Below, in pieces: positions 1-64,000 of a stretch of DNA of 64,000 nt. How positions within the stretch are numbered: position 1 is the stretch's first letter; each line of letters starts with the position of its first letter. This stretch comes from a virus. The stretch is from positions 1 to 64,000 of the IMG/VR virus record IMGVR_UViG_3300025168_000039. One strand, 5' to 3'. Position numbers and translations under genes: made by a program. The notes under the pieces were generated by a model. That model was not told where the DNA came from. It was given only the letters and a program-made list of their open reading frames with translations, and ran no database searches.

Positions 1-1366
1 TAAGAGAAACTAATCCACCCTGTCGAAGAGATGCTACATTCTCTTCTTTATTCATATTAGCAACGGAAGCTAACCCACCAAAGTCAACAACTTCTGTACC
101 ACCAACCTCTGATACAAGTTCAGGATATTTTTCTTTAACTTCATTAGACATAGGACCAACAACTTTAGGATAAGTTTTAGGGTCATCTTTATATCTAAAC
201 GAATACATTGCTAAACCAGTAGCATCATCCATCCCTATTTTTTTAACATCTGTTTTTTCTCTAGGATCACTCTGTCCCATCGCACCAGCAGCCGATCCTA
301 ATGCTCCTATAAGTCCTGCAGTTTGTTGAAGATAAGTTGGTTGTGCTTGTCCTGGTCCTCTATTTGTAGTTGTACCGGCTGCACCTAATGCACCTTGAGT
401 AGGCTGAATAAACTGAGAGTACTGTTGAAGTGTAGCTTCTGGGAAAGTTCTTTCTTCTAAAAACTTTCTTTGTGTTATATCTAATTCAGCTTGGCTTTGT
501 CCTCTACGTGCTGCACCAACTGCTTCTAAACGTGCAAGCTCTTGTGCAGTCCCACTAGGTGCAACTTCTGCAAGTTGAGTAAGACTACGAGCAGCACCTA
601 ATCTACTCTCTTGTTGCGCTTGCGCTTGTTCCACTGCTTGTTTAAATGCTTGTCCTAAACCTGCAGTTCTTATATCGGTAATACCCTGCTCTAAATTACG
701 ACGGCGTTCTGCTTCTAGAATACCTTGCCTACTACCTCCAAATGCACCAGCCTTAACTGACTGTGCAGCTAATTCTTGTTCCTCTATGTCTCCTGCTCTC
801 CTACGCTCACGCTCTGCTATATCAATAACTTGAGAAGCATAAGGATTCATAAACCTTGAAATATCTGCATCAGTAGTTCCTAGACCAGCTAGTCCTGCAA
901 ACTGTGCAGCGGGTGTAGCAAAAGCTTGAGTTTGTCCTACTACATCAGAAGTAAGATCAAATGCTCTTTCTTGTTCTGTAGTAAAGTCAGCTATCTCTTG
1001 ACCCGTAAAAGGAACATAACCTTCTCCTTTACGAGTTTTATAAATGTCTTGTGCTTCAGAAAGAACTTCTTTAACATAAGGTTTTAATTCTTCAGGTATT
1101 TCTTTTGTTTGTACTGATGTTGTTTGAACAGGAGGAGGTGGGGGAGGTGAACCAAAGAACTGAACACACTTAGTATTTTCGTTTATCGTTCCTGCGCCAC
1201 CCATAGAACGAAGAACATCCATCTCATGTTTATTAACGTGAGCAAGTTCAGTATCTCCACATACGCCTTTACCAGATAAATCCTCATACAAGAAGTTGTA
1301 TAAGAATACTTTCTCCTCATTAGAGAAGTCAGACAAGACTTTGTTAAATTTATTTTTCATGCTCAT
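1..1366 (-). CDS. Virion/tail protein with S74-like chaperone domain, 3' end cut by window
   Basis: The gene starts with ATG at 1366 and runs off the left edge (455 codons visible). The N-terminus carries a GDTELAHV motif followed by a Met-Gly-Gly-rich turn and a proline run. The middle is Ala/Gln/Arg-rich and probably helical. At about residues 360-420 there is a SDPREKTDV stretch followed by YSFRYK and PKVVGPM, the pattern of peptidase S74 intramolecular chaperone domains (Ser-Asp then Lys). It is a homologue of the gene at 51951-54299, which lacks this S74-like part. It lies two bases after the GNAT-fold gene. I infer a virion or tail-tip protein; whether it self-cleaves is unknown. Confidence 0.7.
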   Translation of the reverse strand, partial: MSMKNKFNKVLSDFSNEEKVFLYNFLYEDLSGKGVCGDTELAHVNKHEMDVLRSMGGAGTINENTKCVQFFGSPPPPPPVQTTSVQTKEIPEELKPYVKEVLSEAQDIYKTRKGEGYVPFTGQEIADFTTEQERAFDLTSDVVGQTQAFATPAAQFAGLAGLGTTDADISRFMNPYASQVIDIAERERRRAGDIEEQELAAQSVKAGAFGGSRQGILEAERRRNLEQGITDIRTAGLGQAFKQAVEQAQAQQESRLGAARSLTQLAEVAPSGTAQELARLEAVGAARRGQSQAELDITQRKFLEERTFPEATLQQYSQFIQPTQGALGAAGTTTNRGPGQAQPTYLQQTAGLIGALGSAAGAMGQSDPREKTDVKKIGMDDATGLAMYSFRYKDDPKTYPKVVGPMSNEVKEKYPELVSEVGGTEVVDFGGLASVANMNKEENVASLRQGGLVSL

Positions 1367-1368
1367 TG

Positions 1369-1797
1369 TTATAGTTCCTTAGTTAATACGGTGGCGTATT
1401 TTTTATAATTAAATTTCTCTAACTTTCTTTTCCAACCATCTCTTGCAATTATTTTAATATGCTTTACATTATTTTGTTTTGCATATTTAACAATGTCAGA
1501 GTTATCAGACACACAATAGTCTAACCATTTGCTTATCGTCCCTGTCTTCGCACCTACTAAACAGATAGTAAGAACATTATAATTAGGATATTTATCAAGT
1601 TGGGTTGTTGCAGCGACAACAATTCCATTCTCTTCATTAAGACCAACCCACAACGCCATTACTTCTGTTACTAATAAATTATAAATATCTTCTAAGTTGT
1701 ACTCTCCATGACTTCTCTCTAATGGTTTAGCTAGTAAATCTTTTACATGCGGCCATGTAACTTCTATACAGTTTGACCTTATCTTTGTAACTTCCAT
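1369..1797 (-). CDS. GNAT-fold internal virion protein (T7 gp13-like)
   Basis: 142 aa. The sequence reads as the small GNAT-like family found in T7-type and marine podoviruses: a VTWPHV start, an ALWVGLNEEN strand-turn, and a conserved ending with ARDGWKR and TVLTKEL. In T7 the equivalent (gp13) is an internal virion assembly protein. A homologue is at 54301-54729, with the same ending (ARDGW, TVITREL). Both copies sit directly between the lysozyme-bearing protein (or a neighbour) and the large virion protein, which supports a virion role. Enzymatic acetyl transfer is not shown by the sequence. Confidence 0.7.
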   Translation of the reverse strand: MEVTKIRSNCIEVTWPHVKDLLAKPLERSHGEYNLEDIYNLLVTEVMALWVGLNEENGIVVAATTQLDKYPNYNVLTICLVGAKTGTISKWLDYCVSDNSDIVKYAKQNNVKHIKIIARDGWKRKLEKFNYKKYATVLTKEL

Positions 1798-3111
1798 TTA
1801 AGCTATCGAACTTAGTCCTTTCTCTGCATCAATTTCTTTTTGTTGCTCTTCTCTTCCAAATGCTTCTTTGCGAACATCTGTTAGAAAATCATCTAACTCA
1901 TCTGCACCAGCATCAGAAGAACCATTACCAAGCATAGACACTACATCAGCAGGTATAACATATTCATCTTTACTAAGAAGAGCAAAGTCAGGATTACCGC
2001 CTTCTACTCGGAAAGGTATTTCATCAGACATACCATCACCCTTTCCTTCTACTTGACCCTCAAAGTATTCTCCTACATCCCCGCCTTCTTGGAATCCTAA
2101 AAATTCTTTAACTTTAACACCATAAGATTTAATAGTATCTAGAATATCTCCATCAGAGTAATCTTTTAATTCTTCTGAGACTGCTTCCATTCTAGGTCTA
2201 ATTCCTGGCCTACCTCTTGCCACTGCCTTTCTATATTCGTCGTGATCTAAAAATTCTTTAGAGGCTTTATCAAATTTTCCTTGATTAATTAATCTTATAG
2301 TGTCAGTGCTTCCACCTAAACTTCCTCTAAACCATTCTCCTAATAAAGATACCTGTAAATCTTCTGGAAAAGAATCGAATTTTGGAATCCTTCTTCTAAT
2401 TTGAGGCAGTCTGTCTTTAATATCTTTTCTTAATAAAGTATCTGCTTCTTCTTCTGTTATTGTCTGTCCTGATTTTACATTAGCACTTGCGTGACCATGA
2501 CCTATGGTTAATCTATCACCTTTTGTAGGAATTTTTGCTGTTAGTAACAAACCTTCTTCATCTTTTAAAAAGTCTACAAATGGTTCTATGTTTTCATTTT
2601 CTATCCTGCCGCCTTCTTGCATAGGCATCATACTAGCTAATCCCTCTTGAGGAGCTACTTCACTGACTTGGATTTCTTCTTGCGCTTGAACCGGCCTATC
2701 CATTGGCATAGGCATTGCTGGCATAACTGTTCTAGTTCTATCGCGAAGTGATCCTGCCATACTTTTAACATCATCTAGATTTTCCTTTTCAGATTCTGCT
2801 TCTACACGTTTGTCTATCATGTTAGCTGCTTCACTACCCGCACCAAAAGCAGCCAGTGCTGCAGCAAATGGTCCTGTCTTCTGTGGGTTAGCCATAGCAT
2901 ACTGACCAGCTATATTAGTTACTTGACCAACAGCATCAGCAGGACTAAAGCCTACTGGCATACCTGTACCCATATCTACTTCTTGTTGACCTAAACTTTG
3001 TAAACCAGCTTGAGGAGAAGGCGTCTGCATTCGTTGTACTTCAGCAGGAGGACGTTGAGCAGCCTCACGTAAAACTTCTATTTCTGCCAGCTTATCTAAA
3101 CCGTCAATCAT
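1798..3111 (-). CDS. Virion-associated lysozyme (GH24 domain) with DEYVIPAD C-terminal module
   Basis: About 437 aa. I choose ATG 3111 rather than 3120, because a GGAG box touches the first ATG but lies 9 nt before the second, which also forms a TAATG overlap with the previous gene. Residues ~175-317 match T4-type lysozymes (GH24): a DEEG catalytic Glu region, then GDRLTIGHGH with the Asp/Thr pair. This should cleave peptidoglycan glycan strands during DNA entry or release. The last ~80 residues carry a GDGMSDEIPF then DEYVIPADVV module, shared with the 55429-57654 protein, whose lytic domain is of another family. The N-terminal half is low-complexity, Met/Pro/Gln-rich. Confidence 0.8.
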   Translation of the reverse strand: MIDGLDKLAEIEVLREAAQRPPAEVQRMQTPSPQAGLQSLGQQEVDMGTGMPVGFSPADAVGQVTNIAGQYAMANPQKTGPFAAALAAFGAGSEAANMIDKRVEAESEKENLDDVKSMAGSLRDRTRTVMPAMPMPMDRPVQAQEEIQVSEVAPQEGLASMMPMQEGGRIENENIEPFVDFLKDEEGLLLTAKIPTKGDRLTIGHGHASANVKSGQTITEEEADTLLRKDIKDRLPQIRRRIPKFDSFPEDLQVSLLGEWFRGSLGGSTDTIRLINQGKFDKASKEFLDHDEYRKAVARGRPGIRPRMEAVSEELKDYSDGDILDTIKSYGVKVKEFLGFQEGGDVGEYFEGQVEGKGDGMSDEIPFRVEGGNPDFALLSKDEYVIPADVVSMLGNGSSDAGADELDDFLTDVRKEAFGREEQQKEIDAEKGLSSIA

Positions 3112-3326
3112 TATAAGCATCTCCTAATATCCATGTAGTTAGACTGTATCTTAGTCATATCTGCATGTAATGTATTTTCTTTATTATACAGCGAACCTTT
3201 TGAATATGCCATACCTTCAGCCTTGGTTGCTCCAAAAAAATCAGGCGGTTGTACTATACCTTTATTTACATTCTCAATAAATGTATTCTGATTTATTATC
3301 TCTAAAACTTTTTTATAATCGTGCAT
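3111..3326 (-). CDS. Small hypothetical protein in tail module A
   Basis: 71 aa, not recognised. It overlaps the stop and start codons of its neighbours, so it is translated within the late operon. It contains a PPDFFGATK stretch and no membrane segment. Module B has no counterpart: there the 91-aa homologue of the upstream gene is followed by a ~58-nt gap instead. Real by its position and tight spacing; function unknown. Confidence 0.6.
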   Translation of the reverse strand: MHDYKKVLEIINQNTFIENVNKGIVQPPDFFGATKAEGMAYSKGSLYNKENTLHADMTKIQSNYMDIRRCL

Positions 3327-3592
3327 TAGTTAAAGTCCACCCAACTATTACCTACATAACCTCTAAACTTACTTGCGCTTACACAGAAAGCAATATCTCC
3401 ACTTGCAGGTCTACCTATTTCTGTTACCGTAGTCACACTAAATATCTTAGTAGCTGGCGTAGAGTCTACCTCTACATCCCTTGATTCTAAAAGAAACTTT
3501 AGTTCACCAGCATAAGATATAAGAGTATTGTATACTTCAGTTAAATCTTCTGTTGATTGATACTTAGGTAGTTCTGGGTAAAGGAAAGACAT
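3326..3592 (-). CDS. Conserved small tail protein (copy A)
   Basis: 88 aa, homologous to the 91-aa protein at 57713-57988. Both begin MSF.YP, share LKFLLESRD or IKFLLESRD, then EIGRPASGD, and end in a G(Y)VG..WV.FN strand. The N-terminal half looks helical and the C-terminal half beta. It overlaps the start of the gp10-like tail gene by one base. Found in the same place in both modules, so most likely a tail or connector accessory protein; no enzymatic motif is seen. Confidence 0.65.
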   Translation of the reverse strand: MSFLYPELPKYQSTEDLTEVYNTLISYAGELKFLLESRDVEVDSTPATKIFSVTTVTEIGRPASGDIAFCVSASKFRGYVGNSWVDFN

Positions 3593-5460
3593 TACCGTTT
3601 ACCATCTCGTTGGACAGCCATACGAACACTACCCCATCTCCATGAAGTATTGAAACTATTACAAGAAACTCTTACGTTTGCTTGTCTACCTCTACCTCTG
3701 AAGTCTATCTTCTTTGTCCCTGAATTAATTTCAAACGGTCCTTTCTCAACCTCACTAGCAGCAGGAAACTCTTTAAAGTTAACAGACATATTTAGATCAC
3801 CTTGATTTATAGTATAGTCAGGAATAATCCTATCTGCAAAAAGTAAATCATTACCATCTTCTATATCAAAGTCTGCTGACTGTAAGAAGGAAGACAAAGC
3901 TACTCCATCTCCTGTAAACACTGATACAGGTTCATTATCCCAGATATGAGGTGTTGCTCCTGCAGATACCTTTCCTGTTGCTATGGTGTTAGTAAATACC
4001 GTAGCATCTTTAAAGGTTGTATAGAAACTAGTTCCAAATGCCCAGGTATTTTCTTCATAGTTATATAAAACATAAGCGTCAGGTTCTAATGAATTTTCTG
4101 TGGGATAGAACCAAATAATTTCATGAAACTCTGAGTTTACTGCAGCGTATACTTTATCTCCCTGTGTCGAGTTAAAGTCATCATATACATATCTACGAAC
4201 CGTACAATCTAGTTTATCTATTCTACCATCAAATCTATAGAAGTTATTATCCCCCATCCAATAAGAAATACCATCTACGTTAATAGCTCCATGTTGACCT
4301 ACTAACCCACAGTTAGTTCCTAGTTGTGATAAGGAAAATATGAATGGTGGACCAACATACTGTAAAGAGTATAAGGCTTGATCAGACCAAACATGAATTG
4401 TATTACGCGATCTAATACCGCCTTTAAGAGTTGTTCCGTCTACTACTTGTAACTCACCTGATGTAGAAGAAACTGATGGCGTCCAGTTAGTAAAGTCTTC
4501 TTGGTCTGACCATCTAATTAACAAAGGATTAAAAGCACTACCAGAAAACTCATTTGTTCCAAAAGCAATGACATGTCTATCATTAGGAGACACAACAATA
4601 CTGTTAATACTAACAGGAGCAGTAGTTACAATAGCTGCTCTTACTGGTGAAGTACTTGCATTAGCATCCCAGTGTAGTAAATTACCGCCTCTACGAACAG
4701 CTAATAAATCTTCTCCAAAGTTATCTAATGACCACTGACTAGCAGCAAAGACTATATCCGAAGCTGTAGAAGGTTTATTCCATGCTCTTTCTCCTGATGT
4801 AGATACACCAGCATTGTATACTCCTGCACTATAACCTAAACCTTGAATGTTATCACTCTGTCCTGTTCTTAAAAGAAAGTTAACTGTTCCTGTACCAGCA
4901 CTTGTACTTGTAGCTGTTGCTACACTTGTAGTACTAATAAGAAAACGATTAGTTCCACTTGTACTAACTGCTCTAAATACAGGTCCACCAAAACTACTTG
5001 CAGCAAAATTAGTACTAGCGAAGTTTCTTATAGATGCACTAGTAAAGAAAATAAAATCATTTACTGAAACACCGTTAGCATTAAGACTAACTGCAATTTT
5101 ATTAGAACCTGAAATAGTTCCTAACTTACCTATTGTTCCATCTGTCCCTACAGTTACTGTACTTACAATAGGAGTTATGTCATGTAAAACATCACTGGCA
5201 AGAAGATATAGTTTTTGTTCTGTACCAAAAGACAAAAGTTTTTCTGTATTATTATTCTGCCAAGTAAGTAAATCTCTTCCTGTACCATCAAAGGTAGTAG
5301 ACAAATGTTTTTGATAACCACGTAAATTTTCTGGTTTACCTGCTCTAAAACGTACACGATCACAATCATACCAAGAACCACCCTCAGAGTATTCTGTAGA
5401 CTCTCTGTGTATTCCAGGTCTAAGACTAAATTTAAATAAGTTTGCTGATGTACTTGCCAT
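3592..5460 (-). CDS. Large tail protein, gp10-like (copy A)
   Basis: 622 aa, beta-rich with repeated short blocks, of the kind annotated in marine podoviruses as a P22 gp10-like tail or DNA-stabilisation protein. Visible conserved blocks include RPGIHRESTEYSEG near the N-terminus, CDRVRFRAGKPENLRGYQK, SPNDRHVIAFGT, RWSDQEDF, FIFSLSQLGTNCGLVG and a terminal SWRWGSVR. The 628-aa homologue at 57988-59874 matches these over its whole length. I infer a multimeric tail hub or plug protein. It sits between the 88-aa protein and an N-terminally conserved fibre-type protein. Confidence 0.75.
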   Translation of the reverse strand: MASTSANLFKFSLRPGIHRESTEYSEGGSWYDCDRVRFRAGKPENLRGYQKHLSTTFDGTGRDLLTWQNNNTEKLLSFGTEQKLYLLASDVLHDITPIVSTVTVGTDGTIGKLGTISGSNKIAVSLNANGVSVNDFIFFTSASIRNFASTNFAASSFGGPVFRAVSTSGTNRFLISTTSVATATSTSAGTGTVNFLLRTGQSDNIQGLGYSAGVYNAGVSTSGERAWNKPSTASDIVFAASQWSLDNFGEDLLAVRRGGNLLHWDANASTSPVRAAIVTTAPVSINSIVVSPNDRHVIAFGTNEFSGSAFNPLLIRWSDQEDFTNWTPSVSSTSGELQVVDGTTLKGGIRSRNTIHVWSDQALYSLQYVGPPFIFSLSQLGTNCGLVGQHGAINVDGISYWMGDNNFYRFDGRIDKLDCTVRRYVYDDFNSTQGDKVYAAVNSEFHEIIWFYPTENSLEPDAYVLYNYEENTWAFGTSFYTTFKDATVFTNTIATGKVSAGATPHIWDNEPVSVFTGDGVALSSFLQSADFDIEDGNDLLFADRIIPDYTINQGDLNMSVNFKEFPAASEVEKGPFEINSGTKKIDFRGRGRQANVRVSCNSFNTSWRWGSVRMAVQRDGKR

Positions 5461-5464
5461 TTTA

Positions 5465-6664
5465 TTATGGGGTATACTCTGTTATTTTAATATGCGACAT
5501 TGCAACACCATAATAAGGATCAGCGCCAGACACTAATCCATTAACTATACAAGTACCACCTTGAGCATTACCTATATGTACTTGAAAAGTTTTTTGAGAT
5601 GTGGCTCCTGCTGTAACTCTAACTCTTGCTACTAATGTAGATTGAGATGCTGCTCCAGCTTCAAAACTAAGACTACCACCTATTGCATTAGATACAGATG
5701 CATCAAATATAGCTATTCCTCTATTAGTATTATCACTAGCTATTCTTACCAACATTTCTACTTCAATAAGTAAAATATTGCTTGCAGATTGAGGTGTTAT
5801 AGTAATATCTAAAGCACTAACTCTATTACCTTCAGATAGTTGAGCAGGTGTACCCTCTTCAGGAAGAGCAGTATTCCCTACACCAACAACAGAAACCATA
5901 TCAACTGCTGTAACTTGAGCTACTAAATTAGTTGAGTTTGACCATTCAGGATTAGCACTTGAACCTTTAGTCTGCAAGAACTGACCGCTTGTACCTGCAG
6001 GAAGTCTTGCAATATTGCTTCCAGCATAATAATAAACATCTCCTTGAGCATCACTTCCAAAACTAAGTTTATTACCTAAACCATCAAATGCAGAAGCAGA
6101 TACTGTACCTGAAAATCTACCTGATACAGCAGATATAGAAGTGGTATGTATAGTAGTTGCAGATACAGTTGATGTTGTAATTTTAGTAGCATTAAGAACA
6201 CTAGTAGATACTGATGTAGCAGTAAGACTATTAGCGGTAAAAGAACTTACTGATGTTGGAAATGCAGTTTTATGTACATTAGTTCCATCAGTTGCTATCA
6301 TAACATTAGAACCTTGTTCTATTGTAATGGCTGTATTACCTGCAGTTTTAACTTTAAGAGCAAATGATCCAGATGTATTGTTTCTTACATAATACATCTT
6401 ATTAACAGAAGGAATAATAATAGAAGTTTCTGCGGTAAGTGTACCGTCAAAAGATAAGATAGCTTTACGTGATTGGTCTGTAGCACCATTAACCTGAGAA
6501 AGTGTTAAGGGCGTTGTTCCACTAACAGAGACTATTTGATATGCTGCAACCGCTTGATCAACTAGATCAATAACATTTGCATTGAGTATCGTTCCCCAAG
6601 AGTTAGGATTTTCTCCATCTCCTTGTTTCTCTAGTCTAATGTTTGTTGTAAATGTACTCGCCAT
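5465..6664 (-). CDS. Tail fibre/appendage protein (copy A)
   Basis: 399 aa. The N-terminal ~70 residues (TTNIRLEKQGDGENPNSWG, then VIDLVD.A.AAY) are a virion-anchoring domain common in marine phage fibres, and are nearly the same in the 324-aa protein at 59881-60855. After this come Ser/Thr/Ala-rich heptad-like repeats (TSVSTSVLN.TKITTS), typical of trimeric fibre shafts, then an unrelated C-terminal beta domain that probably binds the receptor. Function is inferred from this composition and from its place among tail genes. Confidence 0.7.
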   Translation of the reverse strand: MASTFTTNIRLEKQGDGENPNSWGTILNANVIDLVDQAVAAYQIVSVSGTTPLTLSQVNGATDQSRKAILSFDGTLTAETSIIIPSVNKMYYVRNNTSGSFALKVKTAGNTAITIEQGSNVMIATDGTNVHKTAFPTSVSSFTANSLTATSVSTSVLNATKITTSTVSATTIHTTSISAVSGRFSGTVSASAFDGLGNKLSFGSDAQGDVYYYAGSNIARLPAGTSGQFLQTKGSSANPEWSNSTNLVAQVTAVDMVSVVGVGNTALPEEGTPAQLSEGNRVSALDITITPQSASNILLIEVEMLVRIASDNTNRGIAIFDASVSNAIGGSLSFEAGAASQSTLVARVRVTAGATSQKTFQVHIGNAQGGTCIVNGLVSGADPYYGVAMSHIKITEYTP

Positions 6665-6665
6665 T

Positions 6666-7046
6666 TTAAACTCCTAAGTGTGCTGTAGTCATAAACAAGA
6701 TATATCCTGTTTCTTCTAAACTTGTTTTAATTTTATAAGCTATTGCTTCTATCCCATAAATAACTTTAAATATATATATATCTTCAATAACTAGCCCTAT
6801 TAATTCTTCAGAATTTACGAAACATCTTTCTGATTTAGCCAGACTAAAAAACATAAGGTCTGCTTCTTTTTTAGATACTTCTAATGCCTGACCAATTCTT
6901 AATATTGCATCTTCATCTTCACAAAAACTTTTATATATTATAAAATCTTCAGACACAGGACTTTGTAAATGTTCTGCTTTTACAGGAAGAGACAAAAGAA
7001 AAACCTGTAAATAAAATATTGTAAAAACTATAATATATTTTAACAT
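6666..7046 (-). CDS. Secreted two-cysteine protein (copy A)
   Basis: 126 aa. The N-terminus has a Lys followed by a ~20-residue hydrophobic core and a VKA-EH cleavage site, a classical signal peptide. The mature part contains FCEDEDAI and later ERCFVN, which align with FCRSEEAI and GECVFN of the 60858-61196 protein; the two Cys could form a disulphide in the periplasm. It sits directly behind the fibre gene in both modules. An exported protein inside a late tail operon could act in lysis or superinfection exclusion; this is inference. Confidence 0.6.
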   Translation of the reverse strand: MLKYIIVFTIFYLQVFLLSLPVKAEHLQSPVSEDFIIYKSFCEDEDAILRIGQALEVSKKEADLMFFSLAKSERCFVNSEELIGLVIEDIYIFKVIYGIEAIAYKIKTSLEETGYILFMTTAHLGV

Positions 7047-7095
7047 TAATTTTCAAACTTTAAAAGGTAACTATCAAATTTCAAATTGTTTAGCA

Positions 7096-7416
7096 TCAAA
7101 CCCATTTTTTCATTGGTTCAAACCATACATATCGTTCACCGTCATCGGGATATGGAAAAGGTGCTTGCCACATATATTTATCATCTAAGACCCAGCTTGG
7201 ATAAGGTTGTGGAGCATAAAAAGCATCTTTTTCAGGATCATAAGTATCACCAATACCAGCAAAATTATATCTTATGTTATTATTATAACTTGTTTGTTTC
7301 CATGTACCACCCCAAAAATTAGCACACCAATTTTCACCATCAGCCTCCTGCGCATTATCAACTACGCAAACCCGTAGGACAATATTATTTTCATCTATTT
7401 CTGCAAAATGTGCCAT
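7096..7416 (-). CDS. Conserved marine-phage protein beginning MAHFAEIDENN
   Basis: 106 aa, rich in Trp, Tyr and Pro. The start (MAHFAEIDENNIV followed by VVDN) and the PYPSW and YPDDGERYVWFE blocks resemble a small family common in cyanophages and other marine phages, always near tail or fibre genes. The family role is unknown to me. Module B has no copy at the equivalent place; there the AsnB-like and cupin genes are found instead. Confidence 0.65.
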   Translation of the reverse strand: MAHFAEIDENNIVLRVCVVDNAQEADGENWCANFWGGTWKQTSYNNNIRYNFAGIGDTYDPEKDAFYAPQPYPSWVLDDKYMWQAPFPYPDDGERYVWFEPMKKWV

Positions 7417-7420
7417 TTTA

Positions 7421-8293
7421 TTATGCTGCCTGGAATTGATATCTAATTATAACTACGCCTGAACCGCCAGCACCACTAGCACTACTAGTAAAAAAAGCAC
7501 CACCACCACCGCCGCCGGTATTTACAGTCCCTGCTGTTCCAGGTCGAGAAGCATTTCTACCACCTGCACCACCACCACCAGCACCACCTGCGCCTGACAA
7601 GCCAGCACTGGCTCCACCACCGCCTCCTGCACGGGTAACACTTGACCCAGTAATTGAAGATGCTAAACCAGCGCCACCCGCACCGGCTGTTGGAGAACTT
7701 GACGCATCTTGTCCCGCAGCACCAGCACCACCTCCCCCAGGTGAATTACCATTACCGTCTAAACTATCTCCACCATCATTACCTTGTCCTGATGTAGCTG
7801 AACCTCCTGTTAAACCAGTCCCTGGACAGCAGCCTCCTCCTCCACCACCAGAGCCACCATCTTTACCATTAGAGTTGCTAGAATTACCAGATCCAGCTTC
7901 AGCACCGCCTCCACCGCCACCGTCCGATGTAATTGAAGAGAAGACGCTGTCTGATCCGTTATTCCCTTTTGTATTATTACTAGTTTGTGATGCACCACCA
8001 GCACCAACAGTAATGCTGTATGCTTGTTGAGCTACACTAAAACCAGTGGCTGTTCGGAAACCGCCAGCACCGCCGCCACCTCCATAATATCCTGCACCAC
8101 CTGAAGCGCCTCCAGCAACAACTAAGTATTGTACTACACCATCAGCCCCTAATTGTGTAATAGTAAATGTTCCACTAGAGTTAAAAGTATGTACTTTAAA
8201 ATTTCCATCCGTTGTTATTGTTCCACCAGTAGCTACAGTAAATGCAGCAGCTGAAGAAGAAATACCACCTTGTACTATAGGAAATAGTGACAT
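7421..8293 (-). CDS. Glycine-rich tail fibre/adhesin
   Basis: 290 aa. Residues ~1-75 form a beta domain (FKVHTFNSSGTFTI, then VQYLVVAGG) known from glycine-rich phage fibres. The rest is dominated by poly-Gly runs with Ser/Ala, and the C-terminus returns to a hydrophobic strand (GVVIIRYQF). Such polyglycine-II-like tips are receptor-binding in T4-like gp38 adhesins. A partial glycine-rich gene occupies the equivalent place at the right edge (63631-64000), with a different C-terminus. Confidence 0.7.
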   Translation of the reverse strand: MSLFPIVQGGISSSAAAFTVATGGTITTDGNFKVHTFNSSGTFTITQLGADGVVQYLVVAGGASGGAGYYGGGGGAGGFRTATGFSVAQQAYSITVGAGGASQTSNNTKGNNGSDSVFSSITSDGGGGGGAEAGSGNSSNSNGKDGGSGGGGGGCCPGTGLTGGSATSGQGNDGGDSLDGNGNSPGGGGAGAAGQDASSSPTAGAGGAGLASSITGSSVTRAGGGGGASAGLSGAGGAGGGGAGGRNASRPGTAGTVNTGGGGGGAFFTSSASGAGGSGVVIIRYQFQAA

Positions 8294-9781
8294 TTATTGT
8301 AGTGCTTTCACAGTCAGTAAGGAGAATGTAGTAGAACCATCATTTATTCTTGTAATATAAAAGAAAAATTCATGTCCATTTGTAGTTGTTATAGTATCTC
8401 CATCTGTAACAGTATAACCAGAAGTAGTTATAGTTCCTGCACTGGCATTATTTTTATATAATATAACCAGAGTACAATTTTTAGCAGGAACAGCTAATGT
8501 ATGTGCGCCTCCATTAGTTGCATACTGAAAATTTCCGTCATCAATATCAGGAGTAAATGTACCTGATGATTTTGTACCACAGTTATAAGCAGCAGCACTA
8601 AATCCTGCAGTTAGTTCATCTGGTGTATCAGCTTTTAAAATATCTGCATCAAAAGCCTCAACGTCACTTCCGATTGCTACCCCAAGATTTGTTCTAGCAG
8701 TACTATCACTAGCTAAACCTGAAAGATTATTTGCTTTTAATAGAGCAGCAGAATTAATAGATGTTATGGCTGCTTTGTTAACACTAGTTAATACACTTAC
8801 AGCAGCAATATTAGTATTACTATTACCTATGCTTGTTGCTAAAGCTGAAGAAGTATTAGCTATTCTTACTAAGTTGACACTTGTTAATGCACTAACTGCA
8901 GCAATATTAGTGTTACTATTACCTATGCTTGTAGCTAAAGCTGAAGAAGTATTAGCTACTCTTGTATTTACAGATGTTATAGCTGCTAAATTAACACTCG
9001 TTAACGCGCTAACAGCAGCTAGAGCAGAAGCACTAGGAACTGCAGCACCACCTATAAATACATTAGTAGCTGCAAATAAATTTGCCGCAGAAACATTACC
9101 ACTAAACTCTGCCGCAGTACCACTAACTTTGCCTGTAAAAGCTGCGCCATTTACAACAGTAAGTTGGTTAGTTGTAAAGGCTGCGACTGATGTAGCGGCA
9201 GATGCTTCAACGCCTGTTAAGTTTGATCCGTCACCAAAATAAGATGCTGCAGTTACATTACCAGTGAATTTAGCAGCAGTACCAAAGAATGTAGAAGCAG
9301 ATACTGCTCCTGTCATAGCAAGAGTTGTACCACTTACTTTACCTGTAAATATACCTGTTGCACCAGCGAATGTTGCTGCCGATACTATACCGCTAAACTC
9401 TGCAGTTGTTCCACTAACTTTACCTGTAAATGCTGCACCATTCACAACAGTAAGTTGATTAACAGTAAATGCTGCAACTGATGTAGCAGCAGATGCTTCA
9501 ACGCCTGTTAGATTAGAACCATCACCAAAATAAGTTGCTGCGCATACAGCAGCTATTATAGTAGCAGAGTCGCCTGTTATCTTTCCTGATGCACTAAGAG
9601 CAGCACCAACGGTTAGTTTACCTGTTGTCTCAACTTCAGAGTTACTTATTTTTAAAGCAGAGTTTGTCCCTTCACCATCTGAAACAAACCGTACAGTTGA
9701 ATCAACTCCGTCATTACTATTACTTACTTGAAGTAAATCTTTATAAGTGTTTGATATAAGTTTGCCAGTGAGTGTTGCCAT
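8294..9781 (-). CDS. Tail fibre with tandem shaft repeats
   Basis: 495 aa from ATG 9781 (MATLTGK), the start that overlaps the upstream stop codon; an upstream in-frame ATG at 9796 lies inside the previous gene. The shaft contains repeated units such as ATYFGDGSNLTGVEAS, VVNGAAFTGKVSG and TSSALATSIGNSNTNIAAVS, each present two or more times almost unchanged at DNA level too. The C-terminal ~100 residues form a beta domain (NCTLVILYKNN then FFFYITRIND). This is a trimeric fibre design; the target is unknown. Confidence 0.75.
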   Translation of the reverse strand: MATLTGKLISNTYKDLLQVSNSNDGVDSTVRFVSDGEGTNSALKISNSEVETTGKLTVGAALSASGKITGDSATIIAAVCAATYFGDGSNLTGVEASAATSVAAFTVNQLTVVNGAAFTGKVSGTTAEFSGIVSAATFAGATGIFTGKVSGTTLAMTGAVSASTFFGTAAKFTGNVTAASYFGDGSNLTGVEASAATSVAAFTTNQLTVVNGAAFTGKVSGTAAEFSGNVSAANLFAATNVFIGGAAVPSASALAAVSALTSVNLAAITSVNTRVANTSSALATSIGNSNTNIAAVSALTSVNLVRIANTSSALATSIGNSNTNIAAVSVLTSVNKAAITSINSAALLKANNLSGLASDSTARTNLGVAIGSDVEAFDADILKADTPDELTAGFSAAAYNCGTKSSGTFTPDIDDGNFQYATNGGAHTLAVPAKNCTLVILYKNNASAGTITTSGYTVTDGDTITTTNGHEFFFYITRINDGSTTFSLLTVKALQ

Positions 9782-10059
9782 TATATTAGATTCCAAAATT
9801 TATCTGTGTCTTCCCATTTAGTATTGGCGTTTTGCCATTCAAGATTTCTATCTGAGTTAGACGGTGGACGGGGATTACGAATATTTGTATCATCTCTTAC
9901 ATCAGGTGCTTTATTCTGTGGATGGTTTTTTAAATCATATGCTCCATCAAAGTCAGTAGGACAAACAAGTAAACCATAACTGTTAAGTTTCATTACTCTA
10001 TGTGGGTAGACAAAACCACACATATCACATACAGCTTTGGCATTCTTATTACTCGCCAT
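9781..10059 (-). CDS. Small zinc-ribbon-like protein
   Basis: 92 aa. The N-terminal half has CDMCGF, then a lone CPTDFDGAYDL about 18 residues later, so three Cys plus a His are possible metal ligands. The Asn/Pro-rich remainder has an NPRPPSNSDRNLEWQ stretch. The same type of protein is common beside adaptor genes in marine podoviruses. It lies between the adaptor gene and the fibre gene with almost no spacing. Role unknown, probably virion assembly. Confidence 0.6.
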   Translation of the reverse strand: MASNKNAKAVCDMCGFVYPHRVMKLNSYGLLVCPTDFDGAYDLKNHPQNKAPDVRDDTNIRNPRPPSNSDRNLEWQNANTKWEDTDKFWNLI

Positions 10060-10061
10060 TA

Positions 10062-10736
10062 TTATACCCTATTTATTCGAGGTAAAAAATAAGCACTTGC
10101 TCTTTCTCTATCTTCATTCATAGCATTCGTAAGACGTTCTTCATACTCTGCTTTGAGAAGACCGATACGACCTACATCTATACCTGGACGTTTCATAGCC
10201 ATGTAGTAAGCTAACCCTGTAGTTAGGCAAGGCAAAAACCTACGAGATATGTCTGCATTCTGACCAGCAGATTTTGTTACATCTTCTGTATATTTAACCT
10301 GTTCTAGTTTTAAAATGTCTGTAGTATTCTCTGGGATAGGCCAAAGGAATAAAACAGGATTACCTCTTCCCCTACGAATAGCATATTGGTTAGGTCTTCC
10401 TGTTTGACTTTTACGAGGAATTTTTAAATACTCTTCCATTGTAATACGTTCAAGTTGAAGATCAACATCGTCTCGTCTAACAACTGCTTCAGTAATATCA
10501 ATGGTACTTGATGTTAAAGCATACGATGTTACACTAGTAGATACTGAAATAGCAGTTGTACCAGCAGTCCAAAGGAGAATGCCACGGTTCTGCCAATCTT
10601 GAAGAAGAAGATTAATCGACCTACGAGCAGATTTAGGTTCGTGTCCTAGTGTCTGCTCACCACCAATCATCTCCGTTGCTTCTTGAATAACTTCATCAAT
10701 GTCCATTGAGAAGTCGTATGTTCCGCTAGTAGCCAT
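10062..10736 (-). CDS. Head-tail adaptor/tail tubular protein 1
   Basis: 224 aa. N-terminal helices include EVIQEATEMIGGEQTLG and SARRSINLLLQDWQNRG, followed by a beta section and C-terminal helices (TTGLAYYMAMKRPG then AEYEERLTNAMNEDRERAS). This helix-sheet-helix arrangement is that of P22 gp4-like or T7 gp11-like adaptors that sit under the portal ring. A second, distant protein of the same plan is at 14089-14745, so one may be the adaptor and the other a tail tube component. Confidence 0.65.
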   Translation of the reverse strand: MATSGTYDFSMDIDEVIQEATEMIGGEQTLGHEPKSARRSINLLLQDWQNRGILLWTAGTTAISVSTSVTSYALTSSTIDITEAVVRRDDVDLQLERITMEEYLKIPRKSQTGRPNQYAIRRGRGNPVLFLWPIPENTTDILKLEQVKYTEDVTKSAGQNADISRRFLPCLTTGLAYYMAMKRPGIDVGRIGLLKAEYEERLTNAMNEDRERASAYFLPRINRV

Positions 10737-10746
10737 TTAGTTATTC

Positions 10747-10950
10747 CTAGTCTTTGTATTCTATGATTTTACCTGGATCATAGTCCACCACAACATCTTG
10801 TTCTTTGGCTTTAATCTGTGGACCTTTGCGTGCAGCGCCGTATCCCTGACCAGTAGGACGACCTGTCATCTTATCTATATCTTCTGCAGTACGAGGATTA
10901 CGAATATAATTATAAGTATATTCTTTTATTCCCTCTGGATTATTTGACAT
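10747..10950 (-). CDS. Small hypothetical structural-region protein
   Basis: 67 aa, hydrophilic, with NPRTAEDIDKMTGRPTGQG and a C-terminal DYDPGKIIEY block. No domain is recognised. It has a clear GGAG box (about 10963 on the minus strand) and sits 10 nt before the adaptor gene, so it is probably expressed. Similar short Gly/Arg proteins occur in marine phage late operons. Confidence 0.55.
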   Translation of the reverse strand: MSNNPEGIKEYTYNYIRNPRTAEDIDKMTGRPTGQGYGAARKGPQIKAKEQDVVVDYDPGKIIEYKD

Positions 10951-10952
10951 CT

Positions 10953-11081
10953 TTATCTCCTTTTAGACTTACCATTCCTATTTGTTTTTAAAGCAATTGA
11001 TCTAATAAGCTTATTTCTTTTTTTCTTTTTAGACGGTGCTTTAAGAATTTGTTGGCTTATCTTTGATCTATTTATTGCCAC
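10953..11081 (-). CDS. Tiny Lys/Arg-rich protein (GTG start)
   Basis: 42 aa reading frame beginning at GTG 11081 and ending two bases before the next start. It is extremely basic (KAPSKKKKRNK and GKSKRR) with no acidic residue. It belongs to a run of basic small proteins (11.0-12.7 kb). I infer possible binding to packaged DNA; the start codon and even its translation are uncertain because the ribosome site is weak. Confidence 0.4.
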   Translation of the reverse strand: MAINRSKISQQILKAPSKKKKRNKLIRSIALKTNRNGKSKRR

Positions 11082-11095
11082 TCTACATGTCACAA

Positions 11096-11245
11096 TTAGT
11101 AAAGACGATTATGAGATGCTTTGCCTGTAGCGCCACCTTTAGACATATACTTGCTTTTCTTCACCGCTCCACCCTTAGACATATACTTTGTTTTTTTCAT
11201 AGCGCCGCCCTTTTTCATCTTTGACATATACTTACTTTTTTTCAT
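11096..11245 (-). CDS. Tiny protein of three KKSKYMSKGGA repeats
   Basis: 49 aa. ATG at 11245 lies inside the 3' end of the upstream gene (14-base overlap) with the ATGAAAAAAAG start. The protein is almost entirely three tandem copies of a ~13-residue unit, KK(S/T)KYMSK(GGA), followed by TGKASHNRLY. The underlying DNA is repeated as well. Basic and low-complexity, it could be a nucleic-acid-binding or virion-packaged peptide. I do not know a named family. Confidence 0.55.
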   Translation of the reverse strand: MKKSKYMSKMKKGGAMKKTKYMSKGGAVKKSKYMSKGGATGKASHNRLY

Positions 11246-11909
11246 CTTCGGTTTCCTTTTGATATAAATTATTAAAAGTTAAATAAGGATTCATGTAGCT
11301 ATCATCTATTTCTGCTGAATGAATATACTGACTTGGTAAAAAGTCTGGCGCGCCTTCACCAGTTACCCATAAAGCAGGATTAGTTACTCTTACTCTATTG
11401 TTTGGTAATGCTACAATATTACCAGTATATTCTCCTGCATCAATTAATTCTAAAATATGCGACTGCTTATGTTGTGCAGGATCATCTGATATAGAACTAT
11501 CTGTATAATCTACCGTAAATAAATATCTCCCAGTGTGAAAAACATTGTCTATCTTACATAACCAAGGACTTGAAGATACTCTTTCCATTACTATTATAGC
11601 ATGATTTCTAGAAGAACAATCCCAAGGTTGAGCTAAATGGGTGGGCATTTTAACAGGCCATTCCTCTAACCTAGTATCAGCTACTAAAGCTGTGATGGGC
11701 ATCCTTGCCCACATTGCCCCACCATGTACATTTTCTTCTTCATCACATCCAGTAAATACAACATTAAAAGTTAATGATCTGTCTGGTATTGTATTAACTG
11801 CAATTACTAAAGCGTGTAAATATTCTCCTTCATAGTCCATATGGTTATTAGTAAATTCTTTACGCACCCAACATTTAAATTGTGGGATGTTTGAACTTAG
11901 ATATGTCAT
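11232..11909 (-). CDS. Conserved structural-region protein, unknown function
   Basis: 225 aa, beta-rich, with FKCWVRKEF and YEGEYLHALVIAV near the N-terminus, GGAMWARMPI and CSSRNHAIIV in the middle and LPNNRVRVTNPALW towards the end. The pattern is familiar from cyanophage and other marine phage genomes as a conserved hypothetical, often in late modules. No catalytic motif is apparent. It is flanked on both sides by small basic proteins. Confidence 0.6.
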   Translation of the reverse strand: MTYLSSNIPQFKCWVRKEFTNNHMDYEGEYLHALVIAVNTIPDRSLTFNVVFTGCDEEENVHGGAMWARMPITALVADTRLEEWPVKMPTHLAQPWDCSSRNHAIIVMERVSSSPWLCKIDNVFHTGRYLFTVDYTDSSISDDPAQHKQSHILELIDAGEYTGNIVALPNNRVRVTNPALWVTGEGAPDFLPSQYIHSAEIDDSYMNPYLTFNNLYQKETEDEKK

Positions 11910-11946
11910 TTTATTTTTTACTTTTATATTTGTAAGGTTTCTTTCT

Positions 11947-12258
11947 TTAACACTTCCATCTTTTTCTAGCTTGCCTAAGTCTTGAGTTAGGATTCTTAGC
12001 AGCTTTAGGAAACTTCTTCATCTGTCCTGCTGATCTAGCGCAATAACTCTTACGTCTTGCTGCTCTCTTACCAGTAGGTTTAGATTCAGTTACAGCAGTT
12101 TTAAGTTTACTACCAGGATTTTGTCTGCGGTATTTAGCTACTCCTTTAGCAGTTAGACCAGCACCAGATTTAGTAGGACGTTTATGACCACCACCGATAG
12201 TCATTCCTTTCATGCCTGTGCCTTTTCGTACACTTTTCTTTTTTGTTCTTACTGCCAT
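11947..12258 (-). CDS. Basic protein, DUF6321-like
   Basis: 103 aa, about one third Lys/Arg. The block SGAGLTAKGVAKYRRQNPGS followed by LKTAV matches the small DUF6321-type family of phages and giant-virus relatives. Later it has RKSYCARSAGQM and RLRQARKRWKC. Very basic late proteins of this sort may neutralise packaged DNA. It is next to another basic protein (12267-12740) and to the fibre/adaptor region. Confidence 0.65.
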   Translation of the reverse strand: MAVRTKKKSVRKGTGMKGMTIGGGHKRPTKSGAGLTAKGVAKYRRQNPGSKLKTAVTESKPTGKRAARRKSYCARSAGQMKKFPKAAKNPNSRLRQARKRWKC

Positions 12259-12266
12259 GCTATAAC

Positions 12267-12740
12267 CTATTTACCTTTCATAGCTCTGCCAAAACCTTTC
12301 TTGGCTACTCCACACCCTCTAGGCTTAATTTGACCACCTCCTGACTTAAATGTTTTTACCATTGTAGGCTTGCCGCCTACTCCTTGAGGTTTAGCTCTTT
12401 TCCTTTTAACAGCAGACTTCTTCTCAGAAGCTGACATACTTTTTGCTTTAGCAAGCGGCACACACTTAGGATATTTTCTTTTACTTCCTTTAGTAGATTT
12501 TCTACCACAAGGTTGATACTTACCATCCTTCTTTGGCGCACCAATGTCAACCCATTTCTCACCTACCCACTTCCGAAGACCGCCTCCCTTTTTCTTTTTA
12601 ACAGCCTTTTTCTTTTTCTTTCCACCAGGAGTTACTTTGCCACTACAAACTGCAGATGCATACATATTAGCATAAGCTGATGGATAAACATCAAACTTTC
12701 TTTTTGCTGCAGCTTTTCCTTTAGGACAAAGTTTAGCCAT
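12267..12740 (-). CDS. Lys-rich protein, DUF5872-like
   Basis: 157 aa. It contains LRKWVGEKWVDIG, then YQPCGRKSTKGSKRKYPKC, a block I recognise from DUF5872-type proteins. Before it lies a poly-Lys spacer and an N-terminal domain (CPKGKAAAKRKFDVYPSAYA) that also carries paired Cys. The spaced Cys residues could bind metal. The strong positive charge suggests nucleic acid contact in the virion; inference only. Confidence 0.65.
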   Translation of the reverse strand: MAKLCPKGKAAAKRKFDVYPSAYANMYASAVCSGKVTPGGKKKKKAVKKKKGGGLRKWVGEKWVDIGAPKKDGKYQPCGRKSTKGSKRKYPKCVPLAKAKSMSASEKKSAVKRKRAKPQGVGGKPTMVKTFKSGGGQIKPRGCGVAKKGFGRAMKGK

Positions 12741-12742
12741 AC

Positions 12743-13714
12743 TTAAACCCAGCCGCCTCCTGTACCTCTAGTACGTTTATTTCCTTTACTAGCACCTATA
12801 TTAGGTTTAAAACCTCTGAGTGCAGCACGAACACCGCGAGGTGCTTTACTTACTTTCTTCTTCTTACCTTTTCCTACACGACCACCCTTTGAGTCGCCTT
12901 CATAATCTTCTGCTTCTTCTAGTCTTTCACGTACTTCATCAGACATTTTATTCCTGTCTACTTCATACATTGTTTCATATCCCTCTTTTCGAGATATTTT
13001 ACCAGGATAAAAAGCATAACGTCCACCTTCTGTTGGATCGTTTGTTTTAGTAGCACTAACAGTCGGTTCTTTTCTAGGTTTTTTTGTTTCAATAGTAGGA
13101 GTAGTAGTAGTAGGTTTTTCAATACGTTTCTTAGGAACAGGTTTTTTCTTTTCTCCATTTGTAAGAACAGCAGCGGTTCCTGCAACTGCTGCTGTAGCTG
13201 CGGCACCACGACGAATATTTTTAGCTTTTTTAACTACTCCTTTACCTACTGGTCTAGAACCTAGTGGTTTACCATCTGGTCCTTTACCAAATGTTGGTTT
13301 AACAAGATTACCTGGAGTTTTTTGAACTACTGTTTTTGTTTTACCATCTGCACTTTTAATAATTTTAGTTTTAGTCTTCCCACCAACTCTTTTATCTATT
13401 CCTAATGCTAATCTAACAGCATCTATATTATTTTTACCTACTGCTGCTTTAAGGTTTTTAATAGCTTTAGGTGCTAATGTTGCTAGTTTAGCAGTAATTT
13501 TTGCCATGCCTAATCCAGGAATAGCATACGAAAGTACCTCTGCAGCAAGTCTTGCATTCTTTCTTGTTTCTTGAGTTTTTGGTTTTGCTATTTGATTTTG
13601 TCTTTTAAGCTGGGCAGGAAAACCTGAGCGTAGTCTTTGACGAATAGTCATTTTTTCTACAGCTCTTTTTTGCTGTTCGTTCAGGTTTTTATATTTTTCT
13701 TCTTTTGTAGCCAT
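12743..13714 (-). CDS. Long basic low-complexity protein with ALRGF tail
   Basis: 323 aa, rich in Lys, Thr, Pro and Ala. A hydrophobic Ala-rich patch near residue 175 (GAAATAAVAGTAAVL) could be a membrane-active helix. The C-terminus has GGRVGKGKKKKVSKAPRG followed by AALRGFKPNIG. The same GGRVGKGK...ALRGF ending is on the otherwise different 115-aa neighbour (13730-14077). It may be an internal or ejected virion protein. Not assigned to a family. Confidence 0.5.
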   Translation of the reverse strand: MATKEEKYKNLNEQQKRAVEKMTIRQRLRSGFPAQLKRQNQIAKPKTQETRKNARLAAEVLSYAIPGLGMAKITAKLATLAPKAIKNLKAAVGKNNIDAVRLALGIDKRVGGKTKTKIIKSADGKTKTVVQKTPGNLVKPTFGKGPDGKPLGSRPVGKGVVKKAKNIRRGAAATAAVAGTAAVLTNGEKKKPVPKKRIEKPTTTTPTIETKKPRKEPTVSATKTNDPTEGGRYAFYPGKISRKEGYETMYEVDRNKMSDEVRERLEEAEDYEGDSKGGRVGKGKKKKVSKAPRGVRAALRGFKPNIGASKGNKRTRGTGGGWV

Positions 13715-13729
13715 AGTAGTCTCCTCTAA

Positions 13730-14077
13730 TTAAAAGCCACGTAAAGCAACACCTGCTCCACGGCCTGAAAAGTTATTTCTTTTTTTAACTTTTTGTTTTT
13801 TATTCTTGCCTTTTCCTACACGACCACCGTCAGACTCACCAACAGAATCACTATTAGGACCACTAATGTTACTTGCTAAATCATAAAAGTCAGGCATACT
13901 TTCTTGTTGCTGTTCATAAGCTGTATCAAACTCTGCGTCTGACATACCATCACCTTTACCATCACCTTTTTTACGCTTTCTTTTTCCTCCTCCTTTATTC
14001 TTAGCATCCAACTCTCTTTGGTACTTTGTAGCAGGACTTTCATTAGGGTTAAGAGGATCAAAAATAGGACCGGCCAT
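13730..14077 (-). CDS. Small basic protein with GGRVGKGK...ALRGF tail
   Basis: 115 aa. It starts MAGPIFDPLNPNESPATKY, has a basic Gly/Lys linker, a GDGMSDAEFD block (compare GDGMSDEIPF in the lysozyme protein at 1798-3111), and ends GGRVGKGKNKK followed by GVALRGF at the extreme C-terminus. The end is shared with the downstream neighbour at 12743-13714. The recurrence of short blocks among unrelated late proteins suggests a common assembly or packaging signal. Confidence 0.5.
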   Translation of the reverse strand: MAGPIFDPLNPNESPATKYQRELDAKNKGGGKRKRKKGDGKGDGMSDAEFDTAYEQQQESMPDFYDLASNISGPNSDSVGESDGGRVGKGKNKKQKVKKRNNFSGRGAGVALRGF

Positions 14078-14088
14078 TATAGTCTCCT

Positions 14089-14745
14089 TTAATTAGTATT
14101 AGTTACTAGATTGTCATCTGCACCAGCAGGACTTGCAGGACTTTGCATATCATCTCTACGTGTTCTACGTGCCTGATTGCGCTGTAGTTCTAGAAGCTGT
14201 GCATATCGTTGTTCAAATAATTGTGAAGTAGGATAGTCTTTTTGAAAGACCATAGCCTCTATCATAGAAGCATTAAAAAGAAGGTCATAACAAAAGTCAG
14301 TATAATAGTTTTCAGGAGTTGCGGATGTTAATGTTACTGGGCGACTAACATGTACAACTTGTCCACTGTAAGTAGAAGCAGGAGTAGGCGCAATCAAAAC
14401 TGTAGAATTATTACGAGGAGCGTAATATCTTGGTTCATCAGTCGATGCGCTTACAGGCCAGTAGTCATTAATATATTCATCTGTTCTTTGCAACAAATTA
14501 ATTTTTGTAGAGTTACTTACAATATTAATATTCTTAACTATTCTTGTTCCTGTAGGTAAAGTAAGAATATTATTCCCAGAAGAAACAGCAACAGAAGTAT
14601 AAGAAACTAAACCATAGTCATCTAAGTCTTTTGTTAAACGCTCTTCAGCACGATTGACCATATTAGGAATATAGTTAACAAACTCTGTTCCTTCATTCTC
14701 AGATGCTTGAATAATATCGTTTACCAAATAAGTATAATTAACCAT
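14089..14745 (-). CDS. Head-tail adaptor/tail tubular protein 2
   Basis: 218 aa. N-terminal helices (YTYLVNDIIQASENEG, IPNMVNRAEERLTKDLD) lead into a beta region (LPTGTRIVKNINIV) and C-terminal helices (DLLFNASMIEAMVFQKDYP, FEQRYAQLLELQRNQARR). The plan is that of phage adaptor / T7 gp11-type tail tube proteins. It follows the capsid gene and a small capsid-proximal gene, as in many podoviruses. It overlaps the upstream gene by 8 bases. Confidence 0.65.
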   Translation of the reverse strand: MVNYTYLVNDIIQASENEGTEFVNYIPNMVNRAEERLTKDLDDYGLVSYTSVAVSSGNNILTLPTGTRIVKNINIVSNSTKINLLQRTDEYINDYWPVSASTDEPRYYAPRNNSTVLIAPTPASTYSGQVVHVSRPVTLTSATPENYYTDFCYDLLFNASMIEAMVFQKDYPTSQLFEQRYAQLLELQRNQARRTRRDDMQSPASPAGADDNLVTNTN

Positions 14746-15043
14746 AGAACACTGCTATTGTTGCTGTCGAAGATGGAGCAGAAACCATAACTGCTCCTTT
14801 CATTGCAACACCTAAATCAGAAAAGTAAACCTCATTTGCATCACATGCTGTAGTATTTACAAATCGAATATTGTTTCCTTTAACTGTGCCTCTTGCATCA
14901 GTAGAAGTTCCAGTAATAAGAAACTGACCAACACCTGTAGCAAATACGGAACGAATACGAGTATCTGTAAGAGGAACACTCGTTACAGTATCAAGAGCCG
15001 CCCCACTCCCAGTTATAAATCCCTGTCGAATAGTAGTTGCCAT
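14738..15043 (-). CDS. Small capsid-proximal beta protein
   Basis: 101 aa, beta-rich and Thr/Ser/Val-rich, no Lys in the centre, ending in a TATIAVFYG strand. It is the first gene after the capsid terminator hairpin. Its size and composition fit a capsid decoration or head-completion protein, but I recognise no specific family. A ribosome site (AAGGAAC) lies ahead of the ATG. Confidence 0.5.
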   Translation of the reverse strand: MATTIRQGFITGSGAALDTVTSVPLTDTRIRSVFATGVGQFLITGTSTDARGTVKGNNIRFVNTTACDANEVYFSDLGVAMKGAVMVSAPSSTATIAVFYG

Positions 15044-15081
15044 GTTTTGTTCCTTTGCATAAATAGAATTTAATTATTTGT

Positions 15082-15108
15082 ATTATATAACAAGACCAGT
15101 AATTACAA
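15082..15108 (-). promoter_or_regulatory. Possible minus-strand promoter after capsid gene
   Basis: On the minus strand a TATAAT box (15082-15087) is preceded by TTGTAA (15103-15108) with a 15-base spacer, shorter than the usual 17. It lies between the capsid terminator and the start of the 14738-15043 gene and could restart late transcription. Weak evidence. Confidence 0.25.
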
Positions 15109-15113
15109 AAGCA

Positions 15114-15155
15114 AAGGGTGAAGAAAAAGAAGTTTATGTCTTTCTCTCCACCCTT
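15114..15155 (-). terminator. Hairpin terminator behind capsid gene
   Basis: On the minus strand AAGGGTG and CACCCTT pair, extended inward by AGAGAAAG with CTTTTTCT (one wobble), giving a stem of about 15 bp around a ~9-base loop, followed by TGCTTTTG. It lies 38 bases after the capsid stop codon. A partial terminator here would leave capsid mRNA more abundant than tail mRNA, as with T7 gene 10. Confidence 0.6.
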
Positions 15156-15193
15156 ACTTAATTTAGTCTATATTAGCCTAATTTACGCTGCTC

Positions 15194-16138
15194 TTAGGAC
15201 GAACCAGAAGCACCATAATAGCTACGCCAATCAGAAAAGCCAAAGCTGTAACGCTCACGCGCTTTAAACCTAAGATTGCCTGTATCGAAATCAGGTTCCA
15301 TCTTAGTTTGAAGAGGCGAACGTACAAACATTTTAGCTCCGTTCGGACAATCAGTACGCAGATACCAAGCATTTCCATCTTGGAACCTACGGTTTACATA
15401 AAAGCCACCAGGAACTAGACCCTGATTACGGACGCTGTTAATGTCATTGACATTCGTTGCACCGTTTGCAGCAGTCGTTGGGTTAACCCCAATTGTCGTT
15501 GACATCGTGCTATTCAAAATTTGGTCTGCCGTAAAGGCAAGGTCCGAAGGCACATGAAGCGACTCAACCTGTAAACCAATAAGAATACCACGATCATCTG
15601 TTGCTTTTGAGATAGTGATCAACGCAGACTCAAGAGACGCTTCTGAAAGATCAGTAGCACCAAGAGAATTTGATTGAACACCACCACCAACTACAGGATG
15701 ACTAACGCTAAAGAAAGGCTGTCCGTCCCCACCAGGACTTCCTGCCGCAAAGCCGTTGTTGAAAACATCAGCAGCTTTAACTTGCTTAGTGTTAGCCATT
15801 GCACGGGCAAGACCACGCGCACGTAGTTTAGCAAAAGTGTCATAAAGATTATCTTCCATAGCTTCTTCAGTTACTGCAAAAGCAAGAGCTATAGTCTCGT
15901 GACTGTAACGAGAAGCATAGCCTTCTTGTGCATCATCAAACTGAACAGCAGCGCCTTCACTTTTAACAGGTGCTGTGCCAAAGCCGGTAAATAGAACTTC
16001 TTCCTCAAATGCACGATCTGATTGTTCAATATCAAAGAGTGAAGCATGTTCATTGTCCACATCCGTGTATTCAATACCAAATACAGCATTTAAACCAGGG
16101 AGCAGTTCTTTCGCAATACTAGAGCGATTAATAGCCAT
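15194..16138 (-). CDS. Major capsid protein (Mu gpT-like, HK97 fold)
   Basis: 314 aa. The reading begins MAINRSSIAKELLPGLN and has YTDVDNEHASLFDIE (E-loop region), a helix-rich P-domain around AVTEEAMEDNLYDTFAKLRARGLARAM, and HPVVGGG plus PSDLAFTADQIL blocks typical of Mu gpT-type major head proteins. It follows a head decoration-type gene and the scaffold, and is followed by a strong hairpin. Codon use looks more GC-rich than in the early genes, as expected for a highly expressed protein. Only one capsid gene is present in the window. Confidence 0.8.
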   Translation of the reverse strand: MAINRSSIAKELLPGLNAVFGIEYTDVDNEHASLFDIEQSDRAFEEEVLFTGFGTAPVKSEGAAVQFDDAQEGYASRYSHETIALAFAVTEEAMEDNLYDTFAKLRARGLARAMANTKQVKAADVFNNGFAAGSPGGDGQPFFSVSHPVVGGGVQSNSLGATDLSEASLESALITISKATDDRGILIGLQVESLHVPSDLAFTADQILNSTMSTTIGVNPTTAANGATNVNDINSVRNQGLVPGGFYVNRRFQDGNAWYLRTDCPNGAKMFVRSPLQTKMEPDFDTGNLRFKARERYSFGFSDWRSYYGASGSS

Positions 16139-16156
16139 TTTTCATTACTCCCTTTC

Positions 16157-16744
16157 TTAGTTAGCCGATGAGTCAGCGGAGATGTAAGCATCTACGTGAC
16201 GAACGATACGAACTTCCAATTTTGGAAAAGCACGATCTGCACCAACAGTAATATCATTTCCTGGCTCATCTAATACAGAGATAGCACGAAGCATACCACC
16301 TGTAGTAGTAGTTCGAGAAGCAGCGGCAATTCCGAAGCCTGAACGACCAGTTACTGTAGAACCTGCACCTATTGTGCAACTAAAGCTCTGTGACATAATA
16401 TCACCAGCGGTGACAGAAGCATCAGCTTGAACTATAAAGGTAGCTTGTGGATCATCAACGACAAATGCTACCGCATCATCAGACGATGTCCCACTAGGCC
16501 AATAGTTGGCATACTTTACTTCACCATTGGCGGTATATTTACAACCCTGAAAAACACCTATAGCTTTTTGAGTTGAGACGCTTAAAACGACCACGTTTCC
16601 TGCTGCATTACAAACAATATCACCACTGAAAATATTGGTTCCGAAACCACTTGCAATGGGATATGTATTCGTAGCGGTACTGTTTGAGGCACCTCCACGT
16701 TTGCGAGAAGGACTAAGGCCGTTTAGTGCTTTTGTATCAGTCAT
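16157..16744 (-). CDS. Head decoration/stabilisation protein
   Basis: 195 aa, beta-rich. It has IFSGDIVCNAAGNVVVLS, IGVFQGCKYTANG, YANYWPSG and a C-terminal LEVRIVRHVDAYIS strand. This GDIV...G.F.GC.Y.. arrangement is what I see in proteins directly upstream of gpT-like capsid genes in marine phages and fits a D-like decoration protein. It is 18 bases upstream of the capsid gene and surely co-transcribed. Confidence 0.6.
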   Translation of the reverse strand: MTDTKALNGLSPSRKRGGASNSTATNTYPIASGFGTNIFSGDIVCNAAGNVVVLSVSTQKAIGVFQGCKYTANGEVKYANYWPSGTSSDDAVAFVVDDPQATFIVQADASVTAGDIMSQSFSCTIGAGSTVTGRSGFGIAAASRTTTTGGMLRAISVLDEPGNDITVGADRAFPKLEVRIVRHVDAYISADSSAN

Positions 16745-16792
16745 TACACTATTCCTTTCCTTGTTTTAAAGTTACGATGACAAACAGAAAAG

Positions 16793-17275
16793 TTACTCTT
16801 GAAAAGAGGGTTGCTTTCCTGTAGTTACCCTTGAGCGACTAGTATTTGAAATTGGCATACGTGAATCTGAGTTACGCATTAATTGTGCGTTCACAGCGCC
16901 TACCGCTTCCCTACTTTTTTGCTCATAAAATTCTTGACGGGATTCAGCTAGGTCAGTTGGCATTTTTGCCAAAGCCAAGTCTCCACGACAGACTGCTCCT
17001 GAATATCGTCCTTCCTCTCTCACGACAGAGGAGTGTAACATTTCGGGAACTTCCTCGGATTGAACTATTTCCCAACCTTCTGCCTGACGCTTACTCATAT
17101 TTTGAATATCGTCATTACCTTTAATAGTCATACGAATCCAGCGCAAAGACATGCCTTCGTTCTTGAATCGTTCTATAGCAGTTGGTGGAATATCTAACCA
17201 GTTAGGTTCTTCAAAAGTCCTACGAGGTTTAGCTTCCCTTGTGCTTGTACTACGTGAGTTTGTATCTCGTGCCAT
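16793..17275 (-). CDS. Hypothetical head-assembly region protein
   Basis: 160 aa from ATG 17275 (MARDTNSR), 6 codons inside a longer frame; a TTTTTCC/GGAAAA purine box lies just ahead of this start. Contains PNWLDIPPTAIERFKNEGMS followed by LRWIRM, and a Ser/Arg-rich tail. The block resembles small proteins that follow the scaffold in marine podoviruses. No catalytic motif; position suggests a head-assembly role. Confidence 0.5.
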   Translation of the reverse strand: MARDTNSRSTSTREAKPRRTFEEPNWLDIPPTAIERFKNEGMSLRWIRMTIKGNDDIQNMSKRQAEGWEIVQSEEVPEMLHSSVVREEGRYSGAVCRGDLALAKMPTDLAESRQEFYEQKSREAVGAVNAQLMRNSDSRMPISNTSRSRVTTGKQPSFQE

Positions 17276-17295
17276 TGTAATTTTTCCTTCCACGC

Positions 17296-18297
17296 CTAGT
17301 TAAAAATGCTTGTGTAGTCGCCTTCAGCTTTTTCAACTTTAAGCTTCTCAGCAGCATATTGTTCAAGTGATATCCCCCACTTATTAGCTAAACGAACGTC
17401 TTCTTGTGTTAGTTTAACTTTATTACCCTTAGAGGTTTTAGGTGTGCGTGATGCACCAGCTACTACTTGAGCAGAATTTGATGACGTATCCTGCAAACGA
17501 GGTGTTTCAGATTCTTGGGTAGAAGTGTCCTGAAACCTTTGAGGATAACGACCGTGTAGTCTACTGTCGATTTCCTCATAAAAATCATTATCAGAAGGAT
17601 CGTATCCTTCATCTTTTAGTTCTTGATCTATAGACAAAGCAGCGGTAGTCATTATTTGATCTTTACCAAACCAATCATTCTTAGCTGCCCAATCAACAGC
17701 TTTCGGATCATATTTAGTAGGTTGTTGTTGTGGTTGACTTACCTGTTGTTGTTCTGTCTGTGTAGTATAATTTTCTAATGCTGTACGTTGATTAGTTATC
17801 TGACTAAGTTCAGCGTGTGCTTTACTAATACTTTCTTGTGCTATAAGTTGAGCATCTACGTCACTATTTTCTATAGCTTGTTTATAGATACTCTTAGCAG
17901 CTTCTAGATTATTATTTAATTGAGACTCACTATTATCTATAGAACTTTTTAAAGAAGTAGATAATTGTTCTTCTTTATAATTTAGTTGTTGTTGAAGTGT
18001 GCCAAGACGCTCTTCCATTTTTTCTAGTTTTTCATCACGTTCTTTACGTTGACGAATTAACTGGCGGATACGTTTCTCTGCGCCTTTAGTCTCAATACCT
18101 TCTAATTCTTTTACAGGCTGTTCTTTGTCTTCAGCTTCTTCAGGCTGTGCAGCTACTACTTCTTCAGCTTTTTCTTCTACAACAGCTTGAACAGGTTCTT
18201 CTTTAGTCTCTCCACCCTCTACTTCAAACTCAACAGCTTCTTGTTTTTCTACACCATCAACCTTAATGGTTGACCACTCTTCTTGATTCTCACTCAT
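17296..18297 (-). CDS. Capsid scaffolding protein
   Basis: 333 aa. The first ~100 residues are very acidic (Glu/Val-rich), residues ~75-190 form long coiled coils (KRIRQLIRQRKERDEKLEKM, LGTLQQQLNYKEEQL), and the end is basic before VRLANKWGISLEQYAAEKL. Acidic-coiled-basic order and position between the GroES-like/portal genes and the capsid gene identify a scaffold. It should be lost from the mature head. Confidence 0.75.
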   Translation of the reverse strand: MSENQEEWSTIKVDGVEKQEAVEFEVEGGETKEEPVQAVVEEKAEEVVAAQPEEAEDKEQPVKELEGIETKGAEKRIRQLIRQRKERDEKLEKMEERLGTLQQQLNYKEEQLSTSLKSSIDNSESQLNNNLEAAKSIYKQAIENSDVDAQLIAQESISKAHAELSQITNQRTALENYTTQTEQQQVSQPQQQPTKYDPKAVDWAAKNDWFGKDQIMTTAALSIDQELKDEGYDPSDNDFYEEIDSRLHGRYPQRFQDTSTQESETPRLQDTSSNSAQVVAGASRTPKTSKGNKVKLTQEDVRLANKWGISLEQYAAEKLKVEKAEGDYTSIFN

Positions 18298-18364
18298 TCT
18301 TTTTCCTTTACATACCGCTAGAGGCGAACCTAACGAATTAAGGTTTATCCTACGCCGTTACTAT

Positions 18365-18393
18365 ATTTTATATTATTAAATATAAATACACAA
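18365..18393 (-). promoter_or_regulatory. Candidate sigma70 promoter for head genes
   Basis: Minus strand TTGTGT (18388-18393), 17-base AT spacer, TAAAAT (18365-18370), about 70 bases upstream of the scaffold start codon. This 97-base gap is the largest between the portal and capsid genes. A short AACCT/AGGTT hairpin follows in the leader. Matches are fair, not strong. Confidence 0.35.
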
Positions 18394-18394
18394 A

Positions 18395-18814
18395 TTAATT
18401 TGAAAGATTAAAAGTTGGGTCTAGTAATTCTGGACTTTGTACTTTCATAATTATTTGGTCATCAAACAAGAGAAGTAGTTTAAGACCTTTATATACAAGT
18501 TTTTGTCCGCTAAACTTTCCATAACAAACATAGTCACCTGTGGCACACCATTTTCCTAGCGGGAACTTATCTTCATCCCCATATGCTAGATCACCTAGCT
18601 TTAGTACTTTACCTACAGTTGTAAGGTATGCTATATCATCCTGTAATTTTTCAGGGATAATAATACCACCTTTAGTTTTTTCTTTAACTATTACTGGTTG
18701 AACTAAAACGTGATAACCAGGAATACCCGGCAAATCATTTACATCAATTAAACTATTATCTGGGTTTACCCAATCTGAATTATTAATTGACTTCTCTAGT
18801 TGTACGGATTGCAT
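18395..18814 (-). CDS. GroES-like co-chaperonin
   Basis: 139 aa. The core reads GYHVLVQPVIVKEKTKGGII followed by IPEKLQDD, then GKVLKLGDLAY, GDYVCYGKFSGQKL and a closing LLLFDDQIIMKV strand: the beta-barrel and mobile loop (KEKTKGGIIIP) of Cpn10. Phage versions (such as T4 gp31) cap host GroEL for capsid protein folding; the mobile loop with GGIII is intact. It is encoded between portal and scaffold. A 35-residue N-terminal extension precedes the core. Confidence 0.8.
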   Translation of the reverse strand: MQSVQLEKSINNSDWVNPDNSLIDVNDLPGIPGYHVLVQPVIVKEKTKGGIIIPEKLQDDIAYLTTVGKVLKLGDLAYGDEDKFPLGKWCATGDYVCYGKFSGQKLVYKGLKLLLLFDDQIIMKVQSPELLDPTFNLSN

Positions 18815-19005
18815 TAATCTTCTTCCTCATATATTCGATGTTTAACTATATGTTTTAGTAAGTCCTGTGCAAACTCAATACCTTCTATCAGACCTACTGC
18901 TTGACGATACTCATCGTAACTAGAAGCGTTTCCATACGCAAGAGATTTTTTTGTTTCCTCTATCTTTTCTTTATACTTTAAATTTAACTCGTCCCAAAAT
19001 TCCAT
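18814..19005 (-). CDS. Small helical protein behind portal
   Basis: 63 aa from ATG 19005; a GTG three bases upstream overlaps the portal stop, but AAGGA spacing favours the ATG. It is almost wholly helical, with YDEYRQAVGLIEGIEFAQDL and an acidic YEEED end. Similar small proteins sit behind the portal gene in marine podoviruses. Role unknown, perhaps a portal or GroES-related accessory. Confidence 0.55.
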   Translation of the reverse strand: MEFWDELNLKYKEKIEETKKSLAYGNASSYDEYRQAVGLIEGIEFAQDLLKHIVKHRIYEEED

Positions 19006-19007
19006 CA

Positions 19008-21533
19008 CTATCCTTTATCAGTATCAGAGATAAACTTACCTAACATGTCTGCTGCTTTAAGAGTTTTGTCTCTGTCAATGTTTGCTTCAGTATCTGCTAA
19101 TTCAAGCAGCGCTTCCATAGCTGCAAGTGCCTTCTTAGATTCCCTGTCACGTTCAGAATCCTCTGCTTTAGCTGTGATGTTAGCACCCTCTTTAAACATA
19201 TCCAATTGAATTTGTAGTTCTTTAAGATCAAGCTCACGTTGCTTATTAGTAGAGTTAACTACTTCTTTAGCCGCCTGTGCCTGAATTTTTTGCTGCTCAA
19301 TACCAAGCTTCTGTGCTTCGATCTGAACAAGCTGCGCTTCAGGAGACATTGCCTGTTGTTGCATAGCGGCAGCTTGATTAGCTTGGAAAACTTGTTGAGC
19401 AGCAGTAGCCATAACTGCTTCAATAAGATCAGGATTATTAGGATCAATGCCCTGCTGTTCTGCATCATTACCATATGTAGAAATCATCTCTTCTGTTATA
19501 CCAGTAATTTGTTCCTGGTATTTCAGCATAAGATGTTCCTGCATATTTGCTTCTAAAATTGGAGCTATTCGTTGCATTAACGGATTAGCGCCATTAGCAG
19601 GGTCTTGTAGGTATATAGTTTTAACTTGAATATGAGCATCATGGTTTTGACCAGTAAATGCTCTGATAGGCATTCCTTTAACTGCTGCAGCAATATCACT
19701 TACAGGATCAAGCGGAACAGGTTTTGGTTTGCTCGGCATAATCTTGTCTAGATTAGGAATATTCGCTGCATTAAGAATTGTTTTATTTAGCTCTTCAATG
19801 TCAAACATGCCTGGGGGCGATGACTGAGAGAGTTGTAGTGCAAGTTGTGCCATCATCATGCGATGGGCAGAGGAGGGTATATTAGGATCAGACACAGGAA
19901 TAATATCAATCCTGCCATCGAAGTCATCACGATATATTTTTAATGTACCATTAGGAATATCACACATAGACTCTGAAGGAAGATACTCATAGTTAATTCT
20001 TCCTAAGAGTTTAAATTCTTCTTTCTGAGATTTATGCAAACGCTTATGGATAGCACTGAAGAACTTACTACTGGCTTCTAACAAAGCCATTGTAGTTCCA
20101 ACAGGACCATAGTTTACACCATCAGCTATAACTTGTTCTGTACTATCTGCAAACTTCTGTGCTGTAGCAGTTACAAAGTTGAGCATCTGTAGAAGTGTTT
20201 GAGAAGGTTCTTTGTAAGGCAGGTTAATAATCATCTTAGAGATATCATTACCTGTAGCTTCTACTTCTTTAAACTCACCAGGAGATATAGGATCATTATC
20301 CCCTACAATACGCATACCTTTTGCTTTGAAACCTCCAGGTAAATTAGCAAACTGACCAGCATCTACTAGGCTACGCATAGCTGCAGTCGCTGTCATAGTA
20401 AGATTACCCAGGAAATGTATTAGACCTAGACCATAAAAACCGAATCCAGGGACAAAACGATAGTGTGTGAAGAAGATTTTCTTTTCTTTTCGCGGATCAT
20501 CTTTGTCATAGTTCCTACGAATAGCCAGAATATTCCTGCTTTTCTCTTCTATGGTGACAATATAGGGAAGAGCAATATCTTCTTCGTCTTCAAAGCCTTC
20601 TAAGTCTAGGTAACAGTGCTGCTCTAGCAGTACATATTGTGGATCATTGTCTCCCGATGGGGATAAACCCATAATGTTATCCATCTTTTGAGACATAGCA
20701 CTGCTCTCTGGCGCAGAAGCATCAGGTAATTCTACGTCTCCATACATACCTGCAGCAATATCTCTACGCATCTCTACTGGAGAACGGTAAATTACATGCG
20801 TATACCTATCTGCTCGACGTAAGTCTGTAGCATAATAGGATACATAGAACTGATCTATAGGGACAAACTCAGATACAGGACGATTTAAACCTGAATCAAA
20901 GTAGATTTTCTTGAAGGCAGAACCTATCAGAGGTAGGTGAAAGAGCATACGTTCAAACTCATCAAAGTATTCTGACATCTGGTCAGTAACCTGATAGTTC
21001 ATAAACTCTTCTACACGTTGTGCCTGATCTTCTTTCTCTTCAGATACATTTCCTATGATCTGAGACTTAACAGGTCCACTGGCAGGAAATAATTCTTGTG
21101 TAGCTTTAGACTGAAACTTGACTGCTGACTCAATAAGAACAGGATGTACTGCTGTACATGCTCCCTCAAAAGGTTCTGAGGTTTCTTCTAACTTCAAACC
21201 AAGAAGATCGAAGCCACGCTCAAACATACTCTCCCATTCACCACGACTATCTTTGTCTGCTACAAAATTATCATAAACTTCTTGAGAGATATCTTGAAGA
21301 ACATCATCATCTATTTCATCTGCTAAGTTTCTGTAAAACTCATCATCAGTTTCTTCTATCTGTTCATCAGACAATAATTCTTCTGCTGGGTTTTTAAACT
21401 CTACTATCACACCGCCGTCAGAATCATCATATTCAATAGTAGTTTCTTGCTCTGTGTTTCCCTCTGGTTCAAGCTTTATTTGAGTAACTTGAACTTGTGG
21501 GATAGGATCAAAGGGATTACGTTCAGTTGCCAT
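19008..21533 (-). CDS. Portal protein
   Basis: 841 aa, in the size range of P22-like and marine podovirus portals. Acidic N-terminus, then the conserved core CTAVHPVLIESAVKFQSKA, FPASGPV, a FKKIYFD strand and a VPGFGFYGLGLIHFLGN helix, plus GPVGTTMALLEASSKF. The C-terminal third is Gln/Ala-rich and helical (barrel). It forms the dodecameric ring for DNA packaging and docks with TerL, encoded 46 bases upstream. Only one portal gene lies in the window. Confidence 0.85.
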   Translation of the reverse strand: MATERNPFDPIPQVQVTQIKLEPEGNTEQETTIEYDDSDGGVIVEFKNPAEELLSDEQIEETDDEFYRNLADEIDDDVLQDISQEVYDNFVADKDSRGEWESMFERGFDLLGLKLEETSEPFEGACTAVHPVLIESAVKFQSKATQELFPASGPVKSQIIGNVSEEKEDQAQRVEEFMNYQVTDQMSEYFDEFERMLFHLPLIGSAFKKIYFDSGLNRPVSEFVPIDQFYVSYYATDLRRADRYTHVIYRSPVEMRRDIAAGMYGDVELPDASAPESSAMSQKMDNIMGLSPSGDNDPQYVLLEQHCYLDLEGFEDEEDIALPYIVTIEEKSRNILAIRRNYDKDDPRKEKKIFFTHYRFVPGFGFYGLGLIHFLGNLTMTATAAMRSLVDAGQFANLPGGFKAKGMRIVGDNDPISPGEFKEVEATGNDISKMIINLPYKEPSQTLLQMLNFVTATAQKFADSTEQVIADGVNYGPVGTTMALLEASSKFFSAIHKRLHKSQKEEFKLLGRINYEYLPSESMCDIPNGTLKIYRDDFDGRIDIIPVSDPNIPSSAHRMMMAQLALQLSQSSPPGMFDIEELNKTILNAANIPNLDKIMPSKPKPVPLDPVSDIAAAVKGMPIRAFTGQNHDAHIQVKTIYLQDPANGANPLMQRIAPILEANMQEHLMLKYQEQITGITEEMISTYGNDAEQQGIDPNNPDLIEAVMATAAQQVFQANQAAAMQQQAMSPEAQLVQIEAQKLGIEQQKIQAQAAKEVVNSTNKQRELDLKELQIQLDMFKEGANITAKAEDSERDRESKKALAAMEALLELADTEANIDRDKTLKAADMLGKFISDTDKG

Positions 21534-21578
21534 GTTGTATATTGCCTTTGCTAAATAAATAATTTTTTAATTATAGTC

Positions 21579-23198
21579 TCAAACTCGCCAGTATGCAACT
21601 CGCTTCTGACTTCTATAGCCTTGATCATCCTCCCAATCAGGATCATCAGGATGCTCTAAACGCCAGCTATCTTTTACATAATGTATTGCCATTGTCATGG
21701 CGTCAACCTGATCATCATGTTTACCATATGGAAACATTATCATCTCTTCGTAAAGTTCTGTTGACCAACCTTTTCCTTCTGGTAGCCATACCCTTCCTGA
21801 CTCTAGCATAGGAGATGCAGAGATAACTCTACTAACCTTGTCTCTATCAGGAGTATACTCCAGTACAGGCAAACCACTTCTACGCATATCCTGTATCAGA
21901 GACTGTCCACTAGCCTTCTTTTCTACAAGACAAAAATCTGGCCTATGTCTTTTATATTCTTCTTGTGCTATTCTCCTCAAGTCAGGATACTCATATCTGC
22001 CTCTTTTACTTCCCAGTAAGATAATATTAGAGGCTACGTTTTCTTCTCCTGTTTCCGAATTATCATCATGGAAATAGAATATACCCCATGTCTGTATTAC
22101 TGAATAGTCTGCGGTTGTCTTTGTAGAAAACGCTGTATCATATGTCTGTAGAATAAAATCACAGCCAGGAGGATCACCATACTCCCACCAGCTAACCCAA
22201 TCCTTCTTAATTAAGCTACCTTCGTCTGGTGTAGGATTCTGCATGTACAGGCTTTCCCAGTACTTTGATCCATTAGTAGACCTTATCTCCATTTCATCTT
22301 GTTTTAAAATTGCATCACTTTTCCATTCAGGAAAGTAACTTGTTCCTATAGGTAAGCCTAGTAACTTACTGGAATCTTCATCTACCCATGCAGGTATACT
22401 AACTACATCCCAACGAATATCTGTATCTATATCAAACTTATCTTGTTGCTTTAGCAGCCACCCGCAAAGATCATCATAATGATAACGAGTATTAATAATA
22501 ATTATTGCACCATTAGGCATGATACGTGTGCGTAAACCTGACGGCCACCACTGCTTAATATACCTTCTACCTGCATCAGAGAAACTATCTTCTTCTGACA
22601 TTGCATCATCAAGAATAGCTACATGTGCGCCACGACCCGCGATCTGACTACGAACACCTGCAGCATAGTAGCTGCCATTCAGGTTTGTCTTCCACTTACC
22701 TGCTGCCCGTACATCCTGTCTAAGGTTTACTTCAGGAAATATATCTCTGAATTCTTCTGTTCCTACTATGTCCCTGACTGATCTACCAAAGTCACTGGAT
22801 AGTTGATCAGAGTGACTGACTGTCAATATCTCATGGTTAGGATTTTTACCTATGTACCATGCAGGGAATAACTTAGAACATATTACTGACTTACTACTAC
22901 GAGGAGGGAGAAACACCATAAGGCGTTTTATTTTACCATCTACTACCTTCTGCAGTTTGTCTGATATAACTTCAATATGCTTACCCATCTCCCAATCAGA
23001 TATCAGGGTAGGTGCCATTAACTTAACAAATGTTAAGAAGTCGCTCTCACACTTTGACGATGTTATATCTTTTAGATTATTTCTTACTTGAAGAAGTGTA
23101 GCGTACTTAAACTCTTGTTCCTGTATAGCTTCTTCCTGACTAGCAGTTAGCTGGGTGACGCCATCCTTCTCTTCCTTATGGTCTTCTGACAATGACAT
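21579..23198 (-). CDS. terL: Terminase large subunit
   Basis: 539 aa. ATPase domain: PPRSSKS at ~98-104 (a non-classical P-loop found in phage terminases), VAILDDAMSEED at ~193-204 as Walker B with the catalytic acid, and the INTRYHYDD coupling region. Nuclease domain: DTAFSTKTTADYSV around residue 355 and HDDQVDAM near 490, the RNase H-like acidic residues. It packages DNA through the portal. No small-subunit gene stands next to it; the only TerS in the window is at 46656-47063. Confidence 0.9.
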   Translation of the reverse strand: MSLSEDHKEEKDGVTQLTASQEEAIQEQEFKYATLLQVRNNLKDITSSKCESDFLTFVKLMAPTLISDWEMGKHIEVISDKLQKVVDGKIKRLMVFLPPRSSKSVICSKLFPAWYIGKNPNHEILTVSHSDQLSSDFGRSVRDIVGTEEFRDIFPEVNLRQDVRAAGKWKTNLNGSYYAAGVRSQIAGRGAHVAILDDAMSEEDSFSDAGRRYIKQWWPSGLRTRIMPNGAIIIINTRYHYDDLCGWLLKQQDKFDIDTDIRWDVVSIPAWVDEDSSKLLGLPIGTSYFPEWKSDAILKQDEMEIRSTNGSKYWESLYMQNPTPDEGSLIKKDWVSWWEYGDPPGCDFILQTYDTAFSTKTTADYSVIQTWGIFYFHDDNSETGEENVASNIILLGSKRGRYEYPDLRRIAQEEYKRHRPDFCLVEKKASGQSLIQDMRRSGLPVLEYTPDRDKVSRVISASPMLESGRVWLPEGKGWSTELYEEMIMFPYGKHDDQVDAMTMAIHYVKDSWRLEHPDDPDWEDDQGYRSQKRVAYWRV

Positions 23199-23201
23199 GT
23201 T

Positions 23202-23327
23202 TTACTTTCTTTCTTTAGCTGCTCTCTCTTCTCTACAGCATTTGCAGTTACAGTCTCCCTCTGTATGTTCTATATGAAGTTTCCCACAAGTACAATAGTC
23301 TTCTTTGTTATCGCAATCTTTGTCCAT
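23202..23327 (-). CDS. Tiny Cys-rich protein upstream of TerL
   Basis: 41 aa, MDKDCDNKEDYCTCG then CNCKCC, seven Cys in total, followed by a charged tail. Such density suggests zinc or iron binding. It ends three bases before the TerL start, so it would lead the late operon. I recognise no family. The frame is short, but the placement and the amino acid bias make it likely real. Confidence 0.5.
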   Translation of the reverse strand: MDKDCDNKEDYCTCGKLHIEHTEGDCNCKCCREERAAKERK

Positions 23328-23459
23328 GACAATACCTCTTACATTATCTTAAAAATATTATTCTAACACCCTCCCCTTATGAAGACAACAAAAAGACTAT
23401 CAGTACACACTATACCCATTACTCATACCTTTTTTGAATACATTCTTATATGGTAGCGA

Positions 23460-23477
23460 TGTTGCATAAATGCAACA
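23460..23477. promoter_or_regulatory. 18-bp inverted repeat, operator candidate
   Basis: TGTTGCAT-AA-ATGCAACA: two perfect 8-bp arms with a 2-base spacer, typical of a dimeric repressor or regulator site. It lies 36 bases upstream of the strong promoter at 23513-23541. Confidence 0.5.
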
Positions 23478-23512
23478 CTAATATATTATTTTTATTTTTT
23501 TATTATTTTTTC

Positions 23513-23541
23513 TTGATAATGTTATTTTTGTCTGTTATAAT
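23513..23541 (+). promoter_or_regulatory. Strong sigma70-type promoter
   Basis: TTGATA (23513-23518), 17-base spacer, perfect TATAAT (23536-23541). Reads rightwards into a gene-free stretch ending in the terminator at 23743-23777. Confidence 0.65.
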
Positions 23542-23742
23542 TATATATATAGAGACACTACAGAGTAGAAATTCTAATAGCAGTTAGAAGATAATAAATA
23601 ATAATAATAAAGATAAAGTTAGAATACCTGTTACATAGAGTTTATATAATATCTATATATATAGCGACATAATAAAAAAGTTTAACAAGCCTTATTTTTA
23701 AAATTAATTTTACTGTACGTGAATTGCTGAAAATAAACTAAG

Positions 23743-23777
23743 GGGGTGTTTCCTAGATTGGATGCACCTCTTTTTTT
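23743..23777 (+). terminator. Rho-independent terminator in control region
   Basis: GGGGTG (23743-23748) pairs with CACCTC (23765-23770) with one wobble, directly followed by seven T. It would end a ~230-nt transcript from the 23513 promoter that encodes no plausible protein. Confidence 0.55.
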
Positions 23778-24084
23778 GTTTGAATTTTAGTAGGTTTATC
23801 AAGCCTTGTATTTTTGGTCTGTATATGTCATAGGCATATATATATAATACAACAAAGCAAAATTTTTTTGCAGGGGTATAGCTAAAAAAATCCCTAGAAA
23901 ATCCGTAGAGCGTTCAGCGTTTCCCTTTTTCAGGTTGTCTAGATTTAAATGATGGCTTGCGTGTCCTGACCAAAACGGTCGAGAGAACAAAACGTGAACA
24001 TACAGAAAGCACCACATGCCCCCTTATGCTCACTTAGAGTATATACCCCTCCCCCATATATAAAGATATCCTTATGCTTATATG

Positions 24085-24106
24085 TATATAAAGAATTCTT
24101 TATATA
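24085..24106. repeat. Perfect 22-bp palindrome
   Basis: The left arm TATATAAAGAA is followed at once by its exact reverse complement, with GAATTC at the centre. It could be a regulator site or an unwinding element; it is flanked by further AT-rich half-palindromes. Confidence 0.55.
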
Positions 24107-24170
24107 AAAGGATGCTTTTCTTCTTATGTCTTCACACCACACAATCCCCAAGCTTTCCAGGTTTATCCGC

Positions 24171-24213
24171 ATAGCTAATGCATAACTCATGCGCTTAATG
24201 CATAGCTCCATGC
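24171..24213. repeat. Short direct repeats (GCATA family)
   Basis: TAATGCATAACTC-ATGC (24176-24192) is repeated as TAATGCATAGCTCCATGC (24196-24213), 20 bases apart, and GCATAGC also occurs at the left edge. Two helical turns spacing and near-identity suggest a protein-binding array or iteron-like element about 70 bases upstream of the early promoter. Confidence 0.4.
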
Positions 24214-24281
24214 TTATGGTTTTGTATATTATATAGACGCCGAATGATTATAAAAAAAGTGTTAATTAATTAATTTAATCC

Positions 24282-24312
24282 TTGACGTTCATTTGTTCAT
24301 ATGTTCTATTAT
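24282..24312 (+). promoter_or_regulatory. Candidate early promoter
   Basis: TTGACG (24282-24287) and TATTAT (24307-24312) with a 19-base spacer, about 50 bases before the first early gene and its AAGGA ribosome site. Spacing is a little long. Confidence 0.4.
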
Positions 24313-24362
24313 GAATACACCAATGTTAAAACATTAACCAAACTCATAAGGAAATTAAAACA

Positions 24363-24518
24363 ATGTTGAACTCTAAAGAAACACAACAAGCATCTAATTT
24401 CATTAAATCCATAAAAGATTTAGATAATATGGAATTAAAAAACAATTTTGAAAAACTAACCTCGAACTCGAAAAAGACACTAAAAGGAATTGTTCAAAAA
24501 ATAGATGCAATAAAGTAG
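24363..24518 (+). CDS. First early small protein
   Basis: 51 aa, start ATG 24363 preceded by AAGGA at 8 bases. Lys/Asn/Ser-rich and helical (SNFIKSIKDLDNMELKNNF). No family recognised. As the first gene behind the early promoter it may be a host-takeover protein; inference from position only. Confidence 0.5.
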   Translation: MLNSKETQQASNFIKSIKDLDNMELKNNFEKLTSNSKKTLKGIVQKIDAIK

Positions 24519-24525
24519 TAACACG

Positions 24526-24547
24526 GGGGAGGTGTGAAAGCCTCCCC
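24526..24547. terminator. GC hairpin between early genes
   Basis: GGGGAGG and CCTCCCC pair perfectly around an 8-base loop just after the first early gene. No T-run follows, so it may be an RNA-processing or attenuating structure rather than a true terminator. Confidence 0.4.
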
Positions 24548-24573
24548 ACTACCACCAACACAAGGGCAGAAAA

Positions 24574-24735
24574 ATGATAAATATAAACGAAATGCTGACA
24601 AAATATAATCTTGTTGAACTTCAAAACCACGCCAACAATGTAGAGCAAGATCATCTTTCGTTTTGTTCCTTGTTCAAAACAGAAGCACAATTCGAAGCAC
24701 TAGCGGCAAAGCTGACAAAACGGAGCAAGCGTTAA
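24574..24735 (+). CDS. Small early protein
   Basis: 53 aa, MININEMLTKYNLVELQNHA with a basic end (KLTKRSKR). Ends in TAATG, coupling it to the next gene. Helical, soluble; not recognised. GC-content and codon use are higher than in the late genes. Confidence 0.5.
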   Translation: MININEMLTKYNLVELQNHANNVEQDHLSFCSLFKTEAQFEALAAKLTKRSKR

Positions 24736-24824
24736 TGTTCAATTTAAATACTTTAATCCTTGCAATCCTCACAGCCGCCTTTATTGTGGGCGTACATTAT
24801 ACAACAAACTACTTTTTTAGTTAG
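24735..24824 (+). CDS. Tiny single-span membrane protein
   Basis: 29 aa: MFNLNTLILAILTAAFIVGV and a short polar/aromatic end. One membrane helix, start overlapping the previous stop. Such peptides are common in phage early regions and may target the host envelope. Translation is inferred from the overlap. Confidence 0.4.
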   Translation: MFNLNTLILAILTAAFIVGVHYTTNYFFS

Positions 24825-24835
24825 GAGCTAAGACA

Positions 24836-25528
24836 ATGGCAAAGGTGAACGGTTTAAAATTATTAGGCGTGGGCAATAATGCAAAGACAATCAAAGGCGA
24901 TGGTTCGGAGTATCTAACGGCTATTATGTATCTACTGCCGGATGATTTCCTATGCCCGATGGCACGGCTTGCAGGATGTAAAACTGGCTGTCTTAATACA
25001 GCAGGACGCGGCGCATTCAATAACGTGCAAGCTGCTAGGCATAGAAAGTCTAAACTGCTATTACAAGTGCCAGAAGAATTTGACGCGCTATTGCGTAAAG
25101 ATTTGGACAAGTTCCAGAAGTATTGCGAACGTAAAGATATAAAACCCGTTGTGCGATTGAATGGGACAAGCGACTATAACTGGCTAAAGATTATTAGAGA
25201 CTATCCTGCTATTCAGTTTTATGATTATACCAAGGTCTATAATCGAGTAGCTAAAGACTGGCCTAGTAACTACCACCTAACCTTGTCCTACTCAGAAGCT
25301 AACGATACATACCGCGACAAGGTTATAGAGTATGCCAACAACTACGGCGCCAACATGGCGGTAGTATTCAGGGATAAAAATAATATTCCTAAGAAGTTTT
25401 TAGGCCGCAAGGTTATAGATGGTGATAAGGATGATATGCGCTTTCTCGATCCATCTAATGTTGTGGTGGCGCTGTATGCCAAGGGCAAGGCTAAGAAAGA
25501 TGCAAGCGGATTTGTTGTTGACGCATAA
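24836..25528 (+). CDS. Gp88-like phage protein
   Basis: 230 aa. The N-terminus NGLKLLGVGNNAKTIKGDG, then CPMARLAGCKTGCLNTAGRG with three Cys close together, and a C-terminal half with TIM-barrel-like strands (VVRLNGTSDYNW, YDYTKVYNR) match the gene product 88 family of phages. The Cys cluster resembles a metal or Fe-S site. Function of the family is unknown. GGAG ribosome site. Noticeably more GC-rich than the late genes. Confidence 0.7.
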   Translation: MAKVNGLKLLGVGNNAKTIKGDGSEYLTAIMYLLPDDFLCPMARLAGCKTGCLNTAGRGAFNNVQAARHRKSKLLLQVPEEFDALLRKDLDKFQKYCERKDIKPVVRLNGTSDYNWLKIIRDYPAIQFYDYTKVYNRVAKDWPSNYHLTLSYSEANDTYRDKVIEYANNYGANMAVVFRDKNNIPKKFLGRKVIDGDKDDMRFLDPSNVVVALYAKGKAKKDASGFVVDA

Positions 25529-25551
25529 CTTTAACTTAGGAGAATAGGACA

Positions 25552-25695
25552 ATGGCTATTAAATATTATGCAAGCGATTTTGATAGGAGAGACGACCAAT
25601 ACTTTAACAACTCACCTGATATAGGCATGACTAAGGAAGACGTTAAGCAATGGATTGAATATATTATGAGAGAAGAAAATGAAACCGCGCCTTAA
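25552..25695 (+). CDS. Small early protein
   Basis: 47 aa with a good AGGAGA ribosome site, MAIKYYASDFDRRDDQYF then a helix (TKEDVKQWIEYIMREEN). Not recognised. Lies in the run of small early genes; the next one starts 54 bases on. Confidence 0.5.
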   Translation: MAIKYYASDFDRRDDQYFNNSPDIGMTKEDVKQWIEYIMREENETAP

Positions 25696-25749
25696 TTACG
25701 ACACATTTATAGCCATAATGGAATTAGAAACTAATAGAGAGATAAACCA

Positions 25750-26013
25750 ATGCCAACGAATTTCATACTCAACTGCGACGATTGCAACGGTAGTGGAGAG
25801 ATACGATACGGCGACCATGGTGGCGCAGAAGGTACAGCACAACCATGTGAATATTGTGAAGGGACAGGCGTCAAATGGTTCAGCGACTACTATCCTACAT
25901 GGGGCGATCTATTGCTAGATGTACCTAATGCAATGACGTTGAAGCAATGCCGAAATGTATTAGGTACTGAACCAAACTGGCCGCCTGAGAACACAACAAG
26001 AGGAGACTTTTAG
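25750..26013 (+). CDS. Small DnaJ-type zinc-finger protein
   Basis: 87 aa. Two CxxCxGxG-type motifs (CDDCNGSGE and CEYCEGTGV) about 24 residues apart, forming one DnaJ-type zinc centre, followed by a helix (NAMTLKQCRNVLGT). Could bind host or phage protein partners; no J domain. Start chosen at ATG 25750, preceded by AGAGAG. Confidence 0.6.
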   Translation: MPTNFILNCDDCNGSGEIRYGDHGGAEGTAQPCEYCEGTGVKWFSDYYPTWGDLLLDVPNAMTLKQCRNVLGTEPNWPPENTTRGDF

Positions 26014-26015
26014 AT

Positions 26016-26210
26016 ATGGAGAAGAAACTAATAACACTATTGGAGAAACAGCGGCCACTATCAACGGGTAGCATCCATCATTATTATGAAGTTTCAACCC
26101 TACGCAATACTTGTGAGTTCCATATAGGTGAAGTAGTAAAAGCAACGAAAGTGCGCGCCATGTGTATGGATAGGGATAGCTATAGAGTAACAATAAGAGG
26201 CGACAAGTAA
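26016..26210 (+). CDS. Small early protein
   Basis: 64 aa, MEKKLITLLEKQRPLSTGS, mixed helix and strand; AGGAG precedes it. Ends in TAATG with the next gene. Not recognised. Confidence 0.45.
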   Translation: MEKKLITLLEKQRPLSTGSIHHYYEVSTLRNTCEFHIGEVVKATKVRAMCMDRDSYRVTIRGDK

Positions 26211-26530
26211 TGGTATGCAGAACTAAAAAGAATAGCTATGCAGATAAGATATTCGTAACTAATACACATTCGGCAGTAGCACATGTGACTAGGCCAAAGG
26301 AAATACCTATGAGAATTAAAAAAGAAAATAGCATCATTGACGATAGCTCGGAATGGTACAACACCTTCGTAGATGTTCGCTACCGGCTAGACAAAGAATA
26401 TGAAACAGTATGCAAGCGATATGATATAGATCAAGACAATAGAATTTACAACAAGATAGAAGATGTATCGAGAGAAATAACTAACGCAATACATTACCAG
26501 GAAACTACTGCTAACACTAAACAATATTAG
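26210..26530 (+). CDS. Hypothetical early protein
   Basis: 106 aa from the TAATG-coupled ATG at 26210. An internal ATG at 26310 has a better AAGGAAAT ribosome site and would give a 73-aa protein (MRIKKENSIIDDSSEWYN), so the true start is open. C-terminal half helical, charged (VRYRLDKEYETVCKRYDID). Not recognised. Confidence 0.45.
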   Translation: MVCRTKKNSYADKIFVTNTHSAVAHVTRPKEIPMRIKKENSIIDDSSEWYNTFVDVRYRLDKEYETVCKRYDIDQDNRIYNKIEDVSREITNAIHYQETTANTKQY

Positions 26531-26541
26531 AGGTATAAAAT

Positions 26542-26625
26542 ATGTTTGATGTTTTACTCTGGGTTATTCCCTTCACAATTTTAGGCGTAGTCTTATACAG
26601 AACTTGTCCCTTTAGATATTTTTAG
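26542..26625 (+). CDS. Tiny single-span membrane peptide
   Basis: 27 aa, MFDVLLWVIPFTILGVVL then RTCPFRYF. One membrane helix with a basic end. AGAGGTATAAA precedes the start. Likely real but unproven. Confidence 0.35.
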   Translation: MFDVLLWVIPFTILGVVLYRTCPFRYF

Positions 26626-26641
26626 AGTAGGAAATTAAATT

Positions 26642-27238
26642 ATGCATGAATATAAATGTAGGATAGTTAGGGTAGTAGATGGCGACACGGTAGACGTTGA
26701 CATTGATCTAGGCTTTGGCGTGTGGTTAAACAATCAACGTGTTCGGCTGTATGGAATAGACACGCCAGAGTGTAGGACAAGGGATAGAGAAGAGAAGTAT
26801 TACGGCTTCATGGCGAAGGCTTTAGTTAAAGACTTCTTGCCTGAAGGATCGACACAACGGCTGTCGACACGGCTAAAGGGTAAAGGTAGAGGAAAATTTG
26901 GCAGGATACTAGGTGAATTCTGGGTCTACGATGCTTGGACAGACAGGGAGACAACTCTAAACAAGGCGCTGCTAGTCAGAAATTATGCAGTTAAGTACGA
27001 TGGACAATCGAAAAAAGAAATAGAAGATAGCCATAAATTAAATAGAGAAACTATTTGTAAGAGGTTAGGTTATGAAAAAGACTTCTTTAAAAGCAAGTAC
27101 TCTGCAGAGAATTATAAAAAGCAGAGAGAAGATATTATCCTACAGCCCGCCCGATGTTCTGCACAAATCGGACAACCTTTTGCAGCGCCATGGCAACTTT
27201 CGCAACTCGGGCCAGAAGCGAAGAAGAAGAGGAAGTGA
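26642..27238 (+). CDS. Staphylococcal-nuclease-like (SNase) endonuclease
   Basis: 198 aa. OB-fold SNase core: CRIVRVVDGDTVDVDIDLGF, then RVRLYGIDTPECRTRD holding the catalytic Arg/Asp/Glu cluster, AKALVKDFL, and a GRILGEFWV strand followed by LNKALLVRNYAVKY. It cuts DNA or RNA with Ca2+ in cellular relatives. In a phage early operon it may degrade host DNA for nucleotides or act against incoming DNA. The C-terminal ~45 residues are a basic extension. Confidence 0.8.
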   Translation: MHEYKCRIVRVVDGDTVDVDIDLGFGVWLNNQRVRLYGIDTPECRTRDREEKYYGFMAKALVKDFLPEGSTQRLSTRLKGKGRGKFGRILGEFWVYDAWTDRETTLNKALLVRNYAVKYDGQSKKEIEDSHKLNRETICKRLGYEKDFFKSKYSAENYKKQREDIILQPARCSAQIGQPFAAPWQLSQLGPEAKKKRK

Positions 27239-27239
27239 T

Positions 27240-27413
27240 ATGACAACCACCTGTTTTCTAGCGGTGATGACGACGGCGGCTATATGTTACGCAGTAGGTT
27301 CGGCTGTTGGGTGGCACATAAGAAAGTCCGTGGTTCCTGATAGAAAGAAGACTACCGTGAAGCGAGAGCAAAAGGGTAAGGCAAGCGCCATGAAGAAAGC
27401 AGGACTAAGATAA
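27240..27413 (+). CDS. Small membrane protein, VGWH..KS.VP family (copy A)
   Basis: 57 aa from ATG 27240, one base after the SNase stop. A hydrophobic helix (FLAVMTTAAICYAVGSAVGWH) precedes RKSVVP and a Lys-rich tail. It aligns with the 53-aa protein at 47199-47360 (GGVAVGWHLKKSLVP), which is encoded on the other strand in the late module. Holin- or spanin-like size and topology; function not shown. Confidence 0.55.
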   Translation: MTTTCFLAVMTTAAICYAVGSAVGWHIRKSVVPDRKKTTVKREQKGKASAMKKAGLR

Positions 27414-27414
27414 A

Positions 27415-27633
27415 ATGAAGAACGAAGATGACGACAAAGTAAAAGCTTTCGTGAAGCGAGACATAACTCACGATACCTTTGAGGTTATGTACAACAACTT
27501 CTTAACCTATGGAATACTTTTCCCTGAGTTAGCGGGAAGAGAACAGAACATCTTGATGGCTTTAGCAGATAGATATAGCGATGCTATTTATGAAATAGTT
27601 ATGAAGAATAGGAAGGATAATAACGAATGCTAG
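27415..27633 (+). CDS. Small early protein
   Basis: 72 aa, acidic N-terminus (MKNEDDDKVKAFV), then helical with LTYGILFPELAGREQNIL. Stop overlaps the start of the following gene. Not recognised. Confidence 0.5.
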   Translation: MKNEDDDKVKAFVKRDITHDTFEVMYNNFLTYGILFPELAGREQNILMALADRYSDAIYEIVMKNRKDNNEC

Positions 27634-27791
27634 ATATACCATATGAAATCTGGGAAGAAACTTATAAAAGAAACATAAGACCTTTACCAATATGGTGGAG
27701 TAGCGAAGAGAATAAAAGAAAAGAGTACGAAGCATTCACAAGGTTCTGTGTAACAGGAAAGGTAGAGAAAAAATATTATGATAAAAGTTAA
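27627..27791 (+). CDS. Small early protein
   Basis: 54 aa, MLDIPYEIWEETYKRNIRP then PIWWSSEENK. Overlaps both neighbours by a few bases, a mark of translational coupling. Aromatic-rich, charged, not recognised. Confidence 0.45.
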   Translation: MLDIPYEIWEETYKRNIRPLPIWWSSEENKRKEYEAFTRFCVTGKVEKKYYDKS

Positions 27792-28068
27792 CAAAGAAAA
27801 TATAAACTTTTCAACAGAACATAAAGAACAGGTTACAGCATACATCGAACATACACCCAGTTATGAGAGAAAAGAAGTATGCTCCCGAATATTTTGGAAG
27901 GAAGAAGAGGAGAAATTAAAGAGAGAGTTTATCGCATCCATGATAAATTTAGTAGTGGATACTAGAGATAACATTATCATAACTCGTTGCCCAGTTACCG
28001 GAGAGACTGCAGATAGAGGCAAAGAGATAACCATTTATTCTTGGATAGGAAAAGGATTAAAGAAATGA
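27778..28068 (+). CDS. Hypothetical early protein
   Basis: 96 aa, charged, mostly helical, with CPVTGETADRG near the C-terminus. Start overlaps the previous gene by 14 bases and its stop overlaps the lipoprotein start (ATGA). Not recognised. Confidence 0.5.
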   Translation: MIKVNKENINFSTEHKEQVTAYIEHTPSYERKEVCSRIFWKEEEEKLKREFIASMINLVVDTRDNIIITRCPVTGETADRGKEITIYSWIGKGLKK

Positions 28069-28418
28069 AGAAGCTTATAATTTTAACTTTGTTAGTTACA
28101 ACTGCTAGTGGTTGTGCGCCTTTGCTTTTGGCTGGTGGCGGGGCTGTCAGTATAAAGGGAGCCGTTAACGACACAGAACACAGCGACAAGTTGAGAAAAC
28201 ATTCGACAACACTTGACGATAACCTCTCAAAAGTAAAGGAACACTCTAAAACAATTAACAGCAACCTTTTGAAAACTAACGTAAATATAAAAGACATAAT
28301 GTCTTTACATAATAAAATAAAAATGTTAGAAGTTAAAATAATTAATTTACAAAAACCACTACCCGAAAAACCACAACCAACCCAAGTGATTGGAGGCAGC
28401 GACAATGTTGTACGGTAA
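28065..28418 (+). CDS. Small lipoprotein with coiled coil
   Basis: 117 aa from ATG 28065. Signal peptide MKKLIILTLLVTTASGC with a lipobox (TASG-C), then a Gly-rich turn and a long coiled coil (LDDNLSKVKEHSKTINSNLL, IKMLEVKIINLQK). It should be lipid-anchored to a host membrane. In a phage this could be an outer-membrane spanin (Rz1-like) or an exclusion lipoprotein, but Rz1 proteins are usually proline-rich and lie by lysis genes, so I favour exclusion. Overlaps the DUF932 start. Confidence 0.65.
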   Translation: MKKLIILTLLVTTASGCAPLLLAGGGAVSIKGAVNDTEHSDKLRKHSTTLDDNLSKVKEHSKTINSNLLKTNVNIKDIMSLHNKIKMLEVKIINLQKPLPEKPQPTQVIGGSDNVVR

Positions 28419-29352
28419 TCAGAACACACATCATGAATCAGCATTAAATGCAGGAGAAAGTAATATGTTAGATCATCTTACTACTACAAACGGTAGGGAA
28501 GTATTCTTTAAGGTTTATGAGCAAGACGTAGTAGGTGAAGCTACTGGCTGTGAAGCTTATAAGCATAAGATGTTAACGCGAGGTGACGGTATCTCTGGAG
28601 AGGATAGTTTTCTGTCTATAGTAAAGTCTAACTATAGGATAGTAGAGAACGAAGAAATACTTATGCCTCTACAAGAGCAGATGATTAATTACTTTGACCC
28701 TACAGTCCTGGCTGATGTTCAGATCAAAGACCACATTGCCAAAGATGGTGCTGTATGTTTCTCGGAGTATATCTTCCCTGGCGTAAAGAAACCTGTCGAG
28801 ACAGACACCGGACATAAAACAAATATGATGCTTCGATTTATTCTAAAGAATACTTTTAATGGATCATCCTCTGTTGTCTTTTATGGTGGGTTAATAGATG
28901 TTTTCTGCACCAACGGTATGATCTTAGGTGACTACGATGTGACTAGGCGTAAGCACACAAAGAACTTTACTATAGATGGTTTCATGAAAGCCTTTGATGA
29001 TTGCATGGTTAACTATAAAAATGTAGCAGATACATATCAAAAATGGGCTGACACTAAGATTAGTTACAAACATGACGTACCTCTCTTGTTTTCTAAACTC
29101 ACTAACAACCAAGACCCTAAGAAGAAAAATACTTTAGCGGATAGGTTGTATGCTCAATGCATAGATGAGGTTACTAATCGAGGTAATAATTTGTTTGCTG
29201 TAACGTCAGCCATGACACACTATGCTAGTCACAATGATAATAGGTTCCCATTGCGTAGCAACGCTGACAATGATAGCTTATTTAAGCGGCAAGAAACTGT
29301 ACGCAAATGGTTTAACTCTAAAACATTTGAGGAGTTTCTTGAAGCAGCATAA
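28405..29352 (+). CDS. DUF932 family phage/plasmid protein
   Basis: 315 aa from ATG 28405, chosen because GGAGG precedes it. The block YKHKMLTRGDG, then IVENEEILMPLQEQ, LRFILKNTFNGSSSVVF and IDVFCTNGMILG are the DUF932 signature (phage/plasmid-like protein). Members occur in many phages and plasmids; no reaction is proven. It stands alone between the small early genes and the ThyX block. Confidence 0.7.
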   Translation: MLYGNQNTHHESALNAGESNMLDHLTTTNGREVFFKVYEQDVVGEATGCEAYKHKMLTRGDGISGEDSFLSIVKSNYRIVENEEILMPLQEQMINYFDPTVLADVQIKDHIAKDGAVCFSEYIFPGVKKPVETDTGHKTNMMLRFILKNTFNGSSSVVFYGGLIDVFCTNGMILGDYDVTRRKHTKNFTIDGFMKAFDDCMVNYKNVADTYQKWADTKISYKHDVPLLFSKLTNNQDPKKKNTLADRLYAQCIDEVTNRGNNLFAVTSAMTHYASHNDNRFPLRSNADNDSLFKRQETVRKWFNSKTFEEFLEAA

Positions 29353-29380
29353 TAACAATTAGATTAGAAAGGAAGTTGAA

Positions 29381-29569
29381 ATGGTTTATGATTATAAAAC
29401 CCATGAGGAAATTCCATCTTACATGAAGGATTATATTCTAGGTGTCGCTGACTGTGTTGCTATAGAGCAGTTAGACTTAGACGACATCAACGACTTTCTA
29501 AATGGTCTTGAGGAGTGGGCTAGTGATGATCAAGATTACATCCATACTACTCTGAGAACCATTCACTAG
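29381..29569 (+). CDS. Small acidic protein
   Basis: 62 aa, strongly acidic (LDLDDINDFLNGLEEWASDD). AAGGAAG ribosome site. Ends six bases before a long hairpin. DNA-mimic proteins are of this size and charge; only a possibility. Confidence 0.5.
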   Translation: MVYDYKTHEEIPSYMKDYILGVADCVAIEQLDLDDINDFLNGLEEWASDDQDYIHTTLRTIH

Positions 29570-29574
29570 TTGTC

Positions 29575-29610
29575 AGGGACAGGTTTATTTAAGTCAATAA
29601 GCCTGTCCCT
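29575..29610 (+). terminator. Long hairpin, terminator or processing site
   Basis: AGGGACAGG (29575-29583) pairs with CCTGTCCCT (29602-29610), and TTTATT with AATAAG extends the stem inward to ~15 bp around a 6-base loop. Only a short TCT follows. It marks the border between the small-gene cluster and the replication block. Confidence 0.6.
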
Positions 29611-29657
29611 TCTACCCACCTTCCCACTAGTACACATAAACACAATGGAGAGCCACC

Positions 29658-29978
29658 ATGAAAAAGATTAGAATTGGAGAGGAAGTTTTCTTAAAGTACG
29701 AAAGAGAGAATCATGATTGGAAACATGAGGGTAGTAAAGGTGCAGCAAATATTCCTTATATATCTTTATACAGAGATAACTTAGACCACCCACCATCTAG
29801 AGTAAGTAGTGTGTCTTTAAAGAAATTAATTCTTGGTTCTTTAAATTTAAAATCATTTAAAAGTATAAGTCAGAAAGAAATAGAAGATGTTATTAAAGAT
29901 TTAAAAAAGATACAAGAAGACTTAGAACGGTATCTTAGTGATGACTATCCTGAGTTTGGCTTCGGAGATAATACATAA
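29658..29978 (+). CDS. Hypothetical protein
   Basis: 106 aa, GGAGAG ribosome site; Lys/Glu-rich with a helical C-terminal half (IEDVIKDLKKIQEDLERYL). Its stop overlaps the next start (TAATG). It is the only gene of this block without a copy after 33.5 kb. Confidence 0.5.
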   Translation: MKKIRIGEEVFLKYERENHDWKHEGSKGAANIPYISLYRDNLDHPPSRVSSVSLKKLILGSLNLKSFKSISQKEIEDVIKDLKKIQEDLERYLSDDYPEFGFGDNT

Positions 29979-30253
29979 TGAGTTATAATCTAAGCACAGT
30001 AATAAGAGACTTATCTCTCAGCGGTAAGGAGAATAAATTAATAGCCCCGGATAAAATTAAGACAGGGTTACTTAAAATAATGGAAGACGATAAGGAGAAC
30101 GATGCTTACATCATAGCAACCCTTAACGAAACACTAGATAAGGTAAACGATATTGTTTTTCTAAGCCTTGCACAAGAACAAAAGCTACACGACTTAGCTA
30201 CAAGAATACAAGTATTGAGAGATGAGGTGCTTAAAATTCATAGAGACAGGTAA
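29978..30253 (+). CDS. Coiled-coil protein, copy A
   Basis: 91 aa, helical. It resembles the 99-aa protein at 33490-33789: both have LxKI.E, then a VNDIVFLSLAQEQKLHDLAT-like stretch (B: VNSIKFLNLNQERSLNKVAT) and a similar ending. They hold the same place ahead of a second small coiled coil and ThyX. Function unknown. Confidence 0.55.
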   Translation: MSYNLSTVIRDLSLSGKENKLIAPDKIKTGLLKIMEDDKENDAYIIATLNETLDKVNDIVFLSLAQEQKLHDLATRIQVLRDEVLKIHRDR

Positions 30254-30258
30254 GTAAG

Positions 30259-30441
30259 ATGGATGAGAAATCAACTATAAAAATTTTGAAAGAGCAAATA
30301 TCACAGATGACTTCTGCTACTTACTCGCACTATAAAAGAATAGCAGAGTTAGTAGAAGAGAACGAATACCTAAGAAAGAGAGTAAATTATTTAGATAATA
30401 AACTAGAACAAATATCAGATAGGAGACTAAATGAAAGTTGA
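30259..30441 (+). CDS. Small coiled-coil protein, copy A
   Basis: 60 aa with RIAELVEENEYLRKRV, matching RIKELVEENNYCRLKL in the 33791-33976 protein. Leucine heptads suggest a homodimer. It overlaps the ThyX start by 11 bases. Confidence 0.55.
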   Translation: MDEKSTIKILKEQISQMTSATYSHYKRIAELVEENEYLRKRVNYLDNKLEQISDRRLNES

Positions 30442-31168
30442 ACTTATAAATAAATTGGGAGATGATCTTACAGTTGTTGATGCGGCAAGGGTTTCTTTTG
30501 ACAAGCAGTCTGAGTGGAAGAAGGACATAAACTCTCCACCAACTGATAAAGAACTTTATGAGAAAGATATAAAGCTAATTAAATACTTAGCTAGACACGA
30601 CCACTTCACTCCATTCACTCATTGTTCTATAACTTTAAGAGAAACTGTACCTATATTTGTTGCGAGGCAAAGATTTAAACACACGGTCGGTTTTACTTAC
30701 AACGAAGTGAGTAGAAGATATGTGGATAGTGATCCTGAATTTTATTCTCCTGATATATGGAGGTTTAGGGCAGACAATATCAAGCAAGGTTCTGATAAAG
30801 AAGGTGTTTTAGATGAACGGTTAGATAGAAAGATTTGGTTTGTTGATGGGGTTTCTCGCGCCATAGATCAAACTACAAGCACTCCAAAAGAAATATACTA
30901 TACATGCATGAAAACTTACGAGGCATTGTTAGCATTAAATATCTGTCCTGAACAAGCGAGAATGGTTTTACCACAAGCAATGTATACAAGTTATTATGTT
31001 ACGGGTTCACTAGCTGCATTTGCTAGAGCATATAATCTACGAAGTGAAGACACGGCACAACAAGAAATTAAAGAGTTGGCTACAGAATGGGATAAAATAA
31101 TTAGCAAGTTGTTTCCTGAAAGCTGGGAAGCATTGACAAATAATAACAATAAAGAGGTAGTTAACTAA
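30431..31168 (+). CDS. thyX: Flavin-dependent thymidylate synthase, divergent class (copy A)
   Basis: 245 aa. It converts dUMP to dTMP with FAD and methylene-THF, supplying dTTP for an AT-rich genome. HDHFTPFTHCSITLRE and the region RQRFKHTVGFTYNEVSRRY correspond to the substrate/FAD motif, but the canonical RHR-x7-S is changed to KHT with one extra residue. MVLPQAMYTSYYVTGSLAAF near the C-terminus is the conserved closing motif. The gene at 34163-34861 is a second ThyX of the canonical class. The change is also seen, to my memory, in other phage ThyX, so it need not be inactive. Confidence 0.8.
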   Translation: MKVELINKLGDDLTVVDAARVSFDKQSEWKKDINSPPTDKELYEKDIKLIKYLARHDHFTPFTHCSITLRETVPIFVARQRFKHTVGFTYNEVSRRYVDSDPEFYSPDIWRFRADNIKQGSDKEGVLDERLDRKIWFVDGVSRAIDQTTSTPKEIYYTCMKTYEALLALNICPEQARMVLPQAMYTSYYVTGSLAAFARAYNLRSEDTAQQEIKELATEWDKIISKLFPESWEALTNNNNKEVVN

Positions 31169-31314
31169 TGGCTACAAGAAAAACTAAAGAATTAAAAACT
31201 AAATCTGAAATGAAAAGACACATGAAAACAAGTATAGGTAATTCAATTAATACTAGTCCTAAAAGTAAACATAAAAAAAGGGATTGGAAAGCGTATCGTG
31301 GACAGGGAAAATGA
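31168..31314 (+). CDS. Tiny basic protein, RHMKTSIG...YRGQG family
   Basis: 48 aa, TAATG overlap with ThyX. MATRKTKELKTKSEMKRHMK, then TSIGNS.NTSPK and AYRGQGK. A clear paralogue is at 43396-43545 (RHMRTSIGSSTNSRP, KYRGQGI) with a different neighbourhood. Highly basic; perhaps nucleic-acid-binding. Confidence 0.55.
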   Translation: MATRKTKELKTKSEMKRHMKTSIGNSINTSPKSKHKKRDWKAYRGQGK

Positions 31315-31490
31315 AACATCTGTGGGAAAAAGATAGAAAAACAATTTATAGAGAACTATTAGATTTATATCTTGATGAAGGCTATTCTAAAAAAGAAGCT
31401 AGACGATTAGCGACGGAGGAGACGGATGAAATAAAAGCTGGTGACTTTTCTTTTGTGTCTAACATCATGGATGAACAGGAAGATTGTTAA
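31311..31490 (+). CDS. Small protein LWEKDRK family, copy A
   Basis: 59 aa from ATG 31311 (ATGA overlap). HLWEKDRKTIYRELLDLYLD, then EGYSKKEARRLATEETDEI. The 60-aa protein at 33984-34166 matches (LWESDYKNIFKKL, EGYSLREARSLSKREADEL). Helical and charged; in both copies close to ThyX and the primase-helicase. Unknown role. Confidence 0.6.
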   Translation: MKHLWEKDRKTIYRELLDLYLDEGYSKKEARRLATEETDEIKAGDFSFVSNIMDEQEDC

Positions 31491-31619
31491 GATTTTATAT
31501 ACAGCTCTCTCATACGTGAATAATTTTTTAAGCTATTGATTTTAATATATAAAAATAAATTATTGATTAAGTTTTTTAAATATGTTATTTAGTTATTCAC
31601 CACTAGCTAAGAGGAAAGC

Positions 31620-33287
31620 ATGGACAACGAAGAGAACGTATTGATTGAAGCACATAGGTCGTGCGATAGTTGCGGTTCATCAGATGCAAGAGCGTTGTAC
31701 TCTGATGGACATGAGTATTGTTTTAGTTGTCAAACAAGATTTGAAGGCGAAGGAGATTACCCTATCATGTCTAAACCTATCACCACTAATGTCACCCCAT
31801 TAAAATCTACTGAAGGAACAATAGCTTCAATACCTGATAGAAAGATAGCTTCTAACACTTGTAAAAAATACAATGTTAGAGTAGTTAAAGATCAAGAAGG
31901 TAATATAACAAAACATCGTTATCCTTATTATGATGTTAAAGGTAACCACATTGCTGACAAGGTTCGTATCGTAGAGACAAAAGACTTTCCAACAGAGCCG
32001 GTAGGAGCATTAGGTAAGGCTGTTCTGTTTGGTCAGAACCTTTTCAGTTCTGGTGGTAAATACGTTACAATTTGCGAAGGCGAGTTGGATGCCTTGTCTG
32101 CATTTGAAATGCTTGGAAGCAAATGGCCTGTGTTGTCTATCAAGAATGGTGTTCATTCTGCATTCAAAGATTGTAAGGCTAACTTAGAATACCTTTCAAA
32201 GTTTGATAATGTAGTCTTGTGTTTTGATGCGGATGACAAGGGAAAGAACGCATCACAACAAGTAGCCACACTGTTCGAGCCAAACACTTGCCGCATTGTT
32301 AACATGACTGATGGTAAGGATGCGTCCGAATACCTACAGGGTGGCAAGCGTGAACAGTTTTCCCAAGCATGGTGGAACGCCAAAGTCTACACCCCCGCCG
32401 GTATCCTTAATCTGGCTGACATGGGTGATGGCCTGTACGATGAAGGTGAGTACAAGACTTGTCTGTATCCATTCGAGGGTTTGAATGAGAAGCTGTATGG
32501 TATTCGTACAGGTGAGCTAGTAACATTCACGGCGGGTACAGGTACTGGTAAGTCCAGTGTCATGCGTGAACTTATGCATCATGTACTGAACAACACAGAA
32601 GAAAACATTGGCGTGATATCTTTGGAAGAGAATGTCAGGTCCACCATCTTCCACCTCATGTCAGTCGAGGCGAACGCTAGGCTGTACATTCGAGAGGTGC
32701 GTGACCAGTTTAGCATGAGTGACTTACGCACTTGGCAGGACGCAACGGTAGGCACTCGTAGATTCTTTGCCTTCGATCACTTTGGAAGCATGAAGACTGA
32801 TGAGATACTATCCCGTGTACGTTACATGGTGAAAGCGTTAGACTGTAAGTGGATATTCTTGGATCACTTATCAATCCTGGTGTCTGGTCTGGAAGGTGAT
32901 GATGAACGTAGGAACATTGATAATCTGATGACCAAGCTAAGATCGATTGTCGAGGAGACAAACGTAGCAATGCTTCTTGTCTCCCACCTACGCCGCGCAC
33001 AAGGCGACAACGGCCATGAGAATGGTAGAGAGGTTAGCTTGTCACACCTTAGAGGTAGCCAGAGCATAGCGCAGCTTAGTGATGCAGTGGTGGCTATGGA
33101 GCGTGACCAACAGTCTGATGATCCTAACATAGCCAACACAACAACCATCAGAGTATTGAAGAACAGGTATGCGGGAGATACAGGTGTAGCTTCTCACTTA
33201 TTCTTTAACAAAGATACGGGAAGGTTGACAGAGGTACACAATCTAGGTGATGATCCAGAAGGAGATAGTTCAGATAAAGAACTTTAA
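31620..33287 (+). CDS. Primase-helicase, T7 gp4-like (copy A)
   Basis: 555 aa. Zinc-binding domain CDSCGSSDAR then CFSCQTRF at the N-terminus; TOPRIM primase core with CEGELDALSAF and VLCFDADDKGK; RecA-like helicase with GTGTGKSS (Walker A, ~residue 300), IFLDHLSIL (Walker B) and HLRGSQSIAQLSD. It primes and unwinds DNA at the fork. The 553-aa copy at 35083-36744 aligns along its length. The first ~400 bases are AT-rich like the neighbours, whereas ~32.05-33.2 kb is clearly more GC-rich, suggesting internal recombination. It is the last intact gene before the junction scar. Confidence 0.88.
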   Translation: MDNEENVLIEAHRSCDSCGSSDARALYSDGHEYCFSCQTRFEGEGDYPIMSKPITTNVTPLKSTEGTIASIPDRKIASNTCKKYNVRVVKDQEGNITKHRYPYYDVKGNHIADKVRIVETKDFPTEPVGALGKAVLFGQNLFSSGGKYVTICEGELDALSAFEMLGSKWPVLSIKNGVHSAFKDCKANLEYLSKFDNVVLCFDADDKGKNASQQVATLFEPNTCRIVNMTDGKDASEYLQGGKREQFSQAWWNAKVYTPAGILNLADMGDGLYDEGEYKTCLYPFEGLNEKLYGIRTGELVTFTAGTGTGKSSVMRELMHHVLNNTEENIGVISLEENVRSTIFHLMSVEANARLYIREVRDQFSMSDLRTWQDATVGTRRFFAFDHFGSMKTDEILSRVRYMVKALDCKWIFLDHLSILVSGLEGDDERRNIDNLMTKLRSIVEETNVAMLLVSHLRRAQGDNGHENGREVSLSHLRGSQSIAQLSDAVVAMERDQQSDDPNIANTTTIRVLKNRYAGDTGVASHLFFNKDTGRLTEVHNLGDDPEGDSSDKEL

Positions 33288-33305
33288 CTACATGGTGGAG
33301 TGACT

Positions 33306-33428
33306 ATGAAAAAAATAATTCATGTAAACATGCATGTCATTCGTAAAAATAAAAAGAAAAGAGATGCGAAATGCAGGGAGCATTATTGTGTTTCCTTCTT
33401 TTATGTGGCATCAAATAACTCCAGTTAA
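33306..33428 (+). pseudogene. Truncated small gene fused to foreign sequence
   Basis: A 40-codon frame with a GGAG site. The first ~20 residues (MKKIIHVNMHVIRKNKK) look like the start of a longer marine-phage small protein that I remember beginning MKKIIHVNQH. After about codon 20 the frame continues out of register through the sequence that codes, in another frame, for an oxygenase end. I read it as the broken start of an A gene. Confidence 0.5.
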
Positions 33429-33483
33429 GTACGGCGACAGATATTCTATTGTCTGTTGGTACAAAGGACCACAATTTATGTGA
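33364..33483 (+). pseudogene. C-terminal fragment of a 2OG-Fe(II) oxygenase
   Basis: In the frame ending at TGA 33483 the sequence reads GSIIVFPSFMWHQITPVKYG, then DRYSIVCWYKGP. This is the last ~35 residues of phage PKHD-type 2-oxoglutarate/Fe(II) dioxygenases: the second iron-binding His, the Arg that binds 2-oxoglutarate and the closing W..GP strand. The rest (HxD motif, ~150 residues) is missing and the upstream sequence belongs to another gene. Ends 6 bases before the B-copy coiled-coil gene. Confidence 0.65.
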
Positions 33484-33489
33484 GGGATT

Positions 33490-33789
33490 ATGTTACAGTC
33501 ATTAAAAAATATTACTAAGGATATTAAATTAAAAGAAAAAGAGTTAAGTGGACGACCTGTTGGGATATTCTTATCATCAGCAAAGAGTTCGGAGCTATTT
33601 AACGAACTAAATAAAATAGATGAGCGGTTAGAACAGGACTTAATCTATTATAGAAAAACAATTATAGATATATTAGATGATGTTAATTCTATTAAGTTTT
33701 TAAATTTAAATCAGGAACGGTCCTTAAATAAAGTAGCAACACAATTAAATGTTTTGTTTGACGAAATAACTGCATCGCAGGATTCATAA
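33490..33789 (+). CDS. Coiled-coil protein, copy B
   Basis: 99 aa, GAGGG ribosome site. See the resemblance to 29978-30253 (VNSIKFLNLNQERSLNKVAT). Helical with Lys/Asp/Glu-rich heptads; first intact gene after the scar. Unknown function. Confidence 0.55.
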   Translation: MLQSLKNITKDIKLKEKELSGRPVGIFLSSAKSSELFNELNKIDERLEQDLIYYRKTIIDILDDVNSIKFLNLNQERSLNKVATQLNVLFDEITASQDS

Positions 33790-33790
33790 A

Positions 33791-33976
33791 ATGGATGACT
33801 TAGATATTTTAAAAAGAAATGTACTTGAGTTGAATACACAATTATTTAATGCTAATATTAGAATTAAAGAGTTAGTAGAAGAGAATAATTATTGTAGATT
33901 AAAATTAGAAGTTACAGAAGATAGTTTAGAAAAACTATCACAACAAGCCTTGGGCTACCGACAAAAATTTAAATGA
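33791..33976 (+). CDS. Small coiled-coil protein, copy B
   Basis: 61 aa with NIRIKELVEENNYCRLKLE. One base after the previous stop. Counterpart of 30259-30441. Confidence 0.55.
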   Translation: MDDLDILKRNVLELNTQLFNANIRIKELVEENNYCRLKLEVTEDSLEKLSQQALGYRQKFK

Positions 33977-33983
33977 GATAGAC

Positions 33984-34166
33984 ATGTCTAAAAATTTATG
34001 GGAATCAGACTACAAAAATATTTTTAAGAAACTTACAAGAGAGTATCAACGAGAAGGATATTCTTTAAGAGAGGCTAGAAGCTTATCTAAAAGAGAAGCA
34101 GACGAATTGATGGCTGATAGAAAATATTTTGTTGATAACTTATTAGATAATGCAGAGGACCAATGA
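33984..34166 (+). CDS. Small protein LWESDYK family, copy B
   Basis: 60 aa; see 31311-31490 for the shared blocks. Here it precedes ThyX (ATGA overlap), whereas copy A follows ThyX, so the gene order differs between the two blocks. Confidence 0.6.
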   Translation: MSKNLWESDYKNIFKKLTREYQREGYSLREARSLSKREADELMADRKYFVDNLLDNAEDQ

Positions 34167-34861
34167 GTGTATCTTTAATATCTTATACAAACCCTGCAAA
34201 ATTAGAATTAAATTCTGAGTATTTACCCGCTCATTTAAATTTTCAAAAACTTATAACATTCTGTGCTAGGGTTTCTAACCCTAACAATCAAGATAACTCT
34301 GAGACTGGTGAAAAATTATTAAGTTATTTAATAAAACATCAACACTGGTCACCGTTTGAGATGGTTAATGTTTGTCTTGAGATAGAGACAACAAGAGATA
34401 TCGCACGACAAATACTACGGCATAGATCTTTTTCTTTTCAAGAGTTTAGTCAAAGATATGCTGATCCCGTAAAAGAATTAAACTTTGTAACAAGAGAAGC
34501 AAGGCTTCAAGACCGTACCAATAGGCAAAACTCTGTTGAGGTAGATGATGACCTGCTTAGAATAGAATGGGAATGGGCGCAGAAAAGAGTTCTCTGGGCT
34601 GTGAAAAAAGAGTATGAATGGGCTATTAAAAAAGGTATAGCCAAAGAACAGGCGAGAGCTATCCTGCCGGAAGGCTTAACGATGTCTCGTATGTATATGA
34701 ATGGAACCTTACGATCATGGATACATTACATTCAACTACGCACAGATAAGGCTACTCAAAAAGAACATAGAGAAATAGCGCTTGAATGTTTACAAAAATT
34801 GAGTATAATATTTCCATTGATTAAAACACTAGGAGATAGAGATGAAGCGAAGAACATATAA
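34163..34861 (+). CDS. thyX: Flavin-dependent thymidylate synthase, canonical class (copy B)
   Basis: 232 aa. The canonical ThyX motif is intact: RQILRHRSFSFQEFSQRYAD (RHR-x7-S). HQHWSPFEMVNVCLEIETT and LPEGLTMSRMYMNGTLRSW are the other conserved blocks. Makes dTMP from dUMP. Within ~3.7 kb of a second, divergent ThyX (30431-31168); carrying both is redundant unless one is from another phage. Overlaps the following small gene by 20 bases. Confidence 0.88.
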   Translation: MSVSLISYTNPAKLELNSEYLPAHLNFQKLITFCARVSNPNNQDNSETGEKLLSYLIKHQHWSPFEMVNVCLEIETTRDIARQILRHRSFSFQEFSQRYADPVKELNFVTREARLQDRTNRQNSVEVDDDLLRIEWEWAQKRVLWAVKKEYEWAIKKGIAKEQARAILPEGLTMSRMYMNGTLRSWIHYIQLRTDKATQKEHREIALECLQKLSIIFPLIKTLGDRDEAKNI

Positions 34862-35000
34862 AATATGTTTTGATGGTAAAAAAACAAACATCTCCTTTGA
34901 AAATAGAAAGGAGGCAGAGGCTTTTATCAACGACAGAAAATCACTTCTTGTTGCTTTAAAGGCTGGGCCTAACAGTTATGCAATTGTAAGTACCAGATAA
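34842..35000 (+). CDS. Small protein behind ThyX
   Basis: 52 aa, AGGAGATAG ribosome site; MKRRTYKICFDGKKTNISF, then helix and NSYAIVSTR. Basic, beta-alpha; not recognised. Confidence 0.5.
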   Translation: MKRRTYKICFDGKKTNISFENRKEAEAFINDRKSLLVALKAGPNSYAIVSTR

Positions 35001-35028
35001 GATTTTAAAATTCCAGAACTAATTAAAA

Positions 35029-35060
35029 AACCTACAGTAAGTTCTTACGAACTGTAGGTT
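35029..35060. terminator. Hairpin before primase-helicase B
   Basis: AACCTACAGT and ACTGTAGGTT pair exactly around a 12-base loop that can also form AGTTC/GAACT. On the minus strand the stem is followed by TTTTTTAATT, on the plus strand by ATTTAATTAT, so it could terminate in both directions. It ends 9 bases before the gp4 ribosome site and may also regulate gp4 translation. Confidence 0.5.
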
Positions 35061-35082
35061 ATTTAATTATAAGGAGAAATAC

Positions 35083-36744
35083 ATGAAGAAAGATGCTAAG
35101 TTTGTAAAGCATGTTAATTGTGATGAGTGCGGATCGTCAGACGGTAATGCCTTGTATGATGATGGTAGTGCTTTTTGCTTTGTTTGTAAAACATATTCAA
35201 AGGATTCTAGTATGCAAGATCAGGAACAAGTTAAACCCTCTAATACTAACCTTAAAGTTTACTCTAAAAACATGACTGAAGATAAAAACTATCAAGATAT
35301 TCCAGACCGCAAACTCACTGCCGCCACTTGTAAAGCCTACGGCATTTCTGTTGTTAAGGATGAAAGTGGAAATATTATTAAACATGTGTATCCTTATTAT
35401 AATACTGATGGTTCTCATGTAGCCAATAAGTTTCGAGTTGTCGCAAACAAAACCTTTCCTACTGAAGGTAACATCGCTAACGCATCTTTGTTCGGACAGA
35501 AAAACTTTCCTGCTAGAGGTAAATACGTTACGATTACCGAGGGAGAGTTGGACGCTGCATCAACATACCAAATGTTTGGTAGTCAGTGGCCTTGTGTTTC
35601 TGTAAGGTCTTCCACTACAGCGCTATCTGATTGTCAAAAGAATATGGATTATCTTAATTCATTTGATACTGTTGTTTTATGTTTTGATAAAGACAAAGCT
35701 GGAAGGGAGGCAGCGAACAAGGTTGCAGCTTTATTCGAGCCTAATAAATGTAGAATTGTAAAGCTTACAACATTTAAAGATGCTTCAGATTATTTGAAGG
35801 CTGGTTGCCGAGAAGAATTTACTAAAGCTTGGTGGAACGCTGAACCCTACACACCCGCTGGCATTATTAATTTAGGTCAGCTAGGAGACTCTCTCTATGA
35901 AGAAGATTTCTGTGAGAGTGTTGCCTATCCTTGGCCTTCTTTAAATGAAAAGACTTTTGGCTGTAGAACTGGAGAGCTTGTGACCTGGACTTCGGGTTCT
36001 GGTATGGGTAAGAGTTCTGTGTTAAGGGAACTTATGCATTATTTTCTACATCATACTAAAGATAATATAGGTATCCTTGCGCTTGAGGAGAACACTAAGA
36101 AGACGGCCTTCAACTTGATGGCAGTGGAAGCTAACCAAAGATTATATATTAAAGAAATTAGAGATCAATTTACCAGAGAACAGATGACTCGTTGGGAGGA
36201 GAAGACTATTGGGACAGGGAGATTTTTCGCTTTTGACCATTTTGGTTCTATATCTAACGATGAGATACTGTCTAGAATCCGGTATATGGCAAAAGCTTTA
36301 GACTGTAAATGGATATTCTTAGATCACTTGTCTATCCTTGTGTCTGGTCAAGAAGATGGGGATGAGAGGAGAGGTATAGATGTTCTGATGACTAAGCTAA
36401 GAAGCTTGGTTGAGGAGACAGGTATATCTTTAAACCTTGTGTCTCACCTACGTCGAGCAAACTCTTCAAAGTCCCACGAAGAAGGTGGAGAGGTTAGCCT
36501 TGCCCATCTTAGGGGTAGCCATAGCATAGCTCAATTATCAGACATGGTATACGCCTTGGAAAGAAATCAACAAGAGACAGATGAGACTCTTGCTAATACA
36601 ACACTTGTTAGGGTTCTTAAAAATAGATATAGTGGTGAGGTAGGTCCATCAACATATCTTTTCTATGATAAAGAGACAGGACGTTTAACCGAGATATCCA
36701 ATCCATTCGAAGTTAGAGAAGAAGAAGAAGGAGAAGCATTTTGA
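35083..36744 (+). CDS. Primase-helicase, T7 gp4-like (copy B)
   Basis: 553 aa with an AAGGAG site. CDECGSSDGN and CFVCKTYS zinc motif, TOPRIM TEGELDAAST and VLCFDKDKAGRE, Walker A GSGMGKSS, IFLDHLSILVSGQ, HLRGSHSIAQLSD. Same architecture as 31620-33287 but more AT-rich throughout and clearly diverged. It heads the DNA replication run that continues with nuclease, PolA and SSB. Confidence 0.88.
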   Translation: MKKDAKFVKHVNCDECGSSDGNALYDDGSAFCFVCKTYSKDSSMQDQEQVKPSNTNLKVYSKNMTEDKNYQDIPDRKLTAATCKAYGISVVKDESGNIIKHVYPYYNTDGSHVANKFRVVANKTFPTEGNIANASLFGQKNFPARGKYVTITEGELDAASTYQMFGSQWPCVSVRSSTTALSDCQKNMDYLNSFDTVVLCFDKDKAGREAANKVAALFEPNKCRIVKLTTFKDASDYLKAGCREEFTKAWWNAEPYTPAGIINLGQLGDSLYEEDFCESVAYPWPSLNEKTFGCRTGELVTWTSGSGMGKSSVLRELMHYFLHHTKDNIGILALEENTKKTAFNLMAVEANQRLYIKEIRDQFTREQMTRWEEKTIGTGRFFAFDHFGSISNDEILSRIRYMAKALDCKWIFLDHLSILVSGQEDGDERRGIDVLMTKLRSLVEETGISLNLVSHLRRANSSKSHEEGGEVSLAHLRGSHSIAQLSDMVYALERNQQETDETLANTTLVRVLKNRYSGEVGPSTYLFYDKETGRLTEISNPFEVREEEEGEAF

Positions 36745-37220
36745 CTTATCGAGTAAATAGGATTAGTCCCATAGCCAGTGTCAGAAAAAGGTTTAGTCAA
36801 GATTTATATAATGAAACTAATAATAAAGGTATCAAAAAGGGAGTAGCATATCTAAAGTCAGAAGGTCATAAGATTTTAGATAAGACAGAAACTTATGGGC
36901 CTGATATTGTTAGTGAGAAAGCTGGTAAGCTGTACTATACAGAAGTAGAAACAAAGCTTGTATGGTCTGGAGATTGGCCTGAGTCTTGGGAAGATGTACG
37001 TCTTCCTGAAAGAAAGAAGAGGTTGATTGCATTGGCAAAAAATAATGAGGCATCACTAAGCTTTATTATTTTTAATAAGGAATATAAACAAGCTTGGAAA
37101 ATTTCTTCTGATGTAGTAGACTCTTCTCCTTTAGAGGAGATATCAAACAAGTATGTTAGCAAGGGAGAATACTTCTTTGTCATTCCTTTAAAGAAAGCAA
37201 AGCTTTTAAAAATTAAATAA
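36741..37220 (+). CDS. PD-(D/E)XK-like nuclease (TTG start)
   Basis: 159 aa. The start is TTG 36741 overlapping the gp4 stop, with GGAG at the right distance; no nearby ATG exists. YGPDIVSEKAGKLYYTEVETK gives the D...E-x-K spacing of PD-(D/E)XK nucleases, after a helix with KKGVAYLKSEGH. Perhaps a recombination or repair endonuclease paired with PolA. Assignment rests on motif spacing only. Confidence 0.5.
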   Translation: MTYRVNRISPIASVRKRFSQDLYNETNNKGIKKGVAYLKSEGHKILDKTETYGPDIVSEKAGKLYYTEVETKLVWSGDWPESWEDVRLPERKKRLIALAKNNEASLSFIIFNKEYKQAWKISSDVVDSSPLEEISNKYVSKGEYFFVIPLKKAKLLKIK

Positions 37221-37250
37221 GGATTTCACTTACGGAGGTTAGGTATAGTT

Positions 37251-38912
37251 ATGAGTGTAGTTCTTGACATAGAAACAGATGCTATTGATGCAACAAAAAT
37301 TCATTGTATTGTTGCTTATGATATTGAAAGTAAAAAGCCATATACCTTTGTAGGAGATGAGTGTTACATTAAGTTTCCTAATTTTGCTAAAAGTGTGTCG
37401 CAATTTGTGATGCATAATGGTATATCTTTTGATGCTCCTGTACTTAACAGGCTTACCGGAACTGACATTCAATATGATAGGATCATAGACACAATGATCT
37501 TATCACAACTTTATAATCCAATAATAGATAACGGTCATAGCTTAAAATCTTGGGGCGTTAGATTAGGAATCCATAAAGGTGAGGTTGAAAGCTTCAGTAA
37601 TTTCTCTGAAGATATGCTGGACTATTGTAAACAAGATGTTAATGTAACATACTCTTTATATAAATATTTTAAACAACAACAAAATATATTCTCTGCTAGA
37701 TCAATTCAACTTGAGCATAAGATAAAAAGTATTATTGATGAGCAGGAGCGTAATGGGTTTTATTTAGACTTACAAAAGTCTACTACGTTTGTGTCCTCTG
37801 TTGAAGATAAGATGGACACCATTGAGAATGAATTACAAAATATATTTCCACCCCATGTCATCTCTGGCAGAACACATAAAAGATCAGGCAAACCTCTTGC
37901 TGATATTGTAACTCCATTTAATCCTGCATCTCGAAAGCAAATAGCAGATAGATTACAAGGGCTTGGATGGAAGCCAGAAAAGAAAACAGACAAAGGAAAT
38001 ATAATTGTAGATGAGGCAGTCTTAGAGACAATTGATTTGCCAGAGGCAAAGAAAATATCTGAATACCTTTTGTTAGGTAAGAGATACTCTCAAGTTAAAT
38101 CTTGGATCGAAGCTTCTGATTCTTCAAGTAGAGTTCATGGGAGAGTTCTAACTCTCAGGACTGTTACAGGTAGGATGGCTCACACCTCTCCAAACATGGC
38201 TCAAGTTCCCGCTGTTTATTCTCCTATGGGGAAGGAGTGTCGAGGAATGTGGGGCGTATCTGATCCTGATAATTATTCCCTAATAGGTACAGACGCATCA
38301 GGTCTAGAGCTTAGAGGTCTAGCACATATGATGGATGATCCTATCTTTATTAAAGAAATATTAGAAGGTGATGTACATACAGCCAACCAGAAGATGGCCG
38401 GTCTTGATAATAGAGATCAGGCGAAAACATTTATCTATGCATTAATGTATGGAGCAGGTGCTGCAAAGATTGGTAAAATTGTAGGTGGCACCGCAAGAGA
38501 GGGAGAGGAATTAATATCTAAGTTTATGAAAAATATGCCTAAGTTTTCCTCTCTTAAAAATAATTTAAATCAAACTGTAGAAAAGAATGGAGTCATACCT
38601 GGACTAGATGGTAGAACCCTACAGGTTCGATCTCCTCATGCTGCTTTAAATACTTTAATACAGGGAGCTGGTGCTGTTATATGTAAGCAGTGGCTTGTTC
38701 AGATTAATGAGGCATACAAAAGAAAAGGACTAGATGTAAAACTTGTAGCTAGTATTCACGATGAGTACCAATTTGAGGTACACAATAAAGACTGTGAAGA
38801 GTTCGGTAAGATAACTAAAACTGCAATAAAGGAGGTAGAAGAAATATATTCGTTTAGATGTCCATTAGATTCCGAATATAAAGTTGGAAAAAACTGGGCT
38901 GATACACATTAA
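37251..38912 (+). CDS. polA: Family A DNA polymerase with 3'-5' exonuclease
   Basis: 553 aa, the compact phage length. Exonuclease part begins VVLDIETDAI (ExoI Asp/Glu), with HNGISFDAPVLNRL (ExoII) and DYCKQDVNVTYSLYKY (ExoIII). Polymerase: TDASGLELRGLAHMM (motif A), AKTFIYALMYGAG (motif B) and SIHDEYQFEV (motif C, His-Asp). It replicates the phage genome with gp4 and the SSB. Only one polymerase is found, in the B half. ATG 37251 with GGAGG upstream. Confidence 0.92.
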   Translation: MSVVLDIETDAIDATKIHCIVAYDIESKKPYTFVGDECYIKFPNFAKSVSQFVMHNGISFDAPVLNRLTGTDIQYDRIIDTMILSQLYNPIIDNGHSLKSWGVRLGIHKGEVESFSNFSEDMLDYCKQDVNVTYSLYKYFKQQQNIFSARSIQLEHKIKSIIDEQERNGFYLDLQKSTTFVSSVEDKMDTIENELQNIFPPHVISGRTHKRSGKPLADIVTPFNPASRKQIADRLQGLGWKPEKKTDKGNIIVDEAVLETIDLPEAKKISEYLLLGKRYSQVKSWIEASDSSSRVHGRVLTLRTVTGRMAHTSPNMAQVPAVYSPMGKECRGMWGVSDPDNYSLIGTDASGLELRGLAHMMDDPIFIKEILEGDVHTANQKMAGLDNRDQAKTFIYALMYGAGAAKIGKIVGGTAREGEELISKFMKNMPKFSSLKNNLNQTVEKNGVIPGLDGRTLQVRSPHAALNTLIQGAGAVICKQWLVQINEAYKRKGLDVKLVASIHDEYQFEVHNKDCEEFGKITKTAIKEVEEIYSFRCPLDSEYKVGKNWADTH

Positions 38913-38917
38913 ATTGT

Positions 38918-38946
38918 TGACACATATTTTTATGTGGAGTAAAGTG
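38918..38946 (+). promoter_or_regulatory. Candidate promoter behind polA
   Basis: TTGACA (38918-38923), 17-base spacer, TAAAGT (38941-38946; four of six to consensus). Shares the TTGACACA beginning and an AAAGTGTG block with the 43336 promoter. Would drive the HTH and SSB genes. Confidence 0.5.
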
Positions 38947-38978
38947 TGTAATCTTTTTAACTTAAAGGAGAAAATTCT

Positions 38979-39188
38979 ATGAAGGACTGTCAGAAAAAAA
39001 CCCTAACCGCTTTGAAGAAACGTATGCGAGTAACTCGTAAGACGGCTATTCAACATGGCTGGTGTGAGAACCTGACTGCTACTATCTCTGACCTACGAGA
39101 TCGAGGTCATAACATTGAGACTATCAAAGCTAAAACTGATGATGGCTCTCACTATACCCGCTATCGCCTCCTTCAGGCGGCAGCTTAA
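38979..39188 (+). CDS. Small winged-helix DNA-binding protein
   Basis: 69 aa. CQKKTLTALKKRMRVTRKTA then HGWCENLTATISDLRDRGHN followed by IETIK and YTRYRLL: a helix-turn-helix with a beta wing, as in small phage winged-helix proteins. Directly behind a promoter and before SSB; it may regulate middle genes. Very strong AAGGAG site. Confidence 0.65.
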   Translation: MKDCQKKTLTALKKRMRVTRKTAIQHGWCENLTATISDLRDRGHNIETIKAKTDDGSHYTRYRLLQAAA

Positions 39189-39228
39189 ATTAAAATTATA
39201 TTAACGTACATTAAGGAGAAATTAAATT

Positions 39229-39735
39229 ATGGCTACCGAAAAAACAGAAGCACAAAGCGCTGACAATTATATGTATGCAACAGGTGTTGCGTATTGGACT
39301 TCTATTGTCGCACCTAATACTAAGTTCGAAGAAAGTGGTGTGTGGGAATGTACTCTTGCACAACTAGAGGGAGAAGCTAAAGCTATCTTTGAAGAGTCCG
39401 GTCTTGAGATTAAAAATGTCGGAGATGAAAAAGGAGACTTTGTTAAGTTAAAAAGAAAAGTGATGCGTAAGGATGGGGTTCTTAATCAAAGACCTTCAGT
39501 GGTCGATTCTCAAAATTCGCCTATGGATGATACCTACATAGGGAATGGATCACTGGTTACAGTTAAGTTCCGGCCTTATGATTGGGCGTGGGGTAATCGA
39601 AAGGGTCGAGGTGGTGATCTCTGTGCTATCCAAGTAGTTGATTTGGTTGAGTACAAACCACAGATTGATTCTTTTGATACCATTAAAGGAGGTTATGTTG
39701 CACCTGCCTCCGATGATGTACCGTTTCCTGCGTAA
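39229..39735 (+). CDS. Single-stranded DNA-binding protein
   Basis: 168 aa. OB-fold pattern: YMYATGVAYWTSIVAPN, WECTLAQL, FVKLKRKVMRKDG, GNGSLVTVKFRPYDW and LCAIQVVDLVEY, ending in an acidic-aromatic tail (SDDVPFPA) like that used by T7 gp2.5-type SSBs to bind partners. Coats ssDNA at the replication fork. Gene lies between polymerase and exonuclease. Strong AGGAG site. Confidence 0.8.
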   Translation: MATEKTEAQSADNYMYATGVAYWTSIVAPNTKFEESGVWECTLAQLEGEAKAIFEESGLEIKNVGDEKGDFVKLKRKVMRKDGVLNQRPSVVDSQNSPMDDTYIGNGSLVTVKFRPYDWAWGNRKGRGGDLCAIQVVDLVEYKPQIDSFDTIKGGYVAPASDDVPFPA

Positions 39736-39786
39736 CCAAAAGGAGTGGGAGGGGGAGAGTAAAATCTCCTTCTCCCTACTTTCATT

Positions 39787-40647
39787 ATGAAAAAATTATC
39801 CTCGCTTATTAAAGATATCTATACTGTTTTACAAGATGGAAAAGGTTCACCCCGATCTGATCAAGACCTTCAAGAATTTGCAGAGGAAGCAGGTAAGAAT
39901 ATTGCAGGTCATCTCGTTAATGCAATTAAGGAAGATCGATCTAATCGAAAACCATATCTAAGAATTTCTAATATAGGTAAACCTTTACGACAACTCTGGT
40001 ATGATTTAAAAGACTCACCGAGAGTTGATGAGATGAAACCTCACGATCAAATCAGATTTTTATATGGTCATATTTTAGAAGATATAGTTTTATTTTTATG
40101 CTATGCTTCCGGCCATGAGGTAACTGAACAACAGAAAGAAGTTATTGTTGAGGGTGTTGTAGGACATAAAGATTGTCGTATTGATGGTGTTACCATTGAT
40201 GTAAAGAGTGCGTCACCGTATGGGTTTAAAAAGTTTAAAGAAAAAACTCTATATGATGACGATCCCTTTGGATATATAAGCCAGCTATCTGGTTATCTCA
40301 AAGGAGAGGGAGATACGAATGGTGGATTCCTTGCGATAGACAAATCGTCAGGAGAGTTAGCACTGCTTGAAGTGCATCCAATGGAGTTACATGATGTTAA
40401 AACAAAAATCGAAACTATCAAAAGTTATCTTAAAGAAGATAAGAAGCCTCCTAGATGCTATGATGATGTTCCTTATGGCAAGTCTGGCAATCGTCAGCTT
40501 TGTACCGCTTGCCGCTTTTGCGCTTTTAAATATTCTTGTTGGGAAGATTGTAATGCCGGTGTTGGGATTCGTAAATTTAATTATAATAACGGTATCGCCT
40601 ATCTTACAGAAGTTCAACTTGAGCCGAAAGTCGAGGAGTTGAAATGA
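39787..40647 (+). CDS. PD-(D/E)XK exonuclease (RecB/Cas4-like)
   Basis: 286 aa. Catalytic core VVGHKDCRIDGVTIDVKSAS has the His-Asp...Asp-x-Lys order of RecB/lambda-type nucleases. A C-terminal Cys set (CTACRFCAFKYSCW) may hold an Fe-S cluster, as in Cas4 and AddB-type nucleases. It would resect DNA for recombination or degrade host DNA. Follows SSB and overlaps the next endonuclease gene by 4 bases. Confidence 0.75.
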   Translation: MKKLSSLIKDIYTVLQDGKGSPRSDQDLQEFAEEAGKNIAGHLVNAIKEDRSNRKPYLRISNIGKPLRQLWYDLKDSPRVDEMKPHDQIRFLYGHILEDIVLFLCYASGHEVTEQQKEVIVEGVVGHKDCRIDGVTIDVKSASPYGFKKFKEKTLYDDDPFGYISQLSGYLKGEGDTNGGFLAIDKSSGELALLEVHPMELHDVKTKIETIKSYLKEDKKPPRCYDDVPYGKSGNRQLCTACRFCAFKYSCWEDCNAGVGIRKFNYNNGIAYLTEVQLEPKVEELK

Positions 40648-40973
40648 AAACCCAAAGCGCTAAAGCTAAAGGAAGACGTTTACAACAATGGGTTAGAGAT
40701 CAGTTAATAAAAGTTTTAGATATATCAGACGAAGATATAGAGAGTAGGAGTATGGGGGCTGGAGGAGAAGATTTGATCATGGCGAAAGCTGCTCGACAGA
40801 AGTTTCCTTACTCTATTGAATGTAAGAATCAAGAAAAACTAAACATATGGAAATCGTATGAACAGTCAGAAGATAACTCTGGTAAGAATGAACCCCTATT
40901 AATTATAAAGAAGAACAATAAAAATCCATTGGCTATAGTAGATGCAAGATATTTTTTTAAATTACACGGATGA
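40644..40973 (+). CDS. Small endonuclease (resolvase-like)
   Basis: 109 aa. GRRLQQWVRDQLIKVL, then MGAGGEDLIMAKAARQKFPY and SIECKNQEKLNIW: an E...D...E-x-K nuclease core in the length range of phage Holliday-junction or endonuclease I-type enzymes. It probably resolves branched DNA before packaging. Overlaps the next gene by 32 bases in another frame. Confidence 0.7.
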   Translation: MKTQSAKAKGRRLQQWVRDQLIKVLDISDEDIESRSMGAGGEDLIMAKAARQKFPYSIECKNQEKLNIWKSYEQSEDNSGKNEPLLIIKKNNKNPLAIVDARYFFKLHG

Positions 40974-41280
40974 AGAGTTCGAGGATATTTTAGATGATCG
41001 GTTAATAGATAAATCTAAAGACCCACACACCGCATTGTTTAATGGTGTGATCGTTCAAGCATTGATAGATGTTTGTAATGATAAATCTTCTAAAGAAAAA
41101 GAGGAGGCCACTGTTTGGTTCTTCTCTTCTGTTGTTTCAGTTATTGATAATTTTGAAACGGTATGTGACCTTGCAAGTGTAAATCCTGTAAGGGTGCGAA
41201 GCTTTGCAATTAGAATTTTAGAGAGTGAAAACAAAAGTAAACTTAGAAAGCACATGAGTTTTCTTTTACATGATAATTAG
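40942..41280 (+). CDS. Hypothetical helical protein
   Basis: 112 aa, acidic start (YTDEEFEDILDDRL), then helices with AVIVQALIDVC-like segments. It overlaps the endonuclease by 32 bases; the next gene starts 10 bases after its stop. Not recognised. Confidence 0.5.
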   Translation: MQDIFLNYTDEEFEDILDDRLIDKSKDPHTALFNGVIVQALIDVCNDKSSKEKEEATVWFFSSVVSVIDNFETVCDLASVNPVRVRSFAIRILESENKSKLRKHMSFLLHDN

Positions 41281-41290
41281 GAGGTGCCAA

Positions 41291-41536
41291 ATGAATAAGC
41301 TTCAAGATACGATTGATAAAAGTCTTCAAACTCAAATAGGAGGAGATCACTATAGCCACTGTATGATACAACCGGCAGAGTATATCTCTGCTAATAACCT
41401 TAGTTTTTTTGAAGGAAATATTGTTAAGTATATAACAAGACATAAAAGTAAGGGTCGAGCAGAAGATATTAAAAAGATTATTCAGTATGCTGAAATGATT
41501 TTAGAGTTTGAATATTCCAGAGAGAAAAGGGACTAG
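41291..41536 (+). CDS. DUF3310 protein
   Basis: 81 aa from ATG 41291, selected because TAGGAGG stands 7 bases ahead. QIGGDHYSHCMIQPAEYI, then FFEGNIVKYITRHKSKG and a helix are the DUF3310 signature, a family found in phages often next to nucleotide enzymes. It is followed at once by the ribonucleotide reductase, consistent with a link to nucleotide metabolism. Confidence 0.75.
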   Translation: MNKLQDTIDKSLQTQIGGDHYSHCMIQPAEYISANNLSFFEGNIVKYITRHKSKGRAEDIKKIIQYAEMILEFEYSREKRD

Positions 41537-41537
41537 C

Positions 41538-43238
41538 ATGTTTAAGTCTAATAAAAATCCACAGTTTAGATCAAAGTTTTCTGAAGATATCTTTTACGCA
41601 AAGTACGCACATAAAGATGCAGAGACTATGCATGAGTTAGCAGCTACCCTGGTTGAGGATGTGTGCCAGGATCAGTTGCGTAAGTCAGAGAAGGATGAGT
41701 TGATCAGTCACATCTCGGAGCTTCGGTTTATTCCTGGCGGTAGATATTTATATTACGCTGGTCGCCCGTCTAAGTTTTTTAATAACTGTTATCTTTTAGA
41801 TTGCGAAGAAGATACAAGAGAGGATTGGGCTAACCTATCTTGGAAGGCAGAGTCTTGTCTAATGACAGGCGGTGGTATTGGTGCTGATTATTCTGTGTAT
41901 AGAGCAGAAGGTAAGGAGCTAGGTGGTACTGGAGGCATTGCTAGTGGTCCTCTACCTAAGATGCAGATGATCAATGAGATTGGCCGAAGGGTTATGCAGG
42001 GTGGTAGTCGTCGCTCTGCTATTTATGCCAGTTTGAATTGGAAGCATGAAGATATAGACAAGTTTCTTTTGTCTAAGAACTGGAAAGATATGCCTATCGG
42101 AACTACGGGACAGTCTTTGTTTGATGTAAAACAAGATGACTTTAATTTCCCTGCACCTTTAGACATGACAAATATAAGTGTTAACTATGATACCGAATGG
42201 CTTTTAAACTATTGGAACACAGGGGATGTGGGAGATGTCTTTTTAAATAATGTACGACAAGCACTCTCCACTGCTGAACCTGGATTTAGTTTTAACTTTT
42301 TTGAGAAAGAGAATGAAACTTTACGAAATGCTTGTACAGAAGTTACTGCCAACAATCGTAATGCTTCGGATGGCGGAGATGACTCAGATGTTTGTAATCT
42401 GGGAAGCCTTAACTTTGCTAGGATTGCTGATGTTTCTCAGCTACGAAATGTAGTAGAACTAGCTACTAAGTTTCTTATCTGTGGAACTTTAAGAGCGCAG
42501 CTTCCTTATGATAAAGTTCACAAGACAAGAGAGAAAAATCGTAGGCTTGGACTAGGCTTGATGGGTTTACATGAATGGTTGATTCAGAGAGGTAGTCGAT
42601 ACGAGACAACAGAAGAGATGCATCGTTGGCTCAAGATTTATAAGTCAGAGTCTGATAGAGTTTCAGATTCTTTTGCTGATGAGATAGGAGTATCTCGTCC
42701 CGTAGCTAAACGAGCAGTAGCTCCAACAGGTACTATAGGAATTATTGCTGGAACATCTACAGGAGTAGAGCCTATCTTTGCTGTAGCATATAAGCGACGA
42801 TATCTAAAGAATCGTAGATGGCATTATCAATATGTTATAGATAGTGCGGCACAAGAGATGATCGAATTGTATGGGGCTAACCCAGATGATATTGAGTCAG
42901 CTATAGATTTAGCTACAGATTATGAGCGTAGACTTTCTTTTCAAGCTAACATTCAAGAGTATGTAGATATGTCTATCTCCAGTACAATTAATCTACCAGC
43001 TTGGGGATCAAAAGATAATAATGAAGACCTTGTAGTTCCCTTCGCTAACACTCTTGCAAAATATGCACACCGTCTTAGAGGATTTACCTGCTACCCTGAT
43101 GGTAGTAGAGGAGGACAACCATTAACATGTGTTCCTTATAAAGAAGCGGTAGCTAAATTAGGTGAAGAGTTTGAAGAGAATATTCAAGCGCATGACATTT
43201 GTGAGATTTCTGGAGCGGGAGGTACTTGCGGAGTTTAG
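41538..43238 (+). CDS. nrdJ: Class II (B12-dependent) ribonucleotide reductase
   Basis: 566 aa from ATG 41538; a longer frame starting upstream overlaps DUF3310 and lacks a better site. FNNCYLLDCEEDTREDW, CLMTGGGIGADYSVYR, RRVMQGGSRRSAIYASL, NACTEVTANN (active Cys/Glu loop), CNLGSLNF and TGTIGIIAGTSTGVEPIF are NrdJ blocks, ending in GAGGTCGV. It makes dNTPs from NTPs without oxygen, using adenosylcobalamin from the host. Common in marine podoviruses. The C-terminal Cys pair of many class II enzymes is reduced to a single Cys here. Confidence 0.88.
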   Translation: MFKSNKNPQFRSKFSEDIFYAKYAHKDAETMHELAATLVEDVCQDQLRKSEKDELISHISELRFIPGGRYLYYAGRPSKFFNNCYLLDCEEDTREDWANLSWKAESCLMTGGGIGADYSVYRAEGKELGGTGGIASGPLPKMQMINEIGRRVMQGGSRRSAIYASLNWKHEDIDKFLLSKNWKDMPIGTTGQSLFDVKQDDFNFPAPLDMTNISVNYDTEWLLNYWNTGDVGDVFLNNVRQALSTAEPGFSFNFFEKENETLRNACTEVTANNRNASDGGDDSDVCNLGSLNFARIADVSQLRNVVELATKFLICGTLRAQLPYDKVHKTREKNRRLGLGLMGLHEWLIQRGSRYETTEEMHRWLKIYKSESDRVSDSFADEIGVSRPVAKRAVAPTGTIGIIAGTSTGVEPIFAVAYKRRYLKNRRWHYQYVIDSAAQEMIELYGANPDDIESAIDLATDYERRLSFQANIQEYVDMSISSTINLPAWGSKDNNEDLVVPFANTLAKYAHRLRGFTCYPDGSRGGQPLTCVPYKEAVAKLGEEFEENIQAHDICEISGAGGTCGV

Positions 43239-43249
43239 ATATTATCCTA

Positions 43250-43326
43250 ACTCTCGTAGCTCAACTGGACAGAGCAACAGATTTCTAATCTGTAGGTTGC
43301 AGGTTCGAGTCCTGCCGAGAGTGCCA
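43250..43326 (+). tRNA. tRNA-Arg (UCU anticodon)
   Basis: 77 bases including an encoded CCA. Acceptor arms ACTCTCG and CGAGAGT pair perfectly; D-stem GCTC/GAGC; anticodon stem ACAGA/TCTGT around TTTCTAA (anticodon TCT); T-stem GCAGG/CCTGC with TTCGAGT. It reads AGA codons, heavily used in the AT-rich phage genes. Lies 11 bases after nrdJ. Confidence 0.95.
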
Positions 43327-43335
43327 GATAAAATC

Positions 43336-43365
43336 TTGACACAAATATAAAAGTGTGAATATAAT
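43336..43365 (+). promoter_or_regulatory. Consensus sigma70 promoter after tRNA
   Basis: TTGACA (43336-43341), 18-base spacer, TATAAT (43360-43365): full consensus hexamers. It would start a unit of the small basic gene, two glycosyltransferases and TerS. Confidence 0.75.
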
Positions 43366-43395
43366 GTATGATATTAAAAGAATGCAGGAGTTATA

Positions 43396-43545
43396 ATGGC
43401 GGCTAGAAAGTCAATTGGACTATCAACAAAGGTAAATACAACCAGACATATGAGAACTTCTATCGGTTCTTCCACTAATTCAAGACCTAAAAATAAAAAT
43501 ACAAAAAGATTACATGGTAAAAAATACAGGGGGCAGGGAATATGA
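43396..43545 (+). CDS. Tiny basic protein, RHMRTSIG...YRGQG family
   Basis: 49 aa with AGGAG ahead. Paralogue of 31168-31314; both end KxYRGQGx and both overlap the next start by ATGA. Basic, Ser/Asn/Lys-rich, function unknown. Confidence 0.6.
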   Translation: MAARKSIGLSTKVNTTRHMRTSIGSSTNSRPKNKNTKRLHGKKYRGQGI

Positions 43546-44339
43546 ATGACATTCCAACAGTTTATATTGGCTACGATAAAAAAGAAGATGATGCTTTTCA
43601 AATTTTAAAAGAATCAATTATTGATACCTCTTCCCAACCTGTTAGAGTAGTCCCTTTAGATCAAGAAACATTACGGCGTATTAATTTATATCGTAGATCA
43701 TTTCAAATTCAAAAAACTGATAACGGTTCTGTTAAAATTGATTGGCAAGATAATAAACCTTTTTCAACTGAGTTCTCTTTCACAAGATTTTTAATTCCAT
43801 TTGTTAATAATCTAAAAGGACTTGCTCTTTTTATGGATTCTGATATGATGGTACGGACTGACATAATGGAAGTCTTTAAGTATGCTTCTAGAGAAGACAA
43901 AGCCGTCTGGTGTGTCAAGCATAACTACAATCCATCAGATGATTATAAAATGGATAATCAAGTTCAGACTAGATACAATCGAAAGAATTGGTCTAGCTTT
44001 GTGCTATGGAATTGTGAGCATGAAGCCCACAAAGATTTAACAATTGACGATGTTAATTTAAAGTCAGGTTATTATTTACATAACTTTCAGTGGTTATCGG
44101 ATGATCTAATTGGAGATATCCCTGAAGAATGGAACTGGTTAGATGGTCATTCTCCAGAAGAGATAGAAGCAAAGAACGTACACTTCACTACTGGTGGACC
44201 TTGGTTTCCTAAGTGGAAACCTAAGAGATCAATCGATGCTAAGTATGCATTAGAGTGGACTAACTTTAGAGATTCTCTTTCAATAGAAGAGGTGTTAGGA
44301 AAAACAAAAACAATGAAGTGGAATAAAACTTATGAGTAA
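43542..44339 (+). CDS. Glycosyltransferase (GT8-like)
   Basis: 265 aa. VYIGYDKKEDDAFQIL start, TRFLIPFV, then LALFMDSDMMVRTDI with the DxD metal motif, and an HFTTGGPWF block near the end, as in GT-A fold family 8-like enzymes. It transfers sugar from a nucleotide sugar; acceptor unknown. It may decorate phage DNA, virion or host surface. It overlaps the large multidomain sugar gene by 8 bases. Confidence 0.75.
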   Translation: MNDIPTVYIGYDKKEDDAFQILKESIIDTSSQPVRVVPLDQETLRRINLYRRSFQIQKTDNGSVKIDWQDNKPFSTEFSFTRFLIPFVNNLKGLALFMDSDMMVRTDIMEVFKYASREDKAVWCVKHNYNPSDDYKMDNQVQTRYNRKNWSSFVLWNCEHEAHKDLTIDDVNLKSGYYLHNFQWLSDDLIGDIPEEWNWLDGHSPEEIEAKNVHFTTGGPWFPKWKPKRSIDAKYALEWTNFRDSLSIEEVLGKTKTMKWNKTYE

Positions 44340-46656
44340 CAAAAATAAAGTGACGGTGGTAACATCCTTTTCGGAGGATGGCTGGGAAACCTATGCCGAG
44401 AGAATGATTAAGTCTGCTGCAAAATATTGGGAACCGTCCATCAAGCTTGTTGCTTACTACCATGACTTTGATATTAATTCTAAAGACATACCAGAGTGTG
44501 ACCATATTGAGTTTAGAAATTTAAATGATCTAGAAGAACTACACCAATTCAGAAATACCTACAAAGATTTTAATGGTACAGGTAAGGATAGTCAGGGTTA
44601 TAACTGGCGTATGGATGGTATTAAGTTTAGTCATAAAGTATTTGCTATTGCTGACTGTGCGTTTAATTTAAAGAGCGATAGTGACGAGGCAGAGGGTGAT
44701 CATGATCCTGGCTGGTTAGTATGGATGGATGCTGATACGGTTACAGAAAAAAATCTATCAAAGAAAGCCCTTCTTAAATCCTTACCAGAGAAAGTTAATC
44801 TAGTACATCTAGGAAGAAAACATTTTACCTATAGTGAAACTTCTTTTATTGGTTTTAATTTAAATAGCGACACAGCTCTAGAATTTATTGGTGACTTTAT
44901 TGGCGCTTATCTAACAGGAGAAGTTTTTAATTATAGAGAATGGCATGACGGGTTTCTGTTTGAACGACTTTTAATTATCTATAAAGCTCATGGCTTAAAG
45001 TTCCATGATTGGACCGGATCAAAAGATATAAAGTCACAAGTAAAAGGTGAACAAGCCTTTGATTTATTTCCTCTTAGTAGTTATGTAAAACATTTTAAAG
45101 GTAGTAGAAAGAAAGCTTCTTCTCAAGGCGTAGCCCCAGATGTTAATGGACCTCAAAGATATGCTAAGTTAATTGAATTAGTAGAGCTTTACCAACCTAG
45201 TACTATTGCTGAAACAGGTACATGGAACGGTGGTCGAGCTATTCAAATGTCAGAGGCTGCATTTAAATCTTCATATGAAGTAACTTATTATGGTTATGAT
45301 CTCTTTGAGGATGCTACCACAGAGATCGATGAGAAAGAACTGAACAGCAAACAACATAATTTTTTCGCTGCAGTAAACGCAAGACTTAAAGAGTATCAAG
45401 AGAACTGTAAAAATGCTGGTCGTAAGTTTAACTTCGAATTGTTTAAGGGAGATACAAAAGATACACTTCAAGAAAAGAAAGTTGACTTTGCTTACATCGA
45501 TGGGGGTCACTCTGAAGAAACTGTAACCCATGATTATGAGATGTTAAAAGAAAGTAAGGTTGTTGTCTTCGATGATTATATTTCCAAAGATGAAAAAGGA
45601 AATGATCCAGGCAAAGAATTTTATGGTGTTAATAAACTGATCGAAAAGATTGATCACCGAAAGAAAGTGTTACCATCTGCTGATAGAATTATCGAAGGAG
45701 GTATCACTCACCTAGCTGTAGTTCTAACGGATGATACCCTTGAAGATATTCCAGAAACTCTTGGCCGATCACCTATTATTGTACAGCCTAGAGATTGTAT
45801 GCCTAAAGAAGACATTCTTAAAAATGTTAAAAAGAATACTTCTGTTATTGATACATGGGTTACAAAAGCAAAGCCTCATTCAGAAGTTGCTATTATTATT
45901 TCTGGTGGAGGCAGCACTGATTGGAAAGAGGTAAAACGTACAATTAGAAAGGTCGGAAAGAAAAGAGCTAAAGTTATTTGTGTTAAGCATTCTTATCCAG
46001 AGTTATTGAAAAATGACATTAAACCTTTTGGATGTGTCATTCTAGACCCTCGTCCAATTACAGGAACAAGTACTCATGGAGTTGTCCGAAAAGATTTGTT
46101 TAAAAAGATTGATGATAGTACTTTATTTATGGCAGCATCTATGACTGATCCTTCTGTTATAGACTTACTGCGAAAGAAAACAAAAAACATTGTAGGGTGG
46201 CATGCATATACCAACGCACTACAAGAAAATATTAAAGATCAAGTTAAGAACGATGCCGTAAAAATTGACGAGAAGTTAGGTATCAAAGAAGGAGCTACGA
46301 TGATTATCGGTGGTACTTGTGCAGCCATGCGATCAATTGGCATCATGCATACTCTAGGCTTTAGAGAGTTCCATCTCTTTGGATATGACTGTTCCTTTCC
46401 TGAACCTTCTAAAAAAGAACAGAAAGAAACAACGGATGAGGGTAAGCCAAAGTATCTAAAGGTAGGTGTAGGGAATGAGAGCTTCTGGACTACCGGAGAA
46501 CTCCTGGCAATGGCACAAGACTGCGAGAAGTTATTCGAGAAGGAAGATGTAAACCTTAGTATAAACTTTCATGGAACTGGTACACTTGTTTCTAAGCTCT
46601 GGGAAATATCTGATACTCATAAGTTACGCACATACAAAGAGGTTCTTTCTTTATAA
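44332..46656 (+). CDS. Three-domain protein: glycosyltransferase, methyltransferase, DUF115
   Basis: 774 aa. Residues ~1-260 are GT-A-like (VTVVTSFSEDGWETYAERM, LVWMDADTVTEKNL with DxD). About 280-430 resemble class I/CmcI-type methyltransferases: IAETGTWNGGRAIQMS (glycine motif), VDFAYIDGGHSEE, VVVFDDYI. About 510-740 resemble DUF115/MptE-like sugar proteins: VAIIISGGGSTDW, CVILDPRPI, TCAAMRSIGIMHTLGF, LFGYDCSFPEP. Together they could build and methylate a glycan. The fusion is unusual and the last domain is used in flagellar and surface sugar modification in bacteria. Stop overlaps the TerS start. Confidence 0.75.
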   Translation: MSNKNKVTVVTSFSEDGWETYAERMIKSAAKYWEPSIKLVAYYHDFDINSKDIPECDHIEFRNLNDLEELHQFRNTYKDFNGTGKDSQGYNWRMDGIKFSHKVFAIADCAFNLKSDSDEAEGDHDPGWLVWMDADTVTEKNLSKKALLKSLPEKVNLVHLGRKHFTYSETSFIGFNLNSDTALEFIGDFIGAYLTGEVFNYREWHDGFLFERLLIIYKAHGLKFHDWTGSKDIKSQVKGEQAFDLFPLSSYVKHFKGSRKKASSQGVAPDVNGPQRYAKLIELVELYQPSTIAETGTWNGGRAIQMSEAAFKSSYEVTYYGYDLFEDATTEIDEKELNSKQHNFFAAVNARLKEYQENCKNAGRKFNFELFKGDTKDTLQEKKVDFAYIDGGHSEETVTHDYEMLKESKVVVFDDYISKDEKGNDPGKEFYGVNKLIEKIDHRKKVLPSADRIIEGGITHLAVVLTDDTLEDIPETLGRSPIIVQPRDCMPKEDILKNVKKNTSVIDTWVTKAKPHSEVAIIISGGGSTDWKEVKRTIRKVGKKRAKVICVKHSYPELLKNDIKPFGCVILDPRPITGTSTHGVVRKDLFKKIDDSTLFMAASMTDPSVIDLLRKKTKNIVGWHAYTNALQENIKDQVKNDAVKIDEKLGIKEGATMIIGGTCAAMRSIGIMHTLGFREFHLFGYDCSFPEPSKKEQKETTDEGKPKYLKVGVGNESFWTTGELLAMAQDCEKLFEKEDVNLSINFHGTGTLVSKLWEISDTHKLRTYKEVLSL

Positions 46657-47063
46657 TGCTAACAGAAAAGCAAGAGAAGTTTGCACAGTCATATGTACTA
46701 AATAATAATGCTACTGATGCAGCAAAGAGTGCAGGGTATTCTGATAGGTCAGCTTACAATCAAGGCTATCGTTTATTACAAAATGACTTTATCGTAGAAA
46801 GAATAGAAGAGCTATCTAGAGAATTAAAAACTAGTGTGGATGTTGTAGCTGAGATTGAAGATCAATATACCTTTGCTAAAACCAATGGTCATGTGAACAG
46901 CGCCATCAAAGCTCTAGAACTTTTATCTAGAGTCAGAGGTAATAAAGTTGAAGATGGAAAGAATGTTAGTAAAGAAGAGTTGATTACTCTTATTGTTTCA
47001 ACCTTTGAGGTTCTTGGAAAGGAACAAGTAGAAGATATGGTTAAACGCTGTAAATTCGACTAG
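46656..47063 (+). CDS. terS: Terminase small subunit
   Basis: 135 aa. MLTEKQEKFAQSYVLNNNAT, then DAAKSAGYSDRSAYNQGYRL is the N-terminal helix-turn-helix of the Terminase_2-type small subunits, followed by an oligomerisation helix (VNSAIKALELLSRVRG). It recognises phage DNA for packaging by TerL. It is the last gene of the rightward unit, far from any TerL. Confidence 0.85.
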   Translation: MLTEKQEKFAQSYVLNNNATDAAKSAGYSDRSAYNQGYRLLQNDFIVERIEELSRELKTSVDVVAEIEDQYTFAKTNGHVNSAIKALELLSRVRGNKVEDGKNVSKEELITLIVSTFEVLGKEQVEDMVKRCKFD

Positions 47064-47077
47064 CAGTAAAAAATAAG

Positions 47078-47103
47078 CCCCTACGTTGACCATTGAGTAG
47101 GGG
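47078..47103 (-). terminator. Terminator of leftward late operon B
   Basis: CCCCTAC and GTAGGGG pair around a 12-base loop; on the minus strand the stem is followed by CTTATTTTTTAC. It should stop late transcription just behind the convergent TerS gene, and may also serve the plus strand. Confidence 0.65.
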
Positions 47104-47198
47104 TGAAGACAGTCTCGGCTACCTACCCACCAGGAAGAACCCTAAGTTTACCAGTGATCCTTATACGGTCTTACAGAGCATTTACTAAAAAATAAGAC

Positions 47199-47360
47199 CT
47201 ATCTTCCTCTACGACGGTTGGGACCGTTCCTTTTTTTAGGTTGAGGTTGTTTTCTTACAGGAGGGACCAGTGATTTCTTTAGATGCCATCCAACTGCTAC
47301 ACCTCCAACATAAGATATTGCAATAAGAGTAAGGTATATTACAAATACAGTGACTGTCAT
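47199..47360 (-). CDS. Small membrane protein, VGWH..KS.VP family (copy B)
   Basis: 53 aa. VFVIYLTLIAISYVGGVAVG then WHLKKSLVPPVRK and a basic Arg-rich end. Homologue of 27240-27413, but placed last in the late operon, next to a membrane-anchored coiled-coil protein, a spot where holins and spanins often lie. Start one base after the previous stop. Confidence 0.55.
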   Translation of the reverse strand: MTVTVFVIYLTLIAISYVGGVAVGWHLKKSLVPPVRKQPQPKKRNGPNRRRGR

Positions 47361-47361
47361 T

Positions 47362-47703
47362 CTACTTCTCTACAAAAGGGTGGCGGCCATTATGCATTTT
47401 TTGTAATGCTGTAATTTCAGATTCTGTTTTTTTCAATCTTTCAGAAACAAAACCTCTCCATTTATTTTGCCCCTCTAAATTACTCGGACTTAAAATATTA
47501 GACAAGACTTCTATCTGTTGTTGTAAAACTGCAACAACATTTTTAACACCATCAAACTTTCTGTTTAATTCATCAAAATATTTTCTTTGTTCGTCTTGTC
47601 TTTGTTTTAGAGATGACACTTGATTGCGAACCAATCCCCATGCACCAGCTAATGAAGCTATGACTGCCCCAATCTGGATCGCCATCCTTGCATCTAGTTC
47701 CAT
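47362..47703 (-). CDS. Membrane-anchored coiled-coil protein, lysis candidate
   Basis: 113 aa. N-terminal helix IQIGAVIASLAGAWGLV as a membrane anchor, followed by a coiled coil (VSSLKQRQDEQRKYFDEL, FDGVKNVVAVLQQQIEVL). This is the layout of an inner-membrane spanin or of a T7 holin-like protein. Overlaps the giant virion gene by one base. No endolysin stands beside it; the lysozyme-type domain is in 55429-57654. Confidence 0.55.
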   Translation of the reverse strand: MELDARMAIQIGAVIASLAGAWGLVRNQVSSLKQRQDEQRKYFDELNRKFDGVKNVVAVLQQQIEVLSNILSPSNLEGQNKWRGFVSERLKKTESEITALQKMHNGRHPFVEK

Positions 47704-50700
47704 TATTTCTCTACCTCTACCAAAGGCTTCTGAATATATTCTACAAATATATTAGTTAACCCATCTTGTAATTTACTAGATAGTTCAGGGCTAACCTGTC
47801 TATCTTCTAAAGCTTTAAATATACTCATATCCCCAATTAAATTATCAGGCATAAACACACCACTTTCTACACTGCTTGCGACATCTGCAATTAATGGTAA
47901 AATTAATTCGTCGTTAGCAGTATACCAGAACTTATTTGTAGCTGCTTCTAAAACTCCACTTATACCTAATATTTTTGGCTTAGTTAAATCAGCTTCAGAT
48001 TTACCTTTTGGTATTTCATAGTATTCAACATTTTTAAATTCATTAAGTCTCTTTGTAAATTTTTGCATACCTTTATATTTACGGTCTTGTAAATTTTTAT
48101 AGCTTTTTAAAAGCTGGTCTATATCTTCATTAGTTATTTCTCTTCTAGGAAGTTTTCTTACATCAGCTAAAAAATTATCTTTTGTTTTAGCTATAGCTTT
48201 TAATCTACTAGACATGTCATAACCCATAGACTTTTGTACGTCTACGGTTATTGGTCGAATACCTGTCTTAACATAAAATTTTAAATCCGTAGAACTTAAT
48301 GGAAAGCCAGAAGCTCTTTGCCCCTGTCCTTCTCCTAAGAGTTCTTCTGAACTTACAGACTCCGCATATTGTCTAATAGCTTTAATAGTTCCTGGCTCTA
48401 AAAATTTTCCAATCTCCGTTAATGCTGATATAACTTTATCTTTAGTTGTGACACCTACTGCATCATCGTAAATTGGTTTACCTGTTTTCAGATTTGTTCC
48501 GCTTACAACATTAACTAATGCTTCTGTTAAAAACTTAGGAGATAGATATGCACCAGCAAGTCCCTTTGTTGCATTACCTACAGCATCATCTATTTCAGAG
48601 TCAGAAACAAATCCATTCTTCATTAACTTAGCTTGAAGCAAACGAAGAGGTGATTTAAGTACATCAAAAGTATCAGCAGATGTAGAGCCAATATACCTAG
48701 ATGTTATTCTAGGGTCTGCTTGATTGTTATCTTTAACAAATGGTTGAAGCCAAAACTGTTTCGCACCCTTTGTCCAATCTGGAGATACAGCATTTACAAA
48801 CTTTTTATTAGCTTCTGTTATTTGATAAGCATCTTCATTTTGACTAGCAACCATATCCCAACCACCAGCAACAACTCCGGCACCTGCGAATCTTCTTGCC
48901 CCATGTGCAATCAATGCAGGGTTTCCTGTTTTCGTTCCCTCCACTATGTCTTTCACACTAGTCTTTAAAATATTTTTAGTATTTCTTATTACCTCACTGG
49001 GAAACAATACATAGTTACCTATCAAAGGAGTCTTGGCTATTTCTCTAGCTAGTGGAGCAGCATCGCCATATGTAGGCATAGTCTCTCTAACATATCTAGC
49101 AGCTCTTTCATCTAAATCATTATCATATATTTTTTTAGCTGCCTTACGTTTAATACTACGCTCTTTCATAATATTACTTATTGTTGGTCCTTCTTTAAAT
49201 ATCTTTTTTAAAGCTGCTCTTTCACTTTCATAAGCAACTAATTTTAGATAGGCATCAGGTTGACCATACAAAGAACCTAGCTTACTCATTGTTTTTCGAT
49301 AAGCTTTGCTTACTGTGCCAGTGGCATTTTGCATTTGAGAAGCACCAGCCTTTATTAGTTCTCCAGTAACATCTTGCTCAATAACACCAAGCCTTCTTAG
49401 CTTTGCTAATTTTGCAACAGCTACAGGATTTTTTAAAGTAAGCTGATTTCCTAAAGTTCCTATTTCTTTTACTGCTGCTTTATAAGCAATCGGATTTAAG
49501 AAGTGACCATTTGCAATAAGACTTTGAGTGCCACCAATAAGGTTTAGTGCATACGCAGGTAGATCAAGCAAAGTCTCTTTTGCCTGTGCTAGTGATGCAG
49601 CATTAACCCAAATACTTCTAATTCTACCAGAGCTATTAAATAACTCAAGACCTTGATTAATAGCCCTACCCATCTCAGGACTTGTGTAGATATCTTTTAG
49701 TATTTGCCTTGAGTCACCTCCAAATTTTCCAATTGAATCTTTAGCAACTTGCTCTAAACCAAATTCAATATTTGGAGCAGAACCTTTTTGAAAGGTTGTT
49801 TTTACTGATGGTAATATAGGAAAGAAACCTTTTAAATCTACTTCTTTTCCTACATTTTCTCTAGCAAATTTTTCTACATCTTTTAAATATTTTAATTCTG
49901 CTATTAATTTATTCTGTTGAATTAAACTAGTAGCAAGATTTTGTTTACCAGATTTATTTTGACCAAGCAAATCTAATACAGAATCATCTAAGTCTTGTTT
50001 TTTTCTTAAAACTTTTATAGTTGCGGGACGATATCCCTGTTGTGCAGTCCCACTAAATATTTTATCTATCAGAGGTCTATCCTCTTTAGACAATCTATAA
50101 ACCATGTTAGTAATAACACTATCAACATCAGCAGAATCAACTCCCTGCTTTTTTAAATATGATCTTGCGTTCTCTACCTTCGTAAGAAAAACAGGATCAG
50201 GAGATTTATCTAGAAGTGCCTTTTTAATTTCAGCATAATATTTAGGATTATTAGCAGATTGAAAAGTTCTAGATAAGTAGAAACCGTTTCGATCTCTATT
50301 AACTCCAATTTTTGCATTACCTGTTAATCCTAATTGAGTATTAATTAATGTTTCATTACTATTAATTTGTTTTTTAATATTATCTACTTGATCTAATACA
50401 GTATCAGGGATACCCCTTTCGACAAATGATTGTCTATTTTTAGCGCCAGAATTTATATATTCATTTAAAATATCTTCATCAACATCACTATCTTTAATTG
50501 ATCGTTCTAAATCTTTTATCTGTTTTTTAATTTCAATTTCAGAACCAGCCTTTGACCTAGTTCTTTTTCTTGCAGCATCCGCTAAATCTTGCGAAAGATT
50601 AGCATCAGACCGTAATAGTTTTCCTGCAGCGGTATTTATTTTAGCAATCGGATCTTTTAATGGACGAAATAAGTTTCCTGCCCCAGTTTTTAATCTAGCA

Positions 50701-51929
50701 ATATTTTGCGTCGTAAAAAGTTTTTTAGCTCCAACTCCTATTGTTTTAAATGCCGCTGCACCAACAGCAGTGTCTGCTATCGCTCCAAAATATTTAAGAA
50801 GTTCGTCTTTTCTAGTAGTTGAATTTGGATTTACTCTAAACTTTTTAATTTCCTCTACTACAGATTCAGGTAAACTGTCTACCAATCCTAGATCAGCATT
50901 GGTTGCAAAGTCAATAAGTAGCCCTTGTTGTCCTTCGTTAAAATCTGTAATTTGTACAAAGCCTTGAACCACCCCTACGTTTGCACCACTAGCTTTTACT
51001 AATCTTTCTACTCTTTTAGAAAAATCTTTTCCTCTACGCTTTGCTATATAAGCAAGTCCTTTTCTAGCAAGTTTTGCGCCTATGCCAGCTATAGAAGCTA
51101 AAGCTATTAACTCGCTAACCATTTTCTCTTCATCGTTTAAATTAGGTTCTAATATTTCATTAACTTTTGCCACCGCTTTACCAAAAGGAGATTCTTTTAG
51201 TAGTTTAGCTGTTGCTGGATCTGTAATTGTTATTACAGACATTGCTATTTCACCGGGTGTTTTCCCTATTTCCAAAGCTGCTTTGCCGAAAATTCTTGCC
51301 GCTTGTCCTTGTCCATATACATTCATATAAATAGCTAAAAGTTTTCTTTCAGGTATTGTAAGAGATGCTGGGTCTTTCTTAGCTTTGTCCTGTAATTTTT
51401 TTAGTAATTCAGTTCCTGCTTTACCTGCAACCTCAAGTGGTTTATTTTCTGTCTGCTCTGGAGTAGAGACTCCTTCTACTGAACCTTCTCCAGATTTAAT
51501 TGACTCTGAAAATATAATTCCAAATTCATTAGGCGTTTCTACTTCTGAAGAAACTCCAGCACCTTCTATTGGCACAGAGGTAGCCTCAACAGGAGGAGTA
51601 GCCTCAACAGGAGGAGTAGCCTGGACAGGGGGAGCCGTTTCAACAGGAGTAGATATAGATTGATCTACTGCTGAAATAAGTTCTTGAGGAGGAACTTTTA
51701 TAGGATTTGCTTTTATTAAAGGAACTTCAGGTTCTTTTACATCTACAGAAGGAGCTTCAGGTTCTTCTTTAGGTTTAAGCATATTAGAAGGAACTTCTTT
51801 CCATTCCGCTCCGTTATATAAATACACCTGTCCTGTATCAGGATTTACTGCTTTTTCAGTTGGAATGTATTCTTTACCTTCCAACCTATGTCCCTCTCCA
51901 TTATCTGGATTATAGGTTATTTCAGACAT
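47703..51929 (-). CDS. Giant internal virion/ejection protein
   Basis: 1408 aa. N-terminal short strand domain (YNPDNGEGHRLEGKEYIPT), then a Pro-rich linker with repeats of PPVEAT (residues ~65-120), then long helical, Lys/Ala-rich stretches with a few hydrophobic segments. Size, composition and position at the end of the late operon fit T7 gp16-like ejection proteins that enter the host with DNA. I see no transglycosylase motif. The A counterpart would lie left of the window. Confidence 0.6.
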   Translation of the reverse strand: MSEITYNPDNGEGHRLEGKEYIPTEKAVNPDTGQVYLYNGAEWKEVPSNMLKPKEEPEAPSVDVKEPEVPLIKANPIKVPPQELISAVDQSISTPVETAPPVQATPPVEATPPVEATSVPIEGAGVSSEVETPNEFGIIFSESIKSGEGSVEGVSTPEQTENKPLEVAGKAGTELLKKLQDKAKKDPASLTIPERKLLAIYMNVYGQGQAARIFGKAALEIGKTPGEIAMSVITITDPATAKLLKESPFGKAVAKVNEILEPNLNDEEKMVSELIALASIAGIGAKLARKGLAYIAKRRGKDFSKRVERLVKASGANVGVVQGFVQITDFNEGQQGLLIDFATNADLGLVDSLPESVVEEIKKFRVNPNSTTRKDELLKYFGAIADTAVGAAAFKTIGVGAKKLFTTQNIARLKTGAGNLFRPLKDPIAKINTAAGKLLRSDANLSQDLADAARKRTRSKAGSEIEIKKQIKDLERSIKDSDVDEDILNEYINSGAKNRQSFVERGIPDTVLDQVDNIKKQINSNETLINTQLGLTGNAKIGVNRDRNGFYLSRTFQSANNPKYYAEIKKALLDKSPDPVFLTKVENARSYLKKQGVDSADVDSVITNMVYRLSKEDRPLIDKIFSGTAQQGYRPATIKVLRKKQDLDDSVLDLLGQNKSGKQNLATSLIQQNKLIAELKYLKDVEKFARENVGKEVDLKGFFPILPSVKTTFQKGSAPNIEFGLEQVAKDSIGKFGGDSRQILKDIYTSPEMGRAINQGLELFNSSGRIRSIWVNAASLAQAKETLLDLPAYALNLIGGTQSLIANGHFLNPIAYKAAVKEIGTLGNQLTLKNPVAVAKLAKLRRLGVIEQDVTGELIKAGASQMQNATGTVSKAYRKTMSKLGSLYGQPDAYLKLVAYESERAALKKIFKEGPTISNIMKERSIKRKAAKKIYDNDLDERAARYVRETMPTYGDAAPLAREIAKTPLIGNYVLFPSEVIRNTKNILKTSVKDIVEGTKTGNPALIAHGARRFAGAGVVAGGWDMVASQNEDAYQITEANKKFVNAVSPDWTKGAKQFWLQPFVKDNNQADPRITSRYIGSTSADTFDVLKSPLRLLQAKLMKNGFVSDSEIDDAVGNATKGLAGAYLSPKFLTEALVNVVSGTNLKTGKPIYDDAVGVTTKDKVISALTEIGKFLEPGTIKAIRQYAESVSSEELLGEGQGQRASGFPLSSTDLKFYVKTGIRPITVDVQKSMGYDMSSRLKAIAKTKDNFLADVRKLPRREITNEDIDQLLKSYKNLQDRKYKGMQKFTKRLNEFKNVEYYEIPKGKSEADLTKPKILGISGVLEAATNKFWYTANDELILPLIADVASSVESGVFMPDNLIGDMSIFKALEDRQVSPELSSKLQDGLTNIFVEYIQKPLVEVEK

Positions 51930-51950
51930 TTAATATTCCTATTTAATAAT

Positions 51951-54299
51951 CTATCGAGTGGAAGTGGGTACTATGTTAGAACCAGTAGGCGGGGTAGGCA
52001 TTAGACTAGGAGGTTTCTCGCCCATTAGCCTTGTATATTCTGCTATTATTTTTTCTTTACTACCTAATAATATAGGATCATTTAATACTTTACCAGCAAA
52101 GATTACCGCAACCGAAGAATCTCTTTTTGCTGCAGCATCACCCATTAAAGCTTGAACAGTTGCAATATTCTGTTCTATAGTTGCTGCGTCTTGTTCGTTG
52201 TCAGTTGCATAAACTTTCAGTTGACCTTTATTGATTCTGGTTCCTATAACCCTTCCCTGATCATTTGCAATAGGCAGCATAAAGGGAAGACCCGAAACCA
52301 TTTTTGGGGCAACCTGTCCAATAACAAACTTTCTTCTGTCCCGTTTACTTTTATTCTTATTATCATGTGCTTTAGCAGCAGCTTTCGCCCCAGCCGTCAA
52401 TCTATCTGCTTGCTGTTCATGTATTTTGAGAGCAACATTAGCAACTCTAGTACTTGCCTCATCCACTGTTTTGGCTAAACGATCTTTATCACCAGTACTA
52501 TCTATCTGTAGATTTAATCCAGCTATCTTACCCTGCCTCACTTGTTTAGCTTGAGCTTCTGTGATATTAGATATTCCGGCTAAGTTAGCTAACTCTTTAT
52601 CTTTAATACCTTGTAAGTTTTTTCTCTTTTCTCTTAATAATTTTCTTTCATCTTTATAACTACCTCGTAAATCACTCAATGCTTTTGAATCTAGAAAGCC
52701 AGATGCTACTGCTTGAAGAGGAGTCTTACCAGCAGGGTCTGCTCCTAGTATACCAAGACCTCCCTTGATAAGAGCAAAGTATTTTTCTCTACTAAGATCG
52801 TCTTTTTCTTTATCATACGCTTCTGTTAGATCAGTTCTTCGTTTACCAAAATCAACATTCTTTAAAGCTTCTAAATAATCTTTACGCTCTTGAGTTTGGG
52901 TTGGTGTTAATAATGGGTTTATCTTACCTCTTATAGCTTCTCTCTGTCTTGCTGATTCTAATCGTCTATCAACCATATCTTTTTGAGTTCTTTGGTATGC
53001 GCTTAAAAAAGATTCTGGGTCTGGACCAACTGGAAGAATTGGTTGCATTGCATAGCCTTTATAAGGGTCTACACTAGGATCACCATAAATAGAAGTCGTT
53101 TGGCGACTACCAGCTATATTTCTAGGATTACCTACATTGCCAGCCTGTGCATATTTACCAATCTTACCACCATTAGCAAGACCAACAAGCCCACCTTCTT
53201 TTTTACTAAAAGCTCCAAAAGCACCAGCCGTACCTAAAGCAGCTAAACCAAGACCTCCTATCTGTTGAAAGGCAGATGGAGTTGCAGTTGTTCCTGTATC
53301 TCTTTTAACTGTACTAGCAGGAATTGGTGCAGAATAACCTCTAATAATAGATTGATAATCTTGAAGAGTTCTTTCAGGAAAAGTTCTTGCAACTTCATAT
53401 TCTTGTTGTGCAATATCCAATGCCTGTTGTCCAACACCTCTTCGTTGAGCGCCGGTAGTTTCAAGTGCTGTTAGTTCTCGCATAGTTTGGCCTGGAACAG
53501 CCGTAGCTAAAGAACCAAACTGTGATCCAGCACTTCTCTCTCTGTTTCTTTGTTGAGCAAGTCTATTCTGTGCATCTTCAAATGCCGCTGCTTGTCCCTT
53601 CGCTTGAATATCTCCCAACCTTTGTTGTAAATTTCTATTTGCTTCAGCCTCTAAAATCCCTTGTCGAGAACCTCCAAATGCTCCAGCGGCAACAGCCTTC
53701 TGTCCTATTCTTTGTCTCTCAACATCACCTGTTCTTTCAAGTTCTCTCTTTTGAATGTCAATTACATTTTGAATATAGGGATTCATAAACTGACCAACAG
53801 ATGCAGCATTAGGTGCTAATGCACTTGAGGCAGTTAAAGCTTCTGCTGTTCTAAAGTAAGGTTGACTTGCTCCTTGTAGATTTTGAACCCCTGCAAATGC
53901 TTGTTCTTGCTCTGGACTAAAGGAAGCAATACGAGGGCCAGCAAAGGGAACATAGCCTTCTTCTTCTCTTCTCTCTGATAGAGCTTTTGATTTTTCTAGA
54001 ATATCCGTAACAAATGGTTTTAATTCATCAGGAATAGTTTCCTTCTGAATAGTACTTTGAGAAGGAGCAGGAGCAGAACCTCCACCTGGACTACCACCCA
54101 TGAACTGAATTAATCCTGTATTTGGATTGATTGTACCAGACCCACCCATGTCTCGAAGAACTTGCATTTCTTCAGTATTGACATGAGCTAGTTCAGTATC
54201 TCCTCCTATACCTTCACCAGAAAGATCAGTATATAAACAATTATATAACTCTATCTTTTCAGTTGTAGATAATTTAGAAACAATATTTTTTACAGACAT
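51951..54299 (-). CDS. Virion/tail protein without S74 domain (copy B)
   Basis: 782 aa from ATG 54299, the homologous start to the A copy at 1366; a start 15 codons upstream lies in the previous gene. GDTELAHVNTEEMQVLRDMG motif, then GTINPNTGLIQF, poly-Ala/Gln helical middle (AAGAFGGSRQGILEAEANR as in copy A), then KKEGGLVGLANGGKIGK. In copy A an S74-like block lies just before the corresponding GGLVSL; here it is absent. The last ~350 residues are helical, Lys/Arg-rich. Possibly an ejection or tail protein. Confidence 0.65.
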   Translation of the reverse strand: MSVKNIVSKLSTTEKIELYNCLYTDLSGEGIGGDTELAHVNTEEMQVLRDMGGSGTINPNTGLIQFMGGSPGGGSAPAPSQSTIQKETIPDELKPFVTDILEKSKALSERREEEGYVPFAGPRIASFSPEQEQAFAGVQNLQGASQPYFRTAEALTASSALAPNAASVGQFMNPYIQNVIDIQKRELERTGDVERQRIGQKAVAAGAFGGSRQGILEAEANRNLQQRLGDIQAKGQAAAFEDAQNRLAQQRNRERSAGSQFGSLATAVPGQTMRELTALETTGAQRRGVGQQALDIAQQEYEVARTFPERTLQDYQSIIRGYSAPIPASTVKRDTGTTATPSAFQQIGGLGLAALGTAGAFGAFSKKEGGLVGLANGGKIGKYAQAGNVGNPRNIAGSRQTTSIYGDPSVDPYKGYAMQPILPVGPDPESFLSAYQRTQKDMVDRRLESARQREAIRGKINPLLTPTQTQERKDYLEALKNVDFGKRRTDLTEAYDKEKDDLSREKYFALIKGGLGILGADPAGKTPLQAVASGFLDSKALSDLRGSYKDERKLLREKRKNLQGIKDKELANLAGISNITEAQAKQVRQGKIAGLNLQIDSTGDKDRLAKTVDEASTRVANVALKIHEQQADRLTAGAKAAAKAHDNKNKSKRDRRKFVIGQVAPKMVSGLPFMLPIANDQGRVIGTRINKGQLKVYATDNEQDAATIEQNIATVQALMGDAAAKRDSSVAVIFAGKVLNDPILLGSKEKIIAEYTRLMGEKPPSLMPTPPTGSNIVPTSTR

Positions 54300-54300
54300 T

Positions 54301-54729
54301 CTATAGTTCCCTCGTAATAACTGTTGTATATTTTTTAAAATCATATTTAGGTGTAAACTTTAACCAGCCATCTCTAGCATATCCTTCAAGTCTTTTTACA
54401 CCTTGTTCTCTTGCAAACTTAATAATAGGAGAATCTTCACTCATTCCATAATCAAACCATTTATGAAGTGTGTGAGACTTCGTTCCAATGTAAGGCATTG
54501 CTAAAACTTTATACTGTGGAAAAGTAATAAGTTGTGTTATGCAAATTCCTAAGATACCATCTTCTTCATCTGCACCTACCCAAAGTTGTAAGTAATCACC
54601 TAATAACTCTTTGTAGATATCATTTAAATCTTTTTCCCCTTGAGTTCTTTTTAAAGGTTTTTCTATAAACTCAACAACATGAGGCCATGTTACATCAACA
54701 CAGTTAGGTTCAATTTTTATTAACTTCAA
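54301..54729 (-). CDS. GNAT-fold internal virion protein (T7 gp13-like, copy B)
   Basis: 142 aa, the same length as 1369-1797 and homologous throughout (VDVTWPHV, LQLWVGADEEDG, ARDGWLKF, TVITREL). Its place in the operon is also the same. Probable virion assembly protein. Confidence 0.7.
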   Translation of the reverse strand: MKLIKIEPNCVDVTWPHVVEFIEKPLKRTQGEKDLNDIYKELLGDYLQLWVGADEEDGILGICITQLITFPQYKVLAMPYIGTKSHTLHKWFDYGMSEDSPIIKFAREQGVKRLEGYARDGWLKFTPKYDFKKYTTVITREL

Positions 54730-54732
54730 TTT

Positions 54733-55419
54733 TTAATCACCGCCTGAGTCGTAATCGTCCTCTGGCTCTATAATTGGCGCTCCGGCTTTTGGCGCTCTAA
54801 TGTCTTCATCACTTTGCACTTCTTCAACTGGCCCTTCTACAAGTGATCCTGGTTGAATAGATCGAGATAAATCTCCAAGAGACTGCCTACTATCCTCTGC
54901 CGCTTTTATATAACTATCTAAATAACCTGAACCACTAGCAGTATTACCTGTATCATATACAATAGGTGTATATGCAGGAGAGAATAAACTATAAATTCCT
55001 CTGTCTGGTAATGTTGTTCTTCCTGATCCTTTACCTCCCGAAGTAGGATTAGTTCCTTGAGGAGGAGAAGCATTTACTGCATCAAAAGGAGAGCGTTCTA
55101 TACTTGTAACAGGAGGTATAGGTAGATTAGGTGGAGTACCAAGAACAATTGATCGACCATCACCAATTGGATCAGAAGGCTGATTAACTGGGGGTTGATC
55201 TCCTACAAAACCTGTTGGAGAAATAGGAATAGATGAAAGTCCACCTCCTGCTGCAGAGGCATTAACCGCATCAAAAGGAGATCGTTGTATACTAGTTACA
55301 GGAACTGGAGATGCAATCGCTGGCTGTACAGTTGGTACACCATTGATAAACTGCTGCGAAGGAGTAGTCTGCCCTGTATCTTGTAAATATTGTTGTTGCT
55401 CACTAGTAAGAACTGCCAT
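54733..55419 (-). CDS. Pro/Ser-rich protein with duplicated SPFDAVNAS block
   Basis: 228 aa, Pro/Ser/Gly-rich and probably disordered. The block PVTSIQRSPFDAVNAS is repeated as PVTSIERSPFDAVNAS about 80 residues later. It ends in an acidic tail (EPEDDYDSGGD). No copy is in module A, where the GNAT gene directly follows the lysozyme gene. Function unknown, perhaps a virion linker. Confidence 0.5.
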   Translation of the reverse strand: MAVLTSEQQQYLQDTGQTTPSQQFINGVPTVQPAIASPVPVTSIQRSPFDAVNASAAGGGLSSIPISPTGFVGDQPPVNQPSDPIGDGRSIVLGTPPNLPIPPVTSIERSPFDAVNASPPQGTNPTSGGKGSGRTTLPDRGIYSLFSPAYTPIVYDTGNTASGSGYLDSYIKAAEDSRQSLGDLSRSIQPGSLVEGPVEEVQSDEDIRAPKAGAPIIEPEDDYDSGGD

Positions 55420-55428
55420 AACTTAATC

Positions 55429-57654
55429 CTATGCTAAAAATGATTCTAAGCCCTGTTTAATAGGCTTCTGCTGTTTTTTATTTCCTGTTGCTTTATGTCT
55501 TATGTTTTTAACAAAACCATCTAACTTCTTTGCACCTGAAGTAGAAGACCCACTTCCTATCATAGCAACTGTATCTGCAGGTATAACATATTCATCTGGA
55601 CTTAATAAAGCCATATCAGGATTATCACCTTCTACTTCAAATAAAACTTGATCTGATTGTCCATCTCCAGGTCCAATTACTTTACCTTCGAAGTATTGTC
55701 CAATCCCTCCTCCTTTATTATAAAGTTCGACATCAGGAATCCGATGAAACATATTTAAACTTTCTTCCATTCGTCTTTCTATGTGAGGTACTCCAGGACG
55801 TAAAAAAAGATCTGATATAGCTTTAGCTCTATCTTCTACTGCTCCCATTCCTTTACCTAATAAAATTTTTCTTAGCCTTTGTCTATTTCCTGGACCAGCA
55901 TCATATGGAAGTACTCCTTCTCCTTCAGTACTAGTCATTTGTTCATGGGCATATTCCATTTGATTTTGTTCATTATTTGGTAATTTATTATCTTTTAGAT
56001 ATCTTTTATAATCTTTCTGTCTACCTTGTGTAAATTGAAACAAGCCCAGACCTTGATTTAATCCTTTTTTCTTTCCACTCTCTCTTTGAGTACCTTTAAA
56101 GGTAGGTGCCTCAACTGCTATATTACCCATAATAGCAGCTATGCTTTCACTAGGATACTTTTTTTCTTTATAAAAATCATAAACTACTTTTTGTTTAGGA
56201 GTAAAAGAATTTTTTTTTGAGCCATTGCGGGGAGTACCCCCATTAGCAAGGCCAATAAGACCACCTTTATTAAACCCGAAATCTGCTCCAACATTAAAAC
56301 CATCTCCTCCTTGACCATAAGGTGTAGCGATAGCTCCAGGGTCTTGATTTACCTGTCCTACCATAGCATTTAATGTTGCTCCACCTACTGCATCCGAAAT
56401 AAATTTATCAACTTCCGATGCTGCTTTCTTCTTCTGTAAAATTTCTTCTTCTTTTCTTTTATTTTCTGAATCAACCGTTTCTTCTTCGACAACTGTATCG
56501 GTTTCTTCTACAGCCACTTCACCTCCTTCAGCTAATGTAACTGTATCATCATCAACATATCTAAATGGTGTTAAGCCTTGGCTAATCCCACCTTCTAAAG
56601 CAAGTCTAGTATAATCTTCTTGTGTAAAACCTTCTTGAGTAGGTTCACCACCTTCTAGGCGTAAAGGTCTACGAGTATATGTATCTTCTAATGCAGCTAA
56701 ACCTCCATCTGCATTAGGATCAAATTCTGGAGGAGTCATCACAGCTTCCATCGCACCAAATGCTAGAGGAGTATAGGTTGATGGTCTTTGCAGTAATGCA
56801 CCTGCCATTTGAGTAGTTGTTAGTGGTGCCCCACCCGCTTGTTCTAAAGCTTTTTGAGCAGCCACCGCACCTTTTATGCCAAAGTCTCTAACAAATGTTG
56901 TTGCTGGAATATTTTGACCAGCAGCAAATGGGGCAGCATAGGCGACTCCTGATTGTTTAGCTATTTCTGCAGTAACAGGAACCGTTTGAAATCCTTGTGA
57001 TGCACCTGCCATTTGAGTAGTTGTTAGTGGTGCCTGACCCGCTGCCGGGAAAAAGGATGGTGATACTGGTCCCACAGATACTGGTCCCATGTTTGAAAGA
57101 GCCGTTCCAGCATTTGCTCCTGCAGAAGCAACATTAGTACCAGTTTGAAGTCCTTGTGAAGTTAGTGCCTGATTAGATGCCTGTTGTGCTGCTGCTGTAG
57201 AAGCACCTTCAACGCCAAGTCCTGCTTCTAATGCAGCCGAACTTGGACCCATCATACCTGTCATAACACCAGCGGTAGCACCAGATATTAAACCACCTAC
57301 AAGAGCATCAGTTGGTGATTGACCTGCCGCAAGTCCACCAGCAAATGAACCAACACCAGCACCAACACCAGCACCGGCAGCAGCACCAAAAGCACTACCT
57401 CCAAATGCTGTACCAAGACCCGGACCAAGCAATACAGTACCAGCAATCGCACCTACGGCTGGTAACAATGATCTAAAATTAAAAGCTTCTGGTAATCCCG
57501 TTTCTGGATTTACAGTTAGTTGGCCCATACTAGATAGACCAGCTAATTCATCTGGGCGCACATGCAACAGTTCTGTATCACCATACCGTCCTTGCGCAGC
57601 CATTAGCCCTGCTATGCCACTATACGGAGCCTCTTGATTCCTCATCGCTACCAT
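55429..57654 (-). CDS. Virion protein with phage tail-lysozyme domain
   Basis: 741 aa. N-terminus GDTELLHVRPDELAGLSSMG, then TVNPETGLPEAF resembles the N-terminus of 51951-54299. A Gly/Ala hydrophobic segment (~65-160) could insert in membranes. About 475-640: KQKVVYDFYKEKKYPSESIA, IMGNIAVEAPTF, GLGLFQFTQGRQKDY, the pattern of Phage_lysozyme2 tail lysozymes. The C-terminus GDGQSDQVLF, DEYVIPADTV, IGSGSSTSGAKKLDGF matches the end of 1798-3111, which has a GH24 lysozyme instead. Also a GGLIGLANGG motif as in the neighbour. Confidence 0.75.
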   Translation of the reverse strand: MVAMRNQEAPYSGIAGLMAAQGRYGDTELLHVRPDELAGLSSMGQLTVNPETGLPEAFNFRSLLPAVGAIAGTVLLGPGLGTAFGGSAFGAAAGAGVGAGVGSFAGGLAAGQSPTDALVGGLISGATAGVMTGMMGPSSAALEAGLGVEGASTAAAQQASNQALTSQGLQTGTNVASAGANAGTALSNMGPVSVGPVSPSFFPAAGQAPLTTTQMAGASQGFQTVPVTAEIAKQSGVAYAAPFAAGQNIPATTFVRDFGIKGAVAAQKALEQAGGAPLTTTQMAGALLQRPSTYTPLAFGAMEAVMTPPEFDPNADGGLAALEDTYTRRPLRLEGGEPTQEGFTQEDYTRLALEGGISQGLTPFRYVDDDTVTLAEGGEVAVEETDTVVEEETVDSENKRKEEEILQKKKAASEVDKFISDAVGGATLNAMVGQVNQDPGAIATPYGQGGDGFNVGADFGFNKGGLIGLANGGTPRNGSKKNSFTPKQKVVYDFYKEKKYPSESIAAIMGNIAVEAPTFKGTQRESGKKKGLNQGLGLFQFTQGRQKDYKRYLKDNKLPNNEQNQMEYAHEQMTSTEGEGVLPYDAGPGNRQRLRKILLGKGMGAVEDRAKAISDLFLRPGVPHIERRMEESLNMFHRIPDVELYNKGGGIGQYFEGKVIGPGDGQSDQVLFEVEGDNPDMALLSPDEYVIPADTVAMIGSGSSTSGAKKLDGFVKNIRHKATGNKKQQKPIKQGLESFLA

Positions 57655-57712
57655 TTATAATTCTCCAAGTTAGATTTGTATATTATACAATAAAAATAAG
57701 TTCAGTGCAAAA

Positions 57713-57988
57713 TTAATTAAAGTTTACCCAACCAGTACCGCCTACATATCCTTTAAACTTTCCAGTACTTGCGGAATATGCTACATCTCCACTTGCTGGT
57801 CTTCCTATTTCATTTACACTAACAACAGAATAAATTTTAGTTGATGGTGAAGATTCAATCTCTATATCTCTACTCTCTAATAAAAACTTTATCTCTGATG
57901 CCCATGAATTAATATCATTATATAGTTGACGTAATTCGTCATTTGTAATATTATAATTAACAGAGAAGTTAGGATAAGAAAAAGACAT
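57713..57988 (-). CDS. Conserved small tail protein (copy B)
   Basis: 91 aa, counterpart of 3326-3592 (IKFLLESRDIEIESSPSTKI, EIGRPASGDVAY). Overlaps the gp10-like gene by one base as in A. Confidence 0.65.
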   Translation of the reverse strand: MSFSYPNFSVNYNITNDELRQLYNDINSWASEIKFLLESRDIEIESSPSTKIYSVVSVNEIGRPASGDVAYSASTGKFKGYVGGTGWVNFN

Positions 57989-59874
57989 TACCTTTTACCT
58001 GCTGGTTGAATAGCTACTCGAACACTACCCCATTTCCAAGATGTATTTAAATCAGATGTTGATACTCTAAAATTAGCCTGTCTTCCTCTTGCTCTCATGT
58101 CAATTTTTTGTGTAGCATCTGTTATATCAAAGGGACCAATCTCTTTTGTAGTTCCTGCAGGATAATCTTTTATATTAATTGAAAATTTAATTGTACCCGT
58201 ATTAATATCATAATCAGGAATAATCTTATCAATAAACATAATATCATCACCATCACCTATATCGATATCAGCACTCTCAATAAATGATGTTAGTGGTTGA
58301 TTGTTACCAGAGAATACAGAAGTTGGTTCATTATACCAAATAAACTGTGGGTTAGTTGCTGAAACATTTCCAGTTACTGCTCCTGTAGCAATAGTGTTAA
58401 GAAATACTGAGTCATCAATAAAAGTTGTATAGAAGTTAGAACCATAGACCCAAGTATTTTCCATGTAGTTATATATTACATAACTATCTGGTTCATTAGA
58501 CCCAGACTTTGGATATAACCAAATGATCTCATGGAACTCTGAATTAAGACCAGCAAACACTTTAGATTTTTGAGTCATATTAAAATCGTCATATAGATAT
58601 CTACGAATAGTACAATCTAATTTTTTAACTGAACCATCGAACATAAAGAAGTCTGTGTCACCCATCCAATATGTTCTACCCCCTACATCAATAGCTGCAT
58701 GTGATCCTATCAAGCCACAGTTTGTACCGACTTGAGACATTCTAAATATAAAGGGAGGACCAACAAATTGCAGAGTATAAAGAGCATTATCTGTATAAAC
58801 TAGAATTGCATTACGTCCTCGTACACCACCAACAATTCTAGTACCATCAATAAGTTGAAGCTCACCTGATGTAGATGATACTGAAGGAATCCAGTTAGCA
58901 TAATCTTCTTGATCTGACCATCTTACAAGAAGAGGATTAAAGACTGATGTTGCAAACTCTTCTGTTCCAAGAGCAATCACATGACGATCATTAGGAGATA
59001 TAACAATACTATTAATTTTTGATGGTGCAGTACCCACAACAGAAGACCTAACCGGCGCTAAACTTGCATTAGCGTCCCAATGAATTAAGTTTCCTCCTTG
59101 TCTAGCAGCAAGTAAATCTTCACCAAAGTTATCTAAAGACCACTGTGTTCCTAAGAAAATAATGTTAGAAGATTCTGCTGGTTGATTCCAAGCTCTTTCT
59201 CCTGTCGCTGAAACACCCGCATTATATATACCTGCACCATATCCCAATCCTTGAATTGGATTTGATTGACCTGTAGCTAAAAGAAAGAAAGCAATACCTG
59301 AACCCTGATTTGATTCTGTACTAGCGGCTACACTAGTTACACTAATAAAAAAGTTATTTACTCCTTGAACACTTACTACTTCAAATGTAGGTCCACCAAA
59401 TGAAGATACAGAAAAATCTAGTCCGTTTGTGGTAAAACCGTTAATAGAAGTATTAGAAAACTCAACGTAATCTCCGACGTTTCTTCCATTATTATTAGAA
59501 CTAACCTCAATTAAAGGAGAGCCAGCAGCCGTATCAAAACTCCCTGCACTCCCTAAGTTACCAATACTAACTGTACTAACTACTGGTGTTATATCATAAG
59601 GATAATCATTATAAACAACATATAATTTACTTTCAGTACCATAACCTAAAAGTTTTTCTGTATTATTATTTGTCCAGGCAAGTAAATCTCTAGCAGTTCC
59701 GGTAAAAGAAGTATCAATAAATTTTTGATATCCTCTTAAATTTTCAGGCTTACCTTCTCGAAAGCGTACTCGATCTCCATCAAACCATTTACCTTCCTCA
59801 GAATACTGAGTAGACTCACGGTGAAATCCCGGCTTTAAATTTAATTTTTGTAATTTAGAAAGAGTAGAGGCCAT
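57988..59874 (-). CDS. Large tail protein, gp10-like (copy B)
   Basis: 628 aa, full-length homologue of 3592-5460 with similar blocks (KPGFHRESTQYSEEGKW, GDRVRFREGKPENLRGYQK, SPNDRHVIALGT, LDCTIRRYLYDDFN, SWKWGSVR). Divergence at DNA level is visible by eye, so this is a relative and not an identical duplication. Confidence 0.75.
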   Translation of the reverse strand: MASTLSKLQKLNLKPGFHRESTQYSEEGKWFDGDRVRFREGKPENLRGYQKFIDTSFTGTARDLLAWTNNNTEKLLGYGTESKLYVVYNDYPYDITPVVSTVSIGNLGSAGSFDTAAGSPLIEVSSNNNGRNVGDYVEFSNTSINGFTTNGLDFSVSSFGGPTFEVVSVQGVNNFFISVTSVAASTESNQGSGIAFFLLATGQSNPIQGLGYGAGIYNAGVSATGERAWNQPAESSNIIFLGTQWSLDNFGEDLLAARQGGNLIHWDANASLAPVRSSVVGTAPSKINSIVISPNDRHVIALGTEEFATSVFNPLLVRWSDQEDYANWIPSVSSTSGELQLIDGTRIVGGVRGRNAILVYTDNALYTLQFVGPPFIFRMSQVGTNCGLIGSHAAIDVGGRTYWMGDTDFFMFDGSVKKLDCTIRRYLYDDFNMTQKSKVFAGLNSEFHEIIWLYPKSGSNEPDSYVIYNYMENTWVYGSNFYTTFIDDSVFLNTIATGAVTGNVSATNPQFIWYNEPTSVFSGNNQPLTSFIESADIDIGDGDDIMFIDKIIPDYDINTGTIKFSINIKDYPAGTTKEIGPFDITDATQKIDMRARGRQANFRVSTSDLNTSWKWGSVRVAIQPAGKR

Positions 59875-59880
59875 ATGCTT

Positions 59881-60855
59881 TTATCCAAATGAAGAAACTA
59901 AAATCATATCAATAGCACTAACGCCTCGTACATTGTATACCAACATATCAACAGCACTAGCTACTGTAGACAATACAGGAACTTCTGCATCAGGGAAATT
60001 ATAACTATTCCCATAAGACAATGTTCTTGATCCAGTACCGTCTTGAAAAACATAAATAAATCCACTTTGTCCTGGCTGGGCATTAGCACCATTTCCAAGT
60101 GTTCTATTACCTGCTAAAGAAACAAAGAATGTTGTTGCTGTAGATAAGTCTAAAGCAATTGAAGCAGCATCTGTAAGTGTAACCGGAGGTATAACTAGCT
60201 GACCACTAAAAGTTGCTGTAGAAACAAACGTAGCAGGACCATTAACGCAGACATCTGCAGTAAATAATGCACTAGATACTTGCATTGAATTAGCAGCTAT
60301 TGAAGTTACAAATATATTTGTTGCTGAAACACTTGTTGCAAAACCAACAGCAGATGCAAAGGCAACTGCCTTATTAAAAGTATTTGCTTCAGTAAAAGTA
60401 TTTGCTACAGAGAGTTTTGCAAAACCTGTAGTTGTATCTGCAGTTAAATAATCTAAACCAAAAACAGATACAGTATCACATAAGAACATCTTTCTACTAC
60501 CAGCAGCAACAGTACTGCCTGTACCCGCTGCTGTTTTTAATGTAATAGCTGCAGAATTTTGTCTGGTTGTTTTATCATTAATAACATAACTCTTTGACTT
60601 TTGTGGAACAAGAACATTTAGACTAGCAGAGACTGTTCCTGAAAGTTCAAGAAAAGGACTGCGAGATTGATCTGTTGTTCCGTCATTAGCTGTTAGAGTT
60701 ACATCTGCACTAGATACAACAACTGTCGTATAAGCAGCAATAGCTTCGTCTACTAGATCAATAACATTTTGATTTAAAACTGTACCCCAGCTATTAGGAT
60801 TTTCTCCATCTCCCTGCTTCTCTAGTCTAATCCTAGTTGTGTAACTACTTACCAT
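59881..60855 (-). CDS. Tail fibre/appendage protein (copy B)
   Basis: 324 aa. N-terminal anchoring domain shared with 5465-6664 (TTRIRLEKQGDGENPNSWG, TDQSRSPFLELSG), Ser/Thr/Ala shaft, and an unrelated C-terminal domain (SIALDLSTATTFFVSLAGNR, GQSGFIYVFQDGTG). The swapped tip suggests a different receptor. Confidence 0.7.
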   Translation of the reverse strand: MVSSYTTRIRLEKQGDGENPNSWGTVLNQNVIDLVDEAIAAYTTVVVSSADVTLTANDGTTDQSRSPFLELSGTVSASLNVLVPQKSKSYVINDKTTRQNSAAITLKTAAGTGSTVAAGSRKMFLCDTVSVFGLDYLTADTTTGFAKLSVANTFTEANTFNKAVAFASAVGFATSVSATNIFVTSIAANSMQVSSALFTADVCVNGPATFVSTATFSGQLVIPPVTLTDAASIALDLSTATTFFVSLAGNRTLGNGANAQPGQSGFIYVFQDGTGSRTLSYGNSYNFPDAEVPVLSTVASAVDMLVYNVRGVSAIDMILVSSFG

Positions 60856-60857
60856 TC

Positions 60858-61196
60858 TTATATTCCTTTTTCATTCTCTAAAACTATTGTGTAAACTTCT
60901 ATACCTCCAAGAAGTAAAACCTTTCTAAGACTAAAAAGTCTTCCTTGTGTGTCTACAAAATTATTATACATTGTATTTGTTATTCCTGGAATAGGTTCTT
61001 CGTTAAATACACACTCACCTTCTATAAGATATTTTCTAAGAACATAGTGATAATCTTCTTCTGATACTGTTTGTGATTCTGCTATTGATACAATAGCTTC
61101 TTCAGAACGACAAAAATTCCAAATTAAAACATCATGATGTGCATTAGCAACAGAAGTTGTTAAGAATACCATTAAAAAAATTATATATTTTATCAT
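60858..61196 (-). CDS. Secreted two-cysteine protein (copy B)
   Basis: 112 aa from ATG 61196 (an upstream start reads into the AsnB-like gene). Signal peptide IKYIIFLMVFLTTSVANA with ANA-HH cleavage; mature NFCRSEEAI and GECVFN match copy A at 6666-7046. Probably periplasmic with one disulphide. Confidence 0.6.
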   Translation of the reverse strand: MIKYIIFLMVFLTTSVANAHHDVLIWNFCRSEEAIVSIAESQTVSEEDYHYVLRKYLIEGECVFNEEPIPGITNTMYNNFVDTQGRLFSLRKVLLLGGIEVYTIVLENEKGI

Positions 61197-61212
61197 TGTA
61201 ATCAGCTTTATA

Positions 61213-62919
61213 TTAGTTAATAAACTTTTGTAAAGAATCTCCATATTTATCTTTAAGTAGACTAGTATTAGTAGAAGTATCTCCTGCGTAAATAATATTA
61301 TTTTTATTATCTATTCCTAAAGAATGACCCCATCTAACTTTTAATGAACCAATTTTTAGTTTATTGTCTCTATAATCTTCATCAGATGTATAATCATATA
61401 TATAATCTTTTGCCGTAAACTTATAGCTTTTCAATGTATCTTTAAGTTTTTTATCAGGATTCATTACAGACCACTTTTGAAAATTATCTGTTCTAAAGAA
61501 ATGACGAACATTATTAATATTATTACTATTTTTAACCATAGCTAATGAACGATAAGATACTTCTTCCCATTTTAAATTAAAATTCCACCACCAAAATAAA
61601 TCTTTAATAGACGATATTGTATATGGACATTTAGAATTAAACAATTTGATATCCTCAATATCATTAGGATATTTATTTTTAATAAACTCATCTACTGTCA
61701 TTTTTAATATTTCAGGATGAGATATAAATCCTGATGATCCAAAAAGTTGATCACCACATTCTCCTGTAATTGTTAAACCTTTATTTAAATTATCCGCAAT
61801 ATGTCTTATAACTGGAGAATAAAAAGGTTTATCCATATAATATTTATTAGCATCTCTCTCTGTCATTAAGACTTCTTCTGTTTGAATTTTATCTTTAATA
61901 TAATTATTCCAAAATAAAGGATACTCTTCAATAGAATTTAAAGTATAGATAATTTTTAATTTATCATGCCAATCAGAAGGTTTACTTTTTAGTAAACTTA
62001 CCAGAGCTACTGTACTATCTATTCCTCCGCTCCAATATACTTTTAATTCTTTATCTTCATTCCAAAGCTCTACACCTTTTTCATCTGCTACTTCTGCAAA
62101 GGATTTTGTAAATCCTGTTGCATCAGGTATAGGACTTGCTTCTAATTTTAAGTTACTTGTTAAAGTATTTGTTCTATCATTTGGAGTCCAAAGACAATGA
62201 ATAGCTTCTCCGATTAAATCTAGTGTTGTTTTTTTATATTCTCCTGATCCAACTCTTAAAAAATCTGGACGAGCAATAATAAGTTTATCACCTAATATAT
62301 CTGTTGACTTATCTACTGAAGATGTATTTTCAAAATTAAATATACTTGTAAATTTATCTAAAACTTTAATGCTACAATCAATATCTAAATAATTAAACAC
62401 ATTTCTAATTTGTCCTACACCTACGGCAGTATGTAAAAGAACTGAACATTCTACACATTCCTCTTCAGGCACAGGATTAATAAATATATCTTGATCATTC
62501 AATATGTCTACACAAGTTTGCGGGTCAGAAGCATTTAAAATTTCTTGTCTTTTAGTTTTATATAATTCTTCAACAAATAATCTAGATGCATTTTTTTTAA
62601 ACTGATCTAATGCATCAGTAGCTTTATCTTCTACTGTATCTCCTAAAATAGTAGTCGCTTGATCTTTAGTTATTTCTGATCGAAGAAACTGTTCAACTTG
62701 TGTCATGCTCTTAGGCTCTGGAAAATACCAATTTATATTTCTTACATATTGATCATCAAATCTTTCTAACACAACTTTTTTAACAGTCGCTAAATCTTTC
62801 CACTGCTCTTCAAAAGCTGTCTTAGCTTCATTAAGAACCATAACTTTTAAACCAATATCAGAAGGTGACTTGTCACTTCCTGGTAAAGGATTGTCCCTTT
62901 TTTTTAATACTAGACTCAT
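61213..62919 (-). CDS. Asparagine-synthetase-like ATP pyrophosphatase
   Basis: 568 aa. SGGIDST at 297-303 is the PP-loop of the asparagine synthetase/N-type ATP pyrophosphatases, and GECGDQLFG at 386-394 the second AsnB-type motif. This would adenylate a carboxyl group and join it to an amine. There is no N-terminal Cys glutaminase domain; residues 1-290 are an unknown domain with a CVEC pair near 155. Relatives that lack or change the glutaminase include amide-forming cyclases. It sits inside the tail operon, beside a tiny secreted protein and a cupin. Substrate unknown. Confidence 0.75.
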   Translation of the reverse strand: MSLVLKKRDNPLPGSDKSPSDIGLKVMVLNEAKTAFEEQWKDLATVKKVVLERFDDQYVRNINWYFPEPKSMTQVEQFLRSEITKDQATTILGDTVEDKATDALDQFKKNASRLFVEELYKTKRQEILNASDPQTCVDILNDQDIFINPVPEEECVECSVLLHTAVGVGQIRNVFNYLDIDCSIKVLDKFTSIFNFENTSSVDKSTDILGDKLIIARPDFLRVGSGEYKKTTLDLIGEAIHCLWTPNDRTNTLTSNLKLEASPIPDATGFTKSFAEVADEKGVELWNEDKELKVYWSGGIDSTVALVSLLKSKPSDWHDKLKIIYTLNSIEEYPLFWNNYIKDKIQTEEVLMTERDANKYYMDKPFYSPVIRHIADNLNKGLTITGECGDQLFGSSGFISHPEILKMTVDEFIKNKYPNDIEDIKLFNSKCPYTISSIKDLFWWWNFNLKWEEVSYRSLAMVKNSNNINNVRHFFRTDNFQKWSVMNPDKKLKDTLKSYKFTAKDYIYDYTSDEDYRDNKLKIGSLKVRWGHSLGIDNKNNIIYAGDTSTNTSLLKDKYGDSLQKFIN

Positions 62920-63056
62920 TTTGTAAAACTTTCTTCCAGTTGATGAAGTTGAACTATTACTCTAACCTGTTCTGTAGAATATGCAAAACAACCATAAAAG
63001 GCAAAACACAAACCTAAAACTTTAAACGTATTTATTATATATTTTTTATACTGCAT
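62916..63056 (-). CDS. Tiny secreted peptide beside AsnB-like gene
   Basis: 46 aa: MQYKKYIINTFKVLGLCFAF is a signal-type hydrophobic start, YGCFA-YST a possible cleavage or lipobox-like site, and the remaining ~20 residues are polar (VRVIVQLHQLEESFTK). Start overlaps the cupin stop region and its stop overlaps the AsnB-like start (ATGA). Could be a substrate or an exclusion peptide; unproven. Confidence 0.5.
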   Translation of the reverse strand: MQYKKYIINTFKVLGLCFAFYGCFAYSTEQVRVIVQLHQLEESFTK

Positions 63057-63630
63057 GAGTTCCTAACATCATAGGATGGTTAAACTCGTCATTAGTACTA
63101 GACCATATATGCATTGGAACAACAATTAAATCTTGGTTATCTGTTTCAAAGTGATGTGGCTCCATAGCATCTAAGATTAAAGTTTTTCCTTCAATTAATT
63201 TATGTTTCTCTGTATTAGAACCTACACCTGAAACTGCTGTACCGCTTCCTGATAAAACATATACCACTCTATCTGTCGAATGAATATGATGTTTTTGTTC
63301 TGAACATCCGGCGGGTATCTTTAATAGTTGCATACAAGGATCACCAGATCGAATTGGAGGTAAAATATTGTTAGTGCTGCATCCATTAATATATGGTAGA
63401 TAAGTGTTTAAATTAATTTCAGCAGTTCTGTTTGGTGGTATATACCCGTATATAGTAATAATAACTCTACCAAAACATACGCCCCAATTTTTGACTGATA
63501 CACTTTCTTTATTTATAATCCATGCTGAACTATTTTTAGGTATTTTATATTCGTTTCCTGAAGTATCTACTTCGTAGTAGTATAAACTATTTTGTTTTGG
63601 AATGTAACTACGATTATTTAAAAATAACAT
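63046..63630 (-). CDS. Cupin-domain protein
   Basis: 194 aa. The C-terminal ~95 residues form a cupin: LLKIPAGCSEQKHHIH (metal His cluster), DRVVYVLSGSGTAV, then EGKTLILDAMEPHHFET and a closing VVPMHIWS strand. The N-terminal 100 residues are beta-rich and of unknown type. Cupins bind metal and act as dioxygenases, isomerases or sugar epimerases, or are virion proteins. It lies between the fibre gene and the secreted peptide/AsnB-like pair. Confidence 0.7.
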   Translation of the reverse strand: MLFLNNRSYIPKQNSLYYYEVDTSGNEYKIPKNSSAWIINKESVSVKNWGVCFGRVIITIYGYIPPNRTAEINLNTYLPYINGCSTNNILPPIRSGDPCMQLLKIPAGCSEQKHHIHSTDRVVYVLSGSGTAVSGVGSNTEKHKLIEGKTLILDAMEPHHFETDNQDLIVVPMHIWSSTNDEFNHPMMLGTHAV

Positions 63631-64000
63631 CTATGATGTAGCTCCAAAAACATTTCCACTATTTGTTACATTTACTGTTGCACCTGAATTTAATCTAACT
63701 GCTTTTCCTGCTGCTCCTCCTGATCCACCTGAGCCAGCGACTCTACAGTTTGCATTTCCACCAGGACCACTACCACCAGCGCCGCCATTACCTACATTAC
63801 CCCAAGTTCCCCCAGTTCCTCCTGTTGAGGCTCCACCTGAAGAACCACTAGTTGCACTATTTGTGGGAGGATCATTAATACTTGCACCAGCACCTCCATT
63901 ACCTCCTGTTAAATTAGTGCAATCACTACAACTCTGCGCTTCAGAATCATAGGTAGTACAACTACGGTAGCCACCACCACCACCGCCGCCTCCACCACCG
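63631..64000 (-). CDS. Glycine-rich tail fibre, 5' part beyond window
   Basis: 123 codons of the C-terminus are visible; the start lies right of the window. Long Gly runs, a CTTYDSEAQSCSDC segment with several Cys, and a closing GAAGKAVRLNSGATVNV plus NSGNVFGA end typical of glycine-rich phage fibre proteins. Same place in the operon as 7421-8293, but with a different C-terminal end. Confidence 0.7.
   Translation of the reverse strand, partial: GGGGGGGGGGYRSCTTYDSEAQSCSDCTNLTGGNGGAGASINDPPTNSATSGSSGGASTGGTGGTWGNVGNGGAGGSGPGGNANCRVAGSGGSGGAAGKAVRLNSGATVNVTNSGNVFGATS

Follow-up and report, generated by a model that had tools for sequence, protein, structure and literature searches.

A 106,894-bp IMG/VR record that very probably joins two pelagiphage-like genomes through a 491-bp segment

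Relation to HTVC023P-type pelagiphages and to known virome chimeras

Pelagiphages of the HTVC023P type belong to a marine group that is widespread; their circular maps measure some 55-60 kb, and the genomes of the group about 59 kb (PMC9599517). Virome assemblies commonly contain chimeras between related genomes (PMC3901335; PMC10563150), and the paper describing CheckV reported IMG/VR contigs that were more than twofold too long. Its authors mention chimeras of closely related viruses as an artefact that the tool might be adapted to detect, which implies that CheckV was then without this function (PMC8116208). The window analysed here is a stretch of 64,000 bp, representing bases 1-64,000 of the 106,894-bp record IMGVR_UViG_3300025168_000039; positions beyond 64,000 refer to that record. 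Judged by sequence comparison, the record is very probably an assembly chimera of two separate pelagiphage-like podoviruses, P and Q, misjoined through a segment R. The left part of P (1-33356) carries the genes for an S74 tail fibre, lysozyme, structural proteins, capsid, portal and TerL, followed by early genes up to thyX and the primase-helicase gene. It is followed by R (33357-33847, plus strand), 491 bp common to P and Q and repeated at 88081-88571, and by the first 30 kb of Q (33848-64000; thyX, primase-helicase, PolA, NrdJ, tRNA-Arg, TerS, tail fibres and structural proteins). The remainder of Q extends through to 88080, and the remainder of P, beyond the window, spans 88081/88572-106894.

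The nearest isolates are the pelagiphages HTVC027P and HTVC023P, with which P and Q share homologues of the adaptor and tail genes and a family A polymerase (PMC9599517). TerL, portal and capsid of P and Q are homologous to those of the HTVC023P type (39-50% amino acid identity; 39.5% for TerL, 43% for portal and 50% for capsid of HTVC027P), with the order of the late region kept. PolA shows weak similarity (24-25%) to that of HTVC023P-type phages. For most early genes of P and Q, the first 50 kb of HTVC027P offer no counterpart; the stretch 18395-18814 matches HTVC027P 31552-31860, inside a gene annotated as GroES, at 35% amino acid identity. When 7.7 kb of P served as the query in a distant-mode DNA search, neither HTVC023P nor HTVC027P was matched. 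By sequence, P and Q appear to belong to a separate, uncultured sister group of the HTVC023P type that occurs in many viromes and is represented by numerous IMG/VR contigs.

Like the virome chimeras described previously (PMC3901335; Phables, PMC10563150; CheckV, PMC8116208), the record would combine related phages from one sample, joined at a common repeat. It differs from the overlong IMG/VR contigs of the CheckV paper, in which the same genome is repeated, in that its two copies are ~65-70% identical, so that a k-mer redundancy test would miss the fusion. This exemplifies a failure mode in which the fused genomes are too unlike to look repeated and may therefore pass checks of size and k-mers.

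The doubled gene plan and its partition

All open reading frames of the record were compared with each other by blastp, which revealed nearly the whole phage gene plan twice. All hallmark genes and most others are paired with a single homologue in another part of it, in conserved order and orientation and mostly at a distance of 52-58 kb. Along the record, GC skew completes two full cycles, compared with one in single relatives.

The sequence-only reading had proposed that late genes at the left end of the window recur in the same order at its right end. For the genes at 1-7 kb, counterparts were indeed found at 52-61 kb, in the same order and with a spacing of 53-58 kb. The S74-chaperone tail protein of P (2-1366, minus strand; Peptidase_S74), truncated by the contig start, corresponds to Q 51951-54344 (44% amino acid identity over 375), and the gene at 1369-1797 to Q 54301-54729 (45%). 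The lysozyme-bearing structural protein (1798-3120, minus strand; Phage_lysozyme) matches Q 55429-57654 in its last ~97 aa only (56%). The gene at 3326-3592 pairs with Q 57713-57988 (57%), the 622-aa late protein (3592-5460, minus strand) with Q 57988-59874 (62%, E=0), the gene at 5465-6664 with Q 59881-60855 (44%, N-terminal part) and that at 6666-7046 with Q 60858-61244 (29%, weak). Seven of the suspected pairs were thus recovered, but the glycine-rich gene at 7421-8293, which had also been counted as doubled, has no homologue among all open reading frames of the record at E<=1e-3. Past this gene, the common order is resumed with 8294-9796 in P and 65185-67074 in Q. A structural protein of 500/629 aa contains internal repeats (8732-9541 in P, 65635-66289 in Q) that differ in copy number.

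The earlier description of TerL, portal and capsid (left) and of TerS, PolA and NrdJ (right) as single-copy genes holds inside the window and fails for the full record; they seemed unique because the window ends at 64,000 and cuts the record. Inspection of the sequence to the right of this position, as had been suggested, yielded the second copies of all six. The major capsid protein of P (15194-16138, minus strand; Phage_capsid_4 / phrog_371) has its counterpart in Q at 72801-73751 (65% amino acid identity), the portal (19008-21533, minus strand; phrog_1216) at 76753-79317 (60%) and the 539-aa TerL (21579-23198, minus strand; Terminase_6N, found twice in the record) at 79945-81510 (68%). Conversely, the family A DNA polymerase of Q (37251-38912, plus strand; DNA_pol_A) is matched in P at 88889-90613 (51%), its ribonucleotide reductase NrdJ (41508-43238, plus strand; Ribonuc_red_lgC) at 95861-97570 (74%) and its TerS (46656-47063, plus strand; Terminase_2) at 102297-102830 (55%).

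Pairwise comparison of the two copies by self-blastn gave DNA identities of mostly 65-72% (about 65-70% overall), in line with the previous view that they are homologous and clearly not identical. Higher values were reached in patches at 8263-8729 (82.6%) and 11948-12740 (89.4%, against 68246-69031). Near-identity within the record, according to self-blastn and an exact-repeat scan, is confined to 33357-33847 / 88081-88571, that is R, whose first base lies within the 33.2-33.6 kb interval in which a junction had been suspected.

On both sides of R, thyX and the primase-helicase gene are doubled within 7 kb (30431-33287 and 34163-36744). ThyX of P (30431-31168, plus strand; Thy1) is paired with Q 34163-34861, still inside the window, and the primase-helicase of P (31620-33287, plus strand; DnaB_C and Toprim) with Q 35083-36744 (57% amino acid identity), 2 kb past the join. 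This arrangement argues against one genome followed by a collinear one and fits a course along P to R, along Q from R to R, and then along P again. To test this course, a partition scan was performed in which, for each choice of two cuts, the homologous protein pairs falling inside one genome were counted while R was ignored. The minimum, 2 of 38 pairs, was obtained when the cuts fell within 32.5-34.5 kb and 88.0-89.75 kb. Of the pairs left inside one genome, one is a tandem repeat in Q (63631-65183) and the other a 41-aa stretch weakly similar to the R protein. A split into equal halves was rejected, since it leaves 6 internal pairs as opposed to 2 for the cut at R, placing the thyX and primase-helicase pairs in one half and a 2OG-oxygenase pair in the other.

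The 89% stretch at 11948-12740 / 68246-69031 was considered as a second join and discarded; relatives of P cross it unbroken and show the same 89% identity to Q. It harbours a module of two genes, for proteins of 103 aa and 157 aa (the latter DUF5872-like), which are 98% and 88% identical between P and Q. Where they match HTVC027P, they reach 72-77% amino acid identity, far exceeding TerL or capsid; the module is either strongly conserved or recently exchanged.

Cutting the record at R results in two single-copy genomes: Q, 33357-88080 (54,724 bp), and P, 88081 to the end plus 1-33356 (~53 kb). P consists of 52,170 bp and a gap that falls at the contig ends, among the variable tail-fibre genes. 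The gap measures roughly 0.9 kb, as estimated from a close relative (G002) in which the flanking matches lie 4,463 bp apart, compared with 3,595 bp present in the record.

Segment R and the occurrence of each genome alone

The two copies of R are identical at 490 of 491 positions (99.8%), with a single mismatch (33727 A / 88451 C). As a marker of origin, the mismatch reads C in one P contig (G014), which has several N in R, and both A and C in Q relatives. In its Q context, R starts within a 2OG-Fe(II) oxygenase gene and ends within the next gene. It encloses a Q-native 99-aa open reading frame (33490-33789, plus strand; second copy in P at 88214-88513) that matches no Pfam or PHROG family. 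In two relatives of Q (G015 and G016; 3300023196_000601 and 3300012953_001378), R is internal with Q sequence on both sides and is 84-86% identical, the flanks being 93-97% identical. In its P context, by contrast, R interrupts a small open reading frame that is intact, at 76 aa, in the 93% relative G002, and its insertion creates an in-frame hybrid reading frame (88515-88748) of 19 Q residues followed by the P remainder. The simple reading in which R forms a terminal repeat in both phages was dismissed, given that it is internal in G015 and G016 and that relatives of P are without it.

In other samples, two P contigs (3300001718_000095 and 3300001589_002222; 99.7-99.8% identity) enter R at the same base and terminate there, one at R+303 and the other at the last base of R. 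The boundary from P (left) to R is thus present in two further contigs, and that from R to P (right) in this record alone; a full P-R-P contig was not found among the contigs searched. The strain of P represented here presumably has R between its own flanks, and R would derive from an illegitimate transfer by which one P lineage recently received 491 bp of Q, at a spot that varies among relatives. This spot, between the primase-helicase and PolA genes (33287-33357), spans 0 to 1,032 bp in P-type relatives, most commonly ~4 bp, and in others 381 bp with one small open reading frame.

Each genome also occurs alone. For Q, this is shown by a 54,422-bp IMG/VR contig (G026, IMGVR_UViG_3300001450_000050) that is 99.98% identical to 33747-88177 and whose ends lie 101 bp and 97 bp inside R, presumably because reads of ~100 bp cannot cross a repeat that two genomes share, so that the assembler declines to choose. 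P-type genomes are represented by G002 (IMGVR_UViG_3300025543_000036; 54,081 bp), whose ends overlap by 32 bp, giving a 54,030-bp circle. This contig is ~93% identical to and collinear with P over most of 1-33 kb and 88.6-103 kb, which makes it a relative rather than the same strain, and it passes from position 33359 to position 88572 with zero bases between. Four further contigs (G027-G030) contain the uninterrupted P site. Among 51 distinct contigs in which PolA comes after a P-type primase-helicase gene at a distance of -1 to 1,032 bp, none contains the Q insert. The unit genomes of the group measure 51-55 kb, and the near-complete single genomes G002, G003, G004 and G026 are devoid of a second gene set. 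The record therefore shows a near-identical repeat at both crossing points, independent contigs break within this repeat, and the unit-length parents are found alone in other assemblies, Q as such and P through its 93% relative.

Origin of the join and other possibly fused contigs

The preferred explanation would proceed as follows. P and Q each have a circular map of ~53-55 kb with every gene present once; R belongs to the normal gene complement of Q, and the co-occurring P strain would hold a near-identical R inserted between PolA and the primase-helicase gene. In an assembly graph built from short reads, this segment would then collapse into a single node with two entries and two exits (a figure-eight), and the assembler could take a path in from P, out along Q, once round Q back to R and out along P, yielding P-R-Q-R-P. 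The evidence on R, on Q alone and on P-type genomes alone favours the option of a chimeric assembly with a junction at 33.2-33.6 kb, which the sequence-only reading had listed among several.

The most serious competitor is a real cointegrate, in which P and Q co-infected a cell and recombined at R, so that a true 107-kb molecule was sequenced; in a variant, P captured a whole terminally redundant Q molecule (R-Q-R). Campbell-type recombination at R yields exactly P-R-Q-R-P, a sequence identical to that of the chimera, P resumes without loss on either side of the Q insert, and the ends of R ignore the gene boundaries of Q, as an arbitrary terminal redundancy would. Even together, these two versions are nevertheless improbable. 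Relatives measure 51-55 kb, and a molecule of 107 kb would, judging from size, exceed the same head; moreover, Q and P-type genomes occur alone. The recurrence of the P-R boundary in two other samples indicates that it was inherited by something packageable, whereas a non-packageable dimer could hardly have passed it on, and chimeras of related genomes are frequent in virome assemblies (PMC3901335; PMC10563150). On these grounds, we infer that the crossing between P and Q arose in the assembly software rather than in a cell. A broader proposal, that P and Q formed a 107-kb heterodimer via R, itself recently moved between phages that are ~65-70% identical, and that such dimers feed the mosaic evolution of the group, is slightly less probable still.

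A stable natural phage with two diverged genome copies in one ~107-kb chromosome would take the record at face value. This is very improbable, because near-complete relatives are half as long and have one gene set, a near-identical R of 491 bp would be unexplained beside a 65-70% background, and the order is P, Q, P, with Q lying within P and also occurring alone. The natural large hybrid envisaged earlier is unlikely for the same reason, Q and close relatives of P being found on their own at unit length. Prophages of different strains lying in tandem on a bacterial chromosome would place two related phage genomes on a single contig, but this idea is unsupported and extremely improbable: one genome interrupts the other at R instead of lying side by side with it, no bacterial gene, attachment site or integrase is present among the annotated genes (not every open reading frame being annotated), and a host search of 84,980 bacterial and archaeal genomes retrieved no relative of the TerL of P.

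With the assembly chimera as the preferred reading, the doubled genome is, on present evidence, no real biological feature, and the record should be divided at R to give two genomes of a sparsely described group of marine phages, rather than being listed as a 107-kb phage or a genome duplication. The biological residue would be R, a 491-bp piece cut regardless of genes and apparently transferred from Q to the P strain recently.

Two other contigs show related irregularities. The 100-kb contig IMGVR_UViG_3300030329_001736 (G001) seems to comprise two phages; one, at ~44-100 kb, is a relative of P and Q, while the other, at 1-44 kb, is more distant and has its own polymerase, primase-helicase and thyX (38-44% amino acid identity to the first set). 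Unlike IMGVR_UViG_3300025168_000039, it is without a long identical repeat at a join. The 62.7-kb contig IMGVR_UViG_3300030109_000199 (G006) overruns its own circle of ~58.3 kb (1-4715 versus 57117-62686); the overrun consists of a divergent form of its own tail-fibre genes (85% and 39% amino acid identity) and looks like a path into a related strain.

Follow-up and report, generated by a model that had tools for sequence, protein, structure and literature searches.

Two related podophage-like genomes joined at a shared 491-bp repeat in a single 106.9-kb virus record

The window analyzed here comprises positions 1–64,000 of the IMG/VR record IMGVR_UViG_3300025168_000039 (106,894 bases); positions written as contig coordinates are those of the whole record. 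On the plus strand of the window, a primase-helicase gene (gp4-A, 31620–33287; Pfam DnaB_C 2.5e-24 and Toprim_2, PHROG 239 4e-179) is directly followed by a small gene starting at 33306, which reads 18 codons of its own (33306–33359) and then 22 foreign ones up to a stop at 33426–33428, giving a 40-aa frame over 33306–33428. The bases 33360–33483 (stop at 33481–33483) are the plus-strand 3′ end of a 2OG-Fe(II) oxygenase gene, and the window has no HxD part ahead of them. An earlier note on this DNA, made from its letters and open reading frames, had described a small gene that loses its register after ~20 codons and a headless oxygenase tail of ~35 residues; both are present as described, the tail being of about 40 residues. 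Further downstream on the same strand lie two short ORFs of 99 aa (33490–33789) and 61 aa (33791–33976), the gene of a ThyX-type thymidylate synthase (34163–34861; Pfam Thy1 8.9e-43), a second primase-helicase gene (gp4-B, 35083–36744; PHROG 239 2.7e-177) and a family A DNA polymerase gene (37251–38912).

Over the whole record, two podophage-like genomes were recognized: X, at contig 1–33359 and 88572–106894, and Y, at 33360–88571, which has a copy of a repeat, R, at both of its sides. R measures 491 bp, 488 bp of it foreign to X, and its copies at 33357–33847 (plus strand) and contig 88081–88571 are 99.8% identical, differing by one mismatch at 33727 (A in the window copy, C in the other). 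Because the right half of the junction is the left edge of so long and so well conserved a repeat, the junction is not a chance one. R includes the 99-aa ORF of Y entirely, and its end supplies the first 57 bases of the 61-aa ORF. With 88.9 kb of the contig compared, R was the only DNA of at least 31 bases common to X and Y. In X, the left edge of R shows three shared bases (AAA) and the right edge none, and the BLAST repeat begins at 33357 rather than 33360 because AAA is common to both sides. Neither a target duplication at the edges nor a recombinase (Pfam, PHROG) was found, which ruled out R as a transposon or other mobile element; terminal inverted repeats were likewise not apparent, here on visual inspection of the edge sequences.

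When window 33306–33359 was joined to contig 88572 onward, a single open frame of 76 aa was obtained that matched PHROG 8676 at 1.3e-26, its first 18 codons coming from the left side and the other 58 from the right. Among 50,697 phage records, 29 matched the joined protein, 28 with a query coverage of 80% or more. So did 597 of 599 IMG/VR stretches among the peptide-pattern matches listed, and the frame ran uninterrupted across the junction in all 80 of the best IMG/VR relatives. With the bases right of the junction as query, five contigs carrying an empty site were found (L011, which is the same contig as L093, and L094–L097). In these, the X left flank (96–97%) abuts the right flank (88–95%) with no base gained or lost, and the PHROG 8676 gene is intact. 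Since these five relatives carry the bases up to 33359 directly before those from contig 88572, the breakpoint was placed base-exactly at 33359|33360; compared with the empty sites, no X base was lost or doubled at the cut.

The record of one of these contigs, L096, is a 54,081-bp genome (G001) that shows the X order circularly permuted and without Y. Contig 96005–96987 maps to its end, 97019–99000 to its start, 101001–103299 to its positions 4029–6327 (at 95% identity) and window 1–3000 to 10791–13793. On this map, both ends of the 106,894-base record lie in X, at an estimated distance of no more than about 1 kb; the last 2 kb of the record gave no match in three related records. R is absent from G001 save for a weak 67% match over 104 bases, which by its position is presumably the relative's own oxygenase. 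As a separate observation, contig 103300–106894 (~3.6 kb), holding a minus-strand gene of 1198 aa that is open at the record end, had no match in G001, with a similarity of 92–97% elsewhere; this gene may be a swapped or fast-changing virion gene.

Y was found alone as IMGVR_UViG_3300001450_000050 (54,422 bp), which was matched over the two stretches read (L091 and L092). One of them aligned with contig 45502–33747 over 11,756 bp with 1 mismatch (99.99%), and the other with contig 88177–82001 without mismatch and with one 9-bp gap. Both ends of this Y record lie inside R, and the middle 293 bp of R (33454–33746), with them the allele at 33727, are missing from it. Two further Y-type contigs, L098 and L100, are 91–93% identical over the stretch right of 33357 and carry the native order in Y: an intact oxygenase, a 99-aa-type ORF (92 aa there), a 61-aa-type ORF (60 aa there), a 60-aa ORF, ThyX, a 52-aa ORF and the primase-helicase. 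The oxygenase of Y is intact elsewhere in our record, as a 186-aa gene at contig 87647–88207 (Pfam 2OG-FeII_Oxy_3 4.3e-14). The earlier note had envisaged a full oxygenase gene after correction of a frameshift; a full gene does exist, at the other end of Y, and it rules out a frameshifted full oxygenase at the junction. The 99-aa ORF matched neither Pfam, PHROG nor any of 50,697 phage records, and its relatives, found only in L098 and L100, are ~70% identical, whereas the stretch from R to the primase is 91–93% identical in DNA.

As judged by these comparisons at the level of sequence, R belongs natively to Y, it is foreign to the relatives of X, and the cut in X is clean. Each half of the composite has separate relatives with native order, L011 and L094–L097 of the X type and 3300001450_000050, L098 and L100 of the Y type, and the shared repeat R lies at each switch point of the composite (33357–33847 and contig 88081–88571).

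The left part of X (1–33359) carries structural genes on the minus strand and early and replication genes on the plus strand, an extent based on the order in G001, and Y continues after R from 33848 to 64000 and on to contig 88571, as based on the record of Y alone. The polymerase of X lies at contig 88889–90613, and the polymerases of Y and X matched Pfam DNA_pol_A at 1.4e-55 and 3.7e-51, respectively. Between the second copy of R and the X polymerase no second primase-helicase is encoded, and in the parts read X and Y alike carry a single gene each for primase-helicase, DNA polymerase and ribonucleotide reductase. Nor were two systems found in any one relative, as the stretches read of X-type L094 and L096 and of Y-type L091, L092, L098 and L100 each held at most one primase-helicase. 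Terminase-like (521 aa) and portal-like (854 aa) ORFs of Y in L092 matched X regions at 71% and 69% DNA identity; the terminase of X has Pfam support, and that of Y is identified by its DNA match to the X region. By composition (GC, tetramers), X was not separable from Y. X and Y are related but distinct podophage-like genomes of ~52–55 kb, and the doubled replication block is two phages fused in the record, not one phage with two systems. The two replication blocks, of which the earlier note had the second start at the junction, belong to two phages. This reading accounts for both the two replication blocks and the two sets of structural genes in the window, and no phage with a doubled replication system need be invoked.

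Among the nearest named phages are the podoviruses of the HTVC023P/HTVC027P type, which infect pelagic bacteria (pelagiphages), and Roseobacter CRP-901/902, with genomes of 52–61 kb and portal proteins at about 40–43% on the amino acid level, too distant for X or Y to be called members. The portal matches at 40–43% were to Phage DSL-LC04, HTVC027P, HTVC023P, CRP-901 and 023Pt_psg01, all of 53–62 kb, and the same phages ranked first with the tail protein (about 31–34%). By portal and tail proteins together, the known relatives of X and Y are mostly of 52–62 kb, not 107 kb. For HTVC023P-type genomes, PMC9599517 states an average size of 58,776 and notes the presence of 2OG-Fe(II) oxygenases.

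The last 46 X bases before the junction occurred in only two other IMG/VR contigs, L009 (8,050 bp, sample 3300001718) and L010 (5,492 bp, sample 3300001589), and in both R follows, joined at the same base as in the window. L009 ends inside R and L010 on the last base of R. They are 99.7–99.8% identical to the window, with 14 and 17 mismatches including Ns and about 10 base differences each, and L010 carries Ns and two inserted bases inside R. The two contigs come from two IMG samples, which may belong to one project. The occurrence of the fused arrangement elsewhere, which the earlier note had set against its own reading, was thereby found in part, as the X|R junction in these two metagenome contigs. 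No IMG/VR contig with R|X-right was found outside this record, and a pattern ~180 bases right of R in X gave 0 contigs. The left edge of R in X is thus present in three records and the right edge in one; for an X molecule with both edges of R and without Y, the left edge is seen in L009 and L010 and the right edge in this record only. Because R|X-right was seen in this record alone, X-R-X as a free molecule, i.e., X with a 488-bp insertion, is what we infer rather than observe. At 33727, C is found in L010, beside X-left, and in the copy beside X-right, and A in the copy beside the late genes of Y. These alleles fit an X that carries R(C), a Y that carries R(A) and a path that switches within R, with separate molecules as the simplest explanation, one base being weak evidence.

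At the level of sequence the junction is real, and two genomes meet in it, the marine-type phage X left of 33359 and phage Y to the right, as the earlier note had proposed when it spoke of an illegitimate join; it does not stem from a deletion. Probably, illegitimate recombination brought 488 bp of Y into the X lineage, and the assembler then threaded circular Y through X at R. In the first step, a 488-bp piece of Y comprising the 3′ end of the oxygenase gene, the whole 99-aa ORF and 19 codons of the next ORF would have been joined into the PHROG 8676 gene of X, presumably without usable homology and exactly between two X bases; 33359|33360 is the left edge of R in X. X and Y would then share 491 near-identical bases, and an assembly path that used R twice and met Y as a loop would yield X-left, R, all of Y, R and X-right, the 106.9-kb contig. 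Less likely as the second step is a single crossover at R between coinfecting genomes, from which an identical layout would result. At the right edge of R, the 19 codons from the 61-aa ORF of Y run in frame into the last 58 codons of the PHROG 8676 gene of X, forming a 77-aa fusion (contig 88515–88748). Because of this in-frame joining, X may still make part of the PHROG 8676 protein; the chance of an in-frame fusion is one in three.

The remains of a deletion, which the earlier note offered as its other reading, would be a scar within one phage that carries two replication systems, and the presence of two primase-helicases as well as two polymerases in a single record does point that way; however, the missing half of each broken gene is present at the other end of Y, the half-gene of X resuming at contig 88572 with no X sequence lost, and relatives with a single system exist for both genomes. 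A deletion scar is accordingly hardly credible, and a deletion within one genome is ruled out by those gene halves together with the empty-site relatives. It is unlikely that all of the junctions are artefacts, X-left|R being a chimeric join from the library or the assembler and X having no insertion at all. R|X-right is indeed found only in this record, and both L009 and L010 end in R, the latter on its last base, but an identical, base-exact junction occurs in three records that show base differences from one another, the 3 shared bases at the join are far too few for an assembly overlap, and at the right edge X resumes with precisely the base that follows the left edge in the empty site.

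A real cointegrate, in which a 107-kb X::Y molecule exists in cells, produced by one crossover at R or by a terminally redundant Y genome being ligated into X where X was broken, would have exactly the layout of the contig, that of a single-crossover product, and the recurrence of X-left|R in two other samples would agree with it. Nevertheless, the nearest known phages are only about half as large, Y occurs by itself at 54.4 kb, relatives of X lack both Y and R, and the allele at 33727 is better explained by separate X and Y molecules, all of which makes a cointegrate very unlikely. A more elaborate scheme, and a most doubtful one, would take R as the physical terminal redundancy of Y, let complete Y insert into co-infecting X as 107-kb cointegrates, and let loop-out at R leave the 488-bp scar, as in L009 and L010; were it true, this scar would be the trace of phages that cointegrate and resolve in a cycle.

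Acquisition of R by X followed by misassembly would combine two kinds of event that are already known, composite contigs and illegitimate recombination between phages. The CheckV paper (PMC8116208) describes contigs that repeat the same genome, together with a k-mer frequency test for them. Similar to the composite or concatemeric IMG/VR contigs treated there, the present record holds more than one genome equivalent, but the k-mer test as described addresses copies of one and the same genome. Because X and Y have only R in common, we would expect this record to pass that test unflagged. Mosaicism of phages by illegitimate recombination is described in PMC3945230 and PMC9836094, and R likewise is a short segment that would have moved between distinct phages without usable homology at its edges. 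What differs here is that the donor, recipient and empty sites are all base-exact, and R cuts genes at both edges rather than following gene borders. If a free X-R-X molecule is confirmed, R would be a small, recent and base-exact transfer between distinct phages for which the donor, the recipient and the empty site are all known. On this reading, the case shows that a short phage-to-phage fragment can lead an assembler to fuse two near-complete genomes into a large false one, and such a fusion may escape a test for repeated genome copies.

X has an intact 2OG-Fe(II) oxygenase gene of its own at contig 97571–98137 (188 aa, Pfam 1.5e-15), directly after its ribonucleotide reductase gene, with ~67% DNA identity to the oxygenase of Y near the 3′ end. 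Among the replication genes of X, a GDP-mannose 4,6-dehydratase (4e-129), a DegT/DnrJ/EryC1 aminotransferase (2e-71) and an HSP20-like protein (3e-10) are encoded, at L004 9771–12021 and 16217–16663 (L004 6515 being contig 88515). Direct repeats were also found within structural genes of the window, at 9082–9250 and 9373–9541 (84% identical), at 8732–8867 and 8830–8963 (82%), and at 56793–56839 and 56997–57043 (94%).
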